In this document: in pieces, positions 1 to 64,000 of the stretch | How positions within the stretch are numbered: position 1 is the first letter of the stretch | Layout of the letters: each line of letters begins with the position of its first letter | Source: Natrialba sp. SSL1 | GTDB lineage: Archaea > Halobacteriota > Halobacteria > Halobacteriales > Natrialbaceae | Assembly (NCBI RefSeq): GCF_001861355.1 | Contig: NZ_MASN01000029.1 | Location: forward strand, 1-64,000 | Reading direction: 5' to 3' | DNA length: 64,000 nucleotides | Translations under genes and position numbers: made by a program | Notes under the pieces: model-generated | Databases searched by the model: none | The model's input: only the letters and a program-made list of their open reading frames with translations | Told to the model about the DNA's origin: nothing

Positions 1-949
1 CTTCGAACTCAAAAACACGAGTGGCCGAACTGTGCTTTCTCTTTCCAAAATCGGCGATATTCCAATGGTCTACCACCGCGACGTTCCCGACGATGCCACG
101 ATCAAAGAGGTCGTCGTCAAGCAGGAGCCGACCGGCGAATGGTTCGCCGTGCTCGGGATCGAAACCGAGGACGACGCGCCGCCGAAGCCCAAGAAACTCG
201 AGGACTGTGTCGGGATCGACGTGGGAATCCTGAAGTACGCTCACGACACCGACGGCACCGCAGTCGAACGACCCGACCTGTCCGACGAACGCGACCGGCT
301 GGAACGCGAGCAACGGAAACTCTCACGCAAAGAACACGGTTCCGCGAACTACCGCAAGCAACAGCGTACCGTCGCCAAACGCCACGCCGACCTGCAACGG
401 AAGCGGCAGGACTTCTTACACAAGCTCTCGAACTACTACGCTCGAGAGTACGACCTCGTAGCCGTCGAAGATCTCGACGCCAAGGGGTTGATGGAACTCC
501 CGTCGAACAGCCACAACCGTGCCGGGGCGGCGTGGGGGACTTTCCTCCGAATGCTCGAGTACAAGTGCGAACGCGAAGGCACCCACTTCGTAGCTGTCGA
601 TCCGACCGGGACGACCAAAGAATGTGCGGCCTGTGGTGTCGAGACCGACAAGCCGCTGTGGGTCCGCGAACACTCCTGCCCATCGTGTGGGTTCACGGCG
701 GACAGAGACTGGAACGCGGCCTACAACATCTTGGTACGCGGCCTGAAGGAAGTAGGGGCGGGCTGTCCCGAATCAACGTCCTCAGAATCGAAAGATTCTG
801 ATGGGCTGCGAAAATCGGCAGACGATTTTCGAACGCCTGCGGAGACTGCGCTCCCTACGGGGACCGATTCGGTTCCTGCAAAGCGCGTCGTGGAAACAGG
901 AAGCCCCATCTGCTTACGGGCGCGAAGCGCCCGTTCGCATGGTCCGTGA
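1..949 (+). CDS. tnpB: RNA-guided endonuclease TnpB (5' end outside window)
   Basis: The open frame runs from base 2 to the TGA at 947-949. RuvC-like motifs are all present: GIDVGI (first Asp), AVEDLDAKGL (Glu) and ADRDWNAAYN (last Asp). Between the last two sits a four-cysteine zinc ribbon (CAACG and CPSCG). The family contains RNA-guided DNA nucleases that help IS200/IS605 elements persist and are ancestral to Cas12. The C-terminal ~70 residues after the RuvC core are Ser/Asp-rich and overlap structured RNA sequence. Nothing shows inactivation in the visible part; the N-terminal wedge/REC part is cut off by the window edge. Confidence 0.9.
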   Translation, partial: FELKNTSGRTVLSLSKIGDIPMVYHRDVPDDATIKEVVVKQEPTGEWFAVLGIETEDDAPPKPKKLEDCVGIDVGILKYAHDTDGTAVERPDLSDERDRLEREQRKLSRKEHGSANYRKQQRTVAKRHADLQRKRQDFLHKLSNYYAREYDLVAVEDLDAKGLMELPSNSHNRAGAAWGTFLRMLEYKCEREGTHFVAVDPTGTTKECAACGVETDKPLWVREHSCPSCGFTADRDWNAAYNILVRGLKEVGAGCPESTSSESKDSDGLRKSADDFRTPAETALPTGTDSVPAKRVVETGSPICLRARSARSHGP

Positions 950-1065
950 GACCTTTGGTCTCACGCTACCCTCAAGGAGCGAACGGCGCAAGCCGTGAGC
1001 GAGTAGGGTGGGGAGGAAGTCACAGAGTGGACGGAGAATACCTCGGGGCTTGAACCGAGGGGATC
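780..1065 (+). ncRNA. putative omegaRNA / sense-overlapping RNA of TnpB
   Basis: The 3' end of tnpB and the following ~115 bases carry clustered hairpins: GGGCGC/GCGCCC at 919-933, GTGAGACC/GGTCTCAC at 945-963, and the right-end hairpin at 1041-1060. In this family the guide RNA overlaps the tnpB 3' end and finishes at the right end, and sense-overlapping RNAs of haloarchaeal tnpB genes are known. Its 5' limit here is a guess; the guide would start just past the right-end boundary. Confidence 0.45.
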
Positions 1066-1137
1066 ACCAGGACGATAGCTTCCGGACCAGCACTCACCTG
1101 AGAAGAGCAGCTACCCACCGGTGAACTGGTATTGTGA

Positions 1138-2289
1138 TCAGTCGCTTCCCACGCCCATCGACTCCGGTTGCTCCGGACGAGCGTGCTGGCCGAACTGCCG
1201 AACCGACTCGAGTTCGTCGACAGCGCCTTCGGCGAGTGCCACGTCGACGATGAGATCTGAGAGGGGAACCGTGTCCGCGAGGAACTCGTCACGGCGGCGT
1301 TGGTGGGGATCGTCGACAGTCGTGTCGGCTCCGCCCGCGCCATCGCCGGTCGCGCCGTCACCGAGCAGCGCTTCGATCTCGTCACAGATCCCGTCCGGCG
1401 AGGCAACGTTTCGGATGAGGCCGCGCTTCTCGAGTTCGACGAAATTCCCCATATCGTCCTCGCCGACGAAGGAGTTCGAGCGGATCGCGGGCGTGCCGAG
1501 GAGGGCAGCCTCGGTAACCATCGTCTGCGTGTCGGCGACGAGCAGGTCGGCCGCCGAAAGCGCGTCGTGGAGCAGCGCCGGATGCAGATCGAACGAGCGG
1601 GCGGGCAGTCCCTCGAGGTTGGCGGTGTCGCCCTCATCCGAGACGAGCACCGTCGCCTCTTCGGCCAACTGCTCGATGATCTGTCGGCGCTCGGTTCCCG
1701 TAATTCCCCGCTTGCCGACGTCGTGCTGGGAGCCGAAGGCGTTGAGCCGAAGAAGAGCGAACGGCTCGTCCGCCCCGAGGTCGAGTGCATCTCGAACGTC
1801 GGGATTCGGCTCGTAGACGTTCGGATGGAGGTACGCACACTCCTTGAGCCCCTCGAAGACGTAGTGGTGCTCGCCCAGATCCTTGCGGAAGGTGTTCGGT
1901 GTCAGAACGGTCCGGGCGAACGGCGTCGAAATCGCGTGATCGAACGCCGCCGGCTCGGAGTCGATCAGCAACACCGTTGGAGTCCGCAGGACGGCACCCG
2001 TATGGGCCGCATAGCCGCCCATCCCGAAGATCAGATCCGGATCGAACCGCCGTGCCAGCCGAATCGCCCGCACGTAGTGAGCCGGCAGACGGCTTACGAG
2101 TGATCCCTTCGTCGTCCCGCAGGCACCGTACACCTCGTAGGGCAGGTCGTGCCACTCGAGTAGGTCGACGGTGCAGGTGTACTCGCGAGCGAGGATGCGA
2201 ACGTCGTGGCCACGCGCTCGAAGGTCACGAACGGCGTGTTTGTATAGATGGACGTGCGCCGGCGTATTGGTGAAGAACAGGAATTTCAT
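1138..2289 (-). CDS. DUF354 family protein (GT-B fold)
   Basis: A 383-residue protein of the DUF354 family, which is related to UDP-GlcNAc 2-epimerases and GT-B glycosyltransferases. It starts MKFLFFTNTPAHVHLYK, the usual beginning (first Rossmann strand plus a His-containing loop) and holds the family-like FGMGGYAAHTGAVLRTPTV segment near residue 90. The C-terminal half has ADLLVADTQTMVTEAALLGTPAI (around residues 275-300), which resembles the nucleotide-sugar-binding side of GT-B enzymes. It is divergent from the gene at 2464 and lies at the edge of the surface-polysaccharide locus, so a role in sugar transfer or nucleotide-sugar conversion is inferred. Substrate unknown. Confidence 0.8.
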   Translation of the reverse strand: MKFLFFTNTPAHVHLYKHAVRDLRARGHDVRILAREYTCTVDLLEWHDLPYEVYGACGTTKGSLVSRLPAHYVRAIRLARRFDPDLIFGMGGYAAHTGAVLRTPTVLLIDSEPAAFDHAISTPFARTVLTPNTFRKDLGEHHYVFEGLKECAYLHPNVYEPNPDVRDALDLGADEPFALLRLNAFGSQHDVGKRGITGTERRQIIEQLAEEATVLVSDEGDTANLEGLPARSFDLHPALLHDALSAADLLVADTQTMVTEAALLGTPAIRSNSFVGEDDMGNFVELEKRGLIRNVASPDGICDEIEALLGDGATGDGAGGADTTVDDPHQRRRDEFLADTVPLSDLIVDVALAEGAVDELESVRQFGQHARPEQPESMGVGSD

Positions 2290-2428
2290 GAAAGCGATGT
2301 CTCCCGAGGGTCGGTGCCCCGCCAGCAGGGTTTGTTATCTCCCACATACCAGTTCGGACGAGCGTCATCGTGGACGACTGGTTCTGACTACCCGCTTGCC
2401 GTGTCGCCGGTACAGCGGGTAGCGAGCG

Positions 2429-2436
2429 TATAATAA
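2429..2436 (+). promoter_or_regulatory. TATA box for the 2464 gene
   Basis: TATAATAA lies 28 nt before the ATG at 2464, the distance expected for a leaderless haloarchaeal transcript. It supports that start codon. Confidence 0.6.
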
Positions 2437-2463
2437 TGGGACGCAGTGGGGAGCCTCGAGTAG

Positions 2464-3900
2464 ATGCAGTCGCAAGGATTTCCCGACACTGGCGGCGTGA
2501 CCGAGACCGGCGGGCGAGTCGAGCTGGGTGCGACAGCTGCGGAGACCGTCGAGCAGTACGAACCCGTACTGGATGCGACGCTCGCGTACGCGCGCCGACA
2601 CGACTATATCGGCCCGGATTACGGCGACGGCTTGAGTAGCCAGCTCCTTCAGGCGCTGCCGTTCGAGAACCGCGTGCTGAATCTCGTCGTTCAGGAGACG
2701 GTCAAGCGCACGCCCATCGACGTGCGGCCGCTGTTCCGCGTCGAGTGCAAGCGCAACTACAAGGGCGCGGCGCTGTTCGCGATGGCCAACCGGAACTATC
2801 AGCAGTTGGCCGCCCAGGACATCGCAGATCGCGGCGTCGCGGACCTGCCGTTCGACCCCGAAGGCGAGGCTGACCGGCTCGTCGATTGGCTCGTCGACGA
2901 ACGGATCACGGACTACAGCGGTTTCTGCGGCGGCCACCGCCACCCGATCCAGCACCTCCACACCAAGGGCGTGCCGAGCGATCCCGACATCGTCTCGACC
3001 GCCTACGCCGTCAGGGCGTTCCTCCAGGCCGCCCGCACCGACGACGACGCCGAGGAGTACGCCGAACTCGCCCGCACCGCCGTCGATTTCCTCGTTGAGG
3101 ACCTGAACTATCGGGAGGTCGAGACCGGCGCGAAGGTAGACTACCACATGAACCACCCCGATGACTCCTACACCGTCAACGCGGCCGCCATCGGCGCTCA
3201 CATGCTCGTCGACCTCTACGACTACTTCGGCGACGAGGAGTACCGCGAACGCGCGACGAAGATCCTCGACCATATCGCCACGGCCCAGACCGACATCGGC
3301 GGCTGGCCCTACCGCCTCCCAGCCTCCGCCTCCCACCTCTCGATGGACAGCCACCACAACGGCTTCGTCATCGAAGCCTTCCAGCACTACCGCGACGTGC
3401 TCGGGAGCGACCGCTACGCCGACACCCTCGACACCGCACTCGAGTTCTACCGCGAGGACCTGTTCGACCTCGACGGCGCGCCGAACTTCGACGAGGAGAA
3501 CGCCTACCCGCGCGATATCCACGCGAGCACGCAGGGAATACTCGTGTTCACGAAGGAAGGGGAACTCGAGTTGGCGGAGCGAATCCTGCGCTGGGTGCTC
3601 GCGAATCTGCAGGTTGAGGGTGAGGAAGGGCGATACTACTACCGGAAGTACCGCCATCACACGAAGCGGGTGACGCTGATGCGCTGGTGTCAGGGCTGGA
3701 TGGCCTACGCGATGTCGGAGTTCCTGCTGGCGGTGGCCGATGCGGACACTAACGCGAGTACGGTGGTGAACTCGATGGAGTCGAGTGCGACCGAGACGGA
3801 GGCGGAGGCCCAGGCGCTGGCGCAGCCGACGACCGACGGCGGGCGACCACCGGATGGGACTCCGAGCGACTGTGGAGACGAGACTGACTCCCAGTCATGA
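2464..3900 (+). CDS. six-hairpin (alpha/alpha barrel) glycosidase-like protein
   Basis: A 478-residue soluble protein with helical repeats ending in aromatic/His-rich loops (FCGGHRHPIQHLH near residue 157, DIGGWPYRLPAS near 280, SMDSHHNGFVIEAF near 300), typical of (alpha/alpha)6-barrel sugar-active proteins. Homologues in haloarchaea are often labelled 'antibiotic ABC transporter permease', but no membrane segment is visible here, so I reject that name. The final ~50 residues are a polar tail. Its stop overlaps the next gene by four bases (ATGA), so it is co-transcribed with the GT4 glycosyltransferase. Role in glycan metabolism is inferred; catalytic residues are not assigned. Confidence 0.7.
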   Translation: MQSQGFPDTGGVTETGGRVELGATAAETVEQYEPVLDATLAYARRHDYIGPDYGDGLSSQLLQALPFENRVLNLVVQETVKRTPIDVRPLFRVECKRNYKGAALFAMANRNYQQLAAQDIADRGVADLPFDPEGEADRLVDWLVDERITDYSGFCGGHRHPIQHLHTKGVPSDPDIVSTAYAVRAFLQAARTDDDAEEYAELARTAVDFLVEDLNYREVETGAKVDYHMNHPDDSYTVNAAAIGAHMLVDLYDYFGDEEYRERATKILDHIATAQTDIGGWPYRLPASASHLSMDSHHNGFVIEAFQHYRDVLGSDRYADTLDTALEFYREDLFDLDGAPNFDEENAYPRDIHASTQGILVFTKEGELELAERILRWVLANLQVEGEEGRYYYRKYRHHTKRVTLMRWCQGWMAYAMSEFLLAVADADTNASTVVNSMESSATETEAEAQALAQPTTDGGRPPDGTPSDCGDETDSQS

Positions 3901-5177
3901 GCCTCCGAACGCGGGACGGTGGCGACGACGACGGTGCCGATGTCGATGCCGGTGCCGATGGCGACCGAACGGAGACAACGACGGGAGCAGAATCACCAGC
4001 AGACGGAGACCCGCATCCGACGGAGGACTCGAACCACGCCCGCAGCGTCGCCAAAACCCAGCGGGTGCTCGCCATCACCGGCCTCGCGCACAAGAACGAG
4101 CGCCACTACGGCCCGCTCGCAGACGTGGCGGGGGAGACGACGCTCGTCTCGCTCGCCCCCGTCGAAGGCGTCGACGCGGCCCGAAATATCACCGTTCCCC
4201 AGGTCGGACCGCGGCTCCTGCGCGTCGTCTTGCTCTTCGTCGTCGCACTGTTCGAGGCCCGCCGGAACGAGTACGACGCGGTCGCCTCCATTTCGCTGTT
4301 TCCCTACGGCTGCTACGCACTCGGGCTGAAGGCCATCTTCGGGCTGCCGGCCCACCTCGGCATCATCGGTATCGACCTCGACCACCACGCGACCCAGCGG
4401 TACGGCCCGCTCGTCCGCTGGCTGTTCAGACGCTTCGACGTCGTATCGGTTCCCGGCTCCGACCACGCGGCCCGACTCGAACGCTGTGGCGTCCCCGCCG
4501 AGCGAATCGCCCGGCTGACGAATCCGATCGACGTCGATACCTACAGGCCCGAAGCGGCCGATACTGTCGACGACGATTCCGCTCCCGACGACCAGGACGC
4601 CACCGACTACGACTATGACTTCGCCTGGGTCGGCCGCTTCGGCCCCGAAAAAGATCCCCACCGATTCGTCGCGGCGATGGACGTACTCGAGTCCCGCCGA
4701 CAGAATTCCGAGTACACCGCGGTCATGGTCGGCGACGGTGCACTTCACGACGAGGTCGCAGCGCACATTCGGGCGCGGGGACTCGAGGACACCATCGAAC
4801 TCGCGGGCTGGGTCGACGACCCGATCGACTACTACCGCCGCTCGCGGGCGTTCGTGCTCACCTCCGAGCGCGACGCGCTGCCGCTCGTCTTGCTCGAAGC
4901 GATGGCGACCGGACTCGCGCCGGTCGTGCCTCGCGTCGGCTCGATTCCGGACGCCGTTGCGGACGGCGAGAACGGGATCATCGTCCCGGACCGACAGCCG
5001 GAGACGGTCGCCGCGGCGATGGAACGCCTCCTTGAGAAAGACGAACTGCGCCGTTCGCACGCGAGTGCGGCGACCGAGGTCCGAGAGTCGTTCTCGATGT
5101 CACGAGCCAGCACGGATTGGGCACGGATACTGGCTTCGATGGCCGGGACACAGCACCACTCGAGTTCGAGTCACTAG
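3897..5177 (+). CDS. GT4-family glycosyltransferase
   Basis: A 426-residue retaining glycosyltransferase of GT-B fold. The first ~45 residues are an Asp/Gly/Thr-rich tail. The catalytic core follows: FAWVGRFGPEKDPHRFV (donor-domain start, near residue 243) and ERDALPLVLLEAMATGLAPVV (the E-x7-E region, near 325). The ATG overlaps the stop of the upstream gene. A hydrophobic stretch (LLRVVLLFVVALFEA, about residue 105) may attach it to the inner face of the membrane. Likely adds a sugar to a lipid-linked glycan; donor and acceptor cannot be read from sequence. Confidence 0.85.
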   Translation: MSLRTRDGGDDDGADVDAGADGDRTETTTGAESPADGDPHPTEDSNHARSVAKTQRVLAITGLAHKNERHYGPLADVAGETTLVSLAPVEGVDAARNITVPQVGPRLLRVVLLFVVALFEARRNEYDAVASISLFPYGCYALGLKAIFGLPAHLGIIGIDLDHHATQRYGPLVRWLFRRFDVVSVPGSDHAARLERCGVPAERIARLTNPIDVDTYRPEAADTVDDDSAPDDQDATDYDYDFAWVGRFGPEKDPHRFVAAMDVLESRRQNSEYTAVMVGDGALHDEVAAHIRARGLEDTIELAGWVDDPIDYYRRSRAFVLTSERDALPLVLLEAMATGLAPVVPRVGSIPDAVADGENGIIVPDRQPETVAAAMERLLEKDELRRSHASAATEVRESFSMSRASTDWARILASMAGTQHHSSSSH

Positions 5178-5264
5178 CCCATCGCCCAAACGATCGGGAT
5201 CGGACCCGCTACGCCAGGGTAACGACGTGGTAACAAAACCGTCAGTCATCACACGCTGACCTAC

Positions 5265-6284
5265 ATGGACATCGAACGACTCGACCTCGCGGCGTGGGAC
5301 GACGCCCTCCCCGCCCGCGGCTTCGACGTCTTTCACGACCCCGACGCGCTCGCCGTCCTCGACGCCCACGCGGACAGCGAGTTGCGGCTGTACGGCGCGT
5401 TCAAAGGCCAACAGGTCGTCGGCCTGCTCCCTGTTTTCGTCGACGACAAGCCAGTCGGGCGCACGATCTTCTCGCCGCCGCCGGGACTCGGCGTCCCGCG
5501 ACTCGGCCCGATCATCAACCCCAACAGCCCCAAGCAGCGCAAGTGGGAGCGCATCAACGCCGCGCTCGCCGAGGGCGTCCTCGAGGACCTCGAAACCGAC
5601 CGGCGCTCGACGCTGTTCCGCATGACCTGTCCACTCGAGTACGCCGACCCGCGACCCTACGTCTGGAACGACCTCGCGGCCGAGCCGTCGTTCACCTACG
5701 TGGTCGACCTCGAGGACTGTGCGGACGTCGAGGACGCGATGGCGGGCTTCAGCAAGAGCCTGCGAAACGAGATGCGCCGGTACGACGAGCTCGACCTCTC
5801 GATCGAAACGGAGGGGGTCGATTCGGCGCTGCGGGTCTACGACGACGTAGTGGCGCAGTACGAGGAGTACGACGACACCGCGCCGATGTCCCGTCCCTTC
5901 CTGCGTGATCTCCTCTCGAGTCTGGACGACGACCGCTGGCGGGTGTACGTGGCGCGAACGCCCGACGGCGAGTACAAGAGCGGCATCATCACGCTGTTCT
6001 CGAACGATCTGGCGTACTACTGGCAGGGCGGGGTCACCGCCTCCTACGACCACGTGAGCGTCAACAACTGCCTCCACCGGGTGATCCTGGAGGACATCGT
6101 CACGGAGCCGGCACTCGAGTCCATCACGGGCTACGATCTGGTCGGGGCGAACACGGAGCGTCTCTGTGAGTACAAGGGCAAGTTCAACGGCGAGCTTCGG
6201 CCGTACTACACCGTGGAGTCGGCCGGACTCGAGATGACGCTCGCGAAGTCGGCGTACGAGCGGGTTGCTGGGTCGCTGAAGTGA
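5265..6284 (+). CDS. FemAB/GNAT-like peptidyl- or acyltransferase
   Basis: A 339-residue protein of the FemAB-like GNAT group (duplicated acetyltransferase fold). It shows IFSPPPGLGVPRLGP around residue 67, FSKSLRNEMRR around 163 (the conserved Arg/Asn segment), a GNAT-like core with YYWQGGVTASYDHVSVNN near 250, and YDLVGANTERLCEYKGKFN near 286. Such proteins in bacteria use aminoacyl-tRNA to add amino acids to cell-wall precursors; archaeal members are uncharacterised. It sits 87 bases after the GT4 gene and has a paralogue at 18198-19208. A role in decorating the surface glycan is inferred. Confidence 0.8.
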   Translation: MDIERLDLAAWDDALPARGFDVFHDPDALAVLDAHADSELRLYGAFKGQQVVGLLPVFVDDKPVGRTIFSPPPGLGVPRLGPIINPNSPKQRKWERINAALAEGVLEDLETDRRSTLFRMTCPLEYADPRPYVWNDLAAEPSFTYVVDLEDCADVEDAMAGFSKSLRNEMRRYDELDLSIETEGVDSALRVYDDVVAQYEEYDDTAPMSRPFLRDLLSSLDDDRWRVYVARTPDGEYKSGIITLFSNDLAYYWQGGVTASYDHVSVNNCLHRVILEDIVTEPALESITGYDLVGANTERLCEYKGKFNGELRPYYTVESAGLEMTLAKSAYERVAGSLK

Positions 6285-6352
6285 GGGAGAAAGAGTAAAA
6301 TTCGGTGTTGAATTGTCGTCCTGTTGCTGCTCCGTCACACTCACTGAGTCCG

Positions 6353-6778
6353 TTACTGCGGCGCTGGCGGTCCCTGCTCCTGGCTACGACCAACGACCAC
6401 GAGGGCTCCGAAGTAGACGACCAGTCCGACCCAGAGATACGTCCAGGGGTCGGTCGCGGCGACGACTTCGAAGACTCCGTTGACCGTGGCTACAAGTAGC
6501 ATGCTTACGAAGGCGTAATAGCCGGCCCGGTAGTATCGGCCCTGTTTTCGCTCGATTTCGGCGTCGGAGCTGCTCCGGGCCTCTCTGATCGCCAGCCAGC
6601 CGACCCCGATCATCACGCCGGCGACGACGTACACGCCGCCGAGCAATAGCCAGGGGTCACCGCTGTAGACGTTGTAGGCGGTGAACACGAGCGCGAGCGC
6701 GAGGCCGGCACTGATCAGCAGGCACCCGTTCTGGCGCTGGTCGGCGACAGTCGCAGGCGGGGACAGCAGCGAGACCAT
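6353..6778 (-). CDS. small polytopic membrane protein
   Basis: A 141-residue protein with four predicted membrane spans (roughly residues 20-38, 43-62, 84-104, 110-128), a short basic/acidic cytoplasmic loop (EARSSSDAEIERKQGRYYRAGY) and a Pro-rich C-terminus. I do not recognise the family. It is the only minus-strand gene between plus-strand glycan genes and is convergent with the FemAB gene. Confidence 0.65.
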   Translation of the reverse strand: MVSLLSPPATVADQRQNGCLLISAGLALALVFTAYNVYSGDPWLLLGGVYVVAGVMIGVGWLAIREARSSSDAEIERKQGRYYRAGYYAFVSMLLVATVNGVFEVVAATDPWTYLWVGLVVYFGALVVVGRSQEQGPPAPQ

Positions 6779-7403
6779 AGCGGAAACGTCACGTGGTTTC
6801 CATATATGTCTGGTGGATAGTTGTTTCGGCAGTGGCTGAGAACGGCTGTGGTCCCGCGAGAGCCCGGTAAGAACTACTTACGCGACGGCAACCCCTGTTC
6901 GTGTGCGGGACCATATACGACGTACCACGCACCGCGTTCAGCCACTGTTCGGCGAACCGGGAGTGTATCGGTGTCGCTGACAGCACACAAGCGGCACATT
7001 CGTCGACGTACACTACTCTTAACTAACGTTCGGGATTCTGTGGGTTGGATCATGGCTCTCTTCGGCGCGGGACAGCGGACGCTTTCAGCGGTGATCGATC
7101 TCCCCGTGGCGGTGCAGACGCGCATCGGTATCGGCAGCCACAGTCACACTCACAGCCACAACCACAGCAACACCCACACGAGAACAGGCATGTTCTCCCT
7201 CCTTCCCACACGGTGGAACTCGAGTACCCGTCCTTCCACCACTCTCACTCCCACTTCCATTCCCACACCGACACCCACCATTTCCCGACGACAGACCGCA
7301 GTCGACGATGGGGGACGGCGAAGGCACGGACGCGGGCGCGGACGAGAACGAGACCGCGGACGTGGACAAAAACGCGGACGATCGAACGGAGCAGGTGACC
7401 AAC
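6779..7403 (+). other. gene-poor interval ahead of the ATP-grasp gene
   Basis: About 620 bases without a supportable gene. It has a weak TATA-like stretch (ACTCTTAACTAA near 7012-7025) and a hexameric CACACC/CACTCC-type low-complexity run at 7130-7285. Open frames across it have Ser/Thr/His/Arg-rich compositions unlike haloarchaeal proteins. Confidence 0.5.
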
Positions 7404-8639
7404 ATGAGCGGTGAGCCGTGGACCCACTCCGTCGTCGTCCCGGCGATCACCGCCCCAAGTAGCGTCGCCTGCCTTCGGACCCTCGGACGGCGCGACATCC
7501 GAACCATCGTCGTTGCGGAGGACGAAACCGCACCGGCTCTGCGCTCGAAGTACTGCGACGAGGCCGTCCCAGTTCCGGACCCCCACGAGGATCTGGTCGC
7601 CTACAAGGACGCGCTGCTCTCCGTCGCGACCCGCTCCGACGTGCAGACGATTATTCCCGTCCGGGACGTCGACGTCTACGTACTCGCGAAGTACAAATCC
7701 GAGTTCGCCGACCACGTCGCCACCCCCTGGCCCGACATGGACACCCTCGCCAGCGCACAGGACCGAATCCGTCTCTTCGACGCGGCCGAAGAGGCCGGCG
7801 TGGGTGTTCCAGAGACAGGGGTACTCGAGTCCGATCCTGATTTTGGTTCGGACGCCGACCGACCGTGGAGTCAAGAGTGGATCGTCAAGGCCCGATACGC
7901 CGTGCTCGCCGACGAGTACGTCGACGACTACAGCCCGGAGCAGTACGTCGACCCGCCGAAAACCGAGTATCTCCGCCCCGGTGCCGAGCCGGATATCGAC
8001 GCGCTCACGCGGGAGATGGGTCATCAGCCGCTGCTTCAGGAGTACGTTCCCGTCACCGACGAGTACGGCTTCTTCGCGCTCTACGACCACGGCGAGCCGG
8101 TCGCCACGTTCCAGCACCGCCAGATTCGTGGCTACAGCTACGCCGGCGGCGCGAGTTCCTACCGGGAGTCCGTTCGCATCCCGGCACTCGAGGAGGCTGG
8201 CCGAGATCTACTGGGACACCTCGACTGGCACGGGCTGGCGATGGTCGAGTTCCTGCGGGACGAGGACGGCGAGTTCAAACTAATGGAGATCAATCCGCGG
8301 TTCTGGTCGTCGTTGCCGTTTTCGGTGCAGGCGGGCGCGGACTTTCCGTACTACTACTGGCAGCTCGCGACCGGAGAACGCGAGGCGATCGAGCACAGCT
8401 ACCAGGCGGACATCGCCGGCCACCTGCTGCGCGGAGAACTGCTCTACCTGTACTCGATCCTGTTCGACGACGTGGAACTGGCGGAGAAACCCTCGTTCAC
8501 GGAATCGCTCTCGGAAATTCTGTCGTCGATCGGTCGCGAGACGCGGTTCGATTACGCGAGCCTCGACGATCCGCGGCCGTTCGTTCGCGACCTGCGGAAC
8601 GCGTATCAGTACTACAAAGAGAAGGAGTCAGTCAAGTAG
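7404..8639 (+). CDS. ATP-grasp carboxylate-amine ligase
   Basis: A 411-residue ATP-grasp enzyme. The N-terminal ~90 residues form a Rossmann-like pre-ATP-grasp domain (TIIPVRDVDVYVLAKYK). The ATP-grasp core follows with WIVKARYAVLADEY (Lys near residue 160), LLQEYVPVTDEYGFFALYD (near 215) and the Mg-binding end EFKLMEINPRFWSS (Glu/Asn). A frame extension to 7308 exists, but AGGTGA at 7393-7398, five bases before the ATG at 7404, decides the start; the extension is Asp/Thr-rich junk-like. The family joins a carboxylate to an amine with ATP. Next to two FemAB-like enzymes this hints at amide decoration of a surface polymer. Confidence 0.8.
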   Translation: MSGEPWTHSVVVPAITAPSSVACLRTLGRRDIRTIVVAEDETAPALRSKYCDEAVPVPDPHEDLVAYKDALLSVATRSDVQTIIPVRDVDVYVLAKYKSEFADHVATPWPDMDTLASAQDRIRLFDAAEEAGVGVPETGVLESDPDFGSDADRPWSQEWIVKARYAVLADEYVDDYSPEQYVDPPKTEYLRPGAEPDIDALTREMGHQPLLQEYVPVTDEYGFFALYDHGEPVATFQHRQIRGYSYAGGASSYRESVRIPALEEAGRDLLGHLDWHGLAMVEFLRDEDGEFKLMEINPRFWSSLPFSVQAGADFPYYYWQLATGEREAIEHSYQADIAGHLLRGELLYLYSILFDDVELAEKPSFTESLSEILSSIGRETRFDYASLDDPRPFVRDLRNAYQYYKEKESVK

Positions 8640-8749
8640 CGTGTCTCGTCGTGGTCACGTCCCGGAAAGGGTCGACCCCAATAGCCGCGGTCGAAGTGAC
8701 CGTGATCGACTGGCCAGTTGACCAACCGCTCAGTCCGACGGCGGTATCG

Positions 8750-10435
8750 CTACAGCGCGTCGTACTCGACGGAGACGTTCGCGTTGCCTGCGAGACGGAA
8801 GTTCTCGATGTCGCCGCTGAACTCGTAGGCGTCACAGGCGTTGGCGATCGTTCCGGAGACGGTCGAACCTGAGATGGAACCGCTCTGGGAGCCCAGGTAC
8901 GGCGTGTGTCGGACGTCGCCGGTAACGTCGAACGAGAACGTGGTTTCGCTGCTGACACCACAGGCGTCGATGACGATGACGTTCGTGAGGTCGTCCGATG
9001 GTTCATCTGGTTCGTCCGGCTCGTCAGGCTCGTCACCGTCGTCACCCTCGTCCGAATCATCATCGTCCGGCTCACCGCCGGTCTGTTCGATGATCTCGTC
9101 CGGCTCGAGACGTTCGCCGTCGAGTTCGACCCACATCACGTCGGGCTGGCCGATCTCGATCGACGTGATCGTTCCATCGACACGGAACGCGTCACCGTGG
9201 CCGCCGCCGGTTACACCGCCAGCGTGCCAGCCGTCGTCGGTCTCCTCGACGAAGTCCTCGGAGGTGTAGGTGCCGCCTTCGATGCGGCCGCCAGACGGCG
9301 TTGGGTCGGGCGCTTCTGCGAACCCGACCGACCCGTCGGCGGTGAACTCGTAGCCAGCGTATCGGGCGTCGGGTTCGGTGACGAATGAGAGAAGGTGGCC
9401 GTCAGCCGGCTCCTCATCTCCCGATTCGTCCTCGTCATCCTCGTCGCTGCCGTCATCTGGCCGTCCTGACCCCGACGAGCCGGATGCGGCTTCCTCGGCG
9501 CTCAGTGGAACGCCCTCGACCTCGCTCGGCTCGGTCCGCTGTGGGGTTCCGGACGACGAGCCGTGGATTGCAGCACCGCGATTGTCGTCGGTTCCGTAGC
9601 GGGTGTTCGTGACCGTCACTTCGGCGTTCTGGCCCTTCTGCCAGTCGGGTGCACCACAGCGGACGTCTGCGTGTGGCGAGCCGGAGATGTCGCAGTCTTT
9701 GACCGCCGTGTGCTCGTAGTAGCCCCAGAAGCCCTTGTCACAGTCGACCACGACACAGTTCTCGACGATCGAGCCGTCGGTACCGACGCGGAAGCCGGCC
9801 GCGCGGGAGTTGCGCGCGTACGAGTCCTTGATGACGACGGGACCGCCGCCGCCTGCACCACTTGGGTGTCGCGAGGAGTCACCAGGGTTGCTGGCGTAGA
9901 TCGAGTTGTCCGGGCAGTTCTGAATGTTGACGTTCCGAATTTCGAGGTCGCCGGCGTGGCCGTTGGCCACGTTGATGCCGGTGATCCCGGGATAGGTGTT
10001 GTCGTTCTCGCTACCCATGAAGTAGACGTTCTCGATCAGTCCACTCGCGTTCGGGCTGTTCACCTGGCAGATAATCGCGTCTTCTTTGGCAGTACTATCC
10101 CAGTTGCCGCGGAAACCGACGTTGCGAATCTCCCAGTTGTCGGCAATCGCACGAATGTGGAACTTCGCGTTCGATGCCGTGATGTCGATCAGGACGTTCG
10201 AGAAGGATTCACCGTCGCTCAGGTGAACCGTCTCGGTCTGGCCTGCGCCAACTTCGATCACGTCGTAGTCCTCGGCGGCCGCGCCGACCCCGGACATCGT
10301 GACAGCTGCTGCCGCCGAGCCGACGAGGCCGAGGTAGCCGCGCCGACCAAGTAGGCTGTCATTACCGGCTGAAACGCCGTCTGCTGGTTTTTGATCGCTA
10401 GATCCGTCGCCATCCAATACCGTATCGCGTGCCAT
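8750..10435 (-). CDS. Tat-exported right-handed beta-helix protein
   Basis: A 561-residue secreted protein. Residues 30-53 are a Tat signal (GRRGYLGLVGSAAAAVTMSG). Residues ~60-290 show pectate-lyase-type beta-helix periodicity (EIRNVGFRGNW, GLIENVYFMG, LEIRNVNIQNC, SIVENCVVVDC, AVKDCDISGS). A Ser/Gly/Glu-rich linker follows, then a beta-domain (~345-440), a Asp/Glu/Pro linker with PDEPDEP repeats, and a C-terminal ~90-residue beta-domain. Such proteins bind or cleave polysaccharide outside the cell. It is convergent with the ATP-grasp gene. No catalytic Asp/Arg set was assigned, so a structural role is equally possible. A similar protein is at 50775. Confidence 0.85.
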   Translation of the reverse strand: MARDTVLDGDGSSDQKPADGVSAGNDSLLGRRGYLGLVGSAAAAVTMSGVGAAAEDYDVIEVGAGQTETVHLSDGESFSNVLIDITASNAKFHIRAIADNWEIRNVGFRGNWDSTAKEDAIICQVNSPNASGLIENVYFMGSENDNTYPGITGINVANGHAGDLEIRNVNIQNCPDNSIYASNPGDSSRHPSGAGGGGPVVIKDSYARNSRAAGFRVGTDGSIVENCVVVDCDKGFWGYYEHTAVKDCDISGSPHADVRCGAPDWQKGQNAEVTVTNTRYGTDDNRGAAIHGSSSGTPQRTEPSEVEGVPLSAEEAASGSSGSGRPDDGSDEDDEDESGDEEPADGHLLSFVTEPDARYAGYEFTADGSVGFAEAPDPTPSGGRIEGGTYTSEDFVEETDDGWHAGGVTGGGHGDAFRVDGTITSIEIGQPDVMWVELDGERLEPDEIIEQTGGEPDDDDSDEGDDGDEPDEPDEPDEPSDDLTNVIVIDACGVSSETTFSFDVTGDVRHTPYLGSQSGSISGSTVSGTIANACDAYEFSGDIENFRLAGNANVSVEYDAL

Positions 10436-11018
10436 ACAGTCAGGAGTTTTGAAGTCAGGATCATAAACTTTCCGTTTATCCTAATTTAGTCGGAGGATAC
10501 AGTCAAGTTATCGTGATATAATATATAGAATACAATGAATGTCCATTCATTAGATTTTATGGAAAACATATCGGTTATCAGCCTACCCGCTCTCGGGCTA
10601 CGTGAGTCCCCCGAATTGCTCACTCCCTGCCTTCGAAATCGAACGCATTCACGAGATCAAGATAGTAGTGTTTTCAGATAAATACGAAACCCTGTACGTT
10701 ACCCTCGCTAATCCCCAGCGGAAACAGATAGTGCCCAATTTCGACCGGTCTCTCGAACCTCGGTACTCGAGTACCCGCACGCGCACTCGGCGGGCAGCGA
10801 GAGGTCAATAAGATGGAGTCAGTCCCGTCTGACTAACGTGGCGCAGTGGTCTGGTCGATTCGTGGCTCCACACTGCCGTCCCGTCACGACAAACTGGACG
10901 AAAACCTGAACGGAGTGGGAAGGGACGCGAGGAGGACCGCGAGAACGAGGGGGCGGGCGAGGACGAAGACGAGGGCAAGCGCCCGGATGAAGCCGAGAGA
11001 AAAAGCGATGGAAGCAAC
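10436..11018. other. AT-rich intergenic interval
   Basis: About 580 bases without a supported gene. The part at 10440-10620 is markedly AT-rich for this genome, with TATAATATATAG at 10518-10530. On the minus strand TTTATG at 10461-10466, about 28 nt ahead of the start at 10435, could be the TATA box of the beta-helix gene. The 10550-11018 part has only poorly composed open frames. Confidence 0.5.
10535..10552. repeat. perfect inverted repeat
   Basis: AATGAATG-TC-CATTCATT, two 8-base arms with a 2-base spacer, 100 bases upstream of the beta-helix gene in AT-rich sequence. It has the look of a dimeric regulator site; no T-run follows, so a terminator is less likely. Confidence 0.6.
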
Positions 11019-12470
11019 TCACGAGAGCACGTTCTGCACGTCGAGCATCCCGCTCGTCACCGAAATAGTCGCCCAGACGAGGACGCCAACCGCGACGAGC
11101 GCGAGCAGCGACACCAGATTCGAGACTAATGGCAGCGCGACCGCGACGACGGCGGCCATACAGAGTGCAATTCCCGAAACCGCGACCACGGACTGTCCGA
11201 GGGACGGCAACGAGATCGGAAGTTCGGACCGGATGAGGTAGATGTTCACCGCGATCATGATGCCGTAACTGACGACCGTCGAGATCGCCGCGCCGGCAAT
11301 GCCGATCGTTGGGATCAACAGCAGATTCAGTCCGAAGTTGAAGCCGCCGGTCACACCCTTCGAAATTGCCCGGTGTTTCGCACGGCCGAGGTAGTCGAGC
11401 GCGTCGTTGGTGATCTTGTCGATCGCCTGAAAGACGATGAAGAACGCGAAGATCTGGATGACGAGCACCGCCTCCAGGTACGCCGGTCCGAAGACGTACT
11501 GCACCAGCGGCTCGGCGACGACGATCAGCCCCGCCGCAGCGGGGATGTAGAACAGCACGCTGTGTTTGAACGTCGTCTCGTAGACGTCAGCGGCCTTCTC
11601 GAGTTCCCCGTTTGCCTTGTACTCGCCGTAGGAAGGCGAGACGGTGAATCCGAGCGAACTCGCGGGCGCGATGACGAAGTCGGAAATCTGCTTCGCGAGC
11701 ACGTAATAGCCAACCGCTGCCGGCGTGAGGAAGACACCGATGAGCAGCGTGTCCACCTGCTTGTAGACCACGTTCGCGCCGTCCGAAACGGTCAGCGGCA
11801 GGCTGTACTCGAGTAACCGCCGTCGCAGGCCTGGCTCGCGTTCGTCGGCGGCGTCGAACTCGCCGAGCAACCGATACAGCAGGGTGAGCCCGTAGACGGC
11901 ACCGAGTACGTAACCGAGGACGTAGCCGGTGAGCGCGCCGATGACGCCGAAGCCGGCGACGAGGAACACGAGGACCGCAACCAGGGTCGTGACGTTCGTG
12001 AGGATCGTTACGCGCGCACTCCAGGGGATGCGATTGAACCCCTGGAAGATCGTGTGGACGTAGGAGTTGATCGTCCAGCAACTGATGTAGACGACGCCAA
12101 GCGCCAGCAGCGGTGCCAGCTCGCTCTCGCCGAACAGCGTCGCCAGTTGTTGGTGAAACACCGCGATCAGGATCGAGACAGTCAGCATCACTGCGGTCAG
12201 GAATGTGAGCGAATCTCGGATGATGTAGGGAACTTGCCCGGGATTCGTTTCCCGAAACTCCGCGAGATACCGTGCCGTTGACCGAGGGATTCCGAGGCGG
12301 CTGAACAGCAGCGAGGCGCTGAAGACCGAGATAGCCAGAAAGAGCAGGCCGTACTCGTCGGGCGTCAGAAACAGGCTCGCGAGCGACACCATGAGCACGC
12401 CCTTCGCAATCGTCCGGACGATTTCGGCGACCAGCGTCGCCCTGAAGCCGCGAATAATCTGTTGTTTCAT
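11019..12470 (-). CDS. polysaccharide flippase (MOP superfamily, Wzx-like)
   Basis: A 483-residue membrane protein with about 12-14 spans, N-terminal part IIRGFRATLVAEIVRTIAKG and the typical interior pattern of oligosaccharide flippases (YSLPLTVSDGANVVYKQVDTLLIG near residue 218). The family moves lipid-linked glycans across the membrane. It starts 25 bases after the Gfo/Idh gene in the same direction, so the two form an operon. It is the export step of the locus. Confidence 0.9.
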   Translation of the reverse strand: MKQQIIRGFRATLVAEIVRTIAKGVLMVSLASLFLTPDEYGLLFLAISVFSASLLFSRLGIPRSTARYLAEFRETNPGQVPYIIRDSLTFLTAVMLTVSILIAVFHQQLATLFGESELAPLLALGVVYISCWTINSYVHTIFQGFNRIPWSARVTILTNVTTLVAVLVFLVAGFGVIGALTGYVLGYVLGAVYGLTLLYRLLGEFDAADEREPGLRRRLLEYSLPLTVSDGANVVYKQVDTLLIGVFLTPAAVGYYVLAKQISDFVIAPASSLGFTVSPSYGEYKANGELEKAADVYETTFKHSVLFYIPAAAGLIVVAEPLVQYVFGPAYLEAVLVIQIFAFFIVFQAIDKITNDALDYLGRAKHRAISKGVTGGFNFGLNLLLIPTIGIAGAAISTVVSYGIMIAVNIYLIRSELPISLPSLGQSVVAVSGIALCMAAVVAVALPLVSNLVSLLALVAVGVLVWATISVTSGMLDVQNVLS

Positions 12471-12495
12471 TCAGAACGAACCAAACTGCGCCGCC

Positions 12496-13587
12496 TTAGA
12501 TTGTCGCCGGTGCCTCAGCGGTGGTGGTACTCGAGTCCCGGAGCGCCTCGATCAGTCGGATCGTCCACTTCGAGGACTCGAGCGAGACCGGCATCTCGGT
12601 GCCGGCCTCGATGGCGCGGGCGGTTCGGTCGAACTGGGCGTAGTGGGCGTTCATCTTGATTGCCGTCTCCCAGTCGTCGTTGAGCTGGCCGTCGGCGACG
12701 AGTTTGGCGTTCGAGAGCAGCCCGGAGAGGTAGCCGGCCGAGCGGGTGATCGCCTGCTTGCCCTTCTTGATCGAGGAGAGGTGGTACTCCTCGTCGACGG
12801 TCTGAATCGTCTGCAGGACCATATCGAGCTGGATCGACTTCTCGGTGCCGTGGACGTAGATCTCGTGACGCGGCTTCGAACTCGAGAGCATCTTCAGGCT
12901 GCAGAGCACGTCGTCTTCGGTGACGTACTGCAACTGGGCGGAGTCGTAGGCGAACTCGTCGTCGTAGTCGCCGACGAGCCGAGTGATACTCGAGATGGAC
13001 TCCTCGCTCTTCGGGAAGCCGCTGACTCTGAGCGCAGAGTAGATCGGGTGGGGGAGTCCCTCCTCGAACTCGCCGCCAGGGAGGTCGAAGACCCAGGTGC
13101 CGCGGTTCGCCTCGTCCGGGGTCGACAGCCCCGTGTAGATCAGGTCGACGCCGCGGATCTCACCGAGTTCGCCGGCGTGGATCATCCGACGAGCGGTTCG
13201 CATCACTGGGTCGAAGTTGTGCTGGTGGACCGGCGAGACCGGGACGTCGTGCTCGTCGGCGTAGGCTTCGAGCTCCTCGAGTTCCGCGACGGTTTCGGTG
13301 ACCGGCTTCTCGATCAGCAGCGGAACGCCGGCGTCGATCGCGCGCTTGGCCAGCGGGAGGTGGCTCTGGACCGAGGTGCAGATGTGGAGCCAGTCGAGCG
13401 ACTCCTCGGCGAGGAGGTCGTCGATGTCGCCGTAGGGCGTGATGTCGTACCGGGAAGCCGCCTCGCGCGCCCGGTCGATGTCGAGGTCGCAGATGCCGAC
13501 GAGTTCCGTCCGTGGGTTCTTGTCGATTCCCGAGAGATGAACCTCCGAGACTGTGCCGGCACCGACTACTGCCGTTTTGACTGTCAT
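12496..13587 (-). CDS. Gfo/Idh/MocA-family oxidoreductase
   Basis: A 363-residue NAD(P)-dependent sugar oxidoreductase. The N-terminal Rossmann motif is VKTAVVGAGTVSEVHLSG; EKPVTETVAELEEL near residue 95 is the conserved E-K-P signature; the second half is the substrate domain. The start at 13587 is chosen because GGAGGAG lies just upstream (13590-13596); an in-frame ATG seven codons earlier is less likely. In surface-glycan loci such enzymes oxidise nucleotide sugars (for example UDP-GlcNAcA 3-dehydrogenase); the substrate here is unknown. It heads the operon with the flippase. Confidence 0.88.
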   Translation of the reverse strand: MTVKTAVVGAGTVSEVHLSGIDKNPRTELVGICDLDIDRAREAASRYDITPYGDIDDLLAEESLDWLHICTSVQSHLPLAKRAIDAGVPLLIEKPVTETVAELEELEAYADEHDVPVSPVHQHNFDPVMRTARRMIHAGELGEIRGVDLIYTGLSTPDEANRGTWVFDLPGGEFEEGLPHPIYSALRVSGFPKSEESISSITRLVGDYDDEFAYDSAQLQYVTEDDVLCSLKMLSSSKPRHEIYVHGTEKSIQLDMVLQTIQTVDEEYHLSSIKKGKQAITRSAGYLSGLLSNAKLVADGQLNDDWETAIKMNAHYAQFDRTARAIEAGTEMPVSLESSKWTIRLIEALRDSSTTTAEAPATI

Positions 13588-13970
13588 TCTCCTCCGAAAG
13601 ACGAACACAGAGTGCTATTGTTATAGATCTGTTACCGATTTCGCGCTGAGATTCCGGTGATACCGCGCGCTACTGAACCCGATCACGCGTCGGCAACGGC
13701 TCCCTTCCGCGTGGCGAGACGATGGTAGCTGGTGGTTGTGCGGGGGTACGGACGGGCAGTCGTCACACGGTTCGGTCGACTGAAGCGGACAGTTCTCTGG
13801 CGATAGCAATAGCGCCAGAAAGTGGACGAGAACGAGGACAGTGGGATCGAGAACAGTCGAGTAGGAGCGAGGACAATGGAACCGAGAACAGTCGGGGTGA
13901 GAGCGAGAAGCAGGAAACAGTCGCACGCGCAGACGGTATCGACGACGCCGGTGAACGATAGCTACTGGAA
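13588..13970. other. intergenic interval with no clear gene
   Basis: About 380 bases between the Gfo/Idh gene and the large membrane protein, both on the minus strand. Purine-rich imperfect repeats (GAGAACGAGGACAGTGG-like at 13828-13910) are present. I see no coding region. Confidence 0.5.
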
Positions 13971-15848
13971 TCAGGCGTCGCTCATGCTGGCATCGATGTA
14001 GTAACGATCGAACTCGCCGTTCGTGTGAATACGGTTCACACCGGGTTCGTTCTCGAGTGCACTGAAGTCGCCGTCGCTGTGGCGGAGTTCCCCGTAGGCG
14101 TGCACCTCGCGGTCGTAGTCGTACTGACTCACCAGGAGATAGCGGTCGTCGTCGTACTCGTCGACGAGCCCGGAGCCAAACGCCGATTCGGGCACGTCGA
14201 AGTGGAGACGCATCCGTTCGTCGTTGCCGTGAATCGCGTCGTCGAACCGATTCGGTCCGTTTCGCAGGCCGACGATATCGACCTCGTCGGCTTGCGTGTC
14301 GAAGGCGGTCTCGTAGCCGCTCATCTGCTGGTCGCTGACGTGTGGCGATGGGTTGTACGTGTACGGCGAGGGGAAGACCGCCACGAGCGACAGCAACAGG
14401 AGGAGCGCGAAGCCGACGGCGAGCAGCGGCCGGCCCGAGGGGACGAACCGCGACTCCCGCCACCGTCCCGAAAAGCGGCCCGTCAGCCCGTCGATCGCGA
14501 TCGCACCGAGCAGCGTCACGAAGACCATCATCAGCCCGAAGACGCGGAAGTACATCGTCGAGCCGGGTGCCAGGAAGTAAACGACGAACAGCGGCCCCAG
14601 TCCCACCAGTGCGACGGCAAAGTACAGCGTCTCCGGTCGAATTCGGGCGAGCCACTCGGAGTTTCGTGCGCCGATAGCAGCCAGGATAAGTCCCGCGGCG
14701 AGCAGCGTAAAGAGGAGATGGACGGTGAATAGCTTGACAAAAATCTCACCGAGGCCGCTTCCGAGCGCGCCGAGCGAGGCACCCTGCATCGCGACTGTAT
14801 CACCGGCTCCGCCGCCATCTCTGAGAATAAAGTCGACAGCCGCGCTCAGGAAATGGTCGATCATCCCGCTGAAGAAGCCGTGATTCGATGTCCAGACGAG
14901 AAACAGCGCGACCAGGAACAGCGCCTGGCCGTACATCGGCGTCTGGTTCGCGATCCGCCCCTGCGAGGCGATCCGACGTGCCAGAAACTGCACCAGCGAG
15001 ATGCCGAGGAAGACGACGATCAGGTGTGCGACCAGCTGCGGGTGGTAGACGACCGTCGCGATGGAAACGAGGGCGAAGGCGGTGCCGACGGCGGACACCG
15101 TCGCGAGCGAGCGGTCGGCGCGGAGGTACTTCGCGAAGAGGAAGAACAGCAGTGCCGAGAACAGAACCGCCTGGGACATCGCGTGGGCCGTCATATACAT
15201 CGAAATCGTCGTGATCGGCAGGAGGAGGAACGACGAGAACGCGGCGATTACGACCGCGCGGCGATTCGAGACGATCGTTCCGGCACAGAGCGGAACGAAG
15301 ATCCAGAAGACGATCATCGTGGCGAGGATAGCGAGGAGCAACGACTGCTCGAGTGGAATGCCGACTGCGGCGTTGATCATCGCGGTCACGGTGTGGATAC
15401 CGGGATAGTACAGATCGAACGGAACGATGGTCCCGTCGGCCATCGCTCGTGCCCAGCCGAGGTGTGTGAGCGCGTCGTGATTACCGAAGAACCGATAGCC
15501 GCGGATCAGTGGTAGTCCGGCAAAGACGATCATCGTGAGCCCTCCGAGGACGACCGCGAGCGGCCGGCTGGTGAACAGCCGGGTGTTGGTCTGGCTATCT
15601 GGTTCCGTCCCTGCCCTCGTCCCACCGGTTACCGACGACGGTGGGATGAACGCGATAGCGAGCGCGATTGCCATGGCGACGAGCAGTCCGGCCCAGACGC
15701 GGCCGGGGGTCATCGTGTATAGCGAGAGCTCGTACCCGGTAGCGGGCGCACCGTGGGCGAGAAAGGCGCTGACAGCGACCGCGAGGAAGCCAACCGCGAG
15801 GGCGAGTTTTCGGAACGGTTCTTCGGTGACGGCTGACTGGGGAGACAT
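13971..15848 (-). CDS. large polytopic membrane protein, probable glycan enzyme
   Basis: A 625-residue protein with about 13 membrane spans followed by a ~130-residue hydrophilic C-terminus (from about YTYNPSPHVSD) predicted outside the cell. A short motif RFFGNHDALTHLGWARAMADG near residue 120 and DLYYPGIHTV just after resemble the first-loop acidic/His motif of GT-C glycosyltransferases and polymerases. A longer frame begins at 15965, but its extra 39 residues are not membrane-like and MSPQSAVTEEP at 15848 fits better. I infer a lipid-linked-sugar glycosyltransferase or polymerase; family not recognised. Confidence 0.7.
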   Translation of the reverse strand: MSPQSAVTEEPFRKLALAVGFLAVAVSAFLAHGAPATGYELSLYTMTPGRVWAGLLVAMAIALAIAFIPPSSVTGGTRAGTEPDSQTNTRLFTSRPLAVVLGGLTMIVFAGLPLIRGYRFFGNHDALTHLGWARAMADGTIVPFDLYYPGIHTVTAMINAAVGIPLEQSLLLAILATMIVFWIFVPLCAGTIVSNRRAVVIAAFSSFLLLPITTISMYMTAHAMSQAVLFSALLFFLFAKYLRADRSLATVSAVGTAFALVSIATVVYHPQLVAHLIVVFLGISLVQFLARRIASQGRIANQTPMYGQALFLVALFLVWTSNHGFFSGMIDHFLSAAVDFILRDGGGAGDTVAMQGASLGALGSGLGEIFVKLFTVHLLFTLLAAGLILAAIGARNSEWLARIRPETLYFAVALVGLGPLFVVYFLAPGSTMYFRVFGLMMVFVTLLGAIAIDGLTGRFSGRWRESRFVPSGRPLLAVGFALLLLLSLVAVFPSPYTYNPSPHVSDQQMSGYETAFDTQADEVDIVGLRNGPNRFDDAIHGNDERMRLHFDVPESAFGSGLVDEYDDDRYLLVSQYDYDREVHAYGELRHSDGDFSALENEPGVNRIHTNGEFDRYYIDASMSDA

Positions 15849-15980
15849 TCGGAGCTGGCGCGACGTTATCCCGTAGCTATCCTTGTTATTCACCGGTTGC
15901 GACCAGTAAGTCAACGAGTACCGAGACCGGTGGACCGAACGGCAAGTCACAGCCGGCGTCGCCATAACGGGACAGCCAAA

Positions 15981-15986
15981 TTTAAA
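15981..15986 (+). promoter_or_regulatory. TATA box for the 16015 gene
   Basis: TTTAAA sits about 30 nt before the ATG at 16015, in the expected leaderless spacing, and is the main support for that small gene. Confidence 0.55.
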
Positions 15987-16014
15987 GAGGAAACAAGACG
16001 AACTGTCAGCGACA

Positions 16015-16299
16015 ATGGTCCCCAGTACCCCGTCTCACTCGTCCGACTCATCCGAGCCAGCACCAGAGTCCCAGCACGACAGTACAGCCGACGTGCGGCA
16101 CGGAACCAGAGACGCACTGTACGATACGATCGGAACCGTGGCCCTCCTCGGGTTCTCGTTACTCTTCATCGGCGTCGGCACTCGAGGACTCGTCACCGCC
16201 GGCTCACCGGCAGGCGGCGCGCTCGGCATCGCGATCGGACTGTTCGGTTTCCTACTCGCCGGGATCGCGTTCGACGTCGTCCCGCTGCGTCGCGAGTGA
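16015..16299 (+). CDS. small two-span membrane protein
   Basis: A 94-residue protein: a Ser/Asp-rich N-terminal 40 residues, then two hydrophobic spans (about residues 43-60 and 68-87) separated by a short Gly-rich turn, ending in VPLRRE. A TATA box at the right spacing and acidic composition support expression. Function unknown; it is divergent from the large membrane protein at 15848 and shares its promoter region. Confidence 0.6.
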   Translation: MVPSTPSHSSDSSEPAPESQHDSTADVRHGTRDALYDTIGTVALLGFSLLFIGVGTRGLVTAGSPAGGALGIAIGLFGFLLAGIAFDVVPLRRE

Positions 16300-16651
16300 G
16301 CCACTGCTCGTCGTCTGCGTTTTCTCTCACTCCTCCCGCGTTCTCTCCACCACTCACAGACGGATCGACGTGACGTTTTGCCGGCGGTCGCTTCCCTGGA
16401 CGAGCAATCGCCGGTGCAGAATCGCACAGACCGGCTCGGACGACCACCGGTTGCGTCCTGTCGCTGTGATTCCCGCACCGAGATCCCGTACTCCAGTAGT
16501 CGCACTCCAGTCGCACTGTGAATGAGCCTACTCGAGGACTCGAGTGGCTCGAATCGATCAGTTCGCCCGAGTCGGGCACGACTACGTGCGAACCACGTCC
16601 GATTCGGATCGGGTCTCGAGTGGGATGGAGAAAGAGCTGTAGCAGGTACGG
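16300..16651. other. intergenic interval without a clear gene
   Basis: About 350 bases between convergent genes. It contains ACTCGAGGACTCGAGTGG-type palindromes near 16530 but no plausible coding frame. Confidence 0.5.
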
Positions 16652-17881
16652 TTAGTCGTCATCCTCGCCGTCGTCATCCTCGCCGTCGTCATCGTCACCC
16701 TCGTCTTCATCATCTTCCTCATCTCCACCATCATCATCCTCGTCTTCATCTTCAGCCTCGCCATCGTCCGCCTCCGAGTCACCTCCATCTCCATCTGCGC
16801 CTGCATCACCAGCCACTTCACCACCATCGCCGACAGTCACCCACAGATACGTCGACCGATCCGCGTTCTCGAGCGACGGCGACTCCGGCACCGACTCGTC
16901 GTACAGCAACACCGCTACACGGACCGTGCCGCTCTCTGCCTCCGGCGTCATCGACACTGCATCCTGGGTCGACTCGCCGTCCGCGAGGGTGTACTCGAGT
17001 CGGTCGTGTTCGATCCGGTCTAAGACCTCGCCGTCGTCGACCCACTGCTCCTGGACGACCGCGGTGTAGGTTTGCTCGGACTGTTCCTGATTCTCGAGGT
17101 TGATCGCCAGCGAGACGGAGTCGTTCGGAGTGGTTGTCGTCTCGTAGTCAGTGGCAACCAGTTCGCCGTCGTCGTCCTCGGTGAGCAGTTGGAGTTCGGT
17201 GTACTGTTCGCCGTCCTGTGGCGAGACGAGTGCGTAGCCGACGCTCGAGAGGGCGATGAGCATGCTCGCGACGAGGATGAGGTTGACTGCGGTGTGCACC
17301 GCCGAGTTGGTGCCGAACAGCGCCGCGTGGACGGTGTCGTACGCGCGACCGAAACTGAACTCGTAGCGGTTCTGTTCGGGGATTCGAATGCGTCGAAAAC
17401 CAGCGAGGAAGGCACAGACGAGCACGAAGCCGCTGATGAGGCCGACGACGGTTGTCTGGGAGAACGTGTACGGAGTGAGCGCGATACCGATCCCGAACAG
17501 CGGGAGGAGGGCGACACTCAGACCGAACGCGAGCGCAGCGCGCTCGACGCCGCTCACGGGAAGCGTCTGGCCGAACAGCGGCGTTGTGACCGTTTCCGAT
17601 GGCGGGCTCTCCCGTGGGAACAGCACGGAGACGGCGGCGTAGCCGGGTGCAACGAACAACAGCGGGAAGCCGACGGCGGCGCGCAGGAAGGGTGACGAGA
17701 CATCGACGATGACCAGGAGGAGTACCGAAACGACGGCGACGCCGGCGATGCCAACCAGATCAGCCGGGAGCCGAGCCACCGCCCTCGTTCCCCGCCCGAC
17801 GGTCGCGAACGGCTGTGTGTCCAGATCCAGAATCTCTTTCATGTATGCGTCAGTTATCCACCACTCGACTGGTTCTGACAT
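16652..17881 (-). CDS. DUF1616 membrane protein with poly-acidic tail
   Basis: A 409-residue DUF1616 protein. Four spans in the N-terminal half (LVGIAGVAVVSVLLLVIVDV near 45, a Pro/Gly-rich second span ending FVAPGYAAVSVLFP, two more near 120-165), one span near residue 210, then an extracellular beta-domain with NSLAI/NQEQSEQTY-like DUF1616 features. The last ~50 residues are almost only Asp, Glu and Gly. Start at 17881 is chosen over 17842; both are possible, and longer starts are not protein-like. DUF1616 genes are common near haloarchaeal glycosylation genes; exact function is unknown. Confidence 0.8.
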   Translation of the reverse strand: MSEPVEWWITDAYMKEILDLDTQPFATVGRGTRAVARLPADLVGIAGVAVVSVLLLVIVDVSSPFLRAAVGFPLLFVAPGYAAVSVLFPRESPPSETVTTPLFGQTLPVSGVERAALAFGLSVALLPLFGIGIALTPYTFSQTTVVGLISGFVLVCAFLAGFRRIRIPEQNRYEFSFGRAYDTVHAALFGTNSAVHTAVNLILVASMLIALSSVGYALVSPQDGEQYTELQLLTEDDDGELVATDYETTTTPNDSVSLAINLENQEQSEQTYTAVVQEQWVDDGEVLDRIEHDRLEYTLADGESTQDAVSMTPEAESGTVRVAVLLYDESVPESPSLENADRSTYLWVTVGDGGEVAGDAGADGDGGDSEADDGEAEDEDEDDDGGDEEDDEDEGDDDDGEDDDGEDDD

Positions 17882-18197
17882 TGTTACTAGTCGCGTAACC
17901 GACTGTCCGGATTCGGTAGCCGTCGCGGTACGTGCGACCCTCGGGCGATTCTCGACAATTGCCAACGGTCCCGGACGAAGCCACGACGCTGGCCCATCTC
18001 GGTGAAATCGAAGCACAGTGAGGCGGGGGACTCGAGTACGGAAACAGGTCGCTTACAAAGTGCACAGCGGGTGGGATCCACGGTATGGACAGGAGTGCAA
18101 CTCCAGACGCCGACGCAGACGCCCAACGCGGTGACGGTTCGCCCGTCCCCAGACCGTGTCTTCTCGCCTCCAAATTGCTCGGAGGTGGCTGTGGACG

Positions 18198-19208
18198 ATG
18201 AGTATCGACGTTCGCGTCGCCACGGAAGACGACCGCGAGCGCTGGAACGACCACGTCCGGCGCTCACCACAGGGAACGCTGTGTCACGAACTCGAGGCGC
18301 TCGACGTACAGGCCGAGCACTCCGGGTCGACGCTACACCCGCTGATCGGCTTCAAAGGCCAGGAGCCGGTCGGTCTCTTTCCGGTGTTCGAACTCAAAAA
18401 ACAGTTCGTGACGACCGTCTTCTCGCCGCCGCCACACATCCGCGTCCCCTACCTCGGCCCGGCGTTTCTGAACATGGGGAAGCTCAAACAGCGAAAGCGC
18501 GAGCGTCGCCGCCAGCGCTTCATGGACCGCTGTCTCGAGTGGATCCAATCCGAACTCTCGCCGCGATACGCACACATCCGAACCAGCACAGGTGTCGAGG
18601 ACGCACGGCCGTTCAAGTGGAACGAGTTCGACGCGACGCCGGAGTACACCTACGCGGTCGACCTCACGCGCGAGCGCGATGACCTCCTCATGTCCTTCAG
18701 TAGCGACGCGCGGAGCAATATCACGAATACCGACGAGGACGAGTACGAGGTCACCGTCGGGGACTCTGAGGAGATTGCCCTCATCCACGAGCAAGTGAAA
18801 AACCGCTACGAATCACAGGATATCAGCTTCGGCGTCCCACTCGAGTTCGTCCAGGATCTCGCCGATCAAACGGCGACCGGTGCCGTTCGGCCCTACACCC
18901 TGCGCGTCGACGGGGAGTTCGTCGGCGGAATTCTGGCACTCGAGTACGGCGATAGAACGGGTCGCTGGATGGGCGGTGTCCGGACGGATGCGGATGTCGA
19001 CGTGCCGACGAACGATCTACTGGACTGGGCGATTATGGAAGACGGGATGGAACGCGGCCTCGAAACGTACGATCTCGTGGGTGCGGATACGCGCCGGATC
19101 AACCGCTACAAGGCGAAGTTCAATCCGGAACTCGAGACGTACTACAGCCTGGAGTACGGCTCGTGGGGGATGAAGACGGTGGCGTCGTTGTACGACTCGG
19201 TGAAGTGA
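18198..19208 (+). CDS. FemAB/GNAT-like peptidyl- or acyltransferase
   Basis: A 336-residue paralogue of the protein at 5265-6284. Shared landmarks are FSPPPHIRVPYLGP (near residue 75), LMSFSSDARSNI (near 165) and YDLVGADTRRINRYKAKFN (near 290). The start at 18198 (MSIDVRVATEDDRERWN) is preferred because GGAGGTG lies at 18181-18187; an in-frame GTG at 18156 is less likely. It is 167 bases before the phosphodiesterase-like gene. Same inferred role: transfer of an amino acid or acyl group to a surface-glycan component. Confidence 0.8.
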   Translation: MSIDVRVATEDDRERWNDHVRRSPQGTLCHELEALDVQAEHSGSTLHPLIGFKGQEPVGLFPVFELKKQFVTTVFSPPPHIRVPYLGPAFLNMGKLKQRKRERRRQRFMDRCLEWIQSELSPRYAHIRTSTGVEDARPFKWNEFDATPEYTYAVDLTRERDDLLMSFSSDARSNITNTDEDEYEVTVGDSEEIALIHEQVKNRYESQDISFGVPLEFVQDLADQTATGAVRPYTLRVDGEFVGGILALEYGDRTGRWMGGVRTDADVDVPTNDLLDWAIMEDGMERGLETYDLVGADTRRINRYKAKFNPELETYYSLEYGSWGMKTVASLYDSVK

Positions 19209-19375
19209 CACAGCGAACCCGCAACAAACTGCGGTAGGTCCCAGTTACCCACCGTTTTGCACTGGCTGACTGTTGTGTACTCGTGAATAACGCTGATTCG
19301 ATCGATGGTGGGCCAGCCGCCAAATCCGGGTAACCGCACACATAACGAAAGGTCGAGACCGGGCACTTCCACTCG

Positions 19376-20989
19376 ATGAACGACGATTCGTCGCTGCAGA
19401 CCCTGCTCGTCGGGATCGACGCGGCCTGCGACCGCATTCTGGAGCCACTGTTCGATGCTGGCGACCTCCCGACGCTCGAATCGATCTACGAGGACGGCGC
19501 GAACGGACCACTCGAGTCCCAGATCCCGCCGTGGACGGCCAGTGCCTGGCCGTCGCTCTACACCGGCAAAAATCCCGGCAAGCACGGTGTCTTCGGCTTT
19601 CTCTCCTTCGATGGCTACGACTGGGACGTGGTCAACGCCAGCGACGTTCGCGAACCCGCCCTGTGGGAACTTCTCTCCGAACAGGGACTCACGAGCGTCG
19701 TCGTCAACGTGCCGGTCACTCACCCGCCCCGCGAGTTCGACGGCGCGGTGATCCCCGGCTACACCGCCCCGGAGAATCCAGCCTGCCATCCCGAGGGGCT
19801 ACTCGAGGACGTCCGCGAGTCGATCGGCGAGTATCGCGTCTACCCCGACGAGGACGCCGACGATCTGGGCGGCGCGTACGCCGACTGCGTCCGCATGCGC
19901 GGCGAGGCCTTCCAGTACCTGGCCGACCGGTTCGACCCCGAGTTCGGCTTCCTCGAGTTCCAGGCGACGGATTCGATCTTCCACAAGGAGCCCGAAAACG
20001 ACGCAGCGATCCGCGAGATCTATCGGGAAGTCGACCGCCAGCTTGCCGATATTCTCGAGACCCACGACCCGGACACCGTGATCGTCGCGAGCGATCACGG
20101 CATGGGTCCCTACGAGGGCCACGAGTTCCGGGTGAACGAATTCCTCCGCCGCGAGGGCCACGTCGAGACCACGGACGGCGGCGAGGGGATGCCGACCTGG
20201 GCGACGGTCCGCGACGACTCGCTCAAGGCCGGCGAGGAGACGACCCAGCGCGAGCAGGGCCTCTCCGAGCGCGCGATGGCCGCCGCCGCGGGCGTCGGAC
20301 TCACGAGCCAGCGCATCGAAGCCGTCCTCGAACGCCTCGGACTCGCCGACTTCGCGGCTGCCCACGCGCCAACTGGACTCGTTAGCGCGGGTGCGACGCA
20401 GGTCGACTTCCCGAACTCACGCGCGTACGTCCGCTCGCGCATCGAACTCGGCGTCCGGCTCAACGTCGAGGGCCGCGAGCCGAACGGTGTCGTTCCGGAG
20501 GCGGAGTACGAAACGGTCCGGACACAGGTCATCGACGCCCTGCGCTCCGCGCGAACGCCCGACGGCGACCCCGTCTTCGAGGCGGTCCGCCCGCGCGAGG
20601 ACTACTTCCACGGCCCCGAGAGCGAGCGCGCGGTCGACATCGTCACGATCCCCGCCGACTTCGAGCACTTCATCTCCGCAACGCTGCGAGACGAGCAGTT
20701 CGGCCCGCCGAGCGAGCCCTGGAACCACAAACTCGAGGGCACGGTCGCCGTTGCGGGCGGGGGCGTCGACCGCGCGGCCGGTGTCGGTGACGCACACCTG
20801 TTCGACGTCGCGCCGACCGTACTGGCGAGCCTCGGCGTGCCCGCGGACGAGCGCATGGACGGTGAGGTACTCCCGTGTCTCGACTCGAGTGGAACAACAG
20901 ACTATGCCCGTCGCGACGAGGGAGATACTGTCGCGACCGACGACGATGCCGTCGAGCAGCGGCTCGCAGATCTTGGGTATCTCGAGTAG
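19376..20989 (+). CDS. alkaline-phosphatase-superfamily phosphodiesterase
   Basis: A 537-residue metal-dependent enzyme of the nucleotide pyrophosphatase/phosphodiesterase type. Asp in LLVGIDAACDR (residue ~14) and the Thr/Ser in PPWTASAWPSLYTGKNPGKHG (residues ~51-71) form the metal/nucleophile site; QATDSIFHK (~200) and VIVASDHGMGPYEGHEF (~240) supply the other metal ligands. No signal peptide or membrane span, so it is cytoplasmic by this reading. In surface-polymer loci such enzymes process nucleotide-linked or phosphodiester-linked intermediates. Substrate not predictable. Confidence 0.85.
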   Translation: MNDDSSLQTLLVGIDAACDRILEPLFDAGDLPTLESIYEDGANGPLESQIPPWTASAWPSLYTGKNPGKHGVFGFLSFDGYDWDVVNASDVREPALWELLSEQGLTSVVVNVPVTHPPREFDGAVIPGYTAPENPACHPEGLLEDVRESIGEYRVYPDEDADDLGGAYADCVRMRGEAFQYLADRFDPEFGFLEFQATDSIFHKEPENDAAIREIYREVDRQLADILETHDPDTVIVASDHGMGPYEGHEFRVNEFLRREGHVETTDGGEGMPTWATVRDDSLKAGEETTQREQGLSERAMAAAAGVGLTSQRIEAVLERLGLADFAAAHAPTGLVSAGATQVDFPNSRAYVRSRIELGVRLNVEGREPNGVVPEAEYETVRTQVIDALRSARTPDGDPVFEAVRPREDYFHGPESERAVDIVTIPADFEHFISATLRDEQFGPPSEPWNHKLEGTVAVAGGGVDRAAGVGDAHLFDVAPTVLASLGVPADERMDGEVLPCLDSSGTTDYARRDEGDTVATDDDAVEQRLADLGYLE

Positions 20990-21144
20990 CCCCGCCACAC
21001 AGCCCTATTTCTTCCGCGGTGTGCTCACCGAAACACAGATTTGTCGCGCGCACGCAGTAGGAGACGAACAAATGAGACACTGCGACGGTTCCGGCCGTGG
21101 TCTGGGCTGCCGTTCTCGTCGCTTCGAACGCGAGGTGGGACGGC

Positions 21145-22422
21145 GTGACTGATTCCGACGCCGGCGTCAACACCGAGACCGACGCCAATACTGATACTGA
21201 CACTGACGTCGATGCCAGTGCCGACGCCAACGCCAACACCAGAACAGACGTCACCATCACCGACGCCATCGACACCTACCTCCAACGCAAGGCCGTCGGC
21301 GACCCCGACGGCCCCGGCGCGGGCGCATACGCCGCCAACGCCGAATCCATTCTCCACCGCTTCGCCGACTGGCTCGACCGCGAGTTCGGGCTCACCTCGC
21401 TGTTCGCACTCGAGTCCACTCACGCGCGAGCGTACGCCGCCGACCTCCGCGAGCAAACCGAGCGCGGGGCCTACACCGCCTCGAGCGCCCACACCTACTA
21501 CGCCGTCGTCCGGGCCTTTCTCTCGTGGTGCGTCCGTGGCGGCATCCTCGAGACGAATCCCGCTGCAACCGATCCCGCGGAAGCGGCGCTACCAAGCGCG
21601 AGCGCCGGCACGGACGAGGACGACGACACCAACACGGACACCGACGCCTGGACCCTCGAACAACGCCGCCGCCTCGAGACCTTCGTCCGCGAACGCGCCC
21701 TCTCAGCAGCCGATGCGACACCAACCGAACGGCGAAGCCGCCTCCGCGAGTACGCCATGGTCGCGCTGCTCGCGCACTCGAGTGTCCGCGGTGCGGAGCT
21801 GTTCCGAGTGCCGGAGGACGACAGGCGCTCGGGGGCAACCTGGGACGACGTGGACTTCTATACGGGCACGATTCGGGTGCTCGGCAAGTCCCAGCGCTTA
21901 GAGGACGTGTCGCTGCTCGCGCCGGCGAGAACGCCGCTGCGGCGGTACCGCGTGGTGCTCGACCCGCCGTCGAACGACTGGCCGCTGTTTCCGACGCGAC
22001 ACGCGCCGTCGATCGCCCGCCGCGTTCGCGAGGCGCTCGCTAATCGCGGATACGACGACGCGGGGATCGAGGCGCTGTTCGACGAGGCGACGGCGATCGA
22101 ACTCGCCCGCGAGCACGCGATCGCGCCGCCGGCGATTACGACCGAAGGTGCGCGCTCAGTGCTGAAACGCCTCTGTGAGGACGCGGGACTCGAGGTCGGT
22201 GGCGAGTACCTGACACCCAGCGGCGTTCGTGCTGAAACAGGTGGCGACGGTGACGATACCAGCACCAGCCGTCAACGCGTGCGACGCGAAGCGACACGGT
22301 CGCGACCGACGCTGCGGACGCCGAACGGAGAGCGCTCGATCGCGGTTCCAGTTGACGAGCCACTCGAGATCACCGTACTTTCTCACAGCACGCGATCCAG
22401 TGGGCAGACGGACTCCGAATAG
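21145..22422 (+). CDS. tyrosine-recombinase-like protein, probably inactive
   Basis: About 425 residues. After an Asp/Thr/Asn-rich tail (to about residue 35) comes a SAM-like core-binding domain (AYAANAESILHRFADWLDRE, SAHTYYAVVRAFLSWC) and a catalytic-type domain with the first Arg (SSVRGAEL, residue ~215) and a beta-hairpin Lys (GTIRVLGKSQRLEDVSL). The H-x-x-R box reads LTPSGVR, with Ser in place of His, and no Tyr follows, so the nucleophile is missing. Start: GTG at 21145 chosen, GTG at 21097 also in frame. No frameshift restoring the end was found. It probably binds DNA without recombining it, or is a decaying integrase. Confidence 0.6.
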   Translation: MTDSDAGVNTETDANTDTDTDVDASADANANTRTDVTITDAIDTYLQRKAVGDPDGPGAGAYAANAESILHRFADWLDREFGLTSLFALESTHARAYAADLREQTERGAYTASSAHTYYAVVRAFLSWCVRGGILETNPAATDPAEAALPSASAGTDEDDDTNTDTDAWTLEQRRRLETFVRERALSAADATPTERRSRLREYAMVALLAHSSVRGAELFRVPEDDRRSGATWDDVDFYTGTIRVLGKSQRLEDVSLLAPARTPLRRYRVVLDPPSNDWPLFPTRHAPSIARRVREALANRGYDDAGIEALFDEATAIELAREHAIAPPAITTEGARSVLKRLCEDAGLEVGGEYLTPSGVRAETGGDGDDTSTSRQRVRREATRSRPTLRTPNGERSIAVPVDEPLEITVLSHSTRSSGQTDSE

Positions 22423-22580
22423 GAAGCAGTAGCAGTCCCAGTAGCAATACCAGTAGATTCGGCCGACGGCGGACGGTGCACCGAGATCTGTTTTAGGACT
22501 AGGAGACGCGTCGCGAGACGTGGTCGTTCGAGAACTGCGAGTGTTAGAAATTCGATAGAGAACCGTACAGAGGGAGCCGA

Positions 22581-24416
22581 CTACACCAGTAGCCAGATAA
22601 TGACTGTGAGGATGATCGTCAACAGTAGGACCGTCGTCCCGATTCCGGCGCGGAGGTGGATCGTCGACGGCCGACCGCCGTCAGCGTGCTGGCGTTCCGG
22701 TACGTCGACCATCGGGAGCCGGCGAGCGGTTTCGTCGACGGCGAGCACTGGGTTGTTGCCGGCCCAGTAGCAGCGCTTGACGCCGCTGACGACGGCGTTG
22801 TCGACGGCAGCGTAGAGGTCGGTAGTCGCGAGCATCGTGCCACGGCCGAGGTAGTAGCCGGTCGGGTTCACGATCAGCGCCGGATCGGAGTAATCCATCT
22901 TCGAGAGCGGCTTACGGATGAGTTTGAAGCCGATGACGGAGATGACGATCAGGATGAGGGCATCCTCAAGGTGGCCAGCGCTGTACGGGGTCAGCGACGT
23001 ATCGAGTTCGGTCACTGTGATCCCATCGACCAGCGGCAACAGGTCGGCAAAGACCGGCCAACCGATCGCCGGCAGTCCGAGCAGGACACAGGCACCGCCG
23101 ACGGAGAACATCGCGACCGTCTGGCCCGTCCTCGAGTCCTTGACCGTGTAGTCGGATGGGCCGTGCAAGAAGACGTAGTAGCCGAGCTTGATGAACGAGA
23201 GGAACGTGCCGATCGCACCGATGAACAGCAGCCAGTACAGCGCCTGGTACTCGCCGGCGCCGTAGTAGGCCGGATCGGCCGCGTCGAGCACCATCCCCTT
23301 GCTGATGAAGCCGCTGAAGCCGGGCACGGCGGTAATCGAGAGCGCACCGATGGCAAAGGCGATCGCAGTCAGTGGCATCTCACGCCAGAGGCCACCGAGC
23401 TTGTAGAGGTCGTTCTCGCCGGTTCGGTAGATAACGACCCCGACGGCCATGAACAGCAGGCTCTTGTAGAGCACGTTGTTGAACAGGTGCCCCATCGCGC
23501 CGGCGACCCCGATCGCGGAGCCGATTCCGATACCCGCGACCATGTAGCCAAGCTGTGCCTGGATGTGATAGGACAGCAGCGCGCGCATGTCGTGCTGGAG
23601 CAGCGCGAAGACGACGCCGTAGACGGCCATCGCCCCGCCCATGTACGCGAGCAGGAGGTTCCCCTCCGGAATCGCGCGGTAGAGCACGTAGGCGCTCGTC
23701 TTCGTCGTGAAGGCCGCGAGGAACACCGACGCGGCGAAGTGCGGGCGCGGGTAGGTGTCCGGCAGCCAGGTGTGGAAGCCGACGAAGGCGACGTTCACAC
23801 CGATGCCGAGCACCGCGAGCAAGAGCGGGATGCCGTCGGCGAAGCCGACCGTCTCTCCCGCCTCGGTCACCATGGTGAACGAGCCGACGGCGGCGTACTG
23901 TGCGATCACCGCGAACAGCACCAGGCTCCCGCCGATACCGTGGGCCAGCGCGTAGCGGTAGCCCGCGCGGACCGCGTCGCCGCCGTACTGCCAGACCAGC
24001 AGCGTGCTCGTCAGCGCCATGATCTCCCACATGAACACCAGCACGAGCCAGTCGCCCGCAAAGGCCGCACCGAGCGCGCTCGCGACGTACGCCAGCGCGA
24101 TGGCCGCCAGTTTGCGCGAGGCCTCACTCGAGTACGCGTAGATGACGGCGAAGGTGCCGAGGAAGCCAAGCGCGATCCCCATCATCCGGGTGAAGTCGTC
24201 GATGAGGAACGGGTGGATGTCCTGGAAGCCGAGGAAGGTGCGGGTGAGGTGGGCACCTTCGGGGGCGAGCAGCGAAATTGCGACGACCGAGGCGAGGCTC
24301 AGTGCGCCGACCGCGAAGCCGAGGAGCCGCGGCAGGACGAGCACGAGCAGCGCGGCCGCGAAGACGATCAGCGGTGGATACGCGTAGGCCAGGATGTCGT
24401 AGGTTGCGTCGATCAT
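22581..24416 (-). CDS. Mrp-type antiporter, ND5/NuoL-like subunit
   Basis: A 611-residue proton-conducting-transporter membrane protein, about 16 spans. The Glu/Lys landmarks are VFMWEIMALTSTLLVWQYGG (near residue 128), FHTWLPDTYPRPHFAASVFLAAFTTKTSAYVLYR (near 217-255) and LLSYHIQAQLGYMVAG (near 283). It is the last gene of the operon, one base after the previous gene, and similar to MrpA/MrpD core subunits. Role: cation/proton antiport with the other Mnh proteins. Confidence 0.88.
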   Translation of the reverse strand: MIDATYDILAYAYPPLIVFAAALLVLVLPRLLGFAVGALSLASVVAISLLAPEGAHLTRTFLGFQDIHPFLIDDFTRMMGIALGFLGTFAVIYAYSSEASRKLAAIALAYVASALGAAFAGDWLVLVFMWEIMALTSTLLVWQYGGDAVRAGYRYALAHGIGGSLVLFAVIAQYAAVGSFTMVTEAGETVGFADGIPLLLAVLGIGVNVAFVGFHTWLPDTYPRPHFAASVFLAAFTTKTSAYVLYRAIPEGNLLLAYMGGAMAVYGVVFALLQHDMRALLSYHIQAQLGYMVAGIGIGSAIGVAGAMGHLFNNVLYKSLLFMAVGVVIYRTGENDLYKLGGLWREMPLTAIAFAIGALSITAVPGFSGFISKGMVLDAADPAYYGAGEYQALYWLLFIGAIGTFLSFIKLGYYVFLHGPSDYTVKDSRTGQTVAMFSVGGACVLLGLPAIGWPVFADLLPLVDGITVTELDTSLTPYSAGHLEDALILIVISVIGFKLIRKPLSKMDYSDPALIVNPTGYYLGRGTMLATTDLYAAVDNAVVSGVKRCYWAGNNPVLAVDETARRLPMVDVPERQHADGGRPSTIHLRAGIGTTVLLLTIILTVIIWLLV

Positions 24417-24417
24417 G

Positions 24418-26466
24418 TTAGGCTAGCACCTCCGCCAGAATCTCCTCGTGAGAGAGCGCACTGAGTTCGGACCACTCCATGCCGAAGACGGTCTCGACGA
24501 TGTAGGTCACGAGGTCGAGGAAGACCGCGTAGTCGGGGATCACGCCGAGCGTGACGGCACCGACGGCGATGACCGTGATCGGCATGAGCATGAGCCACGT
24601 GCTCTCGGAGAACGGCGAGTGGCGTTCCCAGCCACCCGGCGGCGCACCGCCGTGGTGGTCGTGGTGATCGCCGTGGTCGTGGTGGCCTTCGGCGTGGTCC
24701 GCGTGTGCACCACGGTTGCCGGGGACAGCAGCGTCGCTTGGGTATTTGTCGACGGCGTACTCGTAGTCGTCGTCGGTGTCAGTGTCCGCGTCAGCGCCGT
24801 CCGAATCCGGCTCCGACTCGAGTGGCGTCCCAGCGCCAGCGGCCTCCGTTTCGCCAGCGTCGTCGTCGGCGGGGCGTGGCTGGCCGCTTGGGGGTTTGTC
24901 GTCGCCAGCGTTACCGTCTGCGTCTTCGCTCTCGTCAGCAGTTGCATCCTCGTCTTCATCGACCGGGTTCCCACCATCCGTTGCAACCTCCTCGCCGAAG
25001 TCGGACTCGCGCTTCCCGCCAGGCGGGAACTCGAGGAGCGGCTTGGCGTCGTGGCGGTCTTCGCTTTCGAAGAACGCGGTGTAGACGACGGGCCAGAGGT
25101 AGGCGATGTTGAGGATCCCCGAGAGGATCAGCGCGCTGGCGAAGAGCCAGTAGCCGCCGCCGACATCGGCGGAGCCGATCAGCATGTAGAACTTGCTGAC
25201 GAAGCCGGCGATGAGCGGCATGCCGGCCATTCCCGCCGCGCCGATGGCGAAGGCGGACATGGTCAGCGGCATCCGTTTTCCGATGCCGGCCATCTCGCTG
25301 ACGTAGTCAGTGTGGGTCTCGACGTGAACTGCCCCTGCACAGAAGAACAGGGTGAGCTTCCCGAACGCGTGAGCGGGGATGTGGAACAGCGCCCCGAGGA
25401 TCGCGAACGGATGGAGCATCGAGAGCCCGAGCACGATGTACGACAGCTGTGCCGTCGTCGAGAACGCGAGCCGACGTTTGAGGTGGTCCTTGCGCAGCGC
25501 GATGATACTCGCGGCGGTGAGCGTGAACGCGGCCAGAATCGCCACCGGCACGTTCAGCCCGACCTCACCGATACCCGGCACGTTGAGCGGCAGGTCGTGA
25601 ATGAGTCCGGGACCGAAGACTTCGAGGATGACTCGCGCCACCCCGAACGCACCGGACTTGACGACCGCCACGGCGTGGAGCAGCCCGGAGACGGGCGTCG
25701 GTGCGACCATCGCGTCGGCAAGCCAGGAGTGAAGCGGCATGACGGCGGCCTTGACACCGAAGCCGGCGATCAGCAGGAAGAACGCGGCCTGTGCGAACAC
25801 TGGTTCGGCCTGTGCGGCCTCGGCGAGTGCGCCGATGCCGCCGGATTCGAACGCGGTCGTCGCGCCGTCGGCGGTCATACTGGTGAGCCAGTAGGTGAGG
25901 ACCGTCCCGGCGAGCAGGAATACCCCACCGCCGAAGAACGTGTAGGTGAGGTACTTGCGACCGGCGATCCGGGCCTCGTCGTCCTCGTTGTGTGCGACCA
26001 GCGGGTAGGTGACGAGCGACAGCAGCTCGTAGAAGATGAAGATCGTCACCAGATTGCCGGCGAACGCGATACCCAGCGCGGCCGAGAGACTGGCCGCGAA
26101 CGAGGCGAAGAACCGGGTCTGGGCGTGTTCGTCCAGTCCGCGCATGTAGCCCGCGGCGTAGAACGACGTGAAGATCCAGAGGAAGCTCGCGAGCAGTGCG
26201 AACAGCATGCCGAGCGGGTCGGCACGCAAGACGAAGTCGATGCCGGCGAGGAATTCGATGCCAAGCGATTCCTGCAGGCTCCAGTAGTAGGTCGTGCCGT
26301 CCAGCACGTCCGGGAGCATACTGAGGATGATCCCGAACTTCGCCAGCGCGGCGAGGACGGACCAGCCCTCGCGGACGTTCGGATAGCGATACGACGCGAT
26401 GATCAGTACCATCGCGACCGCCGAAACGAGGACGGCAGCGAGCGGTAAGATGGATTCTTCAGTCAT
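24418..26466 (-). CDS. Mrp-type antiporter, ND5-like subunit with His/Asp-rich insert
   Basis: A 682-residue ND5-like subunit. The conserved core is present (FIFYELLSLVTYPLVAH near residue 147, PLHSWLADAMVAPTPVSGLLHAVAVVKSGAF near 240). Between the core and the final span lies an unusual insert (~residues 470-640): a long Asp/Glu/Ala/Thr run and then a His cluster (HADHAEGHHDHGDHHDHHGG). The insert is probably cytoplasmic or external loop material and may bind cations; that is inference. Its ATG overlaps the previous stop by four bases. Confidence 0.88.
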   Translation of the reverse strand: MTEESILPLAAVLVSAVAMVLIIASYRYPNVREGWSVLAALAKFGIILSMLPDVLDGTTYYWSLQESLGIEFLAGIDFVLRADPLGMLFALLASFLWIFTSFYAAGYMRGLDEHAQTRFFASFAASLSAALGIAFAGNLVTIFIFYELLSLVTYPLVAHNEDDEARIAGRKYLTYTFFGGGVFLLAGTVLTYWLTSMTADGATTAFESGGIGALAEAAQAEPVFAQAAFFLLIAGFGVKAAVMPLHSWLADAMVAPTPVSGLLHAVAVVKSGAFGVARVILEVFGPGLIHDLPLNVPGIGEVGLNVPVAILAAFTLTAASIIALRKDHLKRRLAFSTTAQLSYIVLGLSMLHPFAILGALFHIPAHAFGKLTLFFCAGAVHVETHTDYVSEMAGIGKRMPLTMSAFAIGAAGMAGMPLIAGFVSKFYMLIGSADVGGGYWLFASALILSGILNIAYLWPVVYTAFFESEDRHDAKPLLEFPPGGKRESDFGEEVATDGGNPVDEDEDATADESEDADGNAGDDKPPSGQPRPADDDAGETEAAGAGTPLESEPDSDGADADTDTDDDYEYAVDKYPSDAAVPGNRGAHADHAEGHHDHGDHHDHHGGAPPGGWERHSPFSESTWLMLMPITVIAVGAVTLGVIPDYAVFLDLVTYIVETVFGMEWSELSALSHEEILAEVLA

Positions 26467-28115
26467 TCGTTGAACACCTCCGTCGCGAACGGATCGAGAA
26501 GGTCGTAGAGTTCACCACCCGCGAATCCGAGCAGGACCGCGATGATGGCGGCGACGATGACGAGCGCGAGCATGCCGAACGAGACGGCGTCGGGGTTGCC
26601 GCGGCCGATACGGCCAGCGTCAGTGAACGCACTAGCACCAACGTTGCCAGCAGACTCGTCACCGTGTTCGCTCCCGTGCGCGTCGTCACCGTGTTCGCTC
26701 CCGTGCGCGTCGTCACCGTTCCCACCCTCGTGACCACCGTCAGTCGCAACCGGACCCGACGGATGCGGTGATTCGACCGGCGTCGCCGGCGTGAAGTACA
26801 TTTTCTCCAGCAGACGGGCCGAGTAGGCGAGCGTCAGCATGGTGCTGAGCAGGATGACGGCCGCGACGGGCCACATCTCTGCCTGCACCGAGCCGACGGC
26901 GATGTACCACTTGCCGATGAAGCCGGCCGAGGGCGGGATGCCGATCAACGCGATCAGCAAGAGCGCCGTCCCGCCGGCGACGAACGGCCGATTATCCGCG
27001 AGACCGGCGTACTCGTCGACGGTTCGCGCACCGTAGGTGACCGCGATCACGCCGGCAGCGGCGAACAGCCCGGCCTTCATCACTGCGTGGCCGATCAGGT
27101 GGATGATCGCCCCAATCAGGGCCGTCTCCGTAACGAGGCCGAACGCAGCCACGACGAGGCCGAACTGCGCGACCGAGGAGTAGGCGAACATCCGCTTGAC
27201 GTCGGTCTGAATCACAGCGAGCGTGCTGCCTGCGAGCACACTCAGACAGCCGACCGTGACGACGATTTCCGTCAGGTACGGCGTCGACGTGAGGAACTCC
27301 GGCCCGAAGACCGTGTACATCAGTCGTCCGAGTGCGTACGCGTAGGCCGTCGAAACCAGCGCTGCGATAACCGGCGTCACGCCGTCGGGGGCGTGCTGGT
27401 AGGCGTCCGGCTGCCAGGTGTGCAGCGGCCACTGGGCGACCTTCAGGGCGAAGCCGACGAAGATGAACGCGAACGCAGCCTGCAGCAGGACGAGGTTCTG
27501 TCCGCCCTGTGCGAGCACCTCGGGCATGATCTCCGAGAGCACCTGCATGTTCAGCGTTCCCGTCGCCATGAAGATGAAGCCGACACCGATCAGGTACAGC
27601 GAGGCACCGACAGTGCCGAGGATCAGGTACTTCAGTGCCGAGACCGCCGACTCGGGACCGTCTCCGCTCGCGATCAGGGCGTAGGTTGCGAGCCCGACGA
27701 TCTCGAGGAAGACGAACATGTTGAACACGTCGCCGGTCAGCGAGAGGCCGAGCAGGCCGCCGGTCAGCAGCAGGTAGCCTGCATAGAACGTGTTCCCACG
27801 TGGCCCGCCAACGCGCATGTACGCGAGGACGGCCGTCGCGGTGGCGATCACCAGTAAGGCGATCAGTGTCGAGAACTCGTCTGCGACGAGCTGAATCCCG
27901 AACTCTCGCGGCCAGCCGCCGAGTTCGTGGGTGACCATCCCGTCGCTGTAGACGGCACTCGCGAGGTACGCTGTCGCAGCGAGTAGTGCCGTCGTCGTAA
28001 GGGTGGTCACACCCCAGCCGGTCCGATCGAAACGCAGCCCGAGCGCGATCGGTACGGTGGCCATGAGGATCGGAACCGCGACCAGCAGCGGCAAGATAAG
28101 ATCAACGTTACTCAT
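26463..28115 (-). CDS. mnhD: Na+/H+ antiporter subunit D
   Basis: A 550-residue MnhD/MrpD protein, about 14 spans, with VFLEIVGLATYALIASG (Glu near 140), PLHTWQPDAYQHAPDGVTPVIAALVSTAYAYAL near 230 and the VKRMFAYSSVAQFGLVVA segment near 306. A hydrophilic insert before the last span has the 9-residue repeat GDDAHGSEH twice. Start at 28115 (ATGAGTAA overlap with mnhC) is preferred to an ATG two codons earlier. Confidence 0.9.
   Translation of the reverse strand: MSNVDLILPLLVAVPILMATVPIALGLRFDRTGWGVTTLTTTALLAATAYLASAVYSDGMVTHELGGWPREFGIQLVADEFSTLIALLVIATATAVLAYMRVGGPRGNTFYAGYLLLTGGLLGLSLTGDVFNMFVFLEIVGLATYALIASGDGPESAVSALKYLILGTVGASLYLIGVGFIFMATGTLNMQVLSEIMPEVLAQGGQNLVLLQAAFAFIFVGFALKVAQWPLHTWQPDAYQHAPDGVTPVIAALVSTAYAYALGRLMYTVFGPEFLTSTPYLTEIVVTVGCLSVLAGSTLAVIQTDVKRMFAYSSVAQFGLVVAAFGLVTETALIGAIIHLIGHAVMKAGLFAAAGVIAVTYGARTVDEYAGLADNRPFVAGGTALLLIALIGIPPSAGFIGKWYIAVGSVQAEMWPVAAVILLSTMLTLAYSARLLEKMYFTPATPVESPHPSGPVATDGGHEGGNGDDAHGSEHGDDAHGSEHGDESAGNVGASAFTDAGRIGRGNPDAVSFGMLALVIVAAIIAVLLGFAGGELYDLLDPFATEVFNE
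26657..26710. repeat. two tandem 27-base repeats inside mnhD
   Basis: Unit 26657-26683 is repeated at 26684-26710 and partly again from 26711. It encodes the nine residues GDDAHGSEH twice, then GDES. The frame is kept, so copy number can change without breaking the gene. Confidence 0.85.
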
Positions 28116-28473
28116 CGGCACGCACCTCCCGGAGCGTGTCCTCGCGGAGCGTTCCGTACTCCGCGTAGATCCGGACGATCAGTGCGAGACCGACCGCGGT
28201 GAGCGCGATGCCGACGACAATTGCAGTCAGCACGATCACGTGCGGGAGCGGGCTGGCCATCGCGCCGGGATCGCCCTCGGTCGGAACGATCGGTGCCGAT
28301 CCGCCCTCGACGTAGGCGACCGCGACGAAGAACAGGAAGATCGCCGTCTGGAAGAGGTTGACTCCGATCAGCTTCTTTACGAGGTTCTGGTTGGCGATCA
28401 TCATGTACATCCCGACGCCCATCAGGACGAACATCAGGGCGTACGCGTAGCGCGAGGCGAGCAGTTCAATCAT
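28108..28473 (-). CDS. mnhC: Na+/H+ antiporter subunit C (NuoK-like)
   Basis: A 121-residue three-span protein of the MnhC/NuoK family (YALMFVLMGVGMYMMIANQNLVKKLIGVNLFQTAIFLFFV; PLPHVIVLTAIVVGIALTAVGLALIVRIY, here cited in part). It overlaps mnhB by eight bases upstream and mnhD by eight bases downstream, indicating translational coupling. Confidence 0.93.
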   Translation of the reverse strand: MIELLASRYAYALMFVLMGVGMYMMIANQNLVKKLIGVNLFQTAIFLFFVAVAYVEGGSAPIVPTEGDPGAMASPLPHVIVLTAIVVGIALTAVGLALIVRIYAEYGTLREDTLREVRADE

Positions 28474-29008
28474 CGCGTCCCACCTCCGGACCCGAAGCCG
28501 AGCCCGAACTCGAACTCGAGTACGTCGAATCGGACTCGTTGCTGTGACGGTCGGGCGTAAAGCCCGCCGCCGTCGCGAAGAACAGCGTCATCACCGCGCC
28601 GGCGACGATCAGTGCGACACCGCCGACCTCGATGGCTTCCATACCCCAGTAGTGGGCGATCCCGAACGTGTCGGCGATCGCATCGTACTCGAGGAAGTTG
28701 CCGCCGAGGGCCATGGTGAACAGCCCGGTTGCGATGAAGATGGTGACGCCGCCGGTGATGAGGCCGGCGACGAAGGAGTTTTTGACCCACTTGCGGGTCG
28801 GGTCGATCCCGAACGCGAAGGCGAGCATCAGGACGGTGACGCCGATGATAGCGCCGCCCTGGAAGCTGCCGCCGGGGGTGTCGGCCCCGTGGAGACTCAG
28901 AAACATCCCGTAGGTGAGCGTAAACGGTGCGATAATTCGAACGGAGGTCAGGATGACCTGACTCTCCGAGTAGGTATCCGAGTTCGTGTAGGAATCTGGC
29001 TGCGACAT
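28466..29008 (-). CDS. mnhB: Na+/H+ antiporter subunit B
   Basis: A 180-residue MnhB-domain protein with four spans: VRIIAPFTLTYGMFLSLHG (near 23), SFQGGAIIGVTVLMLAFAFG (near 50), a third near 80-103 and AIEVGGVALIVAGAVMTLFF near 128. The C-terminal ~35 residues are a Ser-rich polar extension. Its ATG overlaps the DUF4040 stop by one base. Confidence 0.92.
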   Translation of the reverse strand: MSQPDSYTNSDTYSESQVILTSVRIIAPFTLTYGMFLSLHGADTPGGSFQGGAIIGVTVLMLAFAFGIDPTRKWVKNSFVAGLITGGVTIFIATGLFTMALGGNFLEYDAIADTFGIAHYWGMEAIEVGGVALIVAGAVMTLFFATAAGFTPDRHSNESDSTYSSSSSGSASGPEVGRDD

Positions 29009-29565
29009 TACGTGAACACCTCCCGTTTCAGCACGAGCAACACGGCGATTGCGGCGGCGAAGACGACGACGGCCTCACCGAAGGTGTCGAACCCACGGTA
29101 GGAGGCGAGCACGGCGGAGACGGCGTTCTGTGCCCCAGTGTCTCCGAACGTGTTCTCGATGTAGTAGAGCGACGGCGTCTCCGTCAGAACGCCCTGTTCG
29201 CCCCAGACGGGTGCGGACTCCGTGCCGACAGCGTACATGTCGGGCAAGAGCGTTCCGAGCACCAGGACGAACGCGCCGACGGCGATGACTGCCGGGACGT
29301 TGACCCGCTCGAAGAGTCGATCCGTCGAGGGTCGGGTCGTGCGCGCGATGGTCAGCAGTAGCAGAATAGTCGTTACGCCGGCACCGATTGCAGCCTCCGT
29401 CATGGCGACGTCGGGTGCGAGCAAGAACGTGTAGAGGATCGCCATCCCGAGGCTGTAGGCTCCGAAGACGACGATGGCGGAGAGGACGTCTCTGAACAGT
29501 GCCGTGGCGACAGCTGCCAGCACGATGAAGATTGCGAGCGTGTAGGCGACAGCGGTTCCGATCAT
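29008..29565 (-). CDS. DUF4040 subunit (MrpA C-terminal/MbhD-E-like)
   Basis: A 185-residue membrane protein. The first ~75 residues are the DUF4040/MbhD domain (AAVATALFRDVLSAIVVFGAYSLGMAILYTFLLAPDVAMTEAAIG, cited in part); the rest resembles the MbhE/MrpA C-terminal end with a final span AVVVFAAAIAVLLVL. In bacteria these domains form the end of MrpA; here they are a separate gene, as in other haloarchaea. Four-base overlap with mnhG. Confidence 0.88.
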   Translation of the reverse strand: MIGTAVAYTLAIFIVLAAVATALFRDVLSAIVVFGAYSLGMAILYTFLLAPDVAMTEAAIGAGVTTILLLLTIARTTRPSTDRLFERVNVPAVIAVGAFVLVLGTLLPDMYAVGTESAPVWGEQGVLTETPSLYYIENTFGDTGAQNAVSAVLASYRGFDTFGEAVVVFAAAIAVLLVLKREVFT

Positions 29566-29924
29566 TGAGAGTCACCCTCGTCTGGGGTCGATGGATCCGG
29601 TTCGACGTCGACCTCCGTCTCGTCGGTCAACGGGACGATGCCGGACTCGGCCGCAGAGCGAGCGATCGCGTGTGCGGCCGTCGGGTTCGTGATGAACACG
29701 AAGAACAGCAACAGGACGGCGTAGATCGTCATGCTGTCCCAGCCGAGCGCGAGCGCGACGGCTGCCAGTGCGAGCCCCGCACCGAGGGTGTCCGTCTGGG
29801 AGGCGGTGTGTGCTCGCGCGTAGATGTCGGGCAGGCGGATCACGCCCACCGCGGAGACGAACGTGAAGAACAGTCCGAACGCGAGCAGGATGATGATCGC
29901 CCAGAATCGAAGCTGTTCGATCAC
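29562..29924 (-). CDS. mnhG: Na+/H+ antiporter subunit G
   Basis: A 120-residue MnhG/PhaG protein, three spans. The conserved segment GVIRLPDIYARAHTASQTDTLG spans residues ~27-48. The tail (from residue ~92) is acidic and Pro-containing. It overlaps mnhF by four bases. Confidence 0.92.
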   Translation of the reverse strand: MIEQLRFWAIIILLAFGLFFTFVSAVGVIRLPDIYARAHTASQTDTLGAGLALAAVALALGWDSMTIYAVLLLFFVFITNPTAAHAIARSAAESGIVPLTDETEVDVEPDPSTPDEGDSQ

Positions 29925-30202
29925 AGCACACCACCCCGCTCGACGGTAAACTTCGAGATGGCGATCGCCATCAGGAAGTTAAGCAACGCGTAGATCAGCG
30001 CGATGTCGAGGAACCACGGTTCGTCGAGTCCCGCTGCGAGCAACGCAAGGATGACAACTGTGTTCGTCCCGAGCACGTTCACCGCGAGCAACCGGTCCTG
30101 CGTCGTCGGGCCGGCGACTGCACGATAGAACATCATGATCGCCAGGACGACGAACAGCGCCGCCGTAACGAGGAAGATGTCGTTGAGCAGGTCTGCAGTC
30201 AC
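29921..30202 (-). CDS. mnhF: Na+/H+ antiporter subunit F
   Basis: A 93-residue MnhF/MrpF protein, three spans, with the signature RAVAGPTTQDRLLAVNVLGT at residues ~27-46. It overlaps the mnhE stop by four bases and the mnhG start by four bases. Confidence 0.92.
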   Translation of the reverse strand: MTADLLNDIFLVTAALFVVLAIMMFYRAVAGPTTQDRLLAVNVLGTNTVVILALLAAGLDEPWFLDIALIYALLNFLMAIAISKFTVERGGVL

Positions 30203-31242
30203 AGGTCGTCACCTCGGATGATCTCCGTGTCGCCGCGTTCTTCCGGCGTCGGGATGCGAGCACCCGTTCGGCCGTGGAAGACGAAGCGAACGGCCCGCTC
30301 CAGCGAGCCCTCGAACAGGTCTTCCCGAGCGGACGGGATCAGCGTGTGGATAATCAGGCGCTGGTCGTCCGCTCGAACCGTCAGCGTCCCCGGCGTGAGC
30401 GTAATGCTGTTCGCGAGCGCGAGCAGCGGGAGTCCGCTGCGAACCCGCGCGTTGACCCGCGTCATCGTCGGCCTGATCGGCATCGACGGCCGTAGGATGA
30501 CGAGCGATATCGCGAGGTTCGCCTTCACGATCTCGAAGAGGAGATACGGCACGTAGAGTCCGAACCGCAGCGTCCGGATCGGCGACCCGATCCGATCGAG
30601 CGGGAACGTAAACGTCACGTGTGCAAGCGAAACGGCGACGATTCCGGCGACCGCAGCACCGGTGACGAGATCGAACCAGTACGTTGGATCCCCGAGCACC
30701 AGATAGAACCCGTAGGAGATCCAGAACATCGCGAATATCTTGTCGAACCGCTCGGCTCCGTCACCGGCCAGTCGCTCGTGGCGCGCAGGTCGCTCGACCG
30801 GTGCTTCGTCGTAGGCCAGCCCGACGCTCTCGAGTTCCCGCTCGAGTGGCTGGAGCATCTGTGCCGTCGTCCCCGGCTGGTACTCCGGGTCGAGCACCAG
30901 GCGGTCGATGTCGTGCGCCGCAGCGTAGGAATCGAACGTCCGCGCGTAGTCGCGCGGCCCGAACAGATACTCGTCGTCGCCGAGGACGGACGTCGTCACG
31001 TCGATCGTGACGTTCGTCGAACTCGCATCCTCCCGAACCCAGCTCTCGGCCTTCGAGAGCAGTCGCTCGGCGTCTTCAGTCAACGACTGGCCCTCCGGCA
31101 TCTCCGTGTCGTAGGGCAGTGCGACGACGAGGTGGAACTCGAGTGTCTCCGCCTCGCCGGGACACGATTGGACGGCGTACCCAACCGTCTGTCGGACGGT
31201 GACCGTGTCAGACAGCGGTACGAGCACTCGTTCAGCCGCCAC
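30199..31242 (-). CDS. mnhE: Usp-like domain fused to Na+/H+ antiporter subunit E
   Basis: A 347-residue fusion. Residues ~1-150 look like a universal-stress-protein (HUP) domain: RVLVPLSDTVTVRQTVGYAV at the start, an alternating beta/alpha pattern and DIDRLVLDPEYQPGTT. Residues ~165-345 are MnhE (two or three spans, then RSGLPLLALANSITLTPGTLTVR, the E-subunit signature). The GTG at 31242 is chosen because GGAGG lies eight bases upstream (31251-31255); a GTG five codons earlier overlaps that site. It is the first gene of the operon, so the domain could make the antiporter sensitive to nucleotides or stress; that is inference. Confidence 0.88.
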   Translation of the reverse strand: MAAERVLVPLSDTVTVRQTVGYAVQSCPGEAETLEFHLVVALPYDTEMPEGQSLTEDAERLLSKAESWVREDASSTNVTIDVTTSVLGDDEYLFGPRDYARTFDSYAAAHDIDRLVLDPEYQPGTTAQMLQPLERELESVGLAYDEAPVERPARHERLAGDGAERFDKIFAMFWISYGFYLVLGDPTYWFDLVTGAAVAGIVAVSLAHVTFTFPLDRIGSPIRTLRFGLYVPYLLFEIVKANLAISLVILRPSMPIRPTMTRVNARVRSGLPLLALANSITLTPGTLTVRADDQRLIIHTLIPSAREDLFEGSLERAVRFVFHGRTGARIPTPEERGDTEIIRGDDL

Positions 31243-31464
31243 GGCGCAACCCTCCACATGACCGTCGTTGGATACTCATGGCTCTTGTCGTTAGTCGACT
31301 CAAGCGGTAGCCGTAGGAAAACGATTTCGTTATCTGCCGGTTGGCCCGCCGCTTCGAACGGGTTTCGGTTGACTTCAGGTCAGCAGGAAATCACGTTCTG
31401 TGGCGAGTTCCCGGTCACAGACAGGACGACAGCGGTGAGTGAATACAGAATTGTCCAGCAACAC

Positions 31465-32613
31465 TCAGAGTGAATCCGCCGACGCAAGCGTGAACGATAC
31501 CGTCGTTGCGATACCTGGCTCGGATTCGAGCCAGATTTCGCCATCGTGGCGTTCGATGATCCGGTTGCACAGTGCAAGCCCGATTCCCGTCCCGGTGTGT
31601 TCCTCGTGACTGTGAAGGCGGTGAAACACCTCGAACACGCGGTCTTGCTGCGATGGCTCGACACCGATTCCCTCATCTCGTACCGAGATGCACCACTCCT
31701 CGCCGTCGCGTTCGGCACTGATGGTGATTGTCGGCGGGTCGTCACCGCTGTACTCGATTGCATTAGTGATGAGATTCTGGAAGACCTGCCGAAGCTGACT
31801 CCTGTCTCCTCGCACGCGCGGCAGTGATTCTACGGTCACGTCGGCCTGACTCTGCTCGATCCGAAGCGAGAGATCCTGTTGGACTGCCGCCACCACGTCC
31901 TCGAGTGCGACCGTCTCGAGTGGAGCGCCCCGTGTTTCGACGCGGGAGAACTCCAGAAGGCCGTCGATCATCGCCGTCATCCGTTCGGAGCCGTCGACAG
32001 CGTAGGCGATAAACTCACGACCGTCTGCATCCAGGTCGTCGCCGTAGCGAGTTTCGATGAGCTGGAGGTAACTCGATATCATCCGAAGCGGTTCCTGGAG
32101 GTCGTGGGAGGCGGCGTAGGCGAACTGCTCTAGATATTCGTTCGACTCCTCGAGTTGGGCCTGCGTTCGTTTCAGTTTCTGGTTCTGAATTCTGAGTTCG
32201 TACGCATGGGTTTTCGCTCGCGCACCATACGTTCCGATGCCGAAACCGGCGACGCTGCTGAAGCCCGTGAGAATCAGGATCGAACGGTCGGGATTCGTGA
32301 GCCCGACCGATGGCTGGGCGTGATAGAGTGCGAGAATACCGAGCATCACCCCGATTGCGGTGAGACACCAGCCAGTGATGGTTGGATAGAAGCGCGGATC
32401 GATTTCAGTCCGTGGCAGGCGATAGCTTCCGAGCAGCAGGACGAGTCCCGATCCGGCGATAAACGCGAACACGACGACCGTGTTTGCAAGCGGCGTCCCG
32501 GATGAGAGCTGGACAGCCACCCAGAGAGTAGCGAGTGAGGCGTACAGGCCGCCGATCGCGGCCAGAAACCGCCGCCCGCCCAAGAGCGTGACTGGCGGTC
32601 GACGGAGGTGCAT
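31465..32613 (-). CDS. membrane-bound sensor histidine kinase
   Basis: A 382-residue kinase. Four or five spans in residues 15-130 form a small sensor without a large outside domain; a coiled coil (KTHAYELRIQNQKLKRTQAQ) leads to the HisKA helix FAYAASHDLQEP with His170, then the ATPase domain with N box QNLITNAIEYS, G1 DEGIGV, F box and G2 TGTGIGLAL. Start at 32613 (MHLRRPPVTL) preferred; a longer frame has low-quality N-terminal sequence and would run into the promoter of the acyl-CoA dehydrogenase. No response regulator is adjacent. Signal unknown. Confidence 0.9.
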   Translation of the reverse strand: MHLRRPPVTLLGGRRFLAAIGGLYASLATLWVAVQLSSGTPLANTVVVFAFIAGSGLVLLLGSYRLPRTEIDPRFYPTITGWCLTAIGVMLGILALYHAQPSVGLTNPDRSILILTGFSSVAGFGIGTYGARAKTHAYELRIQNQKLKRTQAQLEESNEYLEQFAYAASHDLQEPLRMISSYLQLIETRYGDDLDADGREFIAYAVDGSERMTAMIDGLLEFSRVETRGAPLETVALEDVVAAVQQDLSLRIEQSQADVTVESLPRVRGDRSQLRQVFQNLITNAIEYSGDDPPTITISAERDGEEWCISVRDEGIGVEPSQQDRVFEVFHRLHSHEEHTGTGIGLALCNRIIERHDGEIWLESEPGIATTVSFTLASADSL

Positions 32614-32770
32614 GCCGCGGTTTCGACGAGGACCGCCAATAACCGTTTCGTGTTTGCTATCGACTAGCTCACTAATAAGTCTCCAGAGTGATATGTATGC
32701 AGTCAGTGGGTTACTGCCGAAGTATGCGACGACACAACGTTTTTCACTCGAAGCGGTAACACTCCACAGG

Positions 32771-33982
32771 ATGTCGAATCTGCTGCATGACGCGGTCCAG
32801 CTCACCGAACGCCAGCAGCTCGTGCGCTCGAGTATCCGTGACATCTGTGCTGACTTCGATCACGAGTACTGGCGGACGCGCGCCGAAGCAGGCGAGTATC
32901 CACACGAGTTCGTCGACGAGTTAGTCGAGCAGGGCTGGATGGGAATTCTCGTGCCAGAGGCGTACGGCGGGGCCGGCATGGGAACCCGGGAGACGGTCGT
33001 GATGATGGAGGAAATCGCCGCGAACGGCGGCGGCTTCAGCGCGGCCCAGGCCGTCCACGGCGGCGTCTACAACTCCGTGCCGATCGTCGAGTACGGGAGC
33101 GAGGACCTGAAATCAGACCTGCTCCCGCGAGTCGCCGACGGCGAGGCCTCGATTCAGGCCTTCGGACTAACAGAGCCGAACGCCGGGTCGAACTCGACAG
33201 CAATCGAGACCCGTGCCGAGGCAAGCCAGGACGGTGAGGAATACGTCATCAACGGCCAGAAAATCTGGACCTCTCGGGTCGATGTCTCGGACTACCTCGT
33301 GCTCGTCGCGCGAACGACGCCACTCGAGAACGTCGAGAAACGAACCCGGGGCATCTCGATGTTTCTGGTGGATCTCGAGGACGCGTACGACCAGGACGCC
33401 CTGGAGATCGAGTCGATCCCGAAGTCGGCGAGCGAATTCGTTCACTCCTACGAACTCTGGTTCGATGACCTACGCGTGCCCGCAGAGAACCTCATTGGCG
33501 TCGAGGGCGAGGGCTTTTACCAGGTGCTCGACGGCCTCAACGAGGAACGGCTCGTGATCGCCGCCGAGTGTCTCGGGCTGGGACGGCTGGCACTCGAGCG
33601 CGCGGTGCAATACGCGACCGACCGCGAGGTATTCGGCAGTCCGATCGGTTCGAACCAGGCCATTCAGCATCCGCTCGCGGAGGCCTACGCGCGGCTACAG
33701 GCGGCAAAGCAGTTGACGTACAACGCGGCGGACCGGGCGGCCTCGGACGAAGCCGTTGATCTGGGGGCGTACGCGAACGCGGCGAAGTTTCTCGCGGCGG
33801 ACGCGGCGTACCAGTCGGCCGACGCGGCGGTCCAGACCCACGGTGGGTTCGGCGTTGCGACGGAGTACGACGTCGAGCGCTACTTCCGGGAGGCCAGACT
33901 GACGCGGCTGGTACCGATCACCCAGCAACTCGCACTGAACTATCTGGGTGAGACAGTGCTGGGGCTGCCGCGCTCGTACTGA
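32771..33982 (+). CDS. acyl-CoA dehydrogenase
   Basis: A 403-residue flavoprotein of the acyl-CoA dehydrogenase family: alpha-domain start QLTERQQLVRSSIRD, AFGLTEPNAGSNSTAIETRA (residues ~132-151, FAD/substrate loop), INGQKIWTSRVDVSDYLVL, and the C-terminal QTHGGFGVATEYDVERYFREARL. It oxidises an acyl-CoA to the enoyl-CoA in fatty or branched-chain acid breakdown. It starts 158 bases from the divergent kinase and is followed by a MaoC hydratase gene that fits the next step. Confidence 0.93.
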   Translation: MSNLLHDAVQLTERQQLVRSSIRDICADFDHEYWRTRAEAGEYPHEFVDELVEQGWMGILVPEAYGGAGMGTRETVVMMEEIAANGGGFSAAQAVHGGVYNSVPIVEYGSEDLKSDLLPRVADGEASIQAFGLTEPNAGSNSTAIETRAEASQDGEEYVINGQKIWTSRVDVSDYLVLVARTTPLENVEKRTRGISMFLVDLEDAYDQDALEIESIPKSASEFVHSYELWFDDLRVPAENLIGVEGEGFYQVLDGLNEERLVIAAECLGLGRLALERAVQYATDREVFGSPIGSNQAIQHPLAEAYARLQAAKQLTYNAADRAASDEAVDLGAYANAAKFLAADAAYQSADAAVQTHGGFGVATEYDVERYFREARLTRLVPITQQLALNYLGETVLGLPRSY

Positions 33983-34034
33983 TTCTCGACAGAGACCGGC
34001 CAACGACCACCAACAACCGAACCACACCACGCAA

Positions 34035-34616
34035 ATGAGAGACGACACTGAAACCGCGACCGAACAGGAAGGACCGACCGACAAACAGCTCGTCTCCGGC
34101 TGGCACGGGCGCTACTACGAGGATTTCGATGTCGGCGATGTCTACAAACATCCCTTCGGACGCACCGTTACCGAGACGGACAACGTCTGGCTGACCAACG
34201 TGACGATGAACCTCAACCCGATGCACTTCAACGAGGCCTACGCCGCCGAAACCGAGTTCGGCGAGCGCCTCGTCGACGGCACGTTCGTCATCGCGCTCGC
34301 AGTCGGGATGAGCGTCATCGACGTCTCCGTTAACGCCACCGCAAACCTCGGCTACGACAACATTCGTCACCACAGCCCCGTCTTCCACGGCGACACCATC
34401 TTCGCTGAGAGCGAGGTCCTGAGCAAACGGGAACTCGAGTCCCGTGACCACGTCGGCATCGTCGAGACGGAACTCCGGGCGTACAATCAGCACGGTGACC
34501 TCGTGCTCTCACTCGAGCGGACGCCGATGGTGTTGAAGCGCTCGCACGCCGAGCCATCGGCCGCAGAGCCGCCGGGATGGCCGGCGGGGATCGGAACCCA
34601 GCCCGAGGATTGTTGA
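34035..34616 (+). CDS. MaoC-family (hotdog) dehydratase
   Basis: A 193-residue hotdog-fold protein. The YYEDFDVGDVYKHPFGRTVTETDNVW start and LNPMHFNEAYAAETEFGERLVDGTFV (residues ~57-82) contain the Asn/His-type catalytic region of R-hydratases. Start at 34035 is chosen because the earlier frame is not protein-like. It is 52 bases after the acyl-CoA dehydrogenase, so the pair likely acts in one acyl-CoA pathway. Single-domain length distinguishes it from the longer mesaconyl-CoA hydratases. Confidence 0.87.
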   Translation: MRDDTETATEQEGPTDKQLVSGWHGRYYEDFDVGDVYKHPFGRTVTETDNVWLTNVTMNLNPMHFNEAYAAETEFGERLVDGTFVIALAVGMSVIDVSVNATANLGYDNIRHHSPVFHGDTIFAESEVLSKRELESRDHVGIVETELRAYNQHGDLVLSLERTPMVLKRSHAEPSAAEPPGWPAGIGTQPEDC

Positions 34617-34655
34617 GTGTGGCTTCGCCGGACTGAGCCCCGGCAGTGAATCGAG

Positions 34656-35681
34656 TCAGTCGGTTCGAGGGGCCGTTCCGCTGGCAGGTCCGACTCGGTT
34701 CCAGAGGTGCCGACCGAGGAGAACCACACCGGTCGCGAGGAGAGCCGCGTAGATGTACTGAGACAACACTACCAGCAGAGAACACGACGAGCCACAGCCG
34801 TCTTGCATCGCTAACTCGCGAGTTGGTTCGAGCAAACTGGTTCCGAACTGCAGCGGAGACACGAGCGTGAACGCGAGAAACAGTCCGAGGAAGGCGACGA
34901 ATTCGGGAACGTGGCGGTCGCGTATCGCTTGTCTCTGCGTTGCAGAATTGGATTCGTCGACTGGGCCACGGTTTGGTCGGTTCCGAAGGTTCCGAAGCAC
35001 GTACCACGGTGTCGCGAAGACGACCGCGACGAGTATCCCGAGCAGGCTCGCCGGGATGAGCATCGAAGCGGCGGCGTAGCCGAGCCCCGCACCCGCCCCA
35101 CCGGTCTCGAGCGTGCGTTGGGCTGCTCGAATCGCGTCTGTGGCGACGAGCAGCGGAAGAACAGCAATTCCAACGAGAGGGACGATGCGCTGGCGACGGG
35201 TCGAAGCGACCTCGTAGGTGAGCAGCCAAGCGAGATAGTAGCCGACCCAGAGAGACGGGACCGCAACGACCGTCTCGCGAACCGTCTCGAGCGGGGAGGC
35301 AAGCAGCATCGACCAGACGCGTTCGAGTCCGAACCCGTGCGTTGTCGTGGCGGCCGACGAGGCAAGTTCGAACCCGATCACGGCCACAACGGCGAGCATC
35401 GCCGTCGGGAGCGTAGCGGCGAACGGAAGCTCTTTCGACCGGGTCGTTCGGGTCCAGCCCAAGACGAGCGCGCCGAAGACGAGATATACGATGCCGACGC
35501 TGAGTGGGTCAAAAAGTCCGACAAACGGATGCGGATACTGAACGAGTTGCTGCGTAGAAAGGCTCCGGACGAACTCGTCAGAGAGGAGGGTCGTGAAGAT
35601 GAATCCGACCGCGATTGACAGCACGACGAGCCCGACCCCCAATCCGAGCAGTTGGGTACCGGCCCGCCGATTCTCACACAT
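34656..35681 (-). CDS. polytopic membrane protein of unknown function
   Basis: A 341-residue membrane protein with about eight spans (first: LLGLGVGLVVLSIAVGFIF). A hydrophilic loop (RNLRNRPNRGPVDESNSATQ) separates the last two or three spans. A CGSSC pair near the end lies close to a predicted membrane face and may form a disulphide. I do not recognise the family. It is convergent with the MaoC gene and divergent from pyrD. Confidence 0.7.
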   Translation of the reverse strand: MCENRRAGTQLLGLGVGLVVLSIAVGFIFTTLLSDEFVRSLSTQQLVQYPHPFVGLFDPLSVGIVYLVFGALVLGWTRTTRSKELPFAATLPTAMLAVVAVIGFELASSAATTTHGFGLERVWSMLLASPLETVRETVVAVPSLWVGYYLAWLLTYEVASTRRQRIVPLVGIAVLPLLVATDAIRAAQRTLETGGAGAGLGYAAASMLIPASLLGILVAVVFATPWYVLRNLRNRPNRGPVDESNSATQRQAIRDRHVPEFVAFLGLFLAFTLVSPLQFGTSLLEPTRELAMQDGCGSSCSLLVVLSQYIYAALLATGVVLLGRHLWNRVGPASGTAPRTD

Positions 35682-35831
35682 AGTGTTCCCGAATACTGAG
35701 TGATGTCGTATGTATTTTATGTATCAAGATAGTTGAAAAATTGTCGGGAACAGGTCGGAGCGTCACCATCTCGAGTCGGAGCTGAACTCGATGTACCGGT
35801 TGGTCACTCCGGTGAGACCGGCTTCGGGAGG

Positions 35832-35839
35832 TTTACTTA
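35832..35839 (+). promoter_or_regulatory. TATA-like box for pyrD
   Basis: TTTACTTA, centred about 28 nt before the ATG at 35863, supports a leaderless pyrD transcript and that start codon over the in-frame ATG at 35791. Confidence 0.55.
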
Positions 35840-35862
35840 CGAGCCGTCCCGATTTGCCTGCA

Positions 35863-36933
35863 ATGACGCTGTACTCGCGAGTTCGTCCCCTCGCGTTCAA
35901 ACTGCCGGCCGAGACAGCCCACGGTCTCGGGAAGCGAACGCTGCGGGCGGCACAGTCGACGCGGCCGACACGGGCGGCGATGTCGATGGCGTACCAGTAC
36001 GACCATCCCGCACTCGAGGTCGACCTGTTCGACACCACGTTCCCGAACCCCGTCGGCGTCGCCGCCGGCTTCGACAAGAACGCCGAGGTAACGCACGCGC
36101 TGGAAGCGCTCGGCTTCGGCTTCGTCGAGATTGGTACCGTCACACCCTACTCACAGGACGGCAACGACCGGCCGCGGCTATTCCGCCTGCGCGAGGACGA
36201 AGCGATGGTCAACCGGATGGGGTTCAACGGCCAGGGAATGGAGGCAGTCAAGGCCCGACTCGAGTCCGACGGCACGCCAGGCTTCCCGCTCGGCGTGAAC
36301 ATCGGTAAGATGAACGTCTCGACCGAGCGCGAGGCCATCGAGGACTACCGGCGCGTCTTCGAGCGCCTCTCGCCGTTCGCCGACTACGTCGTCGTCAACG
36401 TCTCCTGTCCGAACACGCCCGACGAGTTCGACGAGGCCTCGCCCGAGCACCTCCGGGAGATTTTCGAGACGATCGACGCCGAGAACGATCTGGGCGTCCC
36501 AATCCTCGTGAAAATCGGCCCCGACGAACCCGAGGAGTCGATCCTCGACCTCGTCGACATCGTCCAGGAGTTTGATGTCGACGGGATTATCGCGACGAAT
36601 ACGTCGACTGCGCGCGAGGGACTCGCCTCCGCAAAGCGCGAGGAGTGGGGCGGCCTCAGCGGCAAGCCAGTCGAGGATCGCTCGACCGCAGTCATCCGAA
36701 CGATCGCCAGCCACACCGACGGCGACCTCCCGATTATCGGCGTCGGCGGCGTCGACTCCGCCGCGAGCGCCTACCGAAAGATTCGGGCCGGCGCATCGCT
36801 TGTCCAGCTCTACACCGGCTTCGTCTACCAGGGGCCCTCGACTGCCAAACGGATCAACCGCGGACTCGTGCGACTCCTCGAACGCGACGGCTTCACGTCG
36901 ATCGAGGAGGCTGTCGGTGCGGAACTCGAGTGA
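35863..36933 (+). CDS. pyrD: quinone-dependent dihydroorotate dehydrogenase
   Basis: A 356-residue class 2 enzyme: pyrimidine biosynthesis, dihydroorotate to orotate with electrons to quinone. Landmarks: N-terminal membrane-contact helix (YSRVRPLAFKLPAETAHG), NPVGVAAGFDKNAEVTHAL (near 60-78), NRMGFNGQGMEAV (near 122), NVSCPNTP (near 182; the Ser is the class 2 base), GGLSGKPVEDRSTAVIR and VGGVDSAASAYRKIRAGASLVQLYTG near 300. Stand-alone gene; pyrB and pyrI are 8 kb away. Confidence 0.95.
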   Translation: MTLYSRVRPLAFKLPAETAHGLGKRTLRAAQSTRPTRAAMSMAYQYDHPALEVDLFDTTFPNPVGVAAGFDKNAEVTHALEALGFGFVEIGTVTPYSQDGNDRPRLFRLREDEAMVNRMGFNGQGMEAVKARLESDGTPGFPLGVNIGKMNVSTEREAIEDYRRVFERLSPFADYVVVNVSCPNTPDEFDEASPEHLREIFETIDAENDLGVPILVKIGPDEPEESILDLVDIVQEFDVDGIIATNTSTAREGLASAKREEWGGLSGKPVEDRSTAVIRTIASHTDGDLPIIGVGGVDSAASAYRKIRAGASLVQLYTGFVYQGPSTAKRINRGLVRLLERDGFTSIEEAVGAELE

Positions 36934-37005
36934 CCTGTAGACCTGCGATCTGTCATACAATCAAAATTTTATACTCCAACGGTATATTTGCAGCACTCGA
37001 TAGCT

Positions 37006-37353
37006 ATGAATTTGAGACAGTTGGTAAAACCGCTGGTGATGGATACGTGCGTGTTGGGTGTACTAACCGTCGCGCTCGTGTACGGCCTCACCCGCTCGGG
37101 ACTCCTCATCGTCGGACTGGCTGGCCTTGGTATCATCTGTATAGCGGTCGGTGGCGGGACTGCTGGACAGGTCACTTCGGGTCAGTCTGGGTACGGTGAG
37201 TATGGTGAGGTAGGAACGCCGGTCGATGATACGGGAATCTGGCCGGGAGTATCCTCCGACACCCCATTACAGGTACGAGTCCTTTTCTACGGGGTTGGAC
37301 TCGTTCTCTGGAGTCTTATCGTCCTTCGACTGTTCTCGTCGAACCTGCAGTGA
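37006..37353 (+). CDS. small membrane protein
   Basis: A 115-residue protein with three predicted spans (residues ~13-28, 30-46, 92-112) and a Gly/Tyr/Glu loop between the second and third. TTTTATA at 36967-36973 is about 36 nt upstream. Family not recognised; comparable proteins occur in other haloarchaea. Start at 37006 preferred to 36988. Confidence 0.6.
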   Translation: MNLRQLVKPLVMDTCVLGVLTVALVYGLTRSGLLIVGLAGLGIICIAVGGGTAGQVTSGQSGYGEYGEVGTPVDDTGIWPGVSSDTPLQVRVLFYGVGLVLWSLIVLRLFSSNLQ

Positions 37354-37426
37354 GCCCACGCTGGAACGACTCCCCGTCCACCGTTCAACTCACGCGCTGT
37401 ATCCAACGTGCGACTCCGGGCCGAGA

Positions 37427-37468
37427 GGAGATAGGAGGTAGGAGGTTGGAGGTAGGAGGTAGGAGATA
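37427..37468. repeat. six tandem heptamers GGAGRTW
   Basis: GGAGATA, GGAGGTA, GGAGGTT, GGAGGTA, GGAGGTA, GGAGATA lie head to tail in the gap between a small membrane gene and the thiI stop. It looks like slippage-prone purine-rich sequence; no role is evident. Confidence 0.9.
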
Positions 37469-37601
37469 GCCCAGCGGCGCTGCTGGTACCGCTCTCACCA
37501 GTACTTCCCGCTGAAGGTATCGAACTAATCATTCTCTGACAATATTGTCAGGAGTATGGATTCAGAAGCGTCTCTATCGCGGAACTAACCCCGCTTTCGA
37601 C

Positions 37602-38780
37602 TCAGGGTTCGACGAGTTCAGCCTGTCGCGCCGCTTCTTCCGCTCGCTCGAACAAGTCGTCCGGTTCGTACTCGAGTAGCGGTTCGAGTCGGGCGTTGGT
37701 CTCGGCGCGGTCGGGGGCGACGCGGTTGCAACCGGCATTGATCGTCGACTGGGTGAACGTGTCGATTTTGCGGGCTTTGGCGACGATGTCGGCTTTGTCC
37801 CAGGTGAGCAGCGGGCGGTGGATCGGGAGTCGGGTCGCGCGGCTGGTGACGCCGAGGTTCTGGAGCGTCTGGCTCGATTTTTGGCCGACTGCTTCGCCAG
37901 TGACGATGCCGTGGGCGTCGACGCGGCGTGCGAGGTGCTCCGCCGTGCGATAAAAGAAGCGACGCAGCGAGAGCATCCGGCCCTGTTCCATCGTCTCGAC
38001 GAGCAGGGCAACTGTTTCGCCGCCGGGAACCGTGTAGACCTGCGTGTCGAAGTTCGGTGCGTAGCGCGAGAGCGTTCGGACGGTTTCCATCGCGCGGGCT
38101 TCGTGGTCGATGCCGCCGTAGTCACCGAGGTCGACGTACACCGGCACGATCGGGCTGCCGCGTCGCATCATCTCGTAGGCCGCGACGGGAGAGTCGATCC
38201 CGCCGCTGATCAGCGCGATGACCGGCTCCTGGGAACCGAGCGGGAGCCCGCCAGGCCCCGGCACTTTCTCGAGGTAGATGAACGCGAAGTCCTCGCGGAC
38301 CTCGACGCCGAATGTGAGATCCGGGTCGTCGAGGTCGACTTCGGGCTCGAACTCGTCTTCAACGGCCTCCCAGATCGCGGTGCCGCCCTCGCGGGCGAGG
38401 TCCTCGCTCGTGTAGGGGAGGCTCTTATCGGCGCGACGAGCGTCGACGGCGAAGCTGCCGCCGTCGTAGCACGCCTCGGCGGCCTCGGCGAGCGCAGCGC
38501 AGATTTCGCCCTTCGCGGTGTCGACGGTTCGGACGGCGCTTGCGGAGACGACACCGAAGGCGTCCGCGGCGGTCACCGTGGCGGCGTCGACGTGTTCTTC
38601 GTCGGTGTGAATCAGGGGTCGGTTCCACCGACGTTCGACCTCGCCGGGGATCGAGCGGTCCGCGAGGAGGGCCGTGAGATTCTCCGCGAGACAGTCCTCC
38701 ATGTACCGCTTGACGGTGTTGCTCTTGGTGTTGACGTCCCCGTGACGAACGAGGACGGTGTCAGCTCCCGGCGGATGCAT
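37602..38780 (-). CDS. thiI: tRNA 4-thiouridine synthetase
   Basis: A 392-residue ThiI: N-terminal ferredoxin-like region with a THUMP domain (residues ~60-165), then the PP-loop ATPase with SGGIDSPVAAYEMMRRG (near 180) and GEAVGQKSSQTLQNL (near 265). No rhodanese domain follows, so sulfur must come by another route, as in most archaea. Start at 38780 (MHPPGADTVLVRHGDVN); the upstream open frame is not protein-like. Confidence 0.94.
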   Translation of the reverse strand: MHPPGADTVLVRHGDVNTKSNTVKRYMEDCLAENLTALLADRSIPGEVERRWNRPLIHTDEEHVDAATVTAADAFGVVSASAVRTVDTAKGEICAALAEAAEACYDGGSFAVDARRADKSLPYTSEDLAREGGTAIWEAVEDEFEPEVDLDDPDLTFGVEVREDFAFIYLEKVPGPGGLPLGSQEPVIALISGGIDSPVAAYEMMRRGSPIVPVYVDLGDYGGIDHEARAMETVRTLSRYAPNFDTQVYTVPGGETVALLVETMEQGRMLSLRRFFYRTAEHLARRVDAHGIVTGEAVGQKSSQTLQNLGVTSRATRLPIHRPLLTWDKADIVAKARKIDTFTQSTINAGCNRVAPDRAETNARLEPLLEYEPDDLFERAEEAARQAELVEP

Positions 38781-38880
38781 ATGGACAGCGCTAGGGACGC
38801 GCGCCATAAGGGGATTACGAGCGACGGGCGCTCCGGGGAGCGGTAGTTGCACGGACAGACGGCCAGAGAAACTATGAGCG

Positions 38881-40350
38881 ATGGGCGGGCTGTCCAGCGT
38901 GATGAGTGACTCTGCAGCGCCTAGCAGTGGTCCGGCAGCCGGCACGGAAACGGCGACACGAACGGTCCACACCCAGGGCGAATCGGCTCTGCTCGAACAG
39001 TATCTCGACTCTCAGGACCTCTCGTCGGCAGAGACAGACGGTGACAAGTCAGACCCGACAGCCGAAACCGAACGCGAACGGCTGCGACACGAACGCAACT
39101 TCTGGCGTTCGCTGTACACGCAACTGGTCGGCTGTTTCCCTGAGGGGGCGTTCGCCGTCGCCGCGGGCGGCGAGATCACAAACTGGAACCGAGCAATGGA
39201 AGAGCTGAACGGAACCGAAGCCGAGAGCGTCCTCGGAAAAAACGCCTACGACATCTTCGAAACAGAGGGTGAGAGCGAGACGCTCGCGGAGAAGGTCATC
39301 CGCCGGAACGAGCCGATTCAGGAGGACGACACGCGGACGGTGCCCCACTCCGACCGGTACCATCAGGTGTACGCCGTTCCCCTCCGCGATCCCGATGGGA
39401 ACGCCATCGGCGCGTTCGAGGCGACGCCGGACGTGACCGATTTCGTCCACCAGCGCCAGGAGTTCGAGGTGCTCCAGGAAACCGTCTCCGAACGGGTTCA
39501 ATCCGAAGTCGTCGAACTCGAGGAGACCACCGAATCGATCACGGACACGATCGAGCGAATCCACGACCTCGGCGTCGAGCAAACCCAGCGGATGGAGACG
39601 ATCGCCTCCGAGGTGTCCGACCAGAGCGCGACGATCGAGGAGATCGCCTCGACGACGGAGACGGTCCACCAGACCAGCGAGACGGCAGCGGAGCTCGCAG
39701 AAGACGGCTCCGCATCGGCGAGTGACGCCATCGAGACGATGGAGACCGTCTCCGAATCCGCCGAGACTGTCTCGGCCGAGATTGGGACGCTCCACGAGAG
39801 CATCGACGAGATCGGCGAGATCGTCGACGTTATCGACAACATCGCCGACCAGACGAACATTCTCGCGCTCAACGCTCAGATCGAGGCCGCCCAGGCCGGC
39901 GAGGAGGGTGCCGGCTTCGCAATCGTTGCCAGCGAGGTCAAGTCGCTCGCGGAGGACACGCAGGAGCAGGCCGGCCGAATCGAGTCGACCATCGCGGAGA
40001 TCCAGGACGAGATCGAGGCGACCGCCGACAGTTTCGAAACTACGACCGAGCGGATCAACGACGGTGTCGACCGTGTCGAGAACGCACTCACGAAACTCGA
40101 CGAAATCGCTGAAACGATCGACGACGCCGCAACTGGTGTCAGCGAGGTCGCGGGAGCGATCGACGACCAGGCCGCGGGCAGCGAGGAGATCGCCGCAACA
40201 GTCGACCTCGCGGTCGAGGAGATGAACTCGCTGCGGGAGGAACTCGAGACGATCTCGGAGTCGACCCGGGAACAACGCGAGAGCGTGGCGACGGTTCGCT
40301 CGACGGTGGGACAGTTATCGGAGTCGGACGGCGAGTCGGGGTCGACGTAG
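38881..40350 (+). CDS. soluble methyl-accepting transducer with PAS domain
   Basis: A 489-residue cytoplasmic transducer without membrane spans. Residues ~80-195 form a PAS domain (PEGAFAVAAGGEITNWNRAM, AYDIFETEG, VYAVPLRDPDGNAIGAFEAT). The rest is the long coiled-coil signalling domain with the hairpin tip DQTNILALNAQIEAAQAGE near 325. It would relay redox or ligand signals to CheA. ATG at 38902 is an alternative start seven codons in. No che genes nearby. Confidence 0.9.
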   Translation: MGGLSSVMSDSAAPSSGPAAGTETATRTVHTQGESALLEQYLDSQDLSSAETDGDKSDPTAETERERLRHERNFWRSLYTQLVGCFPEGAFAVAAGGEITNWNRAMEELNGTEAESVLGKNAYDIFETEGESETLAEKVIRRNEPIQEDDTRTVPHSDRYHQVYAVPLRDPDGNAIGAFEATPDVTDFVHQRQEFEVLQETVSERVQSEVVELEETTESITDTIERIHDLGVEQTQRMETIASEVSDQSATIEEIASTTETVHQTSETAAELAEDGSASASDAIETMETVSESAETVSAEIGTLHESIDEIGEIVDVIDNIADQTNILALNAQIEAAQAGEEGAGFAIVASEVKSLAEDTQEQAGRIESTIAEIQDEIEATADSFETTTERINDGVDRVENALTKLDEIAETIDDAATGVSEVAGAIDDQAAGSEEIAATVDLAVEEMNSLREELETISESTREQRESVATVRSTVGQLSESDGESGST

Positions 40351-40384
40351 AGAAGCGAACCGGATCCGCTGGACGGACTCGAGT

Positions 40385-40389
40385 AAAAA
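40385..40389 (-). terminator. T-run after the AdoMet synthetase gene
   Basis: Five T on the minus strand about 54 bases past the stop at 40443, in the gap between convergent genes. Short T-runs terminate archaeal transcription. Confidence 0.3.
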
Positions 40390-40442
40390 GAAACTAGAAA
40401 CGAGAAACGCGAGAAGCGTCGTCGTGACTCGGTTCAGACGGC

Positions 40443-41648
40443 TTAGAACGTTGTCAGCTCGCCGTCGATGACTTTTCGCGTGATGTCTGTAACGTTCGCG
40501 AGTTGGTCGTCGACGATCGCTTCGATCTCGTCCTGAACGTCTGCGAGTTCGACGTCGTCGGCCGTGACGACGTGGATGTCGGCGACGTGTGGCTCGTCGA
40601 TCGGGCGACCGATCTGGGAGAGCAGGCGTACGCGCATGTCGCGGATGCCGTCGACTTCGGCGACGACCTCCTCGGCGATCTGGGTCGAGAGCAGGTTGTA
40701 AATCTTTCCGATGTGGTTGACCGGGTTCTTGCCGCTCGTCGCTTCCATCGACATCGAGCGGTTCGGCGTGATGAGGCCGTTTGCACGATTCCCGCGGCCG
40801 ACGGAGCCGTCGTCACCCTGCTCTGCGGAGGTGCCGGTGACGGTGAGGTAGATCGAGCCTTCCTCGTAGTCGTCGGCCGTGTTGACGTGGACGTTGACCT
40901 CGCGGTCCGTATGCTCGTTTGCAACCTCAGAAACGAACTCGCGAACGGACTCAACGGCGTCCGCGTACGCATCGAGGTCCGCGATGTGCTCGTCGATCAT
41001 CGCCGCCGCGACGGTGACATCGATCGTGTCGCCCTCGCGCTTGCCCATGATCTTCACGTCTGGACCGAGGTACGGATTCTCGTCAGCGAACTCGCCGTTC
41101 AGTCGTGCTTCAGCCTCGGAGACGATCTGCTCCGTCTCCGTCAGCGGCGCGTGACCGACGCCGAAGCTCGTGTCGTTGGCCATCGGCACGCTCACTTCGT
41201 CCTCTCCGAAGACATCCTGCAGGTCACCGCTTCCCTCACCGAGTTTCACGTCGACGACGATATCCTCGCCGTACTCGAGTTGCGGGATGGTCTCCTCGAG
41301 GTACTCGCGCGCTGCGCGGAGCGCGATCGTTTCGGTGGGGATGGTCTGGCCCTCGTAGTGTTTGGTCGCGCGACCGACGATCAGCAGGTAAATGGGGTCG
41401 ACGACCTCGCCGCCGCCAAAGGCGGGGGCGGCCTCGCCGGCGACGAGCTGTGTCTCGTCCGTGTTGAAGTGCAGTACTTCGCCGACACGATCGAGGTACT
41501 CGCGTGCGAGTGCGCCGGCGACGCTCTCTGCGACGCCGTCACAGATGGAGTCCGGATGTCCGATCCCCTTTCGTTCGACGATTTCGACCTCCTGATCTTC
41601 GACTGCCTGTCGGTCGATTGGCTCGACCCGAATGTTCCGCTCGCTCAT
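40443..41648 (-). CDS. mat: archaeal S-adenosylmethionine synthetase
   Basis: A 401-residue enzyme of the archaeal type, unlike bacterial MetK: start [21 protein letters not shown] (ATP-site His near 33), [18 protein letters not shown] near 77, [30 protein letters not shown] near 280 (cited in part), and [13 protein letters not shown] near 344. It makes SAM from methionine and ATP. Length is standard. Single-gene unit. Confidence 0.96.
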
Positions 41649-41899
41649 TGCCGGCTCTAAACGGAGCGTGGTTCTATAACTTGCGGAAACAGATCAACGT
41701 CGGAAAATACCTGGCAGTTATCCACCGATCGACCGCGTTCGGCGGGCAATCGGGCGCTCACTGTCGGGCAGAAGGCGGTAAGAAGCCAGTGAGGGATCAA
41801 TGAGGGATCAGTGAGAAGCGGACCACAAAGTCGCGACCGTCATCTTCGGAGACGGCTTCAGTAGCGCACCCAGTCTTCGAATCGTTCTGTCTGGCAGTC

Positions 41900-42547
41900 T
41901 CAGGAATCGAGCAAGAGCCCAAGATACGAGGTCCGGAGCTGGTCGTCGGGGTCGAGGCCGAGGGATTCGAGCACGGTGTACGCGCCGGCGCGGGCGGACT
42001 CGAGTTCGGTCTCGCTCTCGACCTCAGTTTCGACCTCGACGTACTCGCCGACATCGTCGACGGTGTCGAGAGTGATTGTGAAGTCTGTCGGGGGAGCGGA
42101 GGCTGATTCTGTGGCGTCCGTCTCGGCGAGTTCGACCGTGTAGCGCTCGCGCTTCTTGCGAACCGTCGCGGCCGGCTCGAAACCGAGGTTCGTCAGAATC
42201 GTATCGAACGTTTTGCCGTCGCCGATGGTGGTTTCGGCCTCCTCGCGGGTCTTCGACTCGTCGTCGACGAGCGGTCCTTTGTAGGTGACTCTCGTTTCGC
42301 TGCCTGTGTCTGCATCGGGGTGACGTTCGCGTCGAATCCGGAGCGCTTCGTCCGTCTCGGCGAACGTCCGGTGTGGAGCATCGTAGTACGTGTCTGTCTG
42401 GACGACCGTTCCCGCTGGCGTCGCATCGAGTGCTGTGCTGTCGTCTTCGTCTCCGATCCCGTCGTCGGCCTCATCATCGGTTCCGTCCTCGAGTCGCGAC
42501 CGAACACGATCGAGTTCGGCAGGCACCTTCACTTCGACCTCGTACAT
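41900..42547 (-). CDS. cyaB: CYTH-domain protein (class IV adenylate cyclase-like)
   Basis: A 215-residue CYTH/CyaB-type protein. It begins YEVEVKVPAE, the E-x-E-x-K motif, then a Asp/Glu insert, ALRIRRE (near 75), VTYKGPLVD and VRKKRERYTVEL: the Arg/Lys/Glu set lining the triphosphate tunnel. Archaeal members may be cyclases or triphosphatases; activity cannot be separated by sequence. Start at 42547. Confidence 0.88.
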   Translation of the reverse strand: MYEVEVKVPAELDRVRSRLEDGTDDEADDGIGDEDDSTALDATPAGTVVQTDTYYDAPHRTFAETDEALRIRRERHPDADTGSETRVTYKGPLVDDESKTREEAETTIGDGKTFDTILTNLGFEPAATVRKKRERYTVELAETDATESASAPPTDFTITLDTVDDVGEYVEVETEVESETELESARAGAYTVLESLGLDPDDQLRTSYLGLLLDS

Positions 42548-42658
42548 GGCCGTTCGAACGGGCAGCGGCCGTAAGTATCGGTCGTTCTCGTCGGTCGCCA
42601 CAGATACCAATCGCAGATACCAGTCACCGCGTGGACGCGTTCTCGGACCAAAGCGTCG

Positions 42659-42666
42659 TACTTAAA
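42659..42666 (+). promoter_or_regulatory. TATA-like box for the FKBP gene
   Basis: TACTTAAA is centred about 28 nt before the ATG at 42691, which selects that start and suggests a leaderless transcript. Confidence 0.55.
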
Positions 42667-42690
42667 TGTCGACGGCGGGACGTACAACGT

Positions 42691-43665
42691 ATGACCGAGG
42701 AACAGGAGGCCGAGCTCGATGAGCAGGCCGATGACGTCGAAGCGGAAGCCGACGAAGACGCTGCAGAAGCCGAAGGGCTTCAGGACGGCGACTTCGTCGA
42801 ACTCGAGTACACTGCATACACCGCCGACGGTGACCAGTTGGTCGACACGACCGACCCAGAGGTCGCCGAAGAGGAAGGTGTCGCAGACCAGAATCAGGAG
42901 TTCAAGCCACGCACGATCGTCCTCGGCGAGAGCCACATCTTCGAGGGCGTCGAAGAAGCCATCGTCGGCTCCGAAGCGGGCGACACCGGCAGCGTGACGA
43001 TCGACGCCGAGGACGCCTTCGGGGAGTACGACCCCGACAACGTCCAGACGGTCAGCGCCGAGAAAATCGACGAGGACGACCGTTACCCCGGTGCGAACGT
43101 GCAGGTCGACGGCCAGCAGGGCTACATCAGCACGATCATCGGCGGCCGCGCGCGTGTGGACTTCAACCACCCGCTGGCCGGCGAGGACGTCGAGTACGAG
43201 TTCGAGGTTCTCGACGTCGTCGACGACCGCGAACAGCAGGCTGCCGGCCTCTTCGAGATGTACCTCGGCCTCGAGCCAGAACTCTGGATCGAGACCGACG
43301 AGGTCGAGGAGGAAGTCCCAGTCGAGCCCGACGAGGACGCAGATGAGGACGAAGACGCAGAGCCTGAGTTCGAGACTGAGGTCGTCGAGAAGGAGACGCT
43401 CTACCTCGAGGCCACGCCGCAGATGACCATGAACCAGCAGTGGATGATGGGCAAGCAGCAGATCGGTCAGGACATCATCGACCAGATCGGTGTCGACCGT
43501 GTCATCGTCCAGGAAGTCATCGACGGCATGGGCGGCATGGGCATGCCCGGCATGATGGGCGGTATGGGTGGCGGCATGGGCGGCGGCGACATCGAGGAGG
43601 CACTCGAGGACGCCGACGTCGACGCCGACGAGATCGTCGACGAACTCGAAGGCGCAGACGAGTAA
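42691..43665 (+). CDS. FKBP-type peptidyl-prolyl isomerase (long archaeal type)
   Basis: A 324-residue SlyD-like isomerase. An Asp/Glu-rich start is followed by the FKBP domain (FVELEYTAYTADGDQLVDTT near 35; RTIVLGESHIFEGVEEAIVG near 80), the IF insert (GEYDPDNVQTVSAEK; GARVDFNHPLAGEDVEYEF type), a C-terminal extension with AEPEFETEVVEKETLYLE, and a Met/Gly-rich segment (GGMGGMGMPGMMGGMGGGM, residues ~290-308) before an acidic tail. A folding helper. The Met/Gly segment may bind metal or hydrophobic clients; that is inference. Confidence 0.92.
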   Translation: MTEEQEAELDEQADDVEAEADEDAAEAEGLQDGDFVELEYTAYTADGDQLVDTTDPEVAEEEGVADQNQEFKPRTIVLGESHIFEGVEEAIVGSEAGDTGSVTIDAEDAFGEYDPDNVQTVSAEKIDEDDRYPGANVQVDGQQGYISTIIGGRARVDFNHPLAGEDVEYEFEVLDVVDDREQQAAGLFEMYLGLEPELWIETDEVEEEVPVEPDEDADEDEDAEPEFETEVVEKETLYLEATPQMTMNQQWMMGKQQIGQDIIDQIGVDRVIVQEVIDGMGGMGMPGMMGGMGGGMGGGDIEEALEDADVDADEIVDELEGADE

Positions 43666-43687
43666 CCCCTGCGACTAGCGGTTTCAG

Positions 43688-43692
43688 TTTTT
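43688..43692 (+). terminator. T-run after the FKBP gene
   Basis: TTTTT 23 bases after the stop, with another TTTT a few bases on, between convergent genes. Consistent with archaeal termination. Confidence 0.4.
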
Positions 43693-43873
43693 GCGTTTTC
43701 AGACGGAACAGTCTCAGTCCCGACTGTGAGTCGTGGATGTTGGTCTGCACAGACCGCAAGCGGCGCACAGCGCGGACTGAGAAGCCAAACGCGAGAGTGA
43801 GAGTTCAAAACGGAGGCTGAGAAGCGGGGAACGAGAAGCAGGAACTGAGACGTAAGACGCGGAAACAGCGAAC

Positions 43874-44497
43874 TCAGGCGATATCCCGACTCGTGTCGAT
43901 CGCCACTTCTTCGGTCAACTCGAGTTTGATCGCGTCGGTTGGCTGGCTGCCGCCGCGGAATTTGGGGACGGTGAGGTGGTTCTCGAGTTCGGCACCGGAG
44001 ATAGCGGTCTGGAGGTCGAAGACTGCGTCCGCTGCGTGGAAGGTTCGAGACCGGTTCGTAGTTTCGTCGCCTTTCAGGCAGTGGAGGACGGCGATGCCGT
44101 TTTTCTCGAGCATCTGTGTCTTGAGATCGTTGAGAAACGAGGTGAACTCCTCGCGATCGGTGTGCTCGAGAACGTCCATGGTGTCGATAATGAGGTTCGC
44201 ACCCTCGGGGAGTGCATTGATGAGTTTGCGCGTTTCCGTGATCGGGGCGTCGCTGCCAACGTGTCGAATTGTCGGGTTCCCGACGTCCGAGGGGGAGTTC
44301 TCGACGGCGTGGCGGACGGCATCGGTCGACCGTTCGGTCGAAAGATAGAGTGTGCCGCGTGCTGCAGTCAGTTCGTACAACAAGAGTTCCGATTGACTGG
44401 CCGGGGCTGCGGCGTACGCGACGAGACATCCCGGCGGAAGCCCACCGTCGAGTTTGCGATCCAGCACGTCGATCCCGGTTTCCAGCCGTTCTACCAT
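43874..44497 (-). CDS. RecA-like (KaiC/RadA-type) protein with degenerate Walker A
   Basis: A 207-residue protein with a RecA-type fold. It begins RLETGIDVLDRKLDGGLPPGCLVAY as in RadA/KaiC family members, but the P-loop position reads AAPASQSE rather than G-x4-GKT. The Walker B-like strand is NLIIDTMDVLEH (near 100). Such haloarchaeal proteins are often called 'transcriptional regulator' without experimental support. Probably does not bind ATP by the usual loop. It is divergent from pyrB. Confidence 0.75.
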   Translation of the reverse strand: MVERLETGIDVLDRKLDGGLPPGCLVAYAAAPASQSELLLYELTAARGTLYLSTERSTDAVRHAVENSPSDVGNPTIRHVGSDAPITETRKLINALPEGANLIIDTMDVLEHTDREEFTSFLNDLKTQMLEKNGIAVLHCLKGDETTNRSRTFHAADAVFDLQTAISGAELENHLTVPKFRGGSQPTDAIKLELTEEVAIDTSRDIA

Positions 44498-44634
44498 ACG
44501 GGTACCGTGTCTTTCTGTAGTTCGTGTATAATTCTTTGCCTTCGCAGCACTGTCACGGCGGTTGGTGGATCGACACCGCGACCCCGACGCGGAATGGAGG
44601 GATTCAAGGGGGATGCAAGAGCCAACACGAACGA

Positions 44635-45561
44635 ATGCGCCACGATCACCTCATCACGAGCAAACAACTCTCGCGGGCGGATATCGAGACCGTCCTCGAC
44701 CGAGCGGCCGAAATCGCCGACGATCCGGCCGCCGTCGCCGACCGTCACGCGAACGCCGTGCTCGGCCTGCTGTTTTTCGAACCGAGTACGCGGACGAAGA
44801 TGAGCTTCGAAACCGCGATGAAACGCCTCGGCGGTTCCGTCGTCGACATGGGCTCTGTCGAATCCTCGAGCGTCAAAAAGGGGGAGACGCTCGCCGACAC
44901 CGTCCGCGTCATCGAGGGCTACGCCGACGCGCTCGTCCTGCGCCACCCCAAACAGGGAGCCGCCGCGATGGCGAGTGAGTTCGTCGATGTCCCGCTGCTG
45001 AACGCCGGCGACGGCGCGGGCCACCACCCAACCCAGACGATGCTCGACCTCTACACGATTCGAGAGAACGCGGGCCTGGACGACCTCACCATCGGCATCA
45101 TGGGCGATCTGAAGTACGGGCGCACCGTCCACTCGCTGGCCTACGCGCTCACCAACTTCGACACCCGCCAACACTTCATCAGCCCCGAAAGTCTGCAACT
45201 CCCCCGCGAAGTCGTCTACGACCTCCACCAGCAGGACGACACCCAGATCCGCGAACACGAGGCACTCGAGTCCGTCCTCTCGTCGCTCGACGTGCTCTAC
45301 GTGACGCGGATTCAGCGCGAGCGCTTCCCGGACGAGAACGAGTACCAGAAGGTCGCCGGCGAGTACCAGATCGATCTGGAGACACTCGAGGAGGCGAGTG
45401 ACGAGCTGACGATTATGCACCCGCTGCCGCGGGTCGACGAGATTGCGCCGGAGATCGACGAGACGGAGCACGCGGCGTACTTCGAGCAGGCACACAACGG
45501 GGTGCCGGTGCGGATGGCGCTGCTCGATCTGTTGCTGGCAGGAGGTGAGGCAGATGAGTGA
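44635..45561 (+). CDS. pyrB: aspartate carbamoyltransferase, catalytic subunit
   Basis: A 308-residue enzyme joining carbamoyl phosphate and aspartate, the first step specific to pyrimidines. The phosphate loop is [16 protein letters not shown] (near 48), then [35 protein letters not shown] (near 129) and HPLPRVDEI (near 260). Start at 44635 ([18 protein letters not shown]) is chosen over 44524. Its stop overlaps pyrI, so both are translated together. Confidence 0.96.
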
Positions 45562-46045
45562 CGACCACGACCACCACGACGGCAACGCGGACCACGAACT
45601 GCGCGTCAGCAAGATTCAGGATGGGACCGTCATCGACCACGTGCGTGGTGGCCAAGCGCTGAACGTGCTCGCAATTTTGGGCATCGACGGCAGTGAAGGT
45701 GAGGAGGTTTCCGTCGGGATGAACGTTCCCTCGGACCGCCTCGCGCGCAAGGATATCGTCAAGGTCGAGGGCCGCGAACTGAGTCAGGACGAGGTCGACG
45801 TGCTCTCGTTGATCGCACCCGACGCCTCGATCAACATCGTCCGCGACTACGACGTCGTGGAGAAACACCGCGTCGAGCGCCCCGCTGTCGTCGAGGGGGT
45901 ACTCTCCTGTCCGAACATGGACTGCATTACGACCGACGGCGAGCCGGTCACCTCGCGGTTCGAGGTGCTTCAGGACGGCGTGCGCTGTTCGTACTGTGGG
46001 ACGATCGTGCGAGAGGGAATCGCCGAACTAATCGATACGCACTGA
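45554..46045 (+). CDS. pyrI: aspartate carbamoyltransferase, regulatory subunit
   Basis: A 163-residue allosteric partner of PyrB. A His/Asp-rich N-terminal ~17 residues ([13 protein letters not shown]) precedes the nucleotide domain ([21 protein letters not shown]); the zinc domain has CPNMDCIT and CSYCG (four Cys). GGAGGTGA at 45541-45548 is an excellent ribosome site five bases before the ATG. Feedback by nucleotides is the known family role. Confidence 0.96.
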
Positions 46046-46195
46046 GTTCCGACAGCGGACCGCACACCGAGTCGTCCGAGCGTCGTCCGAACGTCGTTCG
46101 AAAGAGAGGGCGAACACGATCGGTGTGCCATATTTTCACGAGGGGAGAACTGTCCAGAATAGCTAAGTACGAGCCAACCGATTGTTACGGTGTAC

Positions 46196-46312
46196 ATGTC
46201 ACGCACGATTAAAGTCGTACTCGCCCTGGTCGTCATCGCCGTCCTCTGGAAACTCCTCAGCACGAGCGGCAGCGACATCGACGACGAGATCGAGTACGAT
46301 CCCGTCGAGTAA
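46196..46312 (+). CDS. 38-residue single-span microprotein
   Basis: A short frame: MSRTIKVVLALVVIAVLWKLL (one membrane span, positive start) and an acidic tail GSDIDDEIEYDPVE ending in TAA. The positive-inside start and acidic tail fit a real haloarchaeal membrane microprotein, and codon bias at third positions is like the neighbours. Function unknown. Confidence 0.55.
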   Translation: MSRTIKVVLALVVIAVLWKLLSTSGSDIDDEIEYDPVE

Positions 46313-46459
46313 TCGACGCGACAGCGCACAGGTTCACCAGTAGTATTCACACCGGTCGGTTTCACACACGGCTGCAGTCGGCCGCCGTGTCCCCCCTACT
46401 CCGATCTGGTTCGGTCCCCGATCCGAACGGCTTACAGGCACGGCGTCGTACGCTGCAGT

Positions 46460-47290
46460 ATGTACGGCGTCGTCACTCGCAACGCTGAAGAAGTCCGGTG
46501 GCCGGAGTTCGACCGCGGATTCTACGAAGTCAAGGACGTGACCGGCCGGTCCGCCGAGCCGATCGAGGACGGGGTAAACATGGTCTCCTGTTTCGGCGAC
46601 AACGCGGCTGCAGACGCCGACCCGTCGCTCGTCCCCGTCGACGACATGGGACGGCCAGCAACCCGCGACCGAAAATACTTCGACTGGGCCTACATCTGTC
46701 CGTCCCGACAGGACTATCGCGAGGGCCTCTTCGAGATCATCGACGACTGCGTCGCGGCCAACGAGGACGTCCGACTCGACGACGTTGGCTTCCCTCGCGA
46801 GGGATACTGTCGCTGCGGCGTCTGCGAACAGGCCTTCGAAGCCAGCGAGTTCGCCGACCGCCAGGCCTGGCGCGCCGACGTCATCACCGACTTCGTCGCC
46901 GAAGCCGCAGCGCGCATCCCCGGCCGTGTCTACCTGACGCTCTACCCCGACCCGTACCCCGGTCACCTCTACGAACGCGCCGGCCTAGATCTCGAAGCAC
47001 TCGAGGAGCACGTCGACGAGTTCGTCATCCCGCTGTACGATATGGCCTACGAGACCACCTACTGGCTCGAGACGATCGCGAAGGGATTCCAGAGTGCACT
47101 CGAGACGCCCTTCAGTATCGAGCTGTACGCGATCGACATCGAGATCGAGAACCTGATTCACGCACTCGAGGTGGCAGAGCACTACGCCGAAGGAGTGTTC
47201 TTCGGGTACGAGGCGTCGAACGCGCGGGCGGCGTTGCGTCGACGGCGTGCCGACGAGCAAGACGGTGTGACACACGGCGAACCGAAATAG
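46460..47290 (+). CDS. conserved hypothetical, possible TIM-barrel
   Basis: A 276-residue soluble protein I do not recognise as a named family. It contains WAYICPSRQDYREGLFEIID (near 75), LDDVGFPREGYCRCGVCEQAF (near 107; three Cys close together), VYLTLYPDPYPGHLYERAG (near 155) and FVIPLYDMAYETTYWLE (near 190). The run of short strands ending in Asp/Arg/Tyr looks like a sugar-active (beta/alpha)8 barrel; that reading is tentative. Stand-alone gene. Confidence 0.6.
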   Translation: MYGVVTRNAEEVRWPEFDRGFYEVKDVTGRSAEPIEDGVNMVSCFGDNAAADADPSLVPVDDMGRPATRDRKYFDWAYICPSRQDYREGLFEIIDDCVAANEDVRLDDVGFPREGYCRCGVCEQAFEASEFADRQAWRADVITDFVAEAAARIPGRVYLTLYPDPYPGHLYERAGLDLEALEEHVDEFVIPLYDMAYETTYWLETIAKGFQSALETPFSIELYAIDIEIENLIHALEVAEHYAEGVFFGYEASNARAALRRRRADEQDGVTHGEPK

Positions 47291-47447
47291 GTTGTTCTCG
47301 AGTGGCGATCAGATTTCTTGCGGTCGTGTAACTACCGTTGTGTGAGAGCAGAGTACTCGAGAGGTGTGAATTGGAGGGGGCAGCGACGGAAGTAGTGGGA
47401 GTAACGATGCCGATGGGGGTAACGACTCCAGTGGGAGTGACTGGAAT

Positions 47448-48356
47448 CTATCGTGTATCGTCACCGAGGCGGTCGTCGTCATCGTCGTCGTCCAGCAGTC
47501 CGTCATCGCTATCGGAGTCGTCGTCCATGAGGTCACTGTCGTTGTCGTCGTCACCGATGAGTTCGTCGTCGTCGTCATCTATGAGGCCGTCATCGTCCGA
47601 ACGGCCGCGGCGGTCATCGTCGTCCATGAGTCCGTCGTCGCGGTCTCGGTCCCGGTCACTGTCGCTGTCCATGAGGCCGTCATCGTCGTCACTCATGATT
47701 CCATCATCGTCGTCGTCCATCAGACCGTCATCGTCGTCACTCATGATTCCATCATCGTCGTCGTCCATCAGGCCATCATCATCACTACGGCGGTCATCAT
47801 CGTCCATGATGCCGCTGTCGTCCCCGCGGCGACTGTCGTCGTCCATAATACCATCGTCGTCGTCACCCATCAACCCGTCATCGTCGTCATCGCCTACCAG
47901 GTCGTCGTCATCGTCGTCTCCTATAAGTCCGTCATCGTCGCGGTCATCATCCATGATCCCGCTGTCGTCTCCGCGACGGTCGTCGTCATCCATCAGTCCG
48001 CTATCGTCGCTTCGATCATCGCGGCCGGTCCCCGTTCCCGACATACCGCCCGCTCCGGTGCCAGTTCCAGTGCCGGTGCCAGTTCCAGTCCCTGCCCCCA
48101 TCTCCGAATCAGTTCCCGACAGGTTGCTCTGCAGGTGAATTTCGTCGTCGGTCATCTCCGAAACAGCCGTCTCCTGCAGCGGATACGCATCATCAGTCCC
48201 ACCCCAGCCGAGTTTGGCCTTGATCGTATCCGTAATTCCCGGATCCGGTTCGACGTGTGCCGTTCCATGCTCGACATCGGCGACGATACCGACCTCGTCA
48301 CCCTCCGCGTTTACGACCGTCTTTCCGACATCATCGTCTGTAAATTCTGGAGACAT
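47448..48356 (-). CDS. PRC-barrel protein with Asp-rich repeats
   Basis: A 302-residue protein. Residues ~1-80 are a PRC-barrel-like domain (MSPEFTDDDVGKTVVNAEGDEV, EVGIVADVEHGTAHVEPDP, LQETAVSEMTDDEIHLQ). A Gly/Thr linker (GTGTGTGTGT) follows. Residues ~110-300 are repeats of GLMDDDD/GIMSDDDD type, with nearly half Asp. No signal peptide is visible. The start at 48356 is preferred; 23 residues upstream lack support. The repeat part is likely disordered and cation-binding; function unknown. Confidence 0.8.
   Translation of the reverse strand: MSPEFTDDDVGKTVVNAEGDEVGIVADVEHGTAHVEPDPGITDTIKAKLGWGGTDDAYPLQETAVSEMTDDEIHLQSNLSGTDSEMGAGTGTGTGTGTGTGAGGMSGTGTGRDDRSDDSGLMDDDDRRGDDSGIMDDDRDDDGLIGDDDDDDLVGDDDDDGLMGDDDDGIMDDDSRRGDDSGIMDDDDRRSDDDGLMDDDDDGIMSDDDDGLMDDDDDGIMSDDDDGLMDSDSDRDRDRDDGLMDDDDRRGRSDDDGLIDDDDDELIGDDDNDSDLMDDDSDSDDGLLDDDDDDDRLGDDTR
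47677..47772. repeat. 48-base tandem repeat in the Asp-repeat gene
   Basis: Copy 47677-47724 is followed by a copy at 47725-47772 with one mismatch near the end. It encodes 16 residues (GLMDDDDDGIMSDDDD type) and shows recent in-frame expansion. Confidence 0.85.
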
Positions 48357-48660
48357 TGCACCAACTGGTATGCCAAACACGACCAAGATGGTGGTGCTTG
48401 CGCTGGCTTGCGAGTTTGCCAGCAACGCGTGTCTCGCCCGCCCTGTGCAGTCCGACGCTTCTCTCAGTAGTCGTGACTCTCTGCTTCTTGCTCACACACT
48501 CACACACCCACACACACTCACTCACAGCCTCAGTCTAACTCACCCCCTTCTACTCACGCTTACTTCCCCCTCGCTCACGCTCTGTCACTATCGAGTACCG
48601 TACTCACCAACCACCCGCTGGCAACCCGACAGGCAGGGACGTAATCCTGGGTAATCGAGA
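48357..48660. other. intergenic interval with CA/CTCA-rich run
   Basis: About 300 bases upstream of the Asp-repeat gene. The 48480-48560 part is a CTCACA-type low-complexity run. I see no gene. Confidence 0.5.
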
Positions 48661-49428
48661 CTACTCGTTGAACGCAGGCTCTCGACCTTCGAGGAACGCA
48701 GCAACTCCCTCTTCGTGAGAGTCCGTAGCGCGGGCGTGGACCTGCAACAGATTCTCGTAATCCAGCGCCTCGTCCCACTGTCGGCCCATGTTCTCGTGCA
48801 TCGCCTGCTTCATCATGCCGATCACGTCCGTCGGACGACGGCCGAGTCGCTCGACCGTTTCCGTCACCCGCTCGTCGAGGTCCGCAGCCGGCACCGACTC
48901 GTTGATCAGATCGAGCTCCGCCGCGCGTTCGGCATCGAAGAACTCGCCAGTGAACGCGAGTTTCTTTGCGGCACGGAGGCCGATCAATCGCGGGAGCATG
49001 AACGTCCCACCGGTGTCGGGAATGAGGCCAACGCGGACGAACGCACAGGAGAAGGTCGCATCCTCGGCAGCGTACGCAATGTCCGAGAGCGCGACGATTG
49101 CAAGGCCCGCACCCACCGCATCACCATTGACGTTCGCCACGATCGGCACGGGACACTCGAGCATCGCCTCGACAACACGGCCAAACGTCTCGGTGACCTC
49201 TTCGTAAGCCTGTCGCGGCGGATCGGGTTCTTCCGCCATCGCCTCGATATCGCCACCGGCGCTGAAGGCATCGCCCTCACCCGTGATGACGATCGCGTGA
49301 TACTCCTCGGGATCGGCATCGCCAATCGTATCGGCGAGTTTCGACGCGGTCTCGCGGGTGATCGCGTTGAGCACACCAGGGCGGTCGAACGTGAGTCGCA
49401 GGACGCCGTCGTCGCTGTCAATCTCCAT
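48661..49428 (-). CDS. enoyl-CoA hydratase/isomerase
   Basis: A 255-residue crotonase-fold protein: LTFDRPGVLNAITRETASKL (start), GDAFSAGGDIEAMAEEP (oxyanion hole, near 52), ANVNGDAVGAGLAIVALSDI (near 98), and the FVRVGLIPDTGGTFMLPRLIG region (near 125) with Glu/Asp-type catalytic positions not fully conserved by eye. Acts on enoyl-CoA in acyl-CoA breakdown. Alone in its unit. Confidence 0.9.
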   Translation of the reverse strand: MEIDSDDGVLRLTFDRPGVLNAITRETASKLADTIGDADPEEYHAIVITGEGDAFSAGGDIEAMAEEPDPPRQAYEEVTETFGRVVEAMLECPVPIVANVNGDAVGAGLAIVALSDIAYAAEDATFSCAFVRVGLIPDTGGTFMLPRLIGLRAAKKLAFTGEFFDAERAAELDLINESVPAADLDERVTETVERLGRRPTDVIGMMKQAMHENMGRQWDEALDYENLLQVHARATDSHEEGVAAFLEGREPAFNE

Positions 49429-49736
49429 AGAAGAAAGACAGAGAGCTGACTCTTAATGGTGCTGTTCCGCGACAAATTGGCGAACCGAGCCGTATGGAGT
49501 GTTGATTGGCGACGGTTGCGGTGTCGGTGTCAATGCTGGTGCCACTGTCAGTGCTGATACCGATACTGATATCGATATCAATACCAGTACCCTCACCCGG
49601 CACTATCGACAGCAGTCGCTCACATATTCAGATTTAGATTCAGACTTATACTCACACTCGAGTAGACTCGAGTACCCGGTGGCCGTGACTATGACCCCTG
49701 TGTGGCACGCGATGTCTGCTGGAACGAGGTTGTGTC
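49429..49736. other. intergenic interval with hexamer-repeat low complexity
   Basis: About 300 bases. At 49510-49600 GGTGYC/GATAYC-type hexamers form a near-periodic run. ACTCGAGT occurs at 49656-49663 and again at 49666-49673. No supported gene. Confidence 0.5.
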
Positions 49737-50405
49737 TTAGTCCGACGGCATCGGTGCTGTCGTCGTCTCGTCTTCGGCCACGTTGAGTTCGGAGGTGACC
49801 AACGCGCGATAGGCGCGTCGCAGGCGCTCGGACAGCGCCTGGTGTGAGATATCGAGCTCTTCGGACAGTTCCTGCATCGAGACCTCGCGCGGAATCTCGA
49901 AGTAGCCGTGATCGATCGCAGCGACCAGCGTCTCGTACTGGCGACTCGTCAGGCCGCATTGAGAGTGGCTTTCGGACTCGAGGTCGAATAGACGAACGAT
50001 CGTCGGTGAGACGTCGTTTTCGACGAGGCGGTCGTACAGCGAACTGACGTGATCGCGTTCGAGGACGCGTACGCTCAGTAGCCAGGTGCCGTTCGACGCG
50101 GAGGCACTGAGAACGGTGCCACCCTCGTCCATGACGGTCTCGAAGACGTCGACCGTCTCGGATTCGAACTCGATGTCGTACAGCCAGCGGCCGTCGTCGC
50201 TGTTGATCAGCGAGTACGCATCGACCGCCGACGAGGCTGCGAGCGCATCGTCGATCATCTCGTGGGACGGTCCCGACAGCCAGAGGCTGTGCCCGTTCGA
50301 GGCGATGACACGCTCCATCTCGCACGTAAGCGTGGGGACGGCCTCGAAGAGTTCGCCCAGTCCGGTGCCCTCGGCCGAGAATTCGATGTCTGCGATCGAT
50401 GTCAT
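49737..50405 (-). CDS. HTH-10 (bacterio-opsin activator-type) regulator
   Basis: A 222-residue regulator. The C-terminal HTH-10 domain begins LTSRQYETLVAAIDHGYFEIPREVSMQELSEELDISHQALSERLRRA (cited in part, residues ~153-205), the archaeal Bat-type DNA-binding domain. The N-terminal ~140 residues are a sensor-like region with LWLSGPSHEMIDDAL. Divergent from the beta-helix gene at 50775, so it may regulate it. Ligand unknown. Confidence 0.88.
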   Translation of the reverse strand: MTSIADIEFSAEGTGLGELFEAVPTLTCEMERVIASNGHSLWLSGPSHEMIDDALAASSAVDAYSLINSDDGRWLYDIEFESETVDVFETVMDEGGTVLSASASNGTWLLSVRVLERDHVSSLYDRLVENDVSPTIVRLFDLESESHSQCGLTSRQYETLVAAIDHGYFEIPREVSMQELSEELDISHQALSERLRRAYRALVTSELNVAEDETTTAPMPSD

Positions 50406-50472
50406 GGATACGGTTCATTCGTTGAACGGGAACCGCATTAACCGCGTTTCCAAAGAGATTAGCAACGACAAT

Positions 50473-50485
50473 AGTGACGGTCACT
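50473..50485. promoter_or_regulatory. operator-like dyad upstream of a TATA box
   Basis: AGTGAC-G-GTCACT, six-base arms around one base, eight bases before the TATA box at 50494. The position suits a regulator site, possibly for the divergent HTH-10 protein. Confidence 0.5.
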
Positions 50486-50493
50486 CGGGCTGG

Positions 50494-50502
50494 TATATAA
50501 AA
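50494..50502 (+). promoter_or_regulatory. strong TATA box
   Basis: TATATAAAA, the best archaeal TATA box in the window. A start near 50527 would leave about 250 untranslated bases before the GTG at 50775, or serve an unseen RNA. Confidence 0.6.
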
Positions 50503-50774
50503 ACGAGTTACAGTCAGTTGCCCCGAGATTAGCGTGAAAAACGGTGTACGTGGACGGGAGGAAACCGTTTCGAGCGGGCAACGGTTGTGCAACTCACAGA
50601 CGGGCGGATAGTCAGGCTGTTCTATCTGTTGCAAGTACGTCGCAATGGTCGCCGTCGAATCGCAAGCGGACGTCGACGTGGCTGGTCACCACAGACACTC
50701 ACGGTACTGTGATAGTTCGGGAGAGTGGCTTACGTCGCATATACGTAAACCCACGGCCCCACCGAACGAAGACT

Positions 50775-52289
50775 GTGACGGCGAAGGATACGCACGGACG
50801 GAAGTGGAGTCGACGACAGTATCTCACCGGAACGGTCGCTGGGGTAGCCGGGATCGGTGGAGTCCTCTCACTCAGCGGCGTCGGTTCGGCGACGGACGAC
50901 GACCTCGCGACGCAGTACGAGACGGTCGTCGATATCGTCGACGCCGGCGCGGACCCAACTGGTAGCGAGTCGATTACGTCAGTTCTCCGGAACCACGTTG
51001 GCGACGACACGCTCATCGAGTTTCCCGAGGGGCGGTACTATATGGATGAACAGCTCCGGTTCACCGGGTTCGAGAACGTCGGATTCGTCGGCGACGGTGC
51101 GACGATCGTTCCGGCAAACTACCACGAGTTCGACGGCCCGCAGTATCGCCTGTTCCGACTCGGGACGAGCGAGAGGCCAGGTCGCAACCTCCGGTTCGAG
51201 GGCTTCGATATCGATCAGACCGCGGCGGAAACGGGGATCCGGGTCATCAACGCCGAAGTCGAGGACGGCTTGCTCGTTCGAAATGTGAGGGTACACGGGG
51301 TCCACGACAGCGGCACCTGGGGACCAGGCCTGTTCAACGTCACCGATCCGGATGGTGACGGTCTCATCGACTGTTTCCACGCGCCCGACGGTGCCGTTCA
51401 CGTCGACGAGACGCCGAACGCGGGCAACATGTGGCGCGGCGCGACCGGGTTCGGAATCAATCAGCACCATCGTGGCACGCTCGTCTTCGAGAACTGTATT
51501 CTGGGCGGGTTCCCCGACAACGGCTTGTATGCCTCGAACGACACCGGTCGAATCGGCGTCGACGGCGGCCACTACCAGAACAGCGGCACCGCCTCGATCC
51601 GTCTCAGCGGAACGACCGGTGCAATCAGAAACGCGACGCTCACCGTCGACGACGACCCGCACGACTCGGCGGGCCAGCACGCAATCCGGCTCGACCGCGG
51701 CGAGGAATTCAGCATCGAAGGTGTCGAGATAGACGTTCCCGAACCGAACGGCGACGCGATCAGGGTGATGAACCCCGTCGACGAGACGACCATCTCGAAC
51801 ACCGAGATCAGTATCGGCGCGCAGCCGAACAACGGTATCCGACTCGATCCCGAGACGGGACCGGCGGTTATCGACGACGTCGCCGTCGATATCGACGGCA
51901 GCGCGAACGCCCTGCGACTGCTCGGCAGCGACGGCGGTGCGGTCGAGGTCTCCGACCTTCGGGTGACGGGTGATGCACCTGGCTCGACGCTGCGACACGC
52001 GATCTTCTGTGAACGGCACGCCTGTACGTTCACGGGCCTCGACGTCGAACAGCACGGCACGACCCGTCGTCGCGGGATCGAACTTCGTGGTTCCGACTAT
52101 CGGCTCGCCGACAGCGAGTTCGAAACGACGGATACGCCGATCGTCCTCAACGGCGCGAGTGACGTGACCGTCGAGAACTGCTCCGCAGCCCCGACAGCGG
52201 ATGCGTACTCGCTTCGAATCACAAGCGATTCCGGTGGCGTCCAGTTGTCGGCCAACGACTTCCCTGCGGGTGTTCGAGACGACCGGTGA
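50775..52289 (+). CDS. Tat-exported right-handed beta-helix protein
   Basis: A 504-residue secreted protein. The GTG at 50775 gives a short basic start and a Tat signal (KWSRRQYLTGTVAGVAGIGG, residues ~11-30); longer in-frame starts put the signal far inside and are unlikely. The mature part shows beta-helix periodicity: IEFPEGRYYMDEQLRFTGFENVGF, LRFEGFDI, LVRNVRVHGV, LVFENCILGGFPDNGLYASN, FSIEGVEI, CTFTGLDVEQ. Compared with 8750-10435 it has the same fold but no C-terminal extra domains. Probably binds or cleaves polysaccharide at the surface. Confidence 0.85.
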   Translation: MTAKDTHGRKWSRRQYLTGTVAGVAGIGGVLSLSGVGSATDDDLATQYETVVDIVDAGADPTGSESITSVLRNHVGDDTLIEFPEGRYYMDEQLRFTGFENVGFVGDGATIVPANYHEFDGPQYRLFRLGTSERPGRNLRFEGFDIDQTAAETGIRVINAEVEDGLLVRNVRVHGVHDSGTWGPGLFNVTDPDGDGLIDCFHAPDGAVHVDETPNAGNMWRGATGFGINQHHRGTLVFENCILGGFPDNGLYASNDTGRIGVDGGHYQNSGTASIRLSGTTGAIRNATLTVDDDPHDSAGQHAIRLDRGEEFSIEGVEIDVPEPNGDAIRVMNPVDETTISNTEISIGAQPNNGIRLDPETGPAVIDDVAVDIDGSANALRLLGSDGGAVEVSDLRVTGDAPGSTLRHAIFCERHACTFTGLDVEQHGTTRRRGIELRGSDYRLADSEFETTDTPIVLNGASDVTVENCSAAPTADAYSLRITSDSGGVQLSANDFPAGVRDDR

Positions 52290-52543
52290 TCACTACGCAG
52301 GTGGAGTTCCGCATGGTCCCGTACGGGTTCGTGAGGCGTCGTCTGTAGCGAGGCCCCAACGATTCCGGTCAGGGTGGATGTCAGTGCTGTGTATTCAATT
52401 GGGAAGCACCCCCAAGAATTAGTATTCTGTGTGACGAATAACAAGAATAGTAGCTATCATCGCATCACTCTGTCTGCTCTCTACGGCTGTCCCATTAGTA
52501 ACGCACTCGATGGATTTGGGAACAGCGGCAACGGAAACAACCC

Positions 52544-54829
52544 ATGTCACAATACGATCCGGCGGAGACACCCGAATCGAAGCACGTCCACGAGGGACAA
52601 TCACGGGGTGAAAAGCCGACTGACCGAGAGTGTCCGTGCTGTCGAGTCTGTGGATTGAGTGCTGAGAGAATCGAGCACTCCGAAGAGCCGTCAGTTCGGG
52701 ACGTATCTGAAGTGGGAGAACACCCGGAACACGCGGCAGACGCGGAACATCACGAACCACCCGACCACGCGCACGAAGATCGTTCTTCCGGTCACGACCA
52801 CGAGGCACACGTTGACCACGCCGGACACGAGACGCTGTTCAAGCGGCGCTTTTTCGTTTGTCTCGTCCTCTCACTCCCGGTGCTGTACTACAGCCCGATG
52901 CTTCAGGACTGGTTCGGCTACGCGGCCGTGACGTTCCCCGGCAGCGAGTTCGTCGGACCAGTTCTCGGTACGATCGTCTTCCTCTACGGTGGAGTTCCCT
53001 TCCTTCGGATGGGCGCAGTAGAGGCACGGAACCGCGAACCGGGAATGATGTTGCTGATCTCGCTGGCGATTACCGTCGCCTTCGTCTACAGCGTCGCCGC
53101 GGTCGCGTTCGGAATCGGCGAGCCGTTCTTCTGGGAACTCGTCACGCTGGTCGTTATCTTCTTACTCGGCCACTGGATCGAGATGCGCAGCGTCCGGCGT
53201 GCCTCGGGCGCGCTTGATGAGTTAGCCGAGCTGATGCCGGACACAGCCGAACGGATCACTGAGGATGGTGAGACCGAAGAAGTCCGCGTTGACGAACTCA
53301 CGGCGGACGATCTTGTGCTCGTGCGACCCGGAGGCAACGTTCCCGCAGACGGTGTCGTCGAGGAGGGCGAGTCGAACGTGAACGAAGCGATGATCACCGG
53401 CGAGTCCCGACCGGTCAAGAAAGAACCCGAGGACAAGGTGATCGGCGGAACGACCAACCGCGATGGGAGTCTCCGCGTTCGTGTCACGGCGACGGGTGAG
53501 GAGACGACGCTCTCTGGCATCATGCGGCTGGTCGAGGAAGCCCAACAGAGCCGATCCCGGACACAGGTGCTCGCCGACCGAGCCGCAGGCTGGCTGTTCT
53601 ACGCTGCAATCACAGTTGCAGCCATCACTGCCGTCGCGTGGACTGTCGCTACTGGGTTCGGGTTACCAGTCGTCGAGCGGGTCGTTACTGTGCTGGTGAT
53701 CGCTTGCCCACACGCCCTGGGACTTGCCGTCCCGCTAGTCGTCGCGATCAACACGACGATGGCAGCCCAGAACGGCATGCTCATCCGCGATCGAATCGCC
53801 ATGGAGGAAGCGCGTAACCTGGATACAATCGTCTTCGACAAGACAGGTACGCTCACGAAAGGTGAGCAAGGGGTCGTCGATGTCGCCACGACCGATGACT
53901 GGGACGAGGACGAGCTATTGGCAGTGATGGCTGCTGCTGAAGGCGACTCCGAACACATGATTGCAGAAGCAATTCGTGACGCAGCCGACGAACGGGAGCT
54001 TTCCGTCCCACGTGTGCGTGAATTCGAGGCGCTTGAAGGCCGAGGGGTCCGCGCGACCGTCGATGTCGAAGCTGCAGCGAACCCTGATGTGGGTACGGAC
54101 CACGCGCGAGACGGCGAGACAGTCCACGTCGGCGGACCCAACCTGCTTCGCTATCTCGATGTCGAACGAGATACCGCCCTCAAAACGTTCGCAGACAACG
54201 CCGGCGAACGTGGGCAAGGTGTCGTCTACCTGCTTCGAAATGGCGACGCGGTAGGCGCGGTTGCACTCGCTGACGTCGTCCGAGAGGAGAGTTTCGAGGC
54301 GATCGACGCCCTCCACGAGATGGATGTCGAGGTTGCAATGCTTACTGGCGACACGGAAGACGTCGCCAGAGCCGTGTCCGAGGAACTCGACATCGACACG
54401 TACTTCGCCGAAGTGCTTCCGGAAGATAAGGACAAGAAAATCGTCGAACTCCAGAATCAGGGAAAATTGGTGGCGATGGTCGGCGACGGGGTGAACGACG
54501 CACCCGCACTAACGCGTTCTGACGTCGGAATCGCAATCGGCTCCGGAACTGACGTCGCCGTGGAGTCCGCCGACGTCGTCCTTGTCGAGAACGATCCCCG
54601 CGATGTCGCACATCTCGCCCAGTTGAGTCGGAAAAGCTATCGGAAAATGCAGGAGAACCTCGTCTGGGCAGCCGGCTACAACGTATTCGCGCTGCCGCTC
54701 GCGGCCGGTGTGCTGGCACCGATTGGTATCCTGCTTTCACCAGCGATCGGTGCTGTCCTGATGTCGGCGAGTACGGTCATCGTCGCGATCAATGCACAAC
54801 TCCTGCGACGGGCCGACCTCTCAGTGTAA
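52544..54829 (+). CDS. copper-type P1B ATPase (CopB-like)
   Basis: A 761-residue heavy-metal pump. The cytosolic start has a Cys cluster (CPCCRVCG, ~30-37) and a His-rich run (residues ~60-95, [10 protein letters not shown] and [13 protein letters not shown]) typical of metal-binding tails. CPH at 388-390 in the membrane is the CopB-class motif (P1B-3); the phosphorylation loop is DKTGTLTKG (Asp432), actuator TGES near 287, and [10 protein letters not shown] near 650. The usual SEHP of the nucleotide domain reads SEHM (469-472). Exports or takes up copper; direction not read from sequence. Confidence 0.92.
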
Positions 54830-54911
54830 ATCGAGACTGATCACGTACATGAACTGAGGGACACGTCGAGAGGGGAGTGATTACCACGCTGTAGGAGCCT
54901 GGGAGGTACTG

Positions 54912-54919
54912 AAATACTT
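54912..54919 (+). promoter_or_regulatory. TATA-like box for the SHOCT gene
   Basis: AAATACTT, centred about 24 nt before the ATG at 54939; supports that start over an earlier in-frame codon. Confidence 0.4.
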
Positions 54920-54938
54920 GCCAGACGTAGTCATTCAC

Positions 54939-55301
54939 ATGGACACCGACGATTCACTGATTCGAACAGTCGTGATCGTTATCGCCGCGATTGTACTCCT
55001 CCCGGTACTCATGATGGCATTCACGATGCCAATGATGGGATTTTGGGGCGGAGGTGGGGGCTACATGTGGGATGGAGGGATGTGGGACGGTACAGGCGCA
55101 ACGTGGATGTGGCTGCTCATGTCAGTAGTGCCGTTACTCGTGTTTCTCGGCCTTGGATACCTCCTGTACAGTGCGGTTCGCCAATCCGGCGGGGAGCAGA
55201 AAGACGCCGCAGTCGAAGAACTACGGATTGCCTACGCCCGTGGAGAGATTTCCGAGGAAGAATTCGAGAAACGTCGCAAACGGCTCCAAAGTGAAGAATA
55301 G
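54939..55301 (+). CDS. SHOCT-domain membrane protein
   Basis: A 120-residue protein with two spans (VVIVIAAIVLLPVLMMAF and MWLLMSVVPLLVFLGLGYLLY), a Gly/Trp/Met loop between them (MMGFWGGGGGYMWDGGMWDG), and the SHOCT domain at the C-terminus (ELRIAYARGEISEEEFEKRRKRL). It is 110 bases after the copper ATPase and may act with it; Met-rich outside loops can bind Cu(I). That link is inference. Confidence 0.8.
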   Translation: MDTDDSLIRTVVIVIAAIVLLPVLMMAFTMPMMGFWGGGGGYMWDGGMWDGTGATWMWLLMSVVPLLVFLGLGYLLYSAVRQSGGEQKDAAVEELRIAYARGEISEEEFEKRRKRLQSEE

Positions 55302-55337
55302 AGCCGTCGCTTTGCTCCTCACGTACTTGCTCGTGGC

Positions 55338-55341
55338 AAAA
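55338..55341 (-). terminator. T-run after tRNA-Lys
   Basis: TTTT on the minus strand two bases past the mature 3' end, a normal stop for archaeal tRNA transcription. Confidence 0.5.
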
Positions 55342-55342
55342 G

Positions 55343-55416
55343 CGGGCCGGGCGCGATTTGAACACGCGACCGTCTGATTAAGAGTCAGACGCTCTGCCGG
55401 ACTGAGCTACCGGCCC
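55343..55416 (-). tRNA. tRNA-Lys(CUU)
   Basis: A full cloverleaf is readable on the minus strand: 7-bp acceptor stem GGGCCGG/CCGGCCC, D arm GCTC/GAGC, anticodon stem TCTGA/TCAGA with loop CTCTTAA (anticodon CUU, lysine), T arm GCGTG/CGCGC with TTCAAAT, discriminator G. No intron and no encoded CCA. Length 74 with the discriminator. Confidence 0.97.
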
Positions 55417-55442
55417 TTCACCTTCGACTTTTTGTCGACTGG

Positions 55443-55449
55443 TAAAATA
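55443..55449 (-). promoter_or_regulatory. TATA box of tRNA-Lys
   Basis: TATTTTA on the minus strand, 27-33 bases upstream of the tRNA 5' end: the exact archaeal spacing. Confidence 0.7.
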
Positions 55450-55584
55450 CGTTTCCCTTGAGTTGCGTTGTGACAGAGAGCGCCACGCTCGATCACGGTC
55501 GAGCCATCGAGATGGATATACACACTATCACGACGTCACAATCTTCGGGAAGGTTAAGTGCGGTCGGTCCGACCACACGTTCAC

Positions 55585-57033
55585 ATGAGCACGGGGGTTA
55601 CGATTTCGTCGATCTCTGACTACGCTATTTTGGGTTGTGGCAGCGTCGGCTACGCCGTCGCCGAAGAGCTCGTCGAACAGGGGAAGGACGTACTGATCGT
55701 CGACCGCGACGAAAACCGCGTCGAGTCGCTCCGAGACCAGGACCTAGACGCTCGCAGCGCCGACATTCGCGAACCCGAGGTCGCAGACCTCGTCGACGAC
55801 CGCGACGTCGTCCTCATCCTCGCCTCCGACGTCGAATCGAACAAACAGGCCGTCGAACACATCCGCGCCGACAACGACAACCAGTTCGTCGTCGCCCGTG
55901 CGAGCGACCCCGTCTCCGGCGACGAACTCTCCACCCTCGGCGCCGACATCGTCATCAACCCCTCCTCCGTCATCGCCGAATCCGCACTCCGCGCACTCGA
56001 GTCCGGTGAACTCGAGTACAACGCTGGCAAGTTGGCCCAGTTGGTCGAGGAGACGGGGACGCGACTGGCGATCATCACGCAGGATAGTCCGGATCCGGAC
56101 TCGATCGCGAGCGCGGCGGCGTTACAGGCGATTGCGAACCACCTCGGCGTCGAGTCGGATATCATCTACCTGGGTGACGTGGGCCACCAAGAGAACCGGG
56201 CGTTCGTCAATCTGCTGGGGATCGACCTCGTGCAGTGGGACGAAGTCGAGGATCAGTCGGTCTACGACAGCGTTGCGCTGGTTGACCGCGAGACGTCGGC
56301 CGAGCTCGATCTCTCTGTCGATGCGGTGATCGACCACCGCGAGGCCGACCAGGAGTTCGAACCCGAGTTCGTCGACATTCGCCCGAATATGTCCTCGACG
56401 TCGACGATCATGACGAAGTACATCCAGGAGTTCGATATGAACGTCTCCGAGGAGGTTGCCACTGCCCTGCTCTACGGCATTCGCGCGGAGACGCTTGATT
56501 TCAAACGCGACACTACCCCCGCCGATCTCACTGCCGCAGCCTATCTCTACCCGTTTGCGAACCACGACACCCTAGAACAGGTCGAGTCGCCGTCGATGTC
56601 GCCCGAGACGCTCGACGTGCTCGCGGAGGCGATCGCCAACCGCGACGTACAGGGCAGCCATCTCGTCTCGAACGCGGGCTTCGTCCGCGACCGCGAGGCG
56701 CTCACGCAGGCGGCGAGTCACCTCCTGAATCTCGAGGGTGTGACGACGACCGCAGTGTTCGGCATCGCAGACGAGACGATCTTCCTCGCGGGCCGCTCGA
56801 AGGACATCCGCATCAACATCGGCAAGGTGTTGGACGACGCCTACGGCGAGATGGGGGAGACCGCGGGTCACTCGACGCAGGCCAGCGCGGAGATTCCGCT
56901 CGGCATCTTCACCGGCATCGAAATCTCCGAGGATACGCGGGATACGCTGCTCGATCTGACCGAAGAAGCGGTCAAGCGAACGCTGTTCGACGCGATGGGC
57001 GTCGACGGCACCGAAGGATCGAACGGCAGCTAA
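55585..57033 (+). CDS. TrkA-N / DHH phosphoesterase fusion protein
   Basis: A 482-residue protein. Residues ~10-120 are a TrkA-N/RCK Rossmann domain (YAILGCGSVGYAVAEELVEQGKDVLIVDRD). Residues ~150-480 are a DHH/DHHA1 phosphoesterase: DSPDPDSIASAAALQAIANH (near 162), a metal-type DHREAD (near 250), and the C-terminal IFLAGRSKDIRINIGKVL with GHSTQASAEIPLG (near 415-440). Such fusions likely act on cyclic dinucleotides or nanoRNA under NAD/ligand control; archaeal substrate unproved. It ends one base before the convergent PRC gene. Confidence 0.88.
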   Translation: MSTGVTISSISDYAILGCGSVGYAVAEELVEQGKDVLIVDRDENRVESLRDQDLDARSADIREPEVADLVDDRDVVLILASDVESNKQAVEHIRADNDNQFVVARASDPVSGDELSTLGADIVINPSSVIAESALRALESGELEYNAGKLAQLVEETGTRLAIITQDSPDPDSIASAAALQAIANHLGVESDIIYLGDVGHQENRAFVNLLGIDLVQWDEVEDQSVYDSVALVDRETSAELDLSVDAVIDHREADQEFEPEFVDIRPNMSSTSTIMTKYIQEFDMNVSEEVATALLYGIRAETLDFKRDTTPADLTAAAYLYPFANHDTLEQVESPSMSPETLDVLAEAIANRDVQGSHLVSNAGFVRDREALTQAASHLLNLEGVTTTAVFGIADETIFLAGRSKDIRINIGKVLDDAYGEMGETAGHSTQASAEIPLGIFTGIEISEDTRDTLLDLTEEAVKRTLFDAMGVDGTEGSNGS

Positions 57034-57327
57034 TCAGGCGACCAGTTCGGTTTCTTCTTCGTCCGGATCGCGGACGCGCTCGACGACATCGTTAATCAGG
57101 ATCACGTCACCGACCGCGCGCACCCAGCGGTAGGGGACGATAACGCCCTGGCCGGTTGCAGACTCTTCTGCGAACAGTTCGGTGTTCAGATTGCCGAGTG
57201 CAAGCCCGGTGACGGCCTGGCCGTCGACGTTCAGTTGTAGGTCCTGGACTTCGCCGACGAAGACGCCGCTGTTCGAGTAAACCTCGCGTCCGACGAGAGA
57301 GGTGATCTCCTGGGGAGTGTCGTCCAT
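57034..57327 (-). CDS. PRC-barrel domain protein
   Basis: A 97-residue protein: EITSLVGREVYSNSGVFVGEVQDLQLNVDGQAVTGLAL (cited in part), the PRC-barrel fold of small RNA-processing and photosynthetic-centre-like proteins. Start at 57327 (MDDTPQEI) chosen over the ATG four codons earlier. Its stop is directly next to the convergent DHH gene stop, so the transcripts overlap at their ends. Confidence 0.85.
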   Translation of the reverse strand: MDDTPQEITSLVGREVYSNSGVFVGEVQDLQLNVDGQAVTGLALGNLNTELFAEESATGQGVIVPYRWVRAVGDVILINDVVERVRDPDEEETELVA

Positions 57328-57590
57328 GTCAGGGCACATGCGCGGCGTGCTCTTAATTGTTGGTCAGACGCGACAGTCGCGAGACCCGACCGGACACTGC
57401 TGGCCGAAGACGCGTCGACGCGGTTACTCGGTTGTAGCGGTGCTCGCGAACGTACAACGACAATCGGTGTGGTTGCACGTGCACTTCGTTGCTCGCGTGT
57501 CTGTCCCGCGAAAGCGGAGTACTCCCGGTGACCGGCAAAACGAGGTGCACACAGTTCAGTGGCGCCAGTCACGAAAACACAGCACCGTTC

Positions 57591-58577
57591 TCACTCCGAT
57601 GGCATCGAAAGCCGCTGTGCAGTCTCCGTAAGGGATGCGATCCGGTCGCGAGCCCACTCGGCCGCATCCGGACTATCGTTGACGAGCAGCCCACAGAGTT
57701 CATCGGAGGGACCACCACCATCACAGACGAGCAGTATCGTCAACGCCGCCGGCTCCGTTTCAGGTGGCTCCGCATCGAGTTCGACAGACACGAGGCCGTA
57801 CGCTGGCGGCTGTGTCGTCTCGTGAAGAACAAGCTGGTCGGCTGCAAGCGCACTCGCCGTCCCGGCACCGAACGTACTGAGCAACACCTGAATCGCGTCC
57901 TGAGGGGCTATGACCTCGACCGTTTTTACCCCTGGTTCGCGCTTCTTTCCATCCGCACTCTCCACCACCCCTACCCCTCCACCAGCGAGCGCTTCACAGT
58001 AGGCACTCGCCAAACAGTGCGTCGGACCCGGAACCACAACCTGATGGACCGAACCCAGCCGGAGCAACGCACTGAGTATCGACTCGAGACGGCCCGGTTC
58101 TGCGTCCGCCCCCTCAGCGTCGCCCCCCGGCCGTTCAGCCGCGGCCGTCTCAGACGCGAGTGACTCGAACTCGAGTTCCGTCTCGATCGAAAGCGACTCG
58201 GCGACCTGTGCTGGCTCCGTCGCCGCGGTCACGGCTGTCGCTCCATCGAGGACGTGCCAGCTCAGGTCGGCCGATGGCGGCAGTTCGGCGAGCAACTCAC
58301 TTCGGCGTGTCGCCTGTGTGAGGCGATCGGACAGCTGTTCGAACGACGAGAGTGCGAGGTCGCCGGCGACCGTCAGTCGGTACTGACACTGGCCGTCGAC
58401 GGTGGCCCGCTCGATCAGCGCGGCACGCTGTAGTTCCGAGAGCCCCCTGTCGATTGTCGACCGGGACAACTCGAGTTCGGTCGTGAGAGCGGACGGGCGA
58501 GCGGGGGCCGTGGCGAGTCGACGGAGTAGTGACGCGCGCCGACGAACGATGGCGAGCAGTTCGGTCTCTCGCACCAT
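57591..58577 (-). CDS. winged-helix transcriptional regulator
   Basis: A 328-residue regulator. The N-terminal winged helix is LLAIVRRRASLLRRLATAP with SALTTELELSRSTIDRGLSELQRAALIERAT (residues ~12-60), and the recognition helix is SRSTIDRGLSEL. The remaining ~260 residues form a ligand domain common in haloarchaeal regulators (HVVVPGPTHCLASAY-type segment near 190). Likely a repressor or activator of metabolic genes; target unknown. Confidence 0.85.
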   Translation of the reverse strand: MVRETELLAIVRRRASLLRRLATAPARPSALTTELELSRSTIDRGLSELQRAALIERATVDGQCQYRLTVAGDLALSSFEQLSDRLTQATRRSELLAELPPSADLSWHVLDGATAVTAATEPAQVAESLSIETELEFESLASETAAAERPGGDAEGADAEPGRLESILSALLRLGSVHQVVVPGPTHCLASAYCEALAGGGVGVVESADGKKREPGVKTVEVIAPQDAIQVLLSTFGAGTASALAADQLVLHETTQPPAYGLVSVELDAEPPETEPAALTILLVCDGGGPSDELCGLLVNDSPDAAEWARDRIASLTETAQRLSMPSE

Positions 58578-58993
58578 GAGCGATAGGAACGGACGGCGGG
58601 AAATAATGGTACTGGTGGTGATGGAGCGAACGCCTGGCGATGACCACCCTCTCTAGGAGCCACTGCAAGTCACTGTACACCAGATCGTGCGATGGCGGCG
58701 CGGTTCTCGCTCGTTTCACTCGCTCCGAACCGCGGACGTGCGGTCAGTGTGTAGTTCGTGTGGCACAGGTAGAATACGATCTCGGGAACCTGACACGATT
58801 GCTGCCATCAGTTATAAATGTGCGATAGGTATATCCGTCTGAGCCACACAGCGGGAGCGGCATCGACAAATGAGTGTATAGGAGTTCGCTCTGAATAGAC
58901 GGGTGCCGGGGTGCCTCTGACAAACCGGCAGTGTTCGGTGGGTAGGCTGCCCGACTACGCACCGACATTTCGTTTCGGGCAGGTGACGGTACG
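58578..58993. other. intergenic interval without a clear gene
   Basis: About 415 bases between two minus-strand genes. TTATAAATG at 58812-58820 is TATA-like but is followed only by a very short frame. I see no gene or structured RNA. Confidence 0.5.
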
Positions 58994-60181
58994 TTAGGTT
59001 GACGTTGACTCGTAGAGTTCCTCGAGTGCCGCGTGATCTGAGAGCAGTGCCTCCATCCGGTCGACGGTGGCCGCGTCTCGAGTCCGACCGCTTCGGACGA
59101 CGTCTTCGGCGCGTTCGACCGTGGTGAGCGTATCCGTCTGGACCGAAATGATGGGAAGTCCCTTCTCGGCAGCCTGGCCGATGACTGCACCGGAGGGACG
59201 GTGACCGCCGGTCAAGATGAGGCAGCGAACGCCAGGGGCCTCGAGTGCCGCCGTCTGAATCTCCGCCCGGTCGCCGCCGGTGATGACGGCGGCGTCTTTC
59301 GTCCGGCGGAAGTAGCGCAGCGCGCTGTCGGCACCCATCGCGCCGACGGCGAAGCGTTCGACGTAGGCGTCGGTCCCGTCCTCGACGAGCAGCGCCCCGC
59401 CGAGTTCGTCCGCGAGGGTTTCGACAGTCACGCCGGCGAGCGACTGCTCGCTCGGAACGACCCCGAAGACACTGACGCCGCGACCCTCGAGAAACGGCAC
59501 GACATCCGTCTCGAGTTGGTCATAGGCCGCATCGGCGACGTTGTTGAAGACGACGCCGACGAGTCGGTCACCGAAGGCGTCGACGGCGGCGAGTACGTCG
59601 TCGATGTCGCCGGGTGTTTCGTACGGTGCGACCAGCAGGACGCTGGCGTCGAGCAGCGCGGCCACGTCCGGATCGGTGAGGTCGACGATGCCGCCCACGT
59701 CGTATCGGCCACCGCCCTCGACGAACATCCGGTCGCAGTCGGCCGCAATCCCTTCGTAGGCCTCGACGATCCGATTGCGGAGCTCTGGGGCGTCCTCGCG
59801 GCCCCGAAGGGCCTGTTCGATGAACGTCGGCGAGTAGACGACGGGCTCTAGGTCGTGCATCTCCGCGTCGAGGTCGAGGAGTTCGCGGGCGAGCATGGGA
59901 TCCTCGTCGAGTGTCTTGCCGACATTGCTCTGCAGGCGTGTCCCCTTGGGTTTCATGTAGCCGACCTGCTCGCCGCGGGCCTGTGCGAGGCGGGCGAGCG
60001 CCATGGTGATCGCGGTTTTACCGGTGCTCTCCTCGAGTGAGGCGACCAGCAGTGCGTCGGCGTCCGACTCGGGTGCGAGGTCGGTCGTCGGCTCCGTTTC
60101 GGTGGCCGTGTCGCCAGTGTGGCCGTTGGTGGTGTCGGTGTCAGTGTCGGTATCGGTATCGGTATCAGTAGTATCGGTCAT
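58994..60181 (-). CDS. Pta-like BioD/DRTGG-domain protein
   Basis: A 395-residue protein matching the N-terminal part of long phosphotransacetylases: a P-loop BioD-like domain (DALLVASLEESTGKTAITMALARLAQARGEQVGYMKPKG, cited in part; EGGGRYDVGGIVDLTD near 150) and a DRTGG domain (ERFAVGAMGADSALRYFRRTKDAAVITGGDR, near 277). The catalytic PTA domain is absent. The first ~17 residues are a Asp/Thr repeat. Its ATG overlaps the acetyl-CoA synthetase stop by one base; a regulatory or accessory role for that enzyme is inferred. Confidence 0.85.
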   Translation of the reverse strand: MTDTTDTDTDTDTDTDTTNGHTGDTATETEPTTDLAPESDADALLVASLEESTGKTAITMALARLAQARGEQVGYMKPKGTRLQSNVGKTLDEDPMLARELLDLDAEMHDLEPVVYSPTFIEQALRGREDAPELRNRIVEAYEGIAADCDRMFVEGGGRYDVGGIVDLTDPDVAALLDASVLLVAPYETPGDIDDVLAAVDAFGDRLVGVVFNNVADAAYDQLETDVVPFLEGRGVSVFGVVPSEQSLAGVTVETLADELGGALLVEDGTDAYVERFAVGAMGADSALRYFRRTKDAAVITGGDRAEIQTAALEAPGVRCLILTGGHRPSGAVIGQAAEKGLPIISVQTDTLTTVERAEDVVRSGRTRDAATVDRMEALLSDHAALEELYESTST

Positions 60182-62277
60182 TACAGTTCCTCCGTATCGA
60201 CGGTCAGTCGCAGATCGATCGCCTGTACCCCATCAGGTCCCGCGACGAGCGGGTTCACGTCGAGTTCCAGAATCGCCGGGAAATCGGTGACCAGTTGCGA
60301 GAGTCGCTGGATCGTCTCGACGATTGCGTCCACGTCGGCCGGCTCCCGCCCGCGAGCGCCGCGCAACAGCGGCGCGGCCCGAATCTCGTCGACCATCTCG
60401 CGGGCCGCGCTCTCGCCGATTGGCGCGACGCGAACCGACGTATCCTCCAGAATCTCGACGAAGATACCGCCGAGACCGAACAGCAGGAGCGGGCCGAACT
60501 GCGGATCGCGGTTCATCCCGACGATGGTCTCGGTCGTTCCCTCCAGATCGAGCATCGCCTGTACCTGCACGCCGAGGATGGTCGCGTCGGGCTGGTAGTT
60601 GCGCGCTCGGGCGACCACGTCCTCGTAGGCGTCGTACACCTCGTCGTCGCTCACGCCGACTTTCACGCCGCCGATATCCGACTTGTGGGTGATATCGGGG
60701 CTCACGATCTTCATCACGACGTCGCCGTCGATCTCTGCAGCAACCTCGCGGGCGCGGGCCGGATCGTCGACGATTTCGCCCGGCGGCGTCGGGATGCCGT
60801 AGGCGTCGAGCAGTGCCATCGACTCGATGCCGAGTCGGTTGTCGTCCCGGCGCTCGACTCGCTCGAGAATCTCGCGTGCTCGCTCGCGGTCGACATCGAA
60901 CCGCTCGGGTTCGTCACTCGTCCGCTGGCGAACGTCCCGATAGCGTGCGAGCGCGTCGAGTCCGCCGACGGCTCGGGCCGGATCGAAGTAGTTCGGAATA
61001 CCGAACTCGCGGAGCACCGTCTCGGCCGCTCTGGCCCGATCGCCGCCCATCAGACAGGTGACGACCGGTTTCTCGAAGTCCTGACGCTTCTCGATGACGA
61101 CCTCCGCAAGCTTGTCGTACTGGATCACCGCCGTCGGCGCGCTGACGACGACCGCCGATCCGACGTTCGGATCAGCGAGGGCGATCTCGAGTGCCCTGCC
61201 AAACCGATCGATGTCCGCGTCGCCGATGGCGTCGATCGGATTGTAGACGTTGGCCTCGTCGGGCATCGCCTCCTGCAGTTTGTCGATCGTTTCGTCGGTG
61301 AAGTCGGCCATCCGCAGCGACGAGTCGCCAACCGCATCGGTCGTGAGCACGCCCGGACCGCCCGCGTTCGTTACGACGGCGACGCCGTCCGACTCTGGCG
61401 CGGGCAGTCCGGACAGTGCCCGCGCGGCGTCGAACAACTCCTGGACGGAACTTGCACGGATGACGCCGGCCTGCTCCAGCCCGGCCTCGTAGGCGCGTTC
61501 GCTGCCTGCAATCGCGCCGGTGTGAGAGGAAGCAGCCTGCGCGCCGGCGTCGGTCCGACCCGACTTGACGAGCACGATCGGCGTCTCCTCGGTGACCTCT
61601 CTGGCCGTCCGGATGAACTCGTCGCCGGCGTCGATATCCTCGAGATAGCCGATGATCACGTCGGTCTCCAGATCGTCGCCCCACTCGCGGACGAAATCCG
61701 TCTCGTCCAGAATCGTCTTGTTGCCGAGCGAGACCACGTCCTGGAAGCCGATCCCCTGCTCGTTCGCCCAGTCGAGGACCGCCGTGATGAACGCCCCCGA
61801 TTGGCTCATAAAGGAGATCGAGCCGTCGCGGGCGCTCTCCGGGCCGAACGTCGCGTTCATGCTCACCGGCGTCGACATCACGCCCAGGCTGTTCGGGCCG
61901 ACGACGTTGAGGTCGTACTCCGCTGCAATCTCGCGCAACTCCGCCTCTCGTCGTGCCCCCTCGCCGCCGCTTTCGGCGAACCCGGCCGTGATAACGACCA
62001 CGTGTTGCGTGCCCGCCTCGCCGATCTCGCGGATCGTCTCGAGGACGACCGGTGGCGGCACGACGACGACGGCCAGATCGAGCGGCGGTGCACTGGCGAC
62101 GTCCGGATACGCCTCGAGGCCGAGAACGGCGTCGTGACTCGGGTTGATCGGCACGACCTCGCCGGTGAACTCCTGGTGGAGGTTCTCGAGGATCGCGCGG
62201 CCGACCGCGCCCTCGCGCTCGGTTGCACCGATCACGCCGACAGTCTCGGGGGCGAACAGCTCGGATAACCGTCCCAT
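60181..62277 (-). CDS. acd: ADP-forming acetate-CoA ligase, fused alpha-beta
   Basis: A 698-residue enzyme: acetyl-CoA + ADP + Pi to acetate + CoA + ATP. The alpha part (residues ~1-450) has LFAPETVGVIGATEREGAVG, NSLGVMSTPVSMNATFG and SSHTGAIAGSERAYEAG (the active-site His near 250); the beta part (~470-695) is the ATP-grasp with LDAYGIPTPPGEIVDDPARA (near 497) and KIVSPDITHKSDIGGVKVG. Both chains are fused, as in other haloarchaea. First gene of its unit. Confidence 0.95.
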   Translation of the reverse strand: MGRLSELFAPETVGVIGATEREGAVGRAILENLHQEFTGEVVPINPSHDAVLGLEAYPDVASAPPLDLAVVVVPPPVVLETIREIGEAGTQHVVVITAGFAESGGEGARREAELREIAAEYDLNVVGPNSLGVMSTPVSMNATFGPESARDGSISFMSQSGAFITAVLDWANEQGIGFQDVVSLGNKTILDETDFVREWGDDLETDVIIGYLEDIDAGDEFIRTAREVTEETPIVLVKSGRTDAGAQAASSHTGAIAGSERAYEAGLEQAGVIRASSVQELFDAARALSGLPAPESDGVAVVTNAGGPGVLTTDAVGDSSLRMADFTDETIDKLQEAMPDEANVYNPIDAIGDADIDRFGRALEIALADPNVGSAVVVSAPTAVIQYDKLAEVVIEKRQDFEKPVVTCLMGGDRARAAETVLREFGIPNYFDPARAVGGLDALARYRDVRQRTSDEPERFDVDRERAREILERVERRDDNRLGIESMALLDAYGIPTPPGEIVDDPARAREVAAEIDGDVVMKIVSPDITHKSDIGGVKVGVSDDEVYDAYEDVVARARNYQPDATILGVQVQAMLDLEGTTETIVGMNRDPQFGPLLLFGLGGIFVEILEDTSVRVAPIGESAAREMVDEIRAAPLLRGARGREPADVDAIVETIQRLSQLVTDFPAILELDVNPLVAGPDGVQAIDLRLTVDTEEL

Positions 62278-62430
62278 CGGTCGGATTATTGTTGGCAGGG
62301 GAAGTAAAACTGCACCCGACTTCCCGCGGGGTGGGAGCAGGGCTAGATGGAGCGTAGAGGGGATGGAACACCGGAGGCGGCTTCAATCAGTGTCTCCGGC
62401 CGAGTCAGTGCCTCCTCGGCGATACGCGTC

Positions 62431-63672
62431 TCAGTGCATCGAAATCGCCGCCCCCGCCCGGTCGGAAACGAGGATCGCGAGTAGGTAGATCCCGATAGCG
62501 GCGACGATGATCGACCCCCCAGTGGGAAGGCTCTGACTGAACGCGAAGGCGAAGCCGGCAACGATCGAGAGTTCGCCGAACAGGATCGAGAGGTACAGCG
62601 TCTCACGGAAGCTCTGTGCAACCTGCGAGGCTGCGGCGACGGGGATGACGAGCATCCCGGCGACGAGGATCACGCCAAGGACCTGTATCGCGCCGACGAC
62701 GACCACGGCGGTCATTACGACCAGCAAGGTATTGTACCGCGTGACGTCGAGCTGGGCGACACGGGCCGCCTGTTCGTCGAACGTGATGAACAGCAGCTGT
62801 TTGTACGTGACTGCGACGACGGCGACGACAGCGACCGTGAGGATGGCCATCAGTCGAGCACCACCCGCGGTAACGACGCTCAGGCTTCCAAAGAGAAACT
62901 CCTCGATGTCGACTGGGATGGCGACGATGTCGCGACTCCAGCTAATCAGCAATGTGCCGACTGCGAAACTACCCGTGAGCATGATCGCGATCGGAACGTC
63001 ACCGTACGTGCTCGTGTGTTCCGTGAGCCACTGGACGCCGAGTGCGCCGAGCACGCTCACGACGAGCGCGACGAGCAACAGCGATCCGTCCCAGCCGGTC
63101 AGTCCCGTAATCAGGATGCCGACTGCGATGCCGGCGAACGCGGTGTGGGCGAGCGTCTCGCCGATGAGTGCCATCTGCCGGTGGACAAGGTAGGTGCCGA
63201 CCAGCGGCGCGACGATGCCGACCAGAATTCCCGTCGCAACCTGCCGCCAGACGAACGCATGCTGGAAAAGGTTCGAGCCGAGCACGTAGTCCAGCCACAT
63301 GCCGGCGATCAGCACCTGCTCGAAGAGCAACTCTGCGGCCGGTCCGATTCCTGTTGTTGTATATACCGATTCGATCGACGGGTGCAGACCCGCGAGCGGG
63401 TAGTGTCGGAGCCAATCGATGAGCAAGAATCCGATCAGGAGCGCAGCAACTGCGCCGGTGAGCGCGATCCCTGTGAGTTCGATGCGCCGACGGAGCGAGC
63501 GTGTGGTGTGGCCCTGTCGGATCCCGTCCTCGTGTGACGGCGCGTCTGTTGTCGATGCTGCGTCAGTAGCTGGATCCGTGTTTGCGGTTGATTCCGGTTC
63601 CGCCACCGGTTCCGGATCCGACTCTGGCCCCGACTCCACATCCGACCCAGACGGCGTCTCTCTCCCGCTCAT
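62431..63672 (-). CDS. zinc/manganese-type ABC transporter permease
   Basis: A 413-residue ABC-3 family permease, about nine spans, with a polar N-terminal ~50 residues (Ser/Asp/Pro/Glu-rich) not usual in bacteria. Core landmarks: VAPLVGTYLVHRQMALIGETLAHTAFAGIAVG (near 155-185, cited in part) and FITFDEQAARVAQLDVTRYN (near 290). Its ATG overlaps the ATPase stop (TGATG), so both are one operon. Substrate probably Zn2+ or Mn2+. Confidence 0.9.
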   Translation of the reverse strand: MSGRETPSGSDVESGPESDPEPVAEPESTANTDPATDAASTTDAPSHEDGIRQGHTTRSLRRRIELTGIALTGAVAALLIGFLLIDWLRHYPLAGLHPSIESVYTTTGIGPAAELLFEQVLIAGMWLDYVLGSNLFQHAFVWRQVATGILVGIVAPLVGTYLVHRQMALIGETLAHTAFAGIAVGILITGLTGWDGSLLLVALVVSVLGALGVQWLTEHTSTYGDVPIAIMLTGSFAVGTLLISWSRDIVAIPVDIEEFLFGSLSVVTAGGARLMAILTVAVVAVVAVTYKQLLFITFDEQAARVAQLDVTRYNTLLVVMTAVVVVGAIQVLGVILVAGMLVIPVAAASQVAQSFRETLYLSILFGELSIVAGFAFAFSQSLPTGGSIIVAAIGIYLLAILVSDRAGAAISMH

Positions 63673-64000
63673 CAGTGGTGATGATGCACGACTGTTCCCG
63701 TCGCGCCGTAGGCTTCACTCAGCGCATCGCTCTCGACGAACGACTCCGTGTCGCCGTGATGGTACAGCTCCGTGTTGATACAGGCGATCCGATCCGCGCG
63801 GTCCGTGACGACGCCGATATCGTGCTCGATCAGGATGATCGCGATCCCGTCGTCGTTCAGCGACTCGAGTAGTTGGTAGAACGCATCCCGCGATTCGGCG
63901 TCGACGCCGACTGTCGGTTCGTCGAGCGCGAGCAGGTCCGCCTCCGAGGCGAGTGCACGTGCGATGTAGGCCCGCTGGCGCTGGCCGCCGGAGAGTTCGT
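63672..64000 (-). CDS. metal ABC transporter ATPase (N-terminal part outside window)
   Basis: The visible 109 residues hold the signature ELSGGQRQRAYIARAL, Walker B LLALDEPTVGVD, and the H-loop EHD, then GVVTDRADRIACINTELYHHGD. It ends in VVHHHH, which may bind metal. The Walker A part lies beyond the window. Same family as ZnuC/MntA; partner of the downstream permease. Confidence 0.92.
   Translation of the reverse strand, partial: ELSGGQRQRAYIARALASEADLLALDEPTVGVDAESRDAFYQLLESLNDDGIAIILIEHDIGVVTDRADRIACINTELYHHGDTESFVESDALSEAYGATGTVVHHHH

Follow-up and report, generated by a model that had tools for sequence, protein, structure and literature searches.

The window, a stretch of 64,000 nucleotides from the genome of Natrialba sp. 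SSL1, carries at positions 1138 to 20989 one version of a recurrent type of haloarchaeal surface-polysaccharide locus. Since enzymes built like the FemABX transferases are found in these organisms nearly always together with a sugar deacetylase, the cells probably link amino acids to sugars of an unusual kind. On balance, we favor the view that the locus is an archaeal equivalent of the Wbp/Vim pathway of bacteria, where an amino acid would replace an N-acetyl group on a diamino-uronic acid prior to assembly.

A sequence-only reading of this DNA had listed a GT4 glycosyltransferase, a DUF354 protein, a flippase, a Gfo/Idh enzyme, a GT-C-like membrane protein, an ATP-grasp enzyme, two FemAB-like transferases and a phosphodiesterase, and profile matches recovered every one of them (Table 1). 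The DUF354 assignment is marginal (23.3 bits for PF04007, with a cut-off of 22), and the top NCBIfam match of the GT4 enzyme, to the XrtA/PEP-CTERM glycosyltransferase family TIGR03088, lies under its cut-off. Hydropathy analysis revealed no transmembrane segment in the phosphodiesterase, nor in the alpha/alpha-barrel-like protein, though relatives of the latter are annotated as 'antibiotic ABC transporter permease'. The genes for this protein and for the DUF1616 membrane protein were absent from the earlier list.

Table 1. Genes of the surface-polysaccharide locus of Natrialba sp. SSL1 (positions in the window)
Gene product	Position	Strand	Basis
DUF354/GT-B-like protein, probable glycosyltransferase	1138..2289	-	PF04007, 23.3 bits; Glyco_trans_4_4
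Alpha/alpha-barrel-like protein, no clear family	2464..3900	+	Weak Pec_lyase/GH76/LanC-like matches
GT4 glycosyltransferase	3897..5177	+	PF00534, E 6.5e-33
FemAB-A, FemABX-fold transferase, proposed aminoacyl transferase, VimA-like	5265..6284	+	PF13480, E 1e-20
ATP-grasp enzyme, putative carboxylate-amine ligase type	7308..8639	+	PF15632, PylC-like_N
Repeat protein, probably secreted (Tat-like RR signal), possible beta-helix	8750..10435	-	Sequence itself
Polysaccharide flippase, MOP family	11019..12470	-	PF01943, 2e-25
Gfo/Idh oxidoreductase	12496..13608	-	PF01408
DUF6541 polytopic membrane protein, GT-C-like candidate	13971..15965	-	PF20176; 12 hydrophobic segments
DUF1616 membrane protein	16652..18016	-	PF07760, 9e-95
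FemAB-B, second FemABX-type transferase	18156..19208	+	PF13480, 3e-21
Phosphodiesterase, alkaline-phosphatase superfamily	19376..20989	+	PF01663, E 1.7e-35

The recurrence of this gene set was assessed in 40 stretches of 20 kb, each centered on a FemAB-A gene of another genome, and in 19 random stretches. Homologues of the DUF354 protein were present in 30 of the 40 FemAB-A loci and in none of the random stretches; those of the phosphodiesterase (20 loci), the alpha/alpha-barrel-like 'toroid' protein (17), the Gfo/Idh enzyme (16), the flippase (14), the DUF6541 protein (13), the ATP-grasp enzyme (12) and the DUF1616 protein (11) followed. The repeat protein, which the sequence-only reading had called a beta-helix protein, has homologues in 10 of these loci; a Pfam search with it returned no match, and a beta-helix is possible. 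Since not one of the 19 random stretches contained a homologue of any window gene, the set is more than a product of chance, and the FemAB genes belong, as had been proposed, to recurrent surface-glycan loci of haloarchaea. FemAB-A itself is present in 76 of 146 sampled genomes of the host's order, i.e., in about half of them, and an asparagine-synthase-like gene is found in some of the haloarchaeal loci.

The strongest partner of FemAB-A is a VimE-like deacetylase. Among the 146 genomes, 75 contain both genes, one contains FemAB-A only, five contain the deacetylase only and 65 contain neither (Fisher 3e-34); when counted by genus, the corresponding numbers are 28, 1, 3 and 24 (2e-11). The two genes lie within 2 kb of each other in 50 of the 75 pairs, and a deacetylase homologue occurs in 33 of the 40 FemAB-A-centered stretches; plasmids of H. 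mediterranei (pHME505) and H. gibbonsii likewise carry both FemAB and deacetylase genes, those of H. mediterranei including the FemAB pair E6P09_RS16700 and RS16705 and the deacetylase RS16715. In Natrialba sp. SSL1, the orthologue (C35:1641-2711) shares synteny with the gene that lies upstream of the corresponding locus in Nab. magadii; its position is just upstream of the window, across a contig break. The top and sole NCBIfam family match of the deacetylase is VimE (NF053580, UDP-2,3-diacetamido-glucuronate deacetylase); since the scores (64.5 and 48.2 bits, up to 66) are far below the cut-off of 440, the deacetylase is a VimE-like relative and not a VimE equivalog. In the five genomes with the deacetylase and without FemAB-A, the pathway would need other FemAB paralogues.

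The second strong association is with the Wbp-type genes for UDP-2,3-diacetamido-uronic acid, which occur in about 20 of the 40 FemAB-A stretches and often flank the FemAB-A/deacetylase pair. Of 79 genomes, 52 encode a WbpB-like enzyme 10 kb or less from a FemAB gene, with 0.9 expected. In Natrialba, the Wbp genes lie outside the FemAB locus: the host genome has two WbpA-B-E-D clusters (C50 and C35 at about 447-454 kb), assigned by homology with family scores that are partly under the equivalog cut-offs, and one of them has its own deacetylase and WecB. The Gfo/Idh enzyme of the window was considered as the WbpB-type 3-dehydrogenase and rejected, its NF040723 score being 85 bits versus about 240 for the enzyme of the C50 cluster. 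The sequence-only reading had suggested a check of whether FemAB, ATP-grasp and flippase genes co-occur; the latter two do accompany FemAB-A, yet both are surpassed by the deacetylase and the Wbp genes. These strongest partners, which lie outside the window, narrow the notion of an amide-decorated or peptide-bearing glycan: amide decoration stands as the best reading, while 'peptide-bearing' gives way to the replacement of an N-acetyl group by an amino acid on a diamino-uronic acid.

These associations bear on a rival view, according to which the polysaccharide locus is of the ordinary kind and the FemAB and ATP-grasp genes are passengers without a link to it, carried along in a plastic region that is frequently part of a plasmid. 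Gene order and content indeed differ widely between the loci of relatives, and many copies are plasmid-borne. Nevertheless, we regard this explanation as highly improbable: it is largely refuted by the near-perfect co-occurrence and adjacency of FemAB-A and the deacetylase and by the conserved pairing of FemAB-B with the phosphodiesterase in 12 of 15 loci, and the random stretches devoid of window genes argue against it as well.

Both FemAB proteins match Acetyltransf_6 (PF13480), and FemAB-B is 35% identical to FemAB-A. The Pfam FemAB family PF02388 was not reached, with no match for FemAB-A and 17.9 bits for FemAB-B against a gathering cut-off of 24. FemAB-B has TIGR03019 as its top NCBIfam match (E 8.7e-7, 28.3 bits; cut-off 260); FemAB-A of the window does not match this family, and among 42 aligned FemAB-A proteins 27 do so weakly (28-38 bits, against the curated cut-off of 260). 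PDB sequence searches with FemAB-B, whole or as a C-terminal piece, returned nothing useful, and the FemAB-A profile yielded a weak FemX match and no more, so that a structural comparison was needed for FemAB-A. Its predicted model is confident (pLDDT 91) and possesses the full-length tandem-GNAT fold of the FemABX enzymes: it aligns over its full length (297-307 residues) with FemA (Z 25.4) and FemX (Z 23-25), matches Sba18 and Sbb17 within Z 23-25, and scores Z 16-17 with MprF. The FemX motif 'FK' (304-305) could be aligned via L150 to Y303-K304 of FemAB-A. K304, the counterpart of FemX K305, a lysine with a role described in work on FemX, is invariant in 42 FemAB-A proteins and retained in FemAB-B. 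FemAB-A has no membrane segments by hydropathy. In public records, these FemAB proteins are called 'GNAT family N-acetyltransferase' and the deacetylases 'polysaccharide deacetylase'.

The Pfam GNAT assignment and the public annotation would also suit acyl-CoA-dependent N-acyltransferases that re-add a different acyl group (formyl, hydroxybutyryl or similar), with no amino acid in the glycan, and an amide on a freed amine is compatible with acyl as well as with aminoacyl transfer. We consider this unlikely, since the model resembles aminoacyl-tRNA-dependent transferases (Z 23-25) much more than acetyl-CoA-dependent tandem GNATs (Z 14 or less), since the FemX K305-equivalent lysine is invariant, and since the nearest genetically tested enzymes, the VimA proteins of Porphyromonas gingivalis and Tannerella forsythia, attach Ser or Gly (PMC7468200). 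The predicted fold and the conserved lysine point to aminoacyl transfer, and an amide-decorated glycan is therefore the best reading; aminoacyl-tRNA is most likely the donor for FemAB-A, likeness in fold alone being no proof of a donor.

The ATP-grasp enzyme has an intact active site, as the ATP and Mg residues K194, E314, E327 and N329 are invariant across 13 homologues. By fold comparison, its neighbors include 2PN1 (Z 25.9), PurK, PylC and L-amino-acid ligases. It could hence be the main amide maker, joining an amino acid or amine to the carboxylate of a uronic acid or making a short peptide that FemAB extends, with a peptide-bearing glycan as the product; in 19 of 55 genomes the gene is a neighbor of FemAB, where about 2 would be expected, and a paralogue at C18 is paired with another GNAT. 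We nonetheless find this distinctly unlikely. The fold comparison fails to separate ligases from carboxylases, since PurK, biotin carboxylase and 2PN1 score equal to or above the ligases; moreover, no homologue was found in 28 of the 40 FemAB-A stretches, and many copies sit far from FemAB. On these co-occurrence data, the ATP-grasp enzyme was rejected as the central FemAB partner.

In the Wbp/Vim-like pathway that we favor, Wbp-type enzymes encoded elsewhere in the genome would first provide UDP-2,3-diacetamido-2,3-dideoxy-uronic acid, from which the VimE-like deacetylase would strip one N-acetyl group; the freed amine would then receive an amino acid from FemAB-A. FemAB-B perhaps does likewise at a different position or with a different amino acid. 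These three steps would be cytoplasmic, with either the nucleotide sugar or a lipid-linked unit as substrate, and the unit would subsequently be assembled by the GT4, DUF354 and DUF6541 proteins and exported by the flippase, with the repeat protein and DUF1616 acting outside the cell or in the membrane. Gene content, conservation, co-occurrence, the predicted fold, the conserved lysine and the lack of membrane segments are what the analysis shows; the substrate, the donor, the amino acid, the order of steps and any roles of the ATP-grasp enzyme and the phosphodiesterase are what we infer. A broader scheme seems to us speculative and rather unlikely: archaea lacking murein would possess a full aminoacyl-tRNA-dependent system in which FemABX-type enzymes decorate deacetylated diamino-uronic acids of the surface polymer, and FemAB-A and FemAB-B would add different residues or, together with the ATP-grasp enzyme, lengthen a short peptide. 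Enzymes of this family would then also make the glycyl bridges of Halococcus walls and their equivalents in methanogens.

If the favored pathway is correct, aminoacyl-tRNA-dependent decoration reaches past murein and past bacteria, a route known until now from bacteria operates in cells without a bacterial-type wall, and genes recorded merely as 'GNAT family N-acetyltransferase' and 'polysaccharide deacetylase' gain a function. As roughly every second genome sampled from this haloarchaeal order has the FemAB/deacetylase pair, the question of how archaea attach amino acids becomes testable in genetically tractable species.

The chemistry of the amino acid-glycan linkages of Halococcus has been known for decades, and we know of no enzyme that attaches amino acids to archaeal surface glycans, those of Halococcus and Natronococcus included. 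A literature search found nothing naming FemAB with haloarchaea, nor anything relevant for FemAB combined with archaea and exopolysaccharide. That archaea lacking murein have amide-bearing surface polymers is itself an already known idea: the Halococcus wall contains N-glycyl-glucosaminyl (glycyl) bridges and Natronococcus possesses a glutaminylglycan (PMC4187196, PMC4243693), both being surface polymers of haloarchaea in which amino acids are held by amide bonds. A FemAB-A homologue (49%) resides on a Halococcus dombrowskii plasmid; this copy, however, is not surrounded by a glycan cluster. Exopolysaccharides of H. mediterranei (GlcNAcA and mannose with sulfate) and H. gibbonsii (neutral sugars) have no amino acid reported (PMC5852497, PMC3191746), and the same holds for H. 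denitrificans, whose polymer contains an N-acetylated diamino-uronic acid, the Wbp product (PMC3191746). These structures speak against the favored pathway, as do the low VimE and TIGR03019 scores, the location of the Natrialba Wbp genes outside this locus and the five genomes that have the deacetylase without FemAB-A.

Three bacterial systems resemble the locus. In the XrtA/PEP-CTERM exopolysaccharide loci (deacetylase-femA-GT4-asparagine synthase, for example in Rubrivivax; PMC3684757), genes for a WecB-type epimerase, a polysaccharide deacetylase, a FemAB-related protein and a GT4 enzyme are consecutive, and XrtA-type families are the top NCBIfam matches of the GT4 and FemAB-B proteins of the window; these matches, however, are far under the curated cut-offs, and the membrane assembly genes are others. 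With the FemABX transferases (FemA, FemX, MurM, Sba18/Sbb17), the haloarchaeal proteins share the full-length two-domain GNAT fold, a size of about 340 amino acids and the conserved lysine, but remain under the PF02388 threshold. Since the host has no murein, the FemAB acceptor must differ from that of the murein enzymes; Sba18/Sbb17-streptothrisamine complexes, as titled in the PDB, indicate that this fold is able to act on acceptors other than murein. VimE and VimA, the latter a match to TIGR03019, are held to swap an acetyl group for Ser or Gly in P. gingivalis and T. forsythia, and exchange of vimA led to exchange of the amino acid (PMC7468200). The haloarchaeal locus differs from this Wbp/Vim pathway in that it lacks type IX secretion, serves a polysaccharide and has no known part in joining proteins to LPS, comes with two or three FemAB paralogues and an extra ATP-grasp enzyme and phosphodiesterase, has its Wbp genes elsewhere in Natrialba, and shows similarities that stay under equivalog cut-offs. 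Common to both are the Wbp enzymes for UDP-2,3-diacetamido-uronic acid, a VimE-like deacetylase, an asparagine-synthase-like gene, as in some haloarchaeal loci, and a TIGR03019-related GNAT/FemAB transferase, which as VimA sets the amino acid in the bacteria; the VimA-like transferase accompanies the deacetylase in 75 of the 76 FemAB-A genomes.

All genes that a sequence-only reading had named between positions 1138 and 20989 of the window, a stretch it took for a surface-polymer locus mixing glycan with amide-forming enzymes, were found at about the positions assigned to them; the window covers contig C29 from its first base to 64 kb, in a haloarchaeal genome of 4.58 Mb. Its two "FemAB-like" proteins are present, but they match PF13480 and score below the Pfam FemAB model. 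FemAB-A shares 97% identity with proteins of Natrialba hulunbeirensis and Nab. chahannaoensis and 98% with that of Nab. magadii (G071). An integrase-like ORF adjoins the phosphodiesterase (PDE) gene and is kept in several Natrialbaceae loci; a Pfam search with this ORF gave no match.

Features of the locus and of related clusters in the Natrialba sp. SSL1 genome
Feature	Location	Strand	Remark
TnpB/OrfB-like transposase gene, IS605-type element	window 32-949		very start of contig
alpha/alpha-barrel-like (toroid) protein	window 2464-3900		not named in the sequence-only reading
FemAB-A	window 5265-6284	+	
DUF1616 protein	window 16652-18016		not named in the sequence-only reading
FemAB-B	window 18156-19208	+	
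PDE	window 19376-20989	+	partner of FemAB-B
integrase-like ORF	window 21097-22422		
Wbp cluster	C50		WbpD, DegT, WbpB, WbpA, GT2, DUF354, WecB, deacetylase
Wbp cluster	C35, ~447-454 kb		a third FemAB gene, which has its own PDE, lies ~30 kb away

Collecting this gene set from other haloarchaeal genomes, as the same reading had proposed, revealed a recurrent type of locus with variable content. We compared 40 FemAB-A-centred 20-kb stretches from other genomes of the order with 19 random stretches, all drawn from a subset of those genomes. Near FemAB-A, homologues recurred of DUF354 (30), PDE (20), the toroid protein (17), Gfo/Idh (16), the flippase (14), DUF6541 (13), ATP-grasp (12) and DUF1616 (11); none of these eight was found in the random stretches. 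Moreover, in at least 39 of the 58 genomes with both listed, no more than 20 kb separates FemAB-A from FemAB-B, against 0.8 genomes expected from random placement on an assumed single 3.6-Mb replicon; related genomes and plasmid copies make such counts non-independent.

Outside this family, the FemAB-A profile also finds matches elsewhere in the phylum, several of them in tandem; at G232:C1:1247643-1250590 and similar places, two to three consecutive FemAB-like genes resemble bacterial FemA/FemB pairs. In genus g27 (e.g., G017:C9:114696-115775), the main match begins only at residue 97 and the N-terminal piece matches separately, although the frame is open, so that the N-terminal region appears divergent or inserted. 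A plasmid of Halococcus dombrowskii (L007, 18001-19029) carries a FemAB-A homologue (49%) that has no glycan cluster around it; this protein is a candidate in the long-standing question of the glycyl bridges in the Halococcus wall.

In annotated plasmid relatives, a "polysaccharide deacetylase" adjoins FemAB, accompanied by a nucleotide-sugar dehydrogenase, Gfo/Idh, a DegT aminotransferase, a hexapeptide acyltransferase and WecB. This deacetylase is present in 33 of the 40 FemAB-A stretches, directly 5' of FemAB-A (≤300 bases, same strand) in 17, and WbpB-like (20/40), sugar dehydrogenase (20/40) and WbpD-like (17/40) enzymes are frequent. Among 146 genomes, FemAB-A and the deacetylase occur together in 75 and are both missing from 65, while one genome has FemAB-A alone and five have the deacetylase alone (Fisher 3e-34); since these genomes are related to one another, we also counted by genus (both 28, FemAB-A alone 1, deacetylase alone 3, neither 24; p 2e-11). 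The two genes are ≤2 kb apart in 50 and ≤20 kb apart in 69 of the 75 genomes, and a WbpB-like gene lies ≤10 kb from FemAB genes in at least 52 of 79 genomes (0.9 expected under the same single-replicon assumption). The best NCBIfam match of the deacetylase is VimE (UDP-2,3-diacetamido-2,3-dideoxy-glucuronate deacetylase), at 48-66 bits far below the cut-off of 440. Because family scores stay below the equivalog cut-offs, the deacetylase and FemAB-A are to be regarded, from their sequences, as relatives of VimE and VimA, not as certified members.

In Nab. magadii, the deacetylase gene lies 9 kb upstream of FemAB-A; its orthologue in Natrialba sp. SSL1 (91% identity) is found on another contig (C35:1641-2711). 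The start of C35 matches Nab. magadii in reverse, just upstream of the part aligned with the window; 2.4 kb of Nab. magadii sequence separate the two alignments. Given these adjoining alignments and the transposase gene at the window start, C35 and C29 most likely meet at this insertion element, the assembly probably being broken there between the deacetylase and DUF354, and the deacetylase gene most likely lies a few kb upstream of window base 1. The genome contains two copies of the Wbp set, and the Gfo/Idh enzyme of the window belongs to a subfamily other than that of the Wbp clusters. A further FemAB protein (L150, 703-1785; C30:51445) exceeds the Pfam FemAB cut-off, alone among those of this genome.

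From 42 aligned orthologues, AlphaFold2 gave a FemAB-A model with a mean pLDDT of 91. The closest solved structures, FemA (Z 25.4), FemX (23-25) and Sba18 and Sbb17 with streptothrisamine (23), match it along nearly its whole length and are without exception aminoacyl-tRNA-dependent transferases; Foldseek placed the same enzymes at the top. Next in rank were MprF aminoacyl transferase domains (Z 16-17); acetyl-CoA tandem GNATs and other structures reached 14 at most. Alignment via another FemAB of this genome places FemX residues 304-305 (FK) at Y303-K304 of FemAB-A. K304, whose FemX counterpart is a catalytic lysine, is invariant in the 42 orthologues and kept in FemAB-B. FemAB-B and PDE form a same-strand pair in 12 of 15 loci, and FemAB-B probably acts at a different site or step. 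The ATP-grasp protein, with intact active-site residues and a fold match that does not separate ligase from carboxylase, is an accessory present in part of the loci only. A 543-aa ATP-grasp paralogue directly adjoins another GNAT-type gene on C18 (L148, 9890-12941), a second such pairing, found also in Natronorubrum aibiense. Since no membrane segment was detected in FemAB-A, FemAB-B, ATP-grasp, PDE or the deacetylase, these five proteins probably work in the cytoplasm.

In Porphyromonas gingivalis and Tannerella forsythia, Wbp enzymes produce a di-N-acetyl uronic acid; in the route proposed, VimE then takes off its C-2 acetyl group and VimA attaches serine or glycine; swapping vimA swaps the amino acid (PMC7468200). 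VimA matches TIGR03019, the XrtA-associated FemAB family, and archaea are absent from the main text on this pathway (PMC7468200). The haloarchaeal loci carry the same set of activities, 27 of 42 FemAB-A relatives match TIGR03019 weakly, and three residues in an EPS of Haloferax denitrificans are precisely the Wbp-type sugar (PMC3191746). These findings lead us to propose that a diamino-uronic acid would first be deacetylated and then aminoacylated, both prior to export.

The EPS structures known from Haloferax species report no amino acid (PMC5852497); two of those species, H. mediterranei and H. gibbonsii, carry the FemAB and deacetylase genes. A literature search for an archaeal FemAB-deacetylase locus of this kind found no paper among those covered. 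Amide-bearing haloarchaeal walls are already known from the glycyl bridges of Halococcus and the polyglutamine of Natronococcus (PMC4187196, PMC4243693), as is the bacterial Wbp/Vim pathway; the archaeal locus that joins the two, with its tight link between FemAB and the deacetylase, seems to be new.
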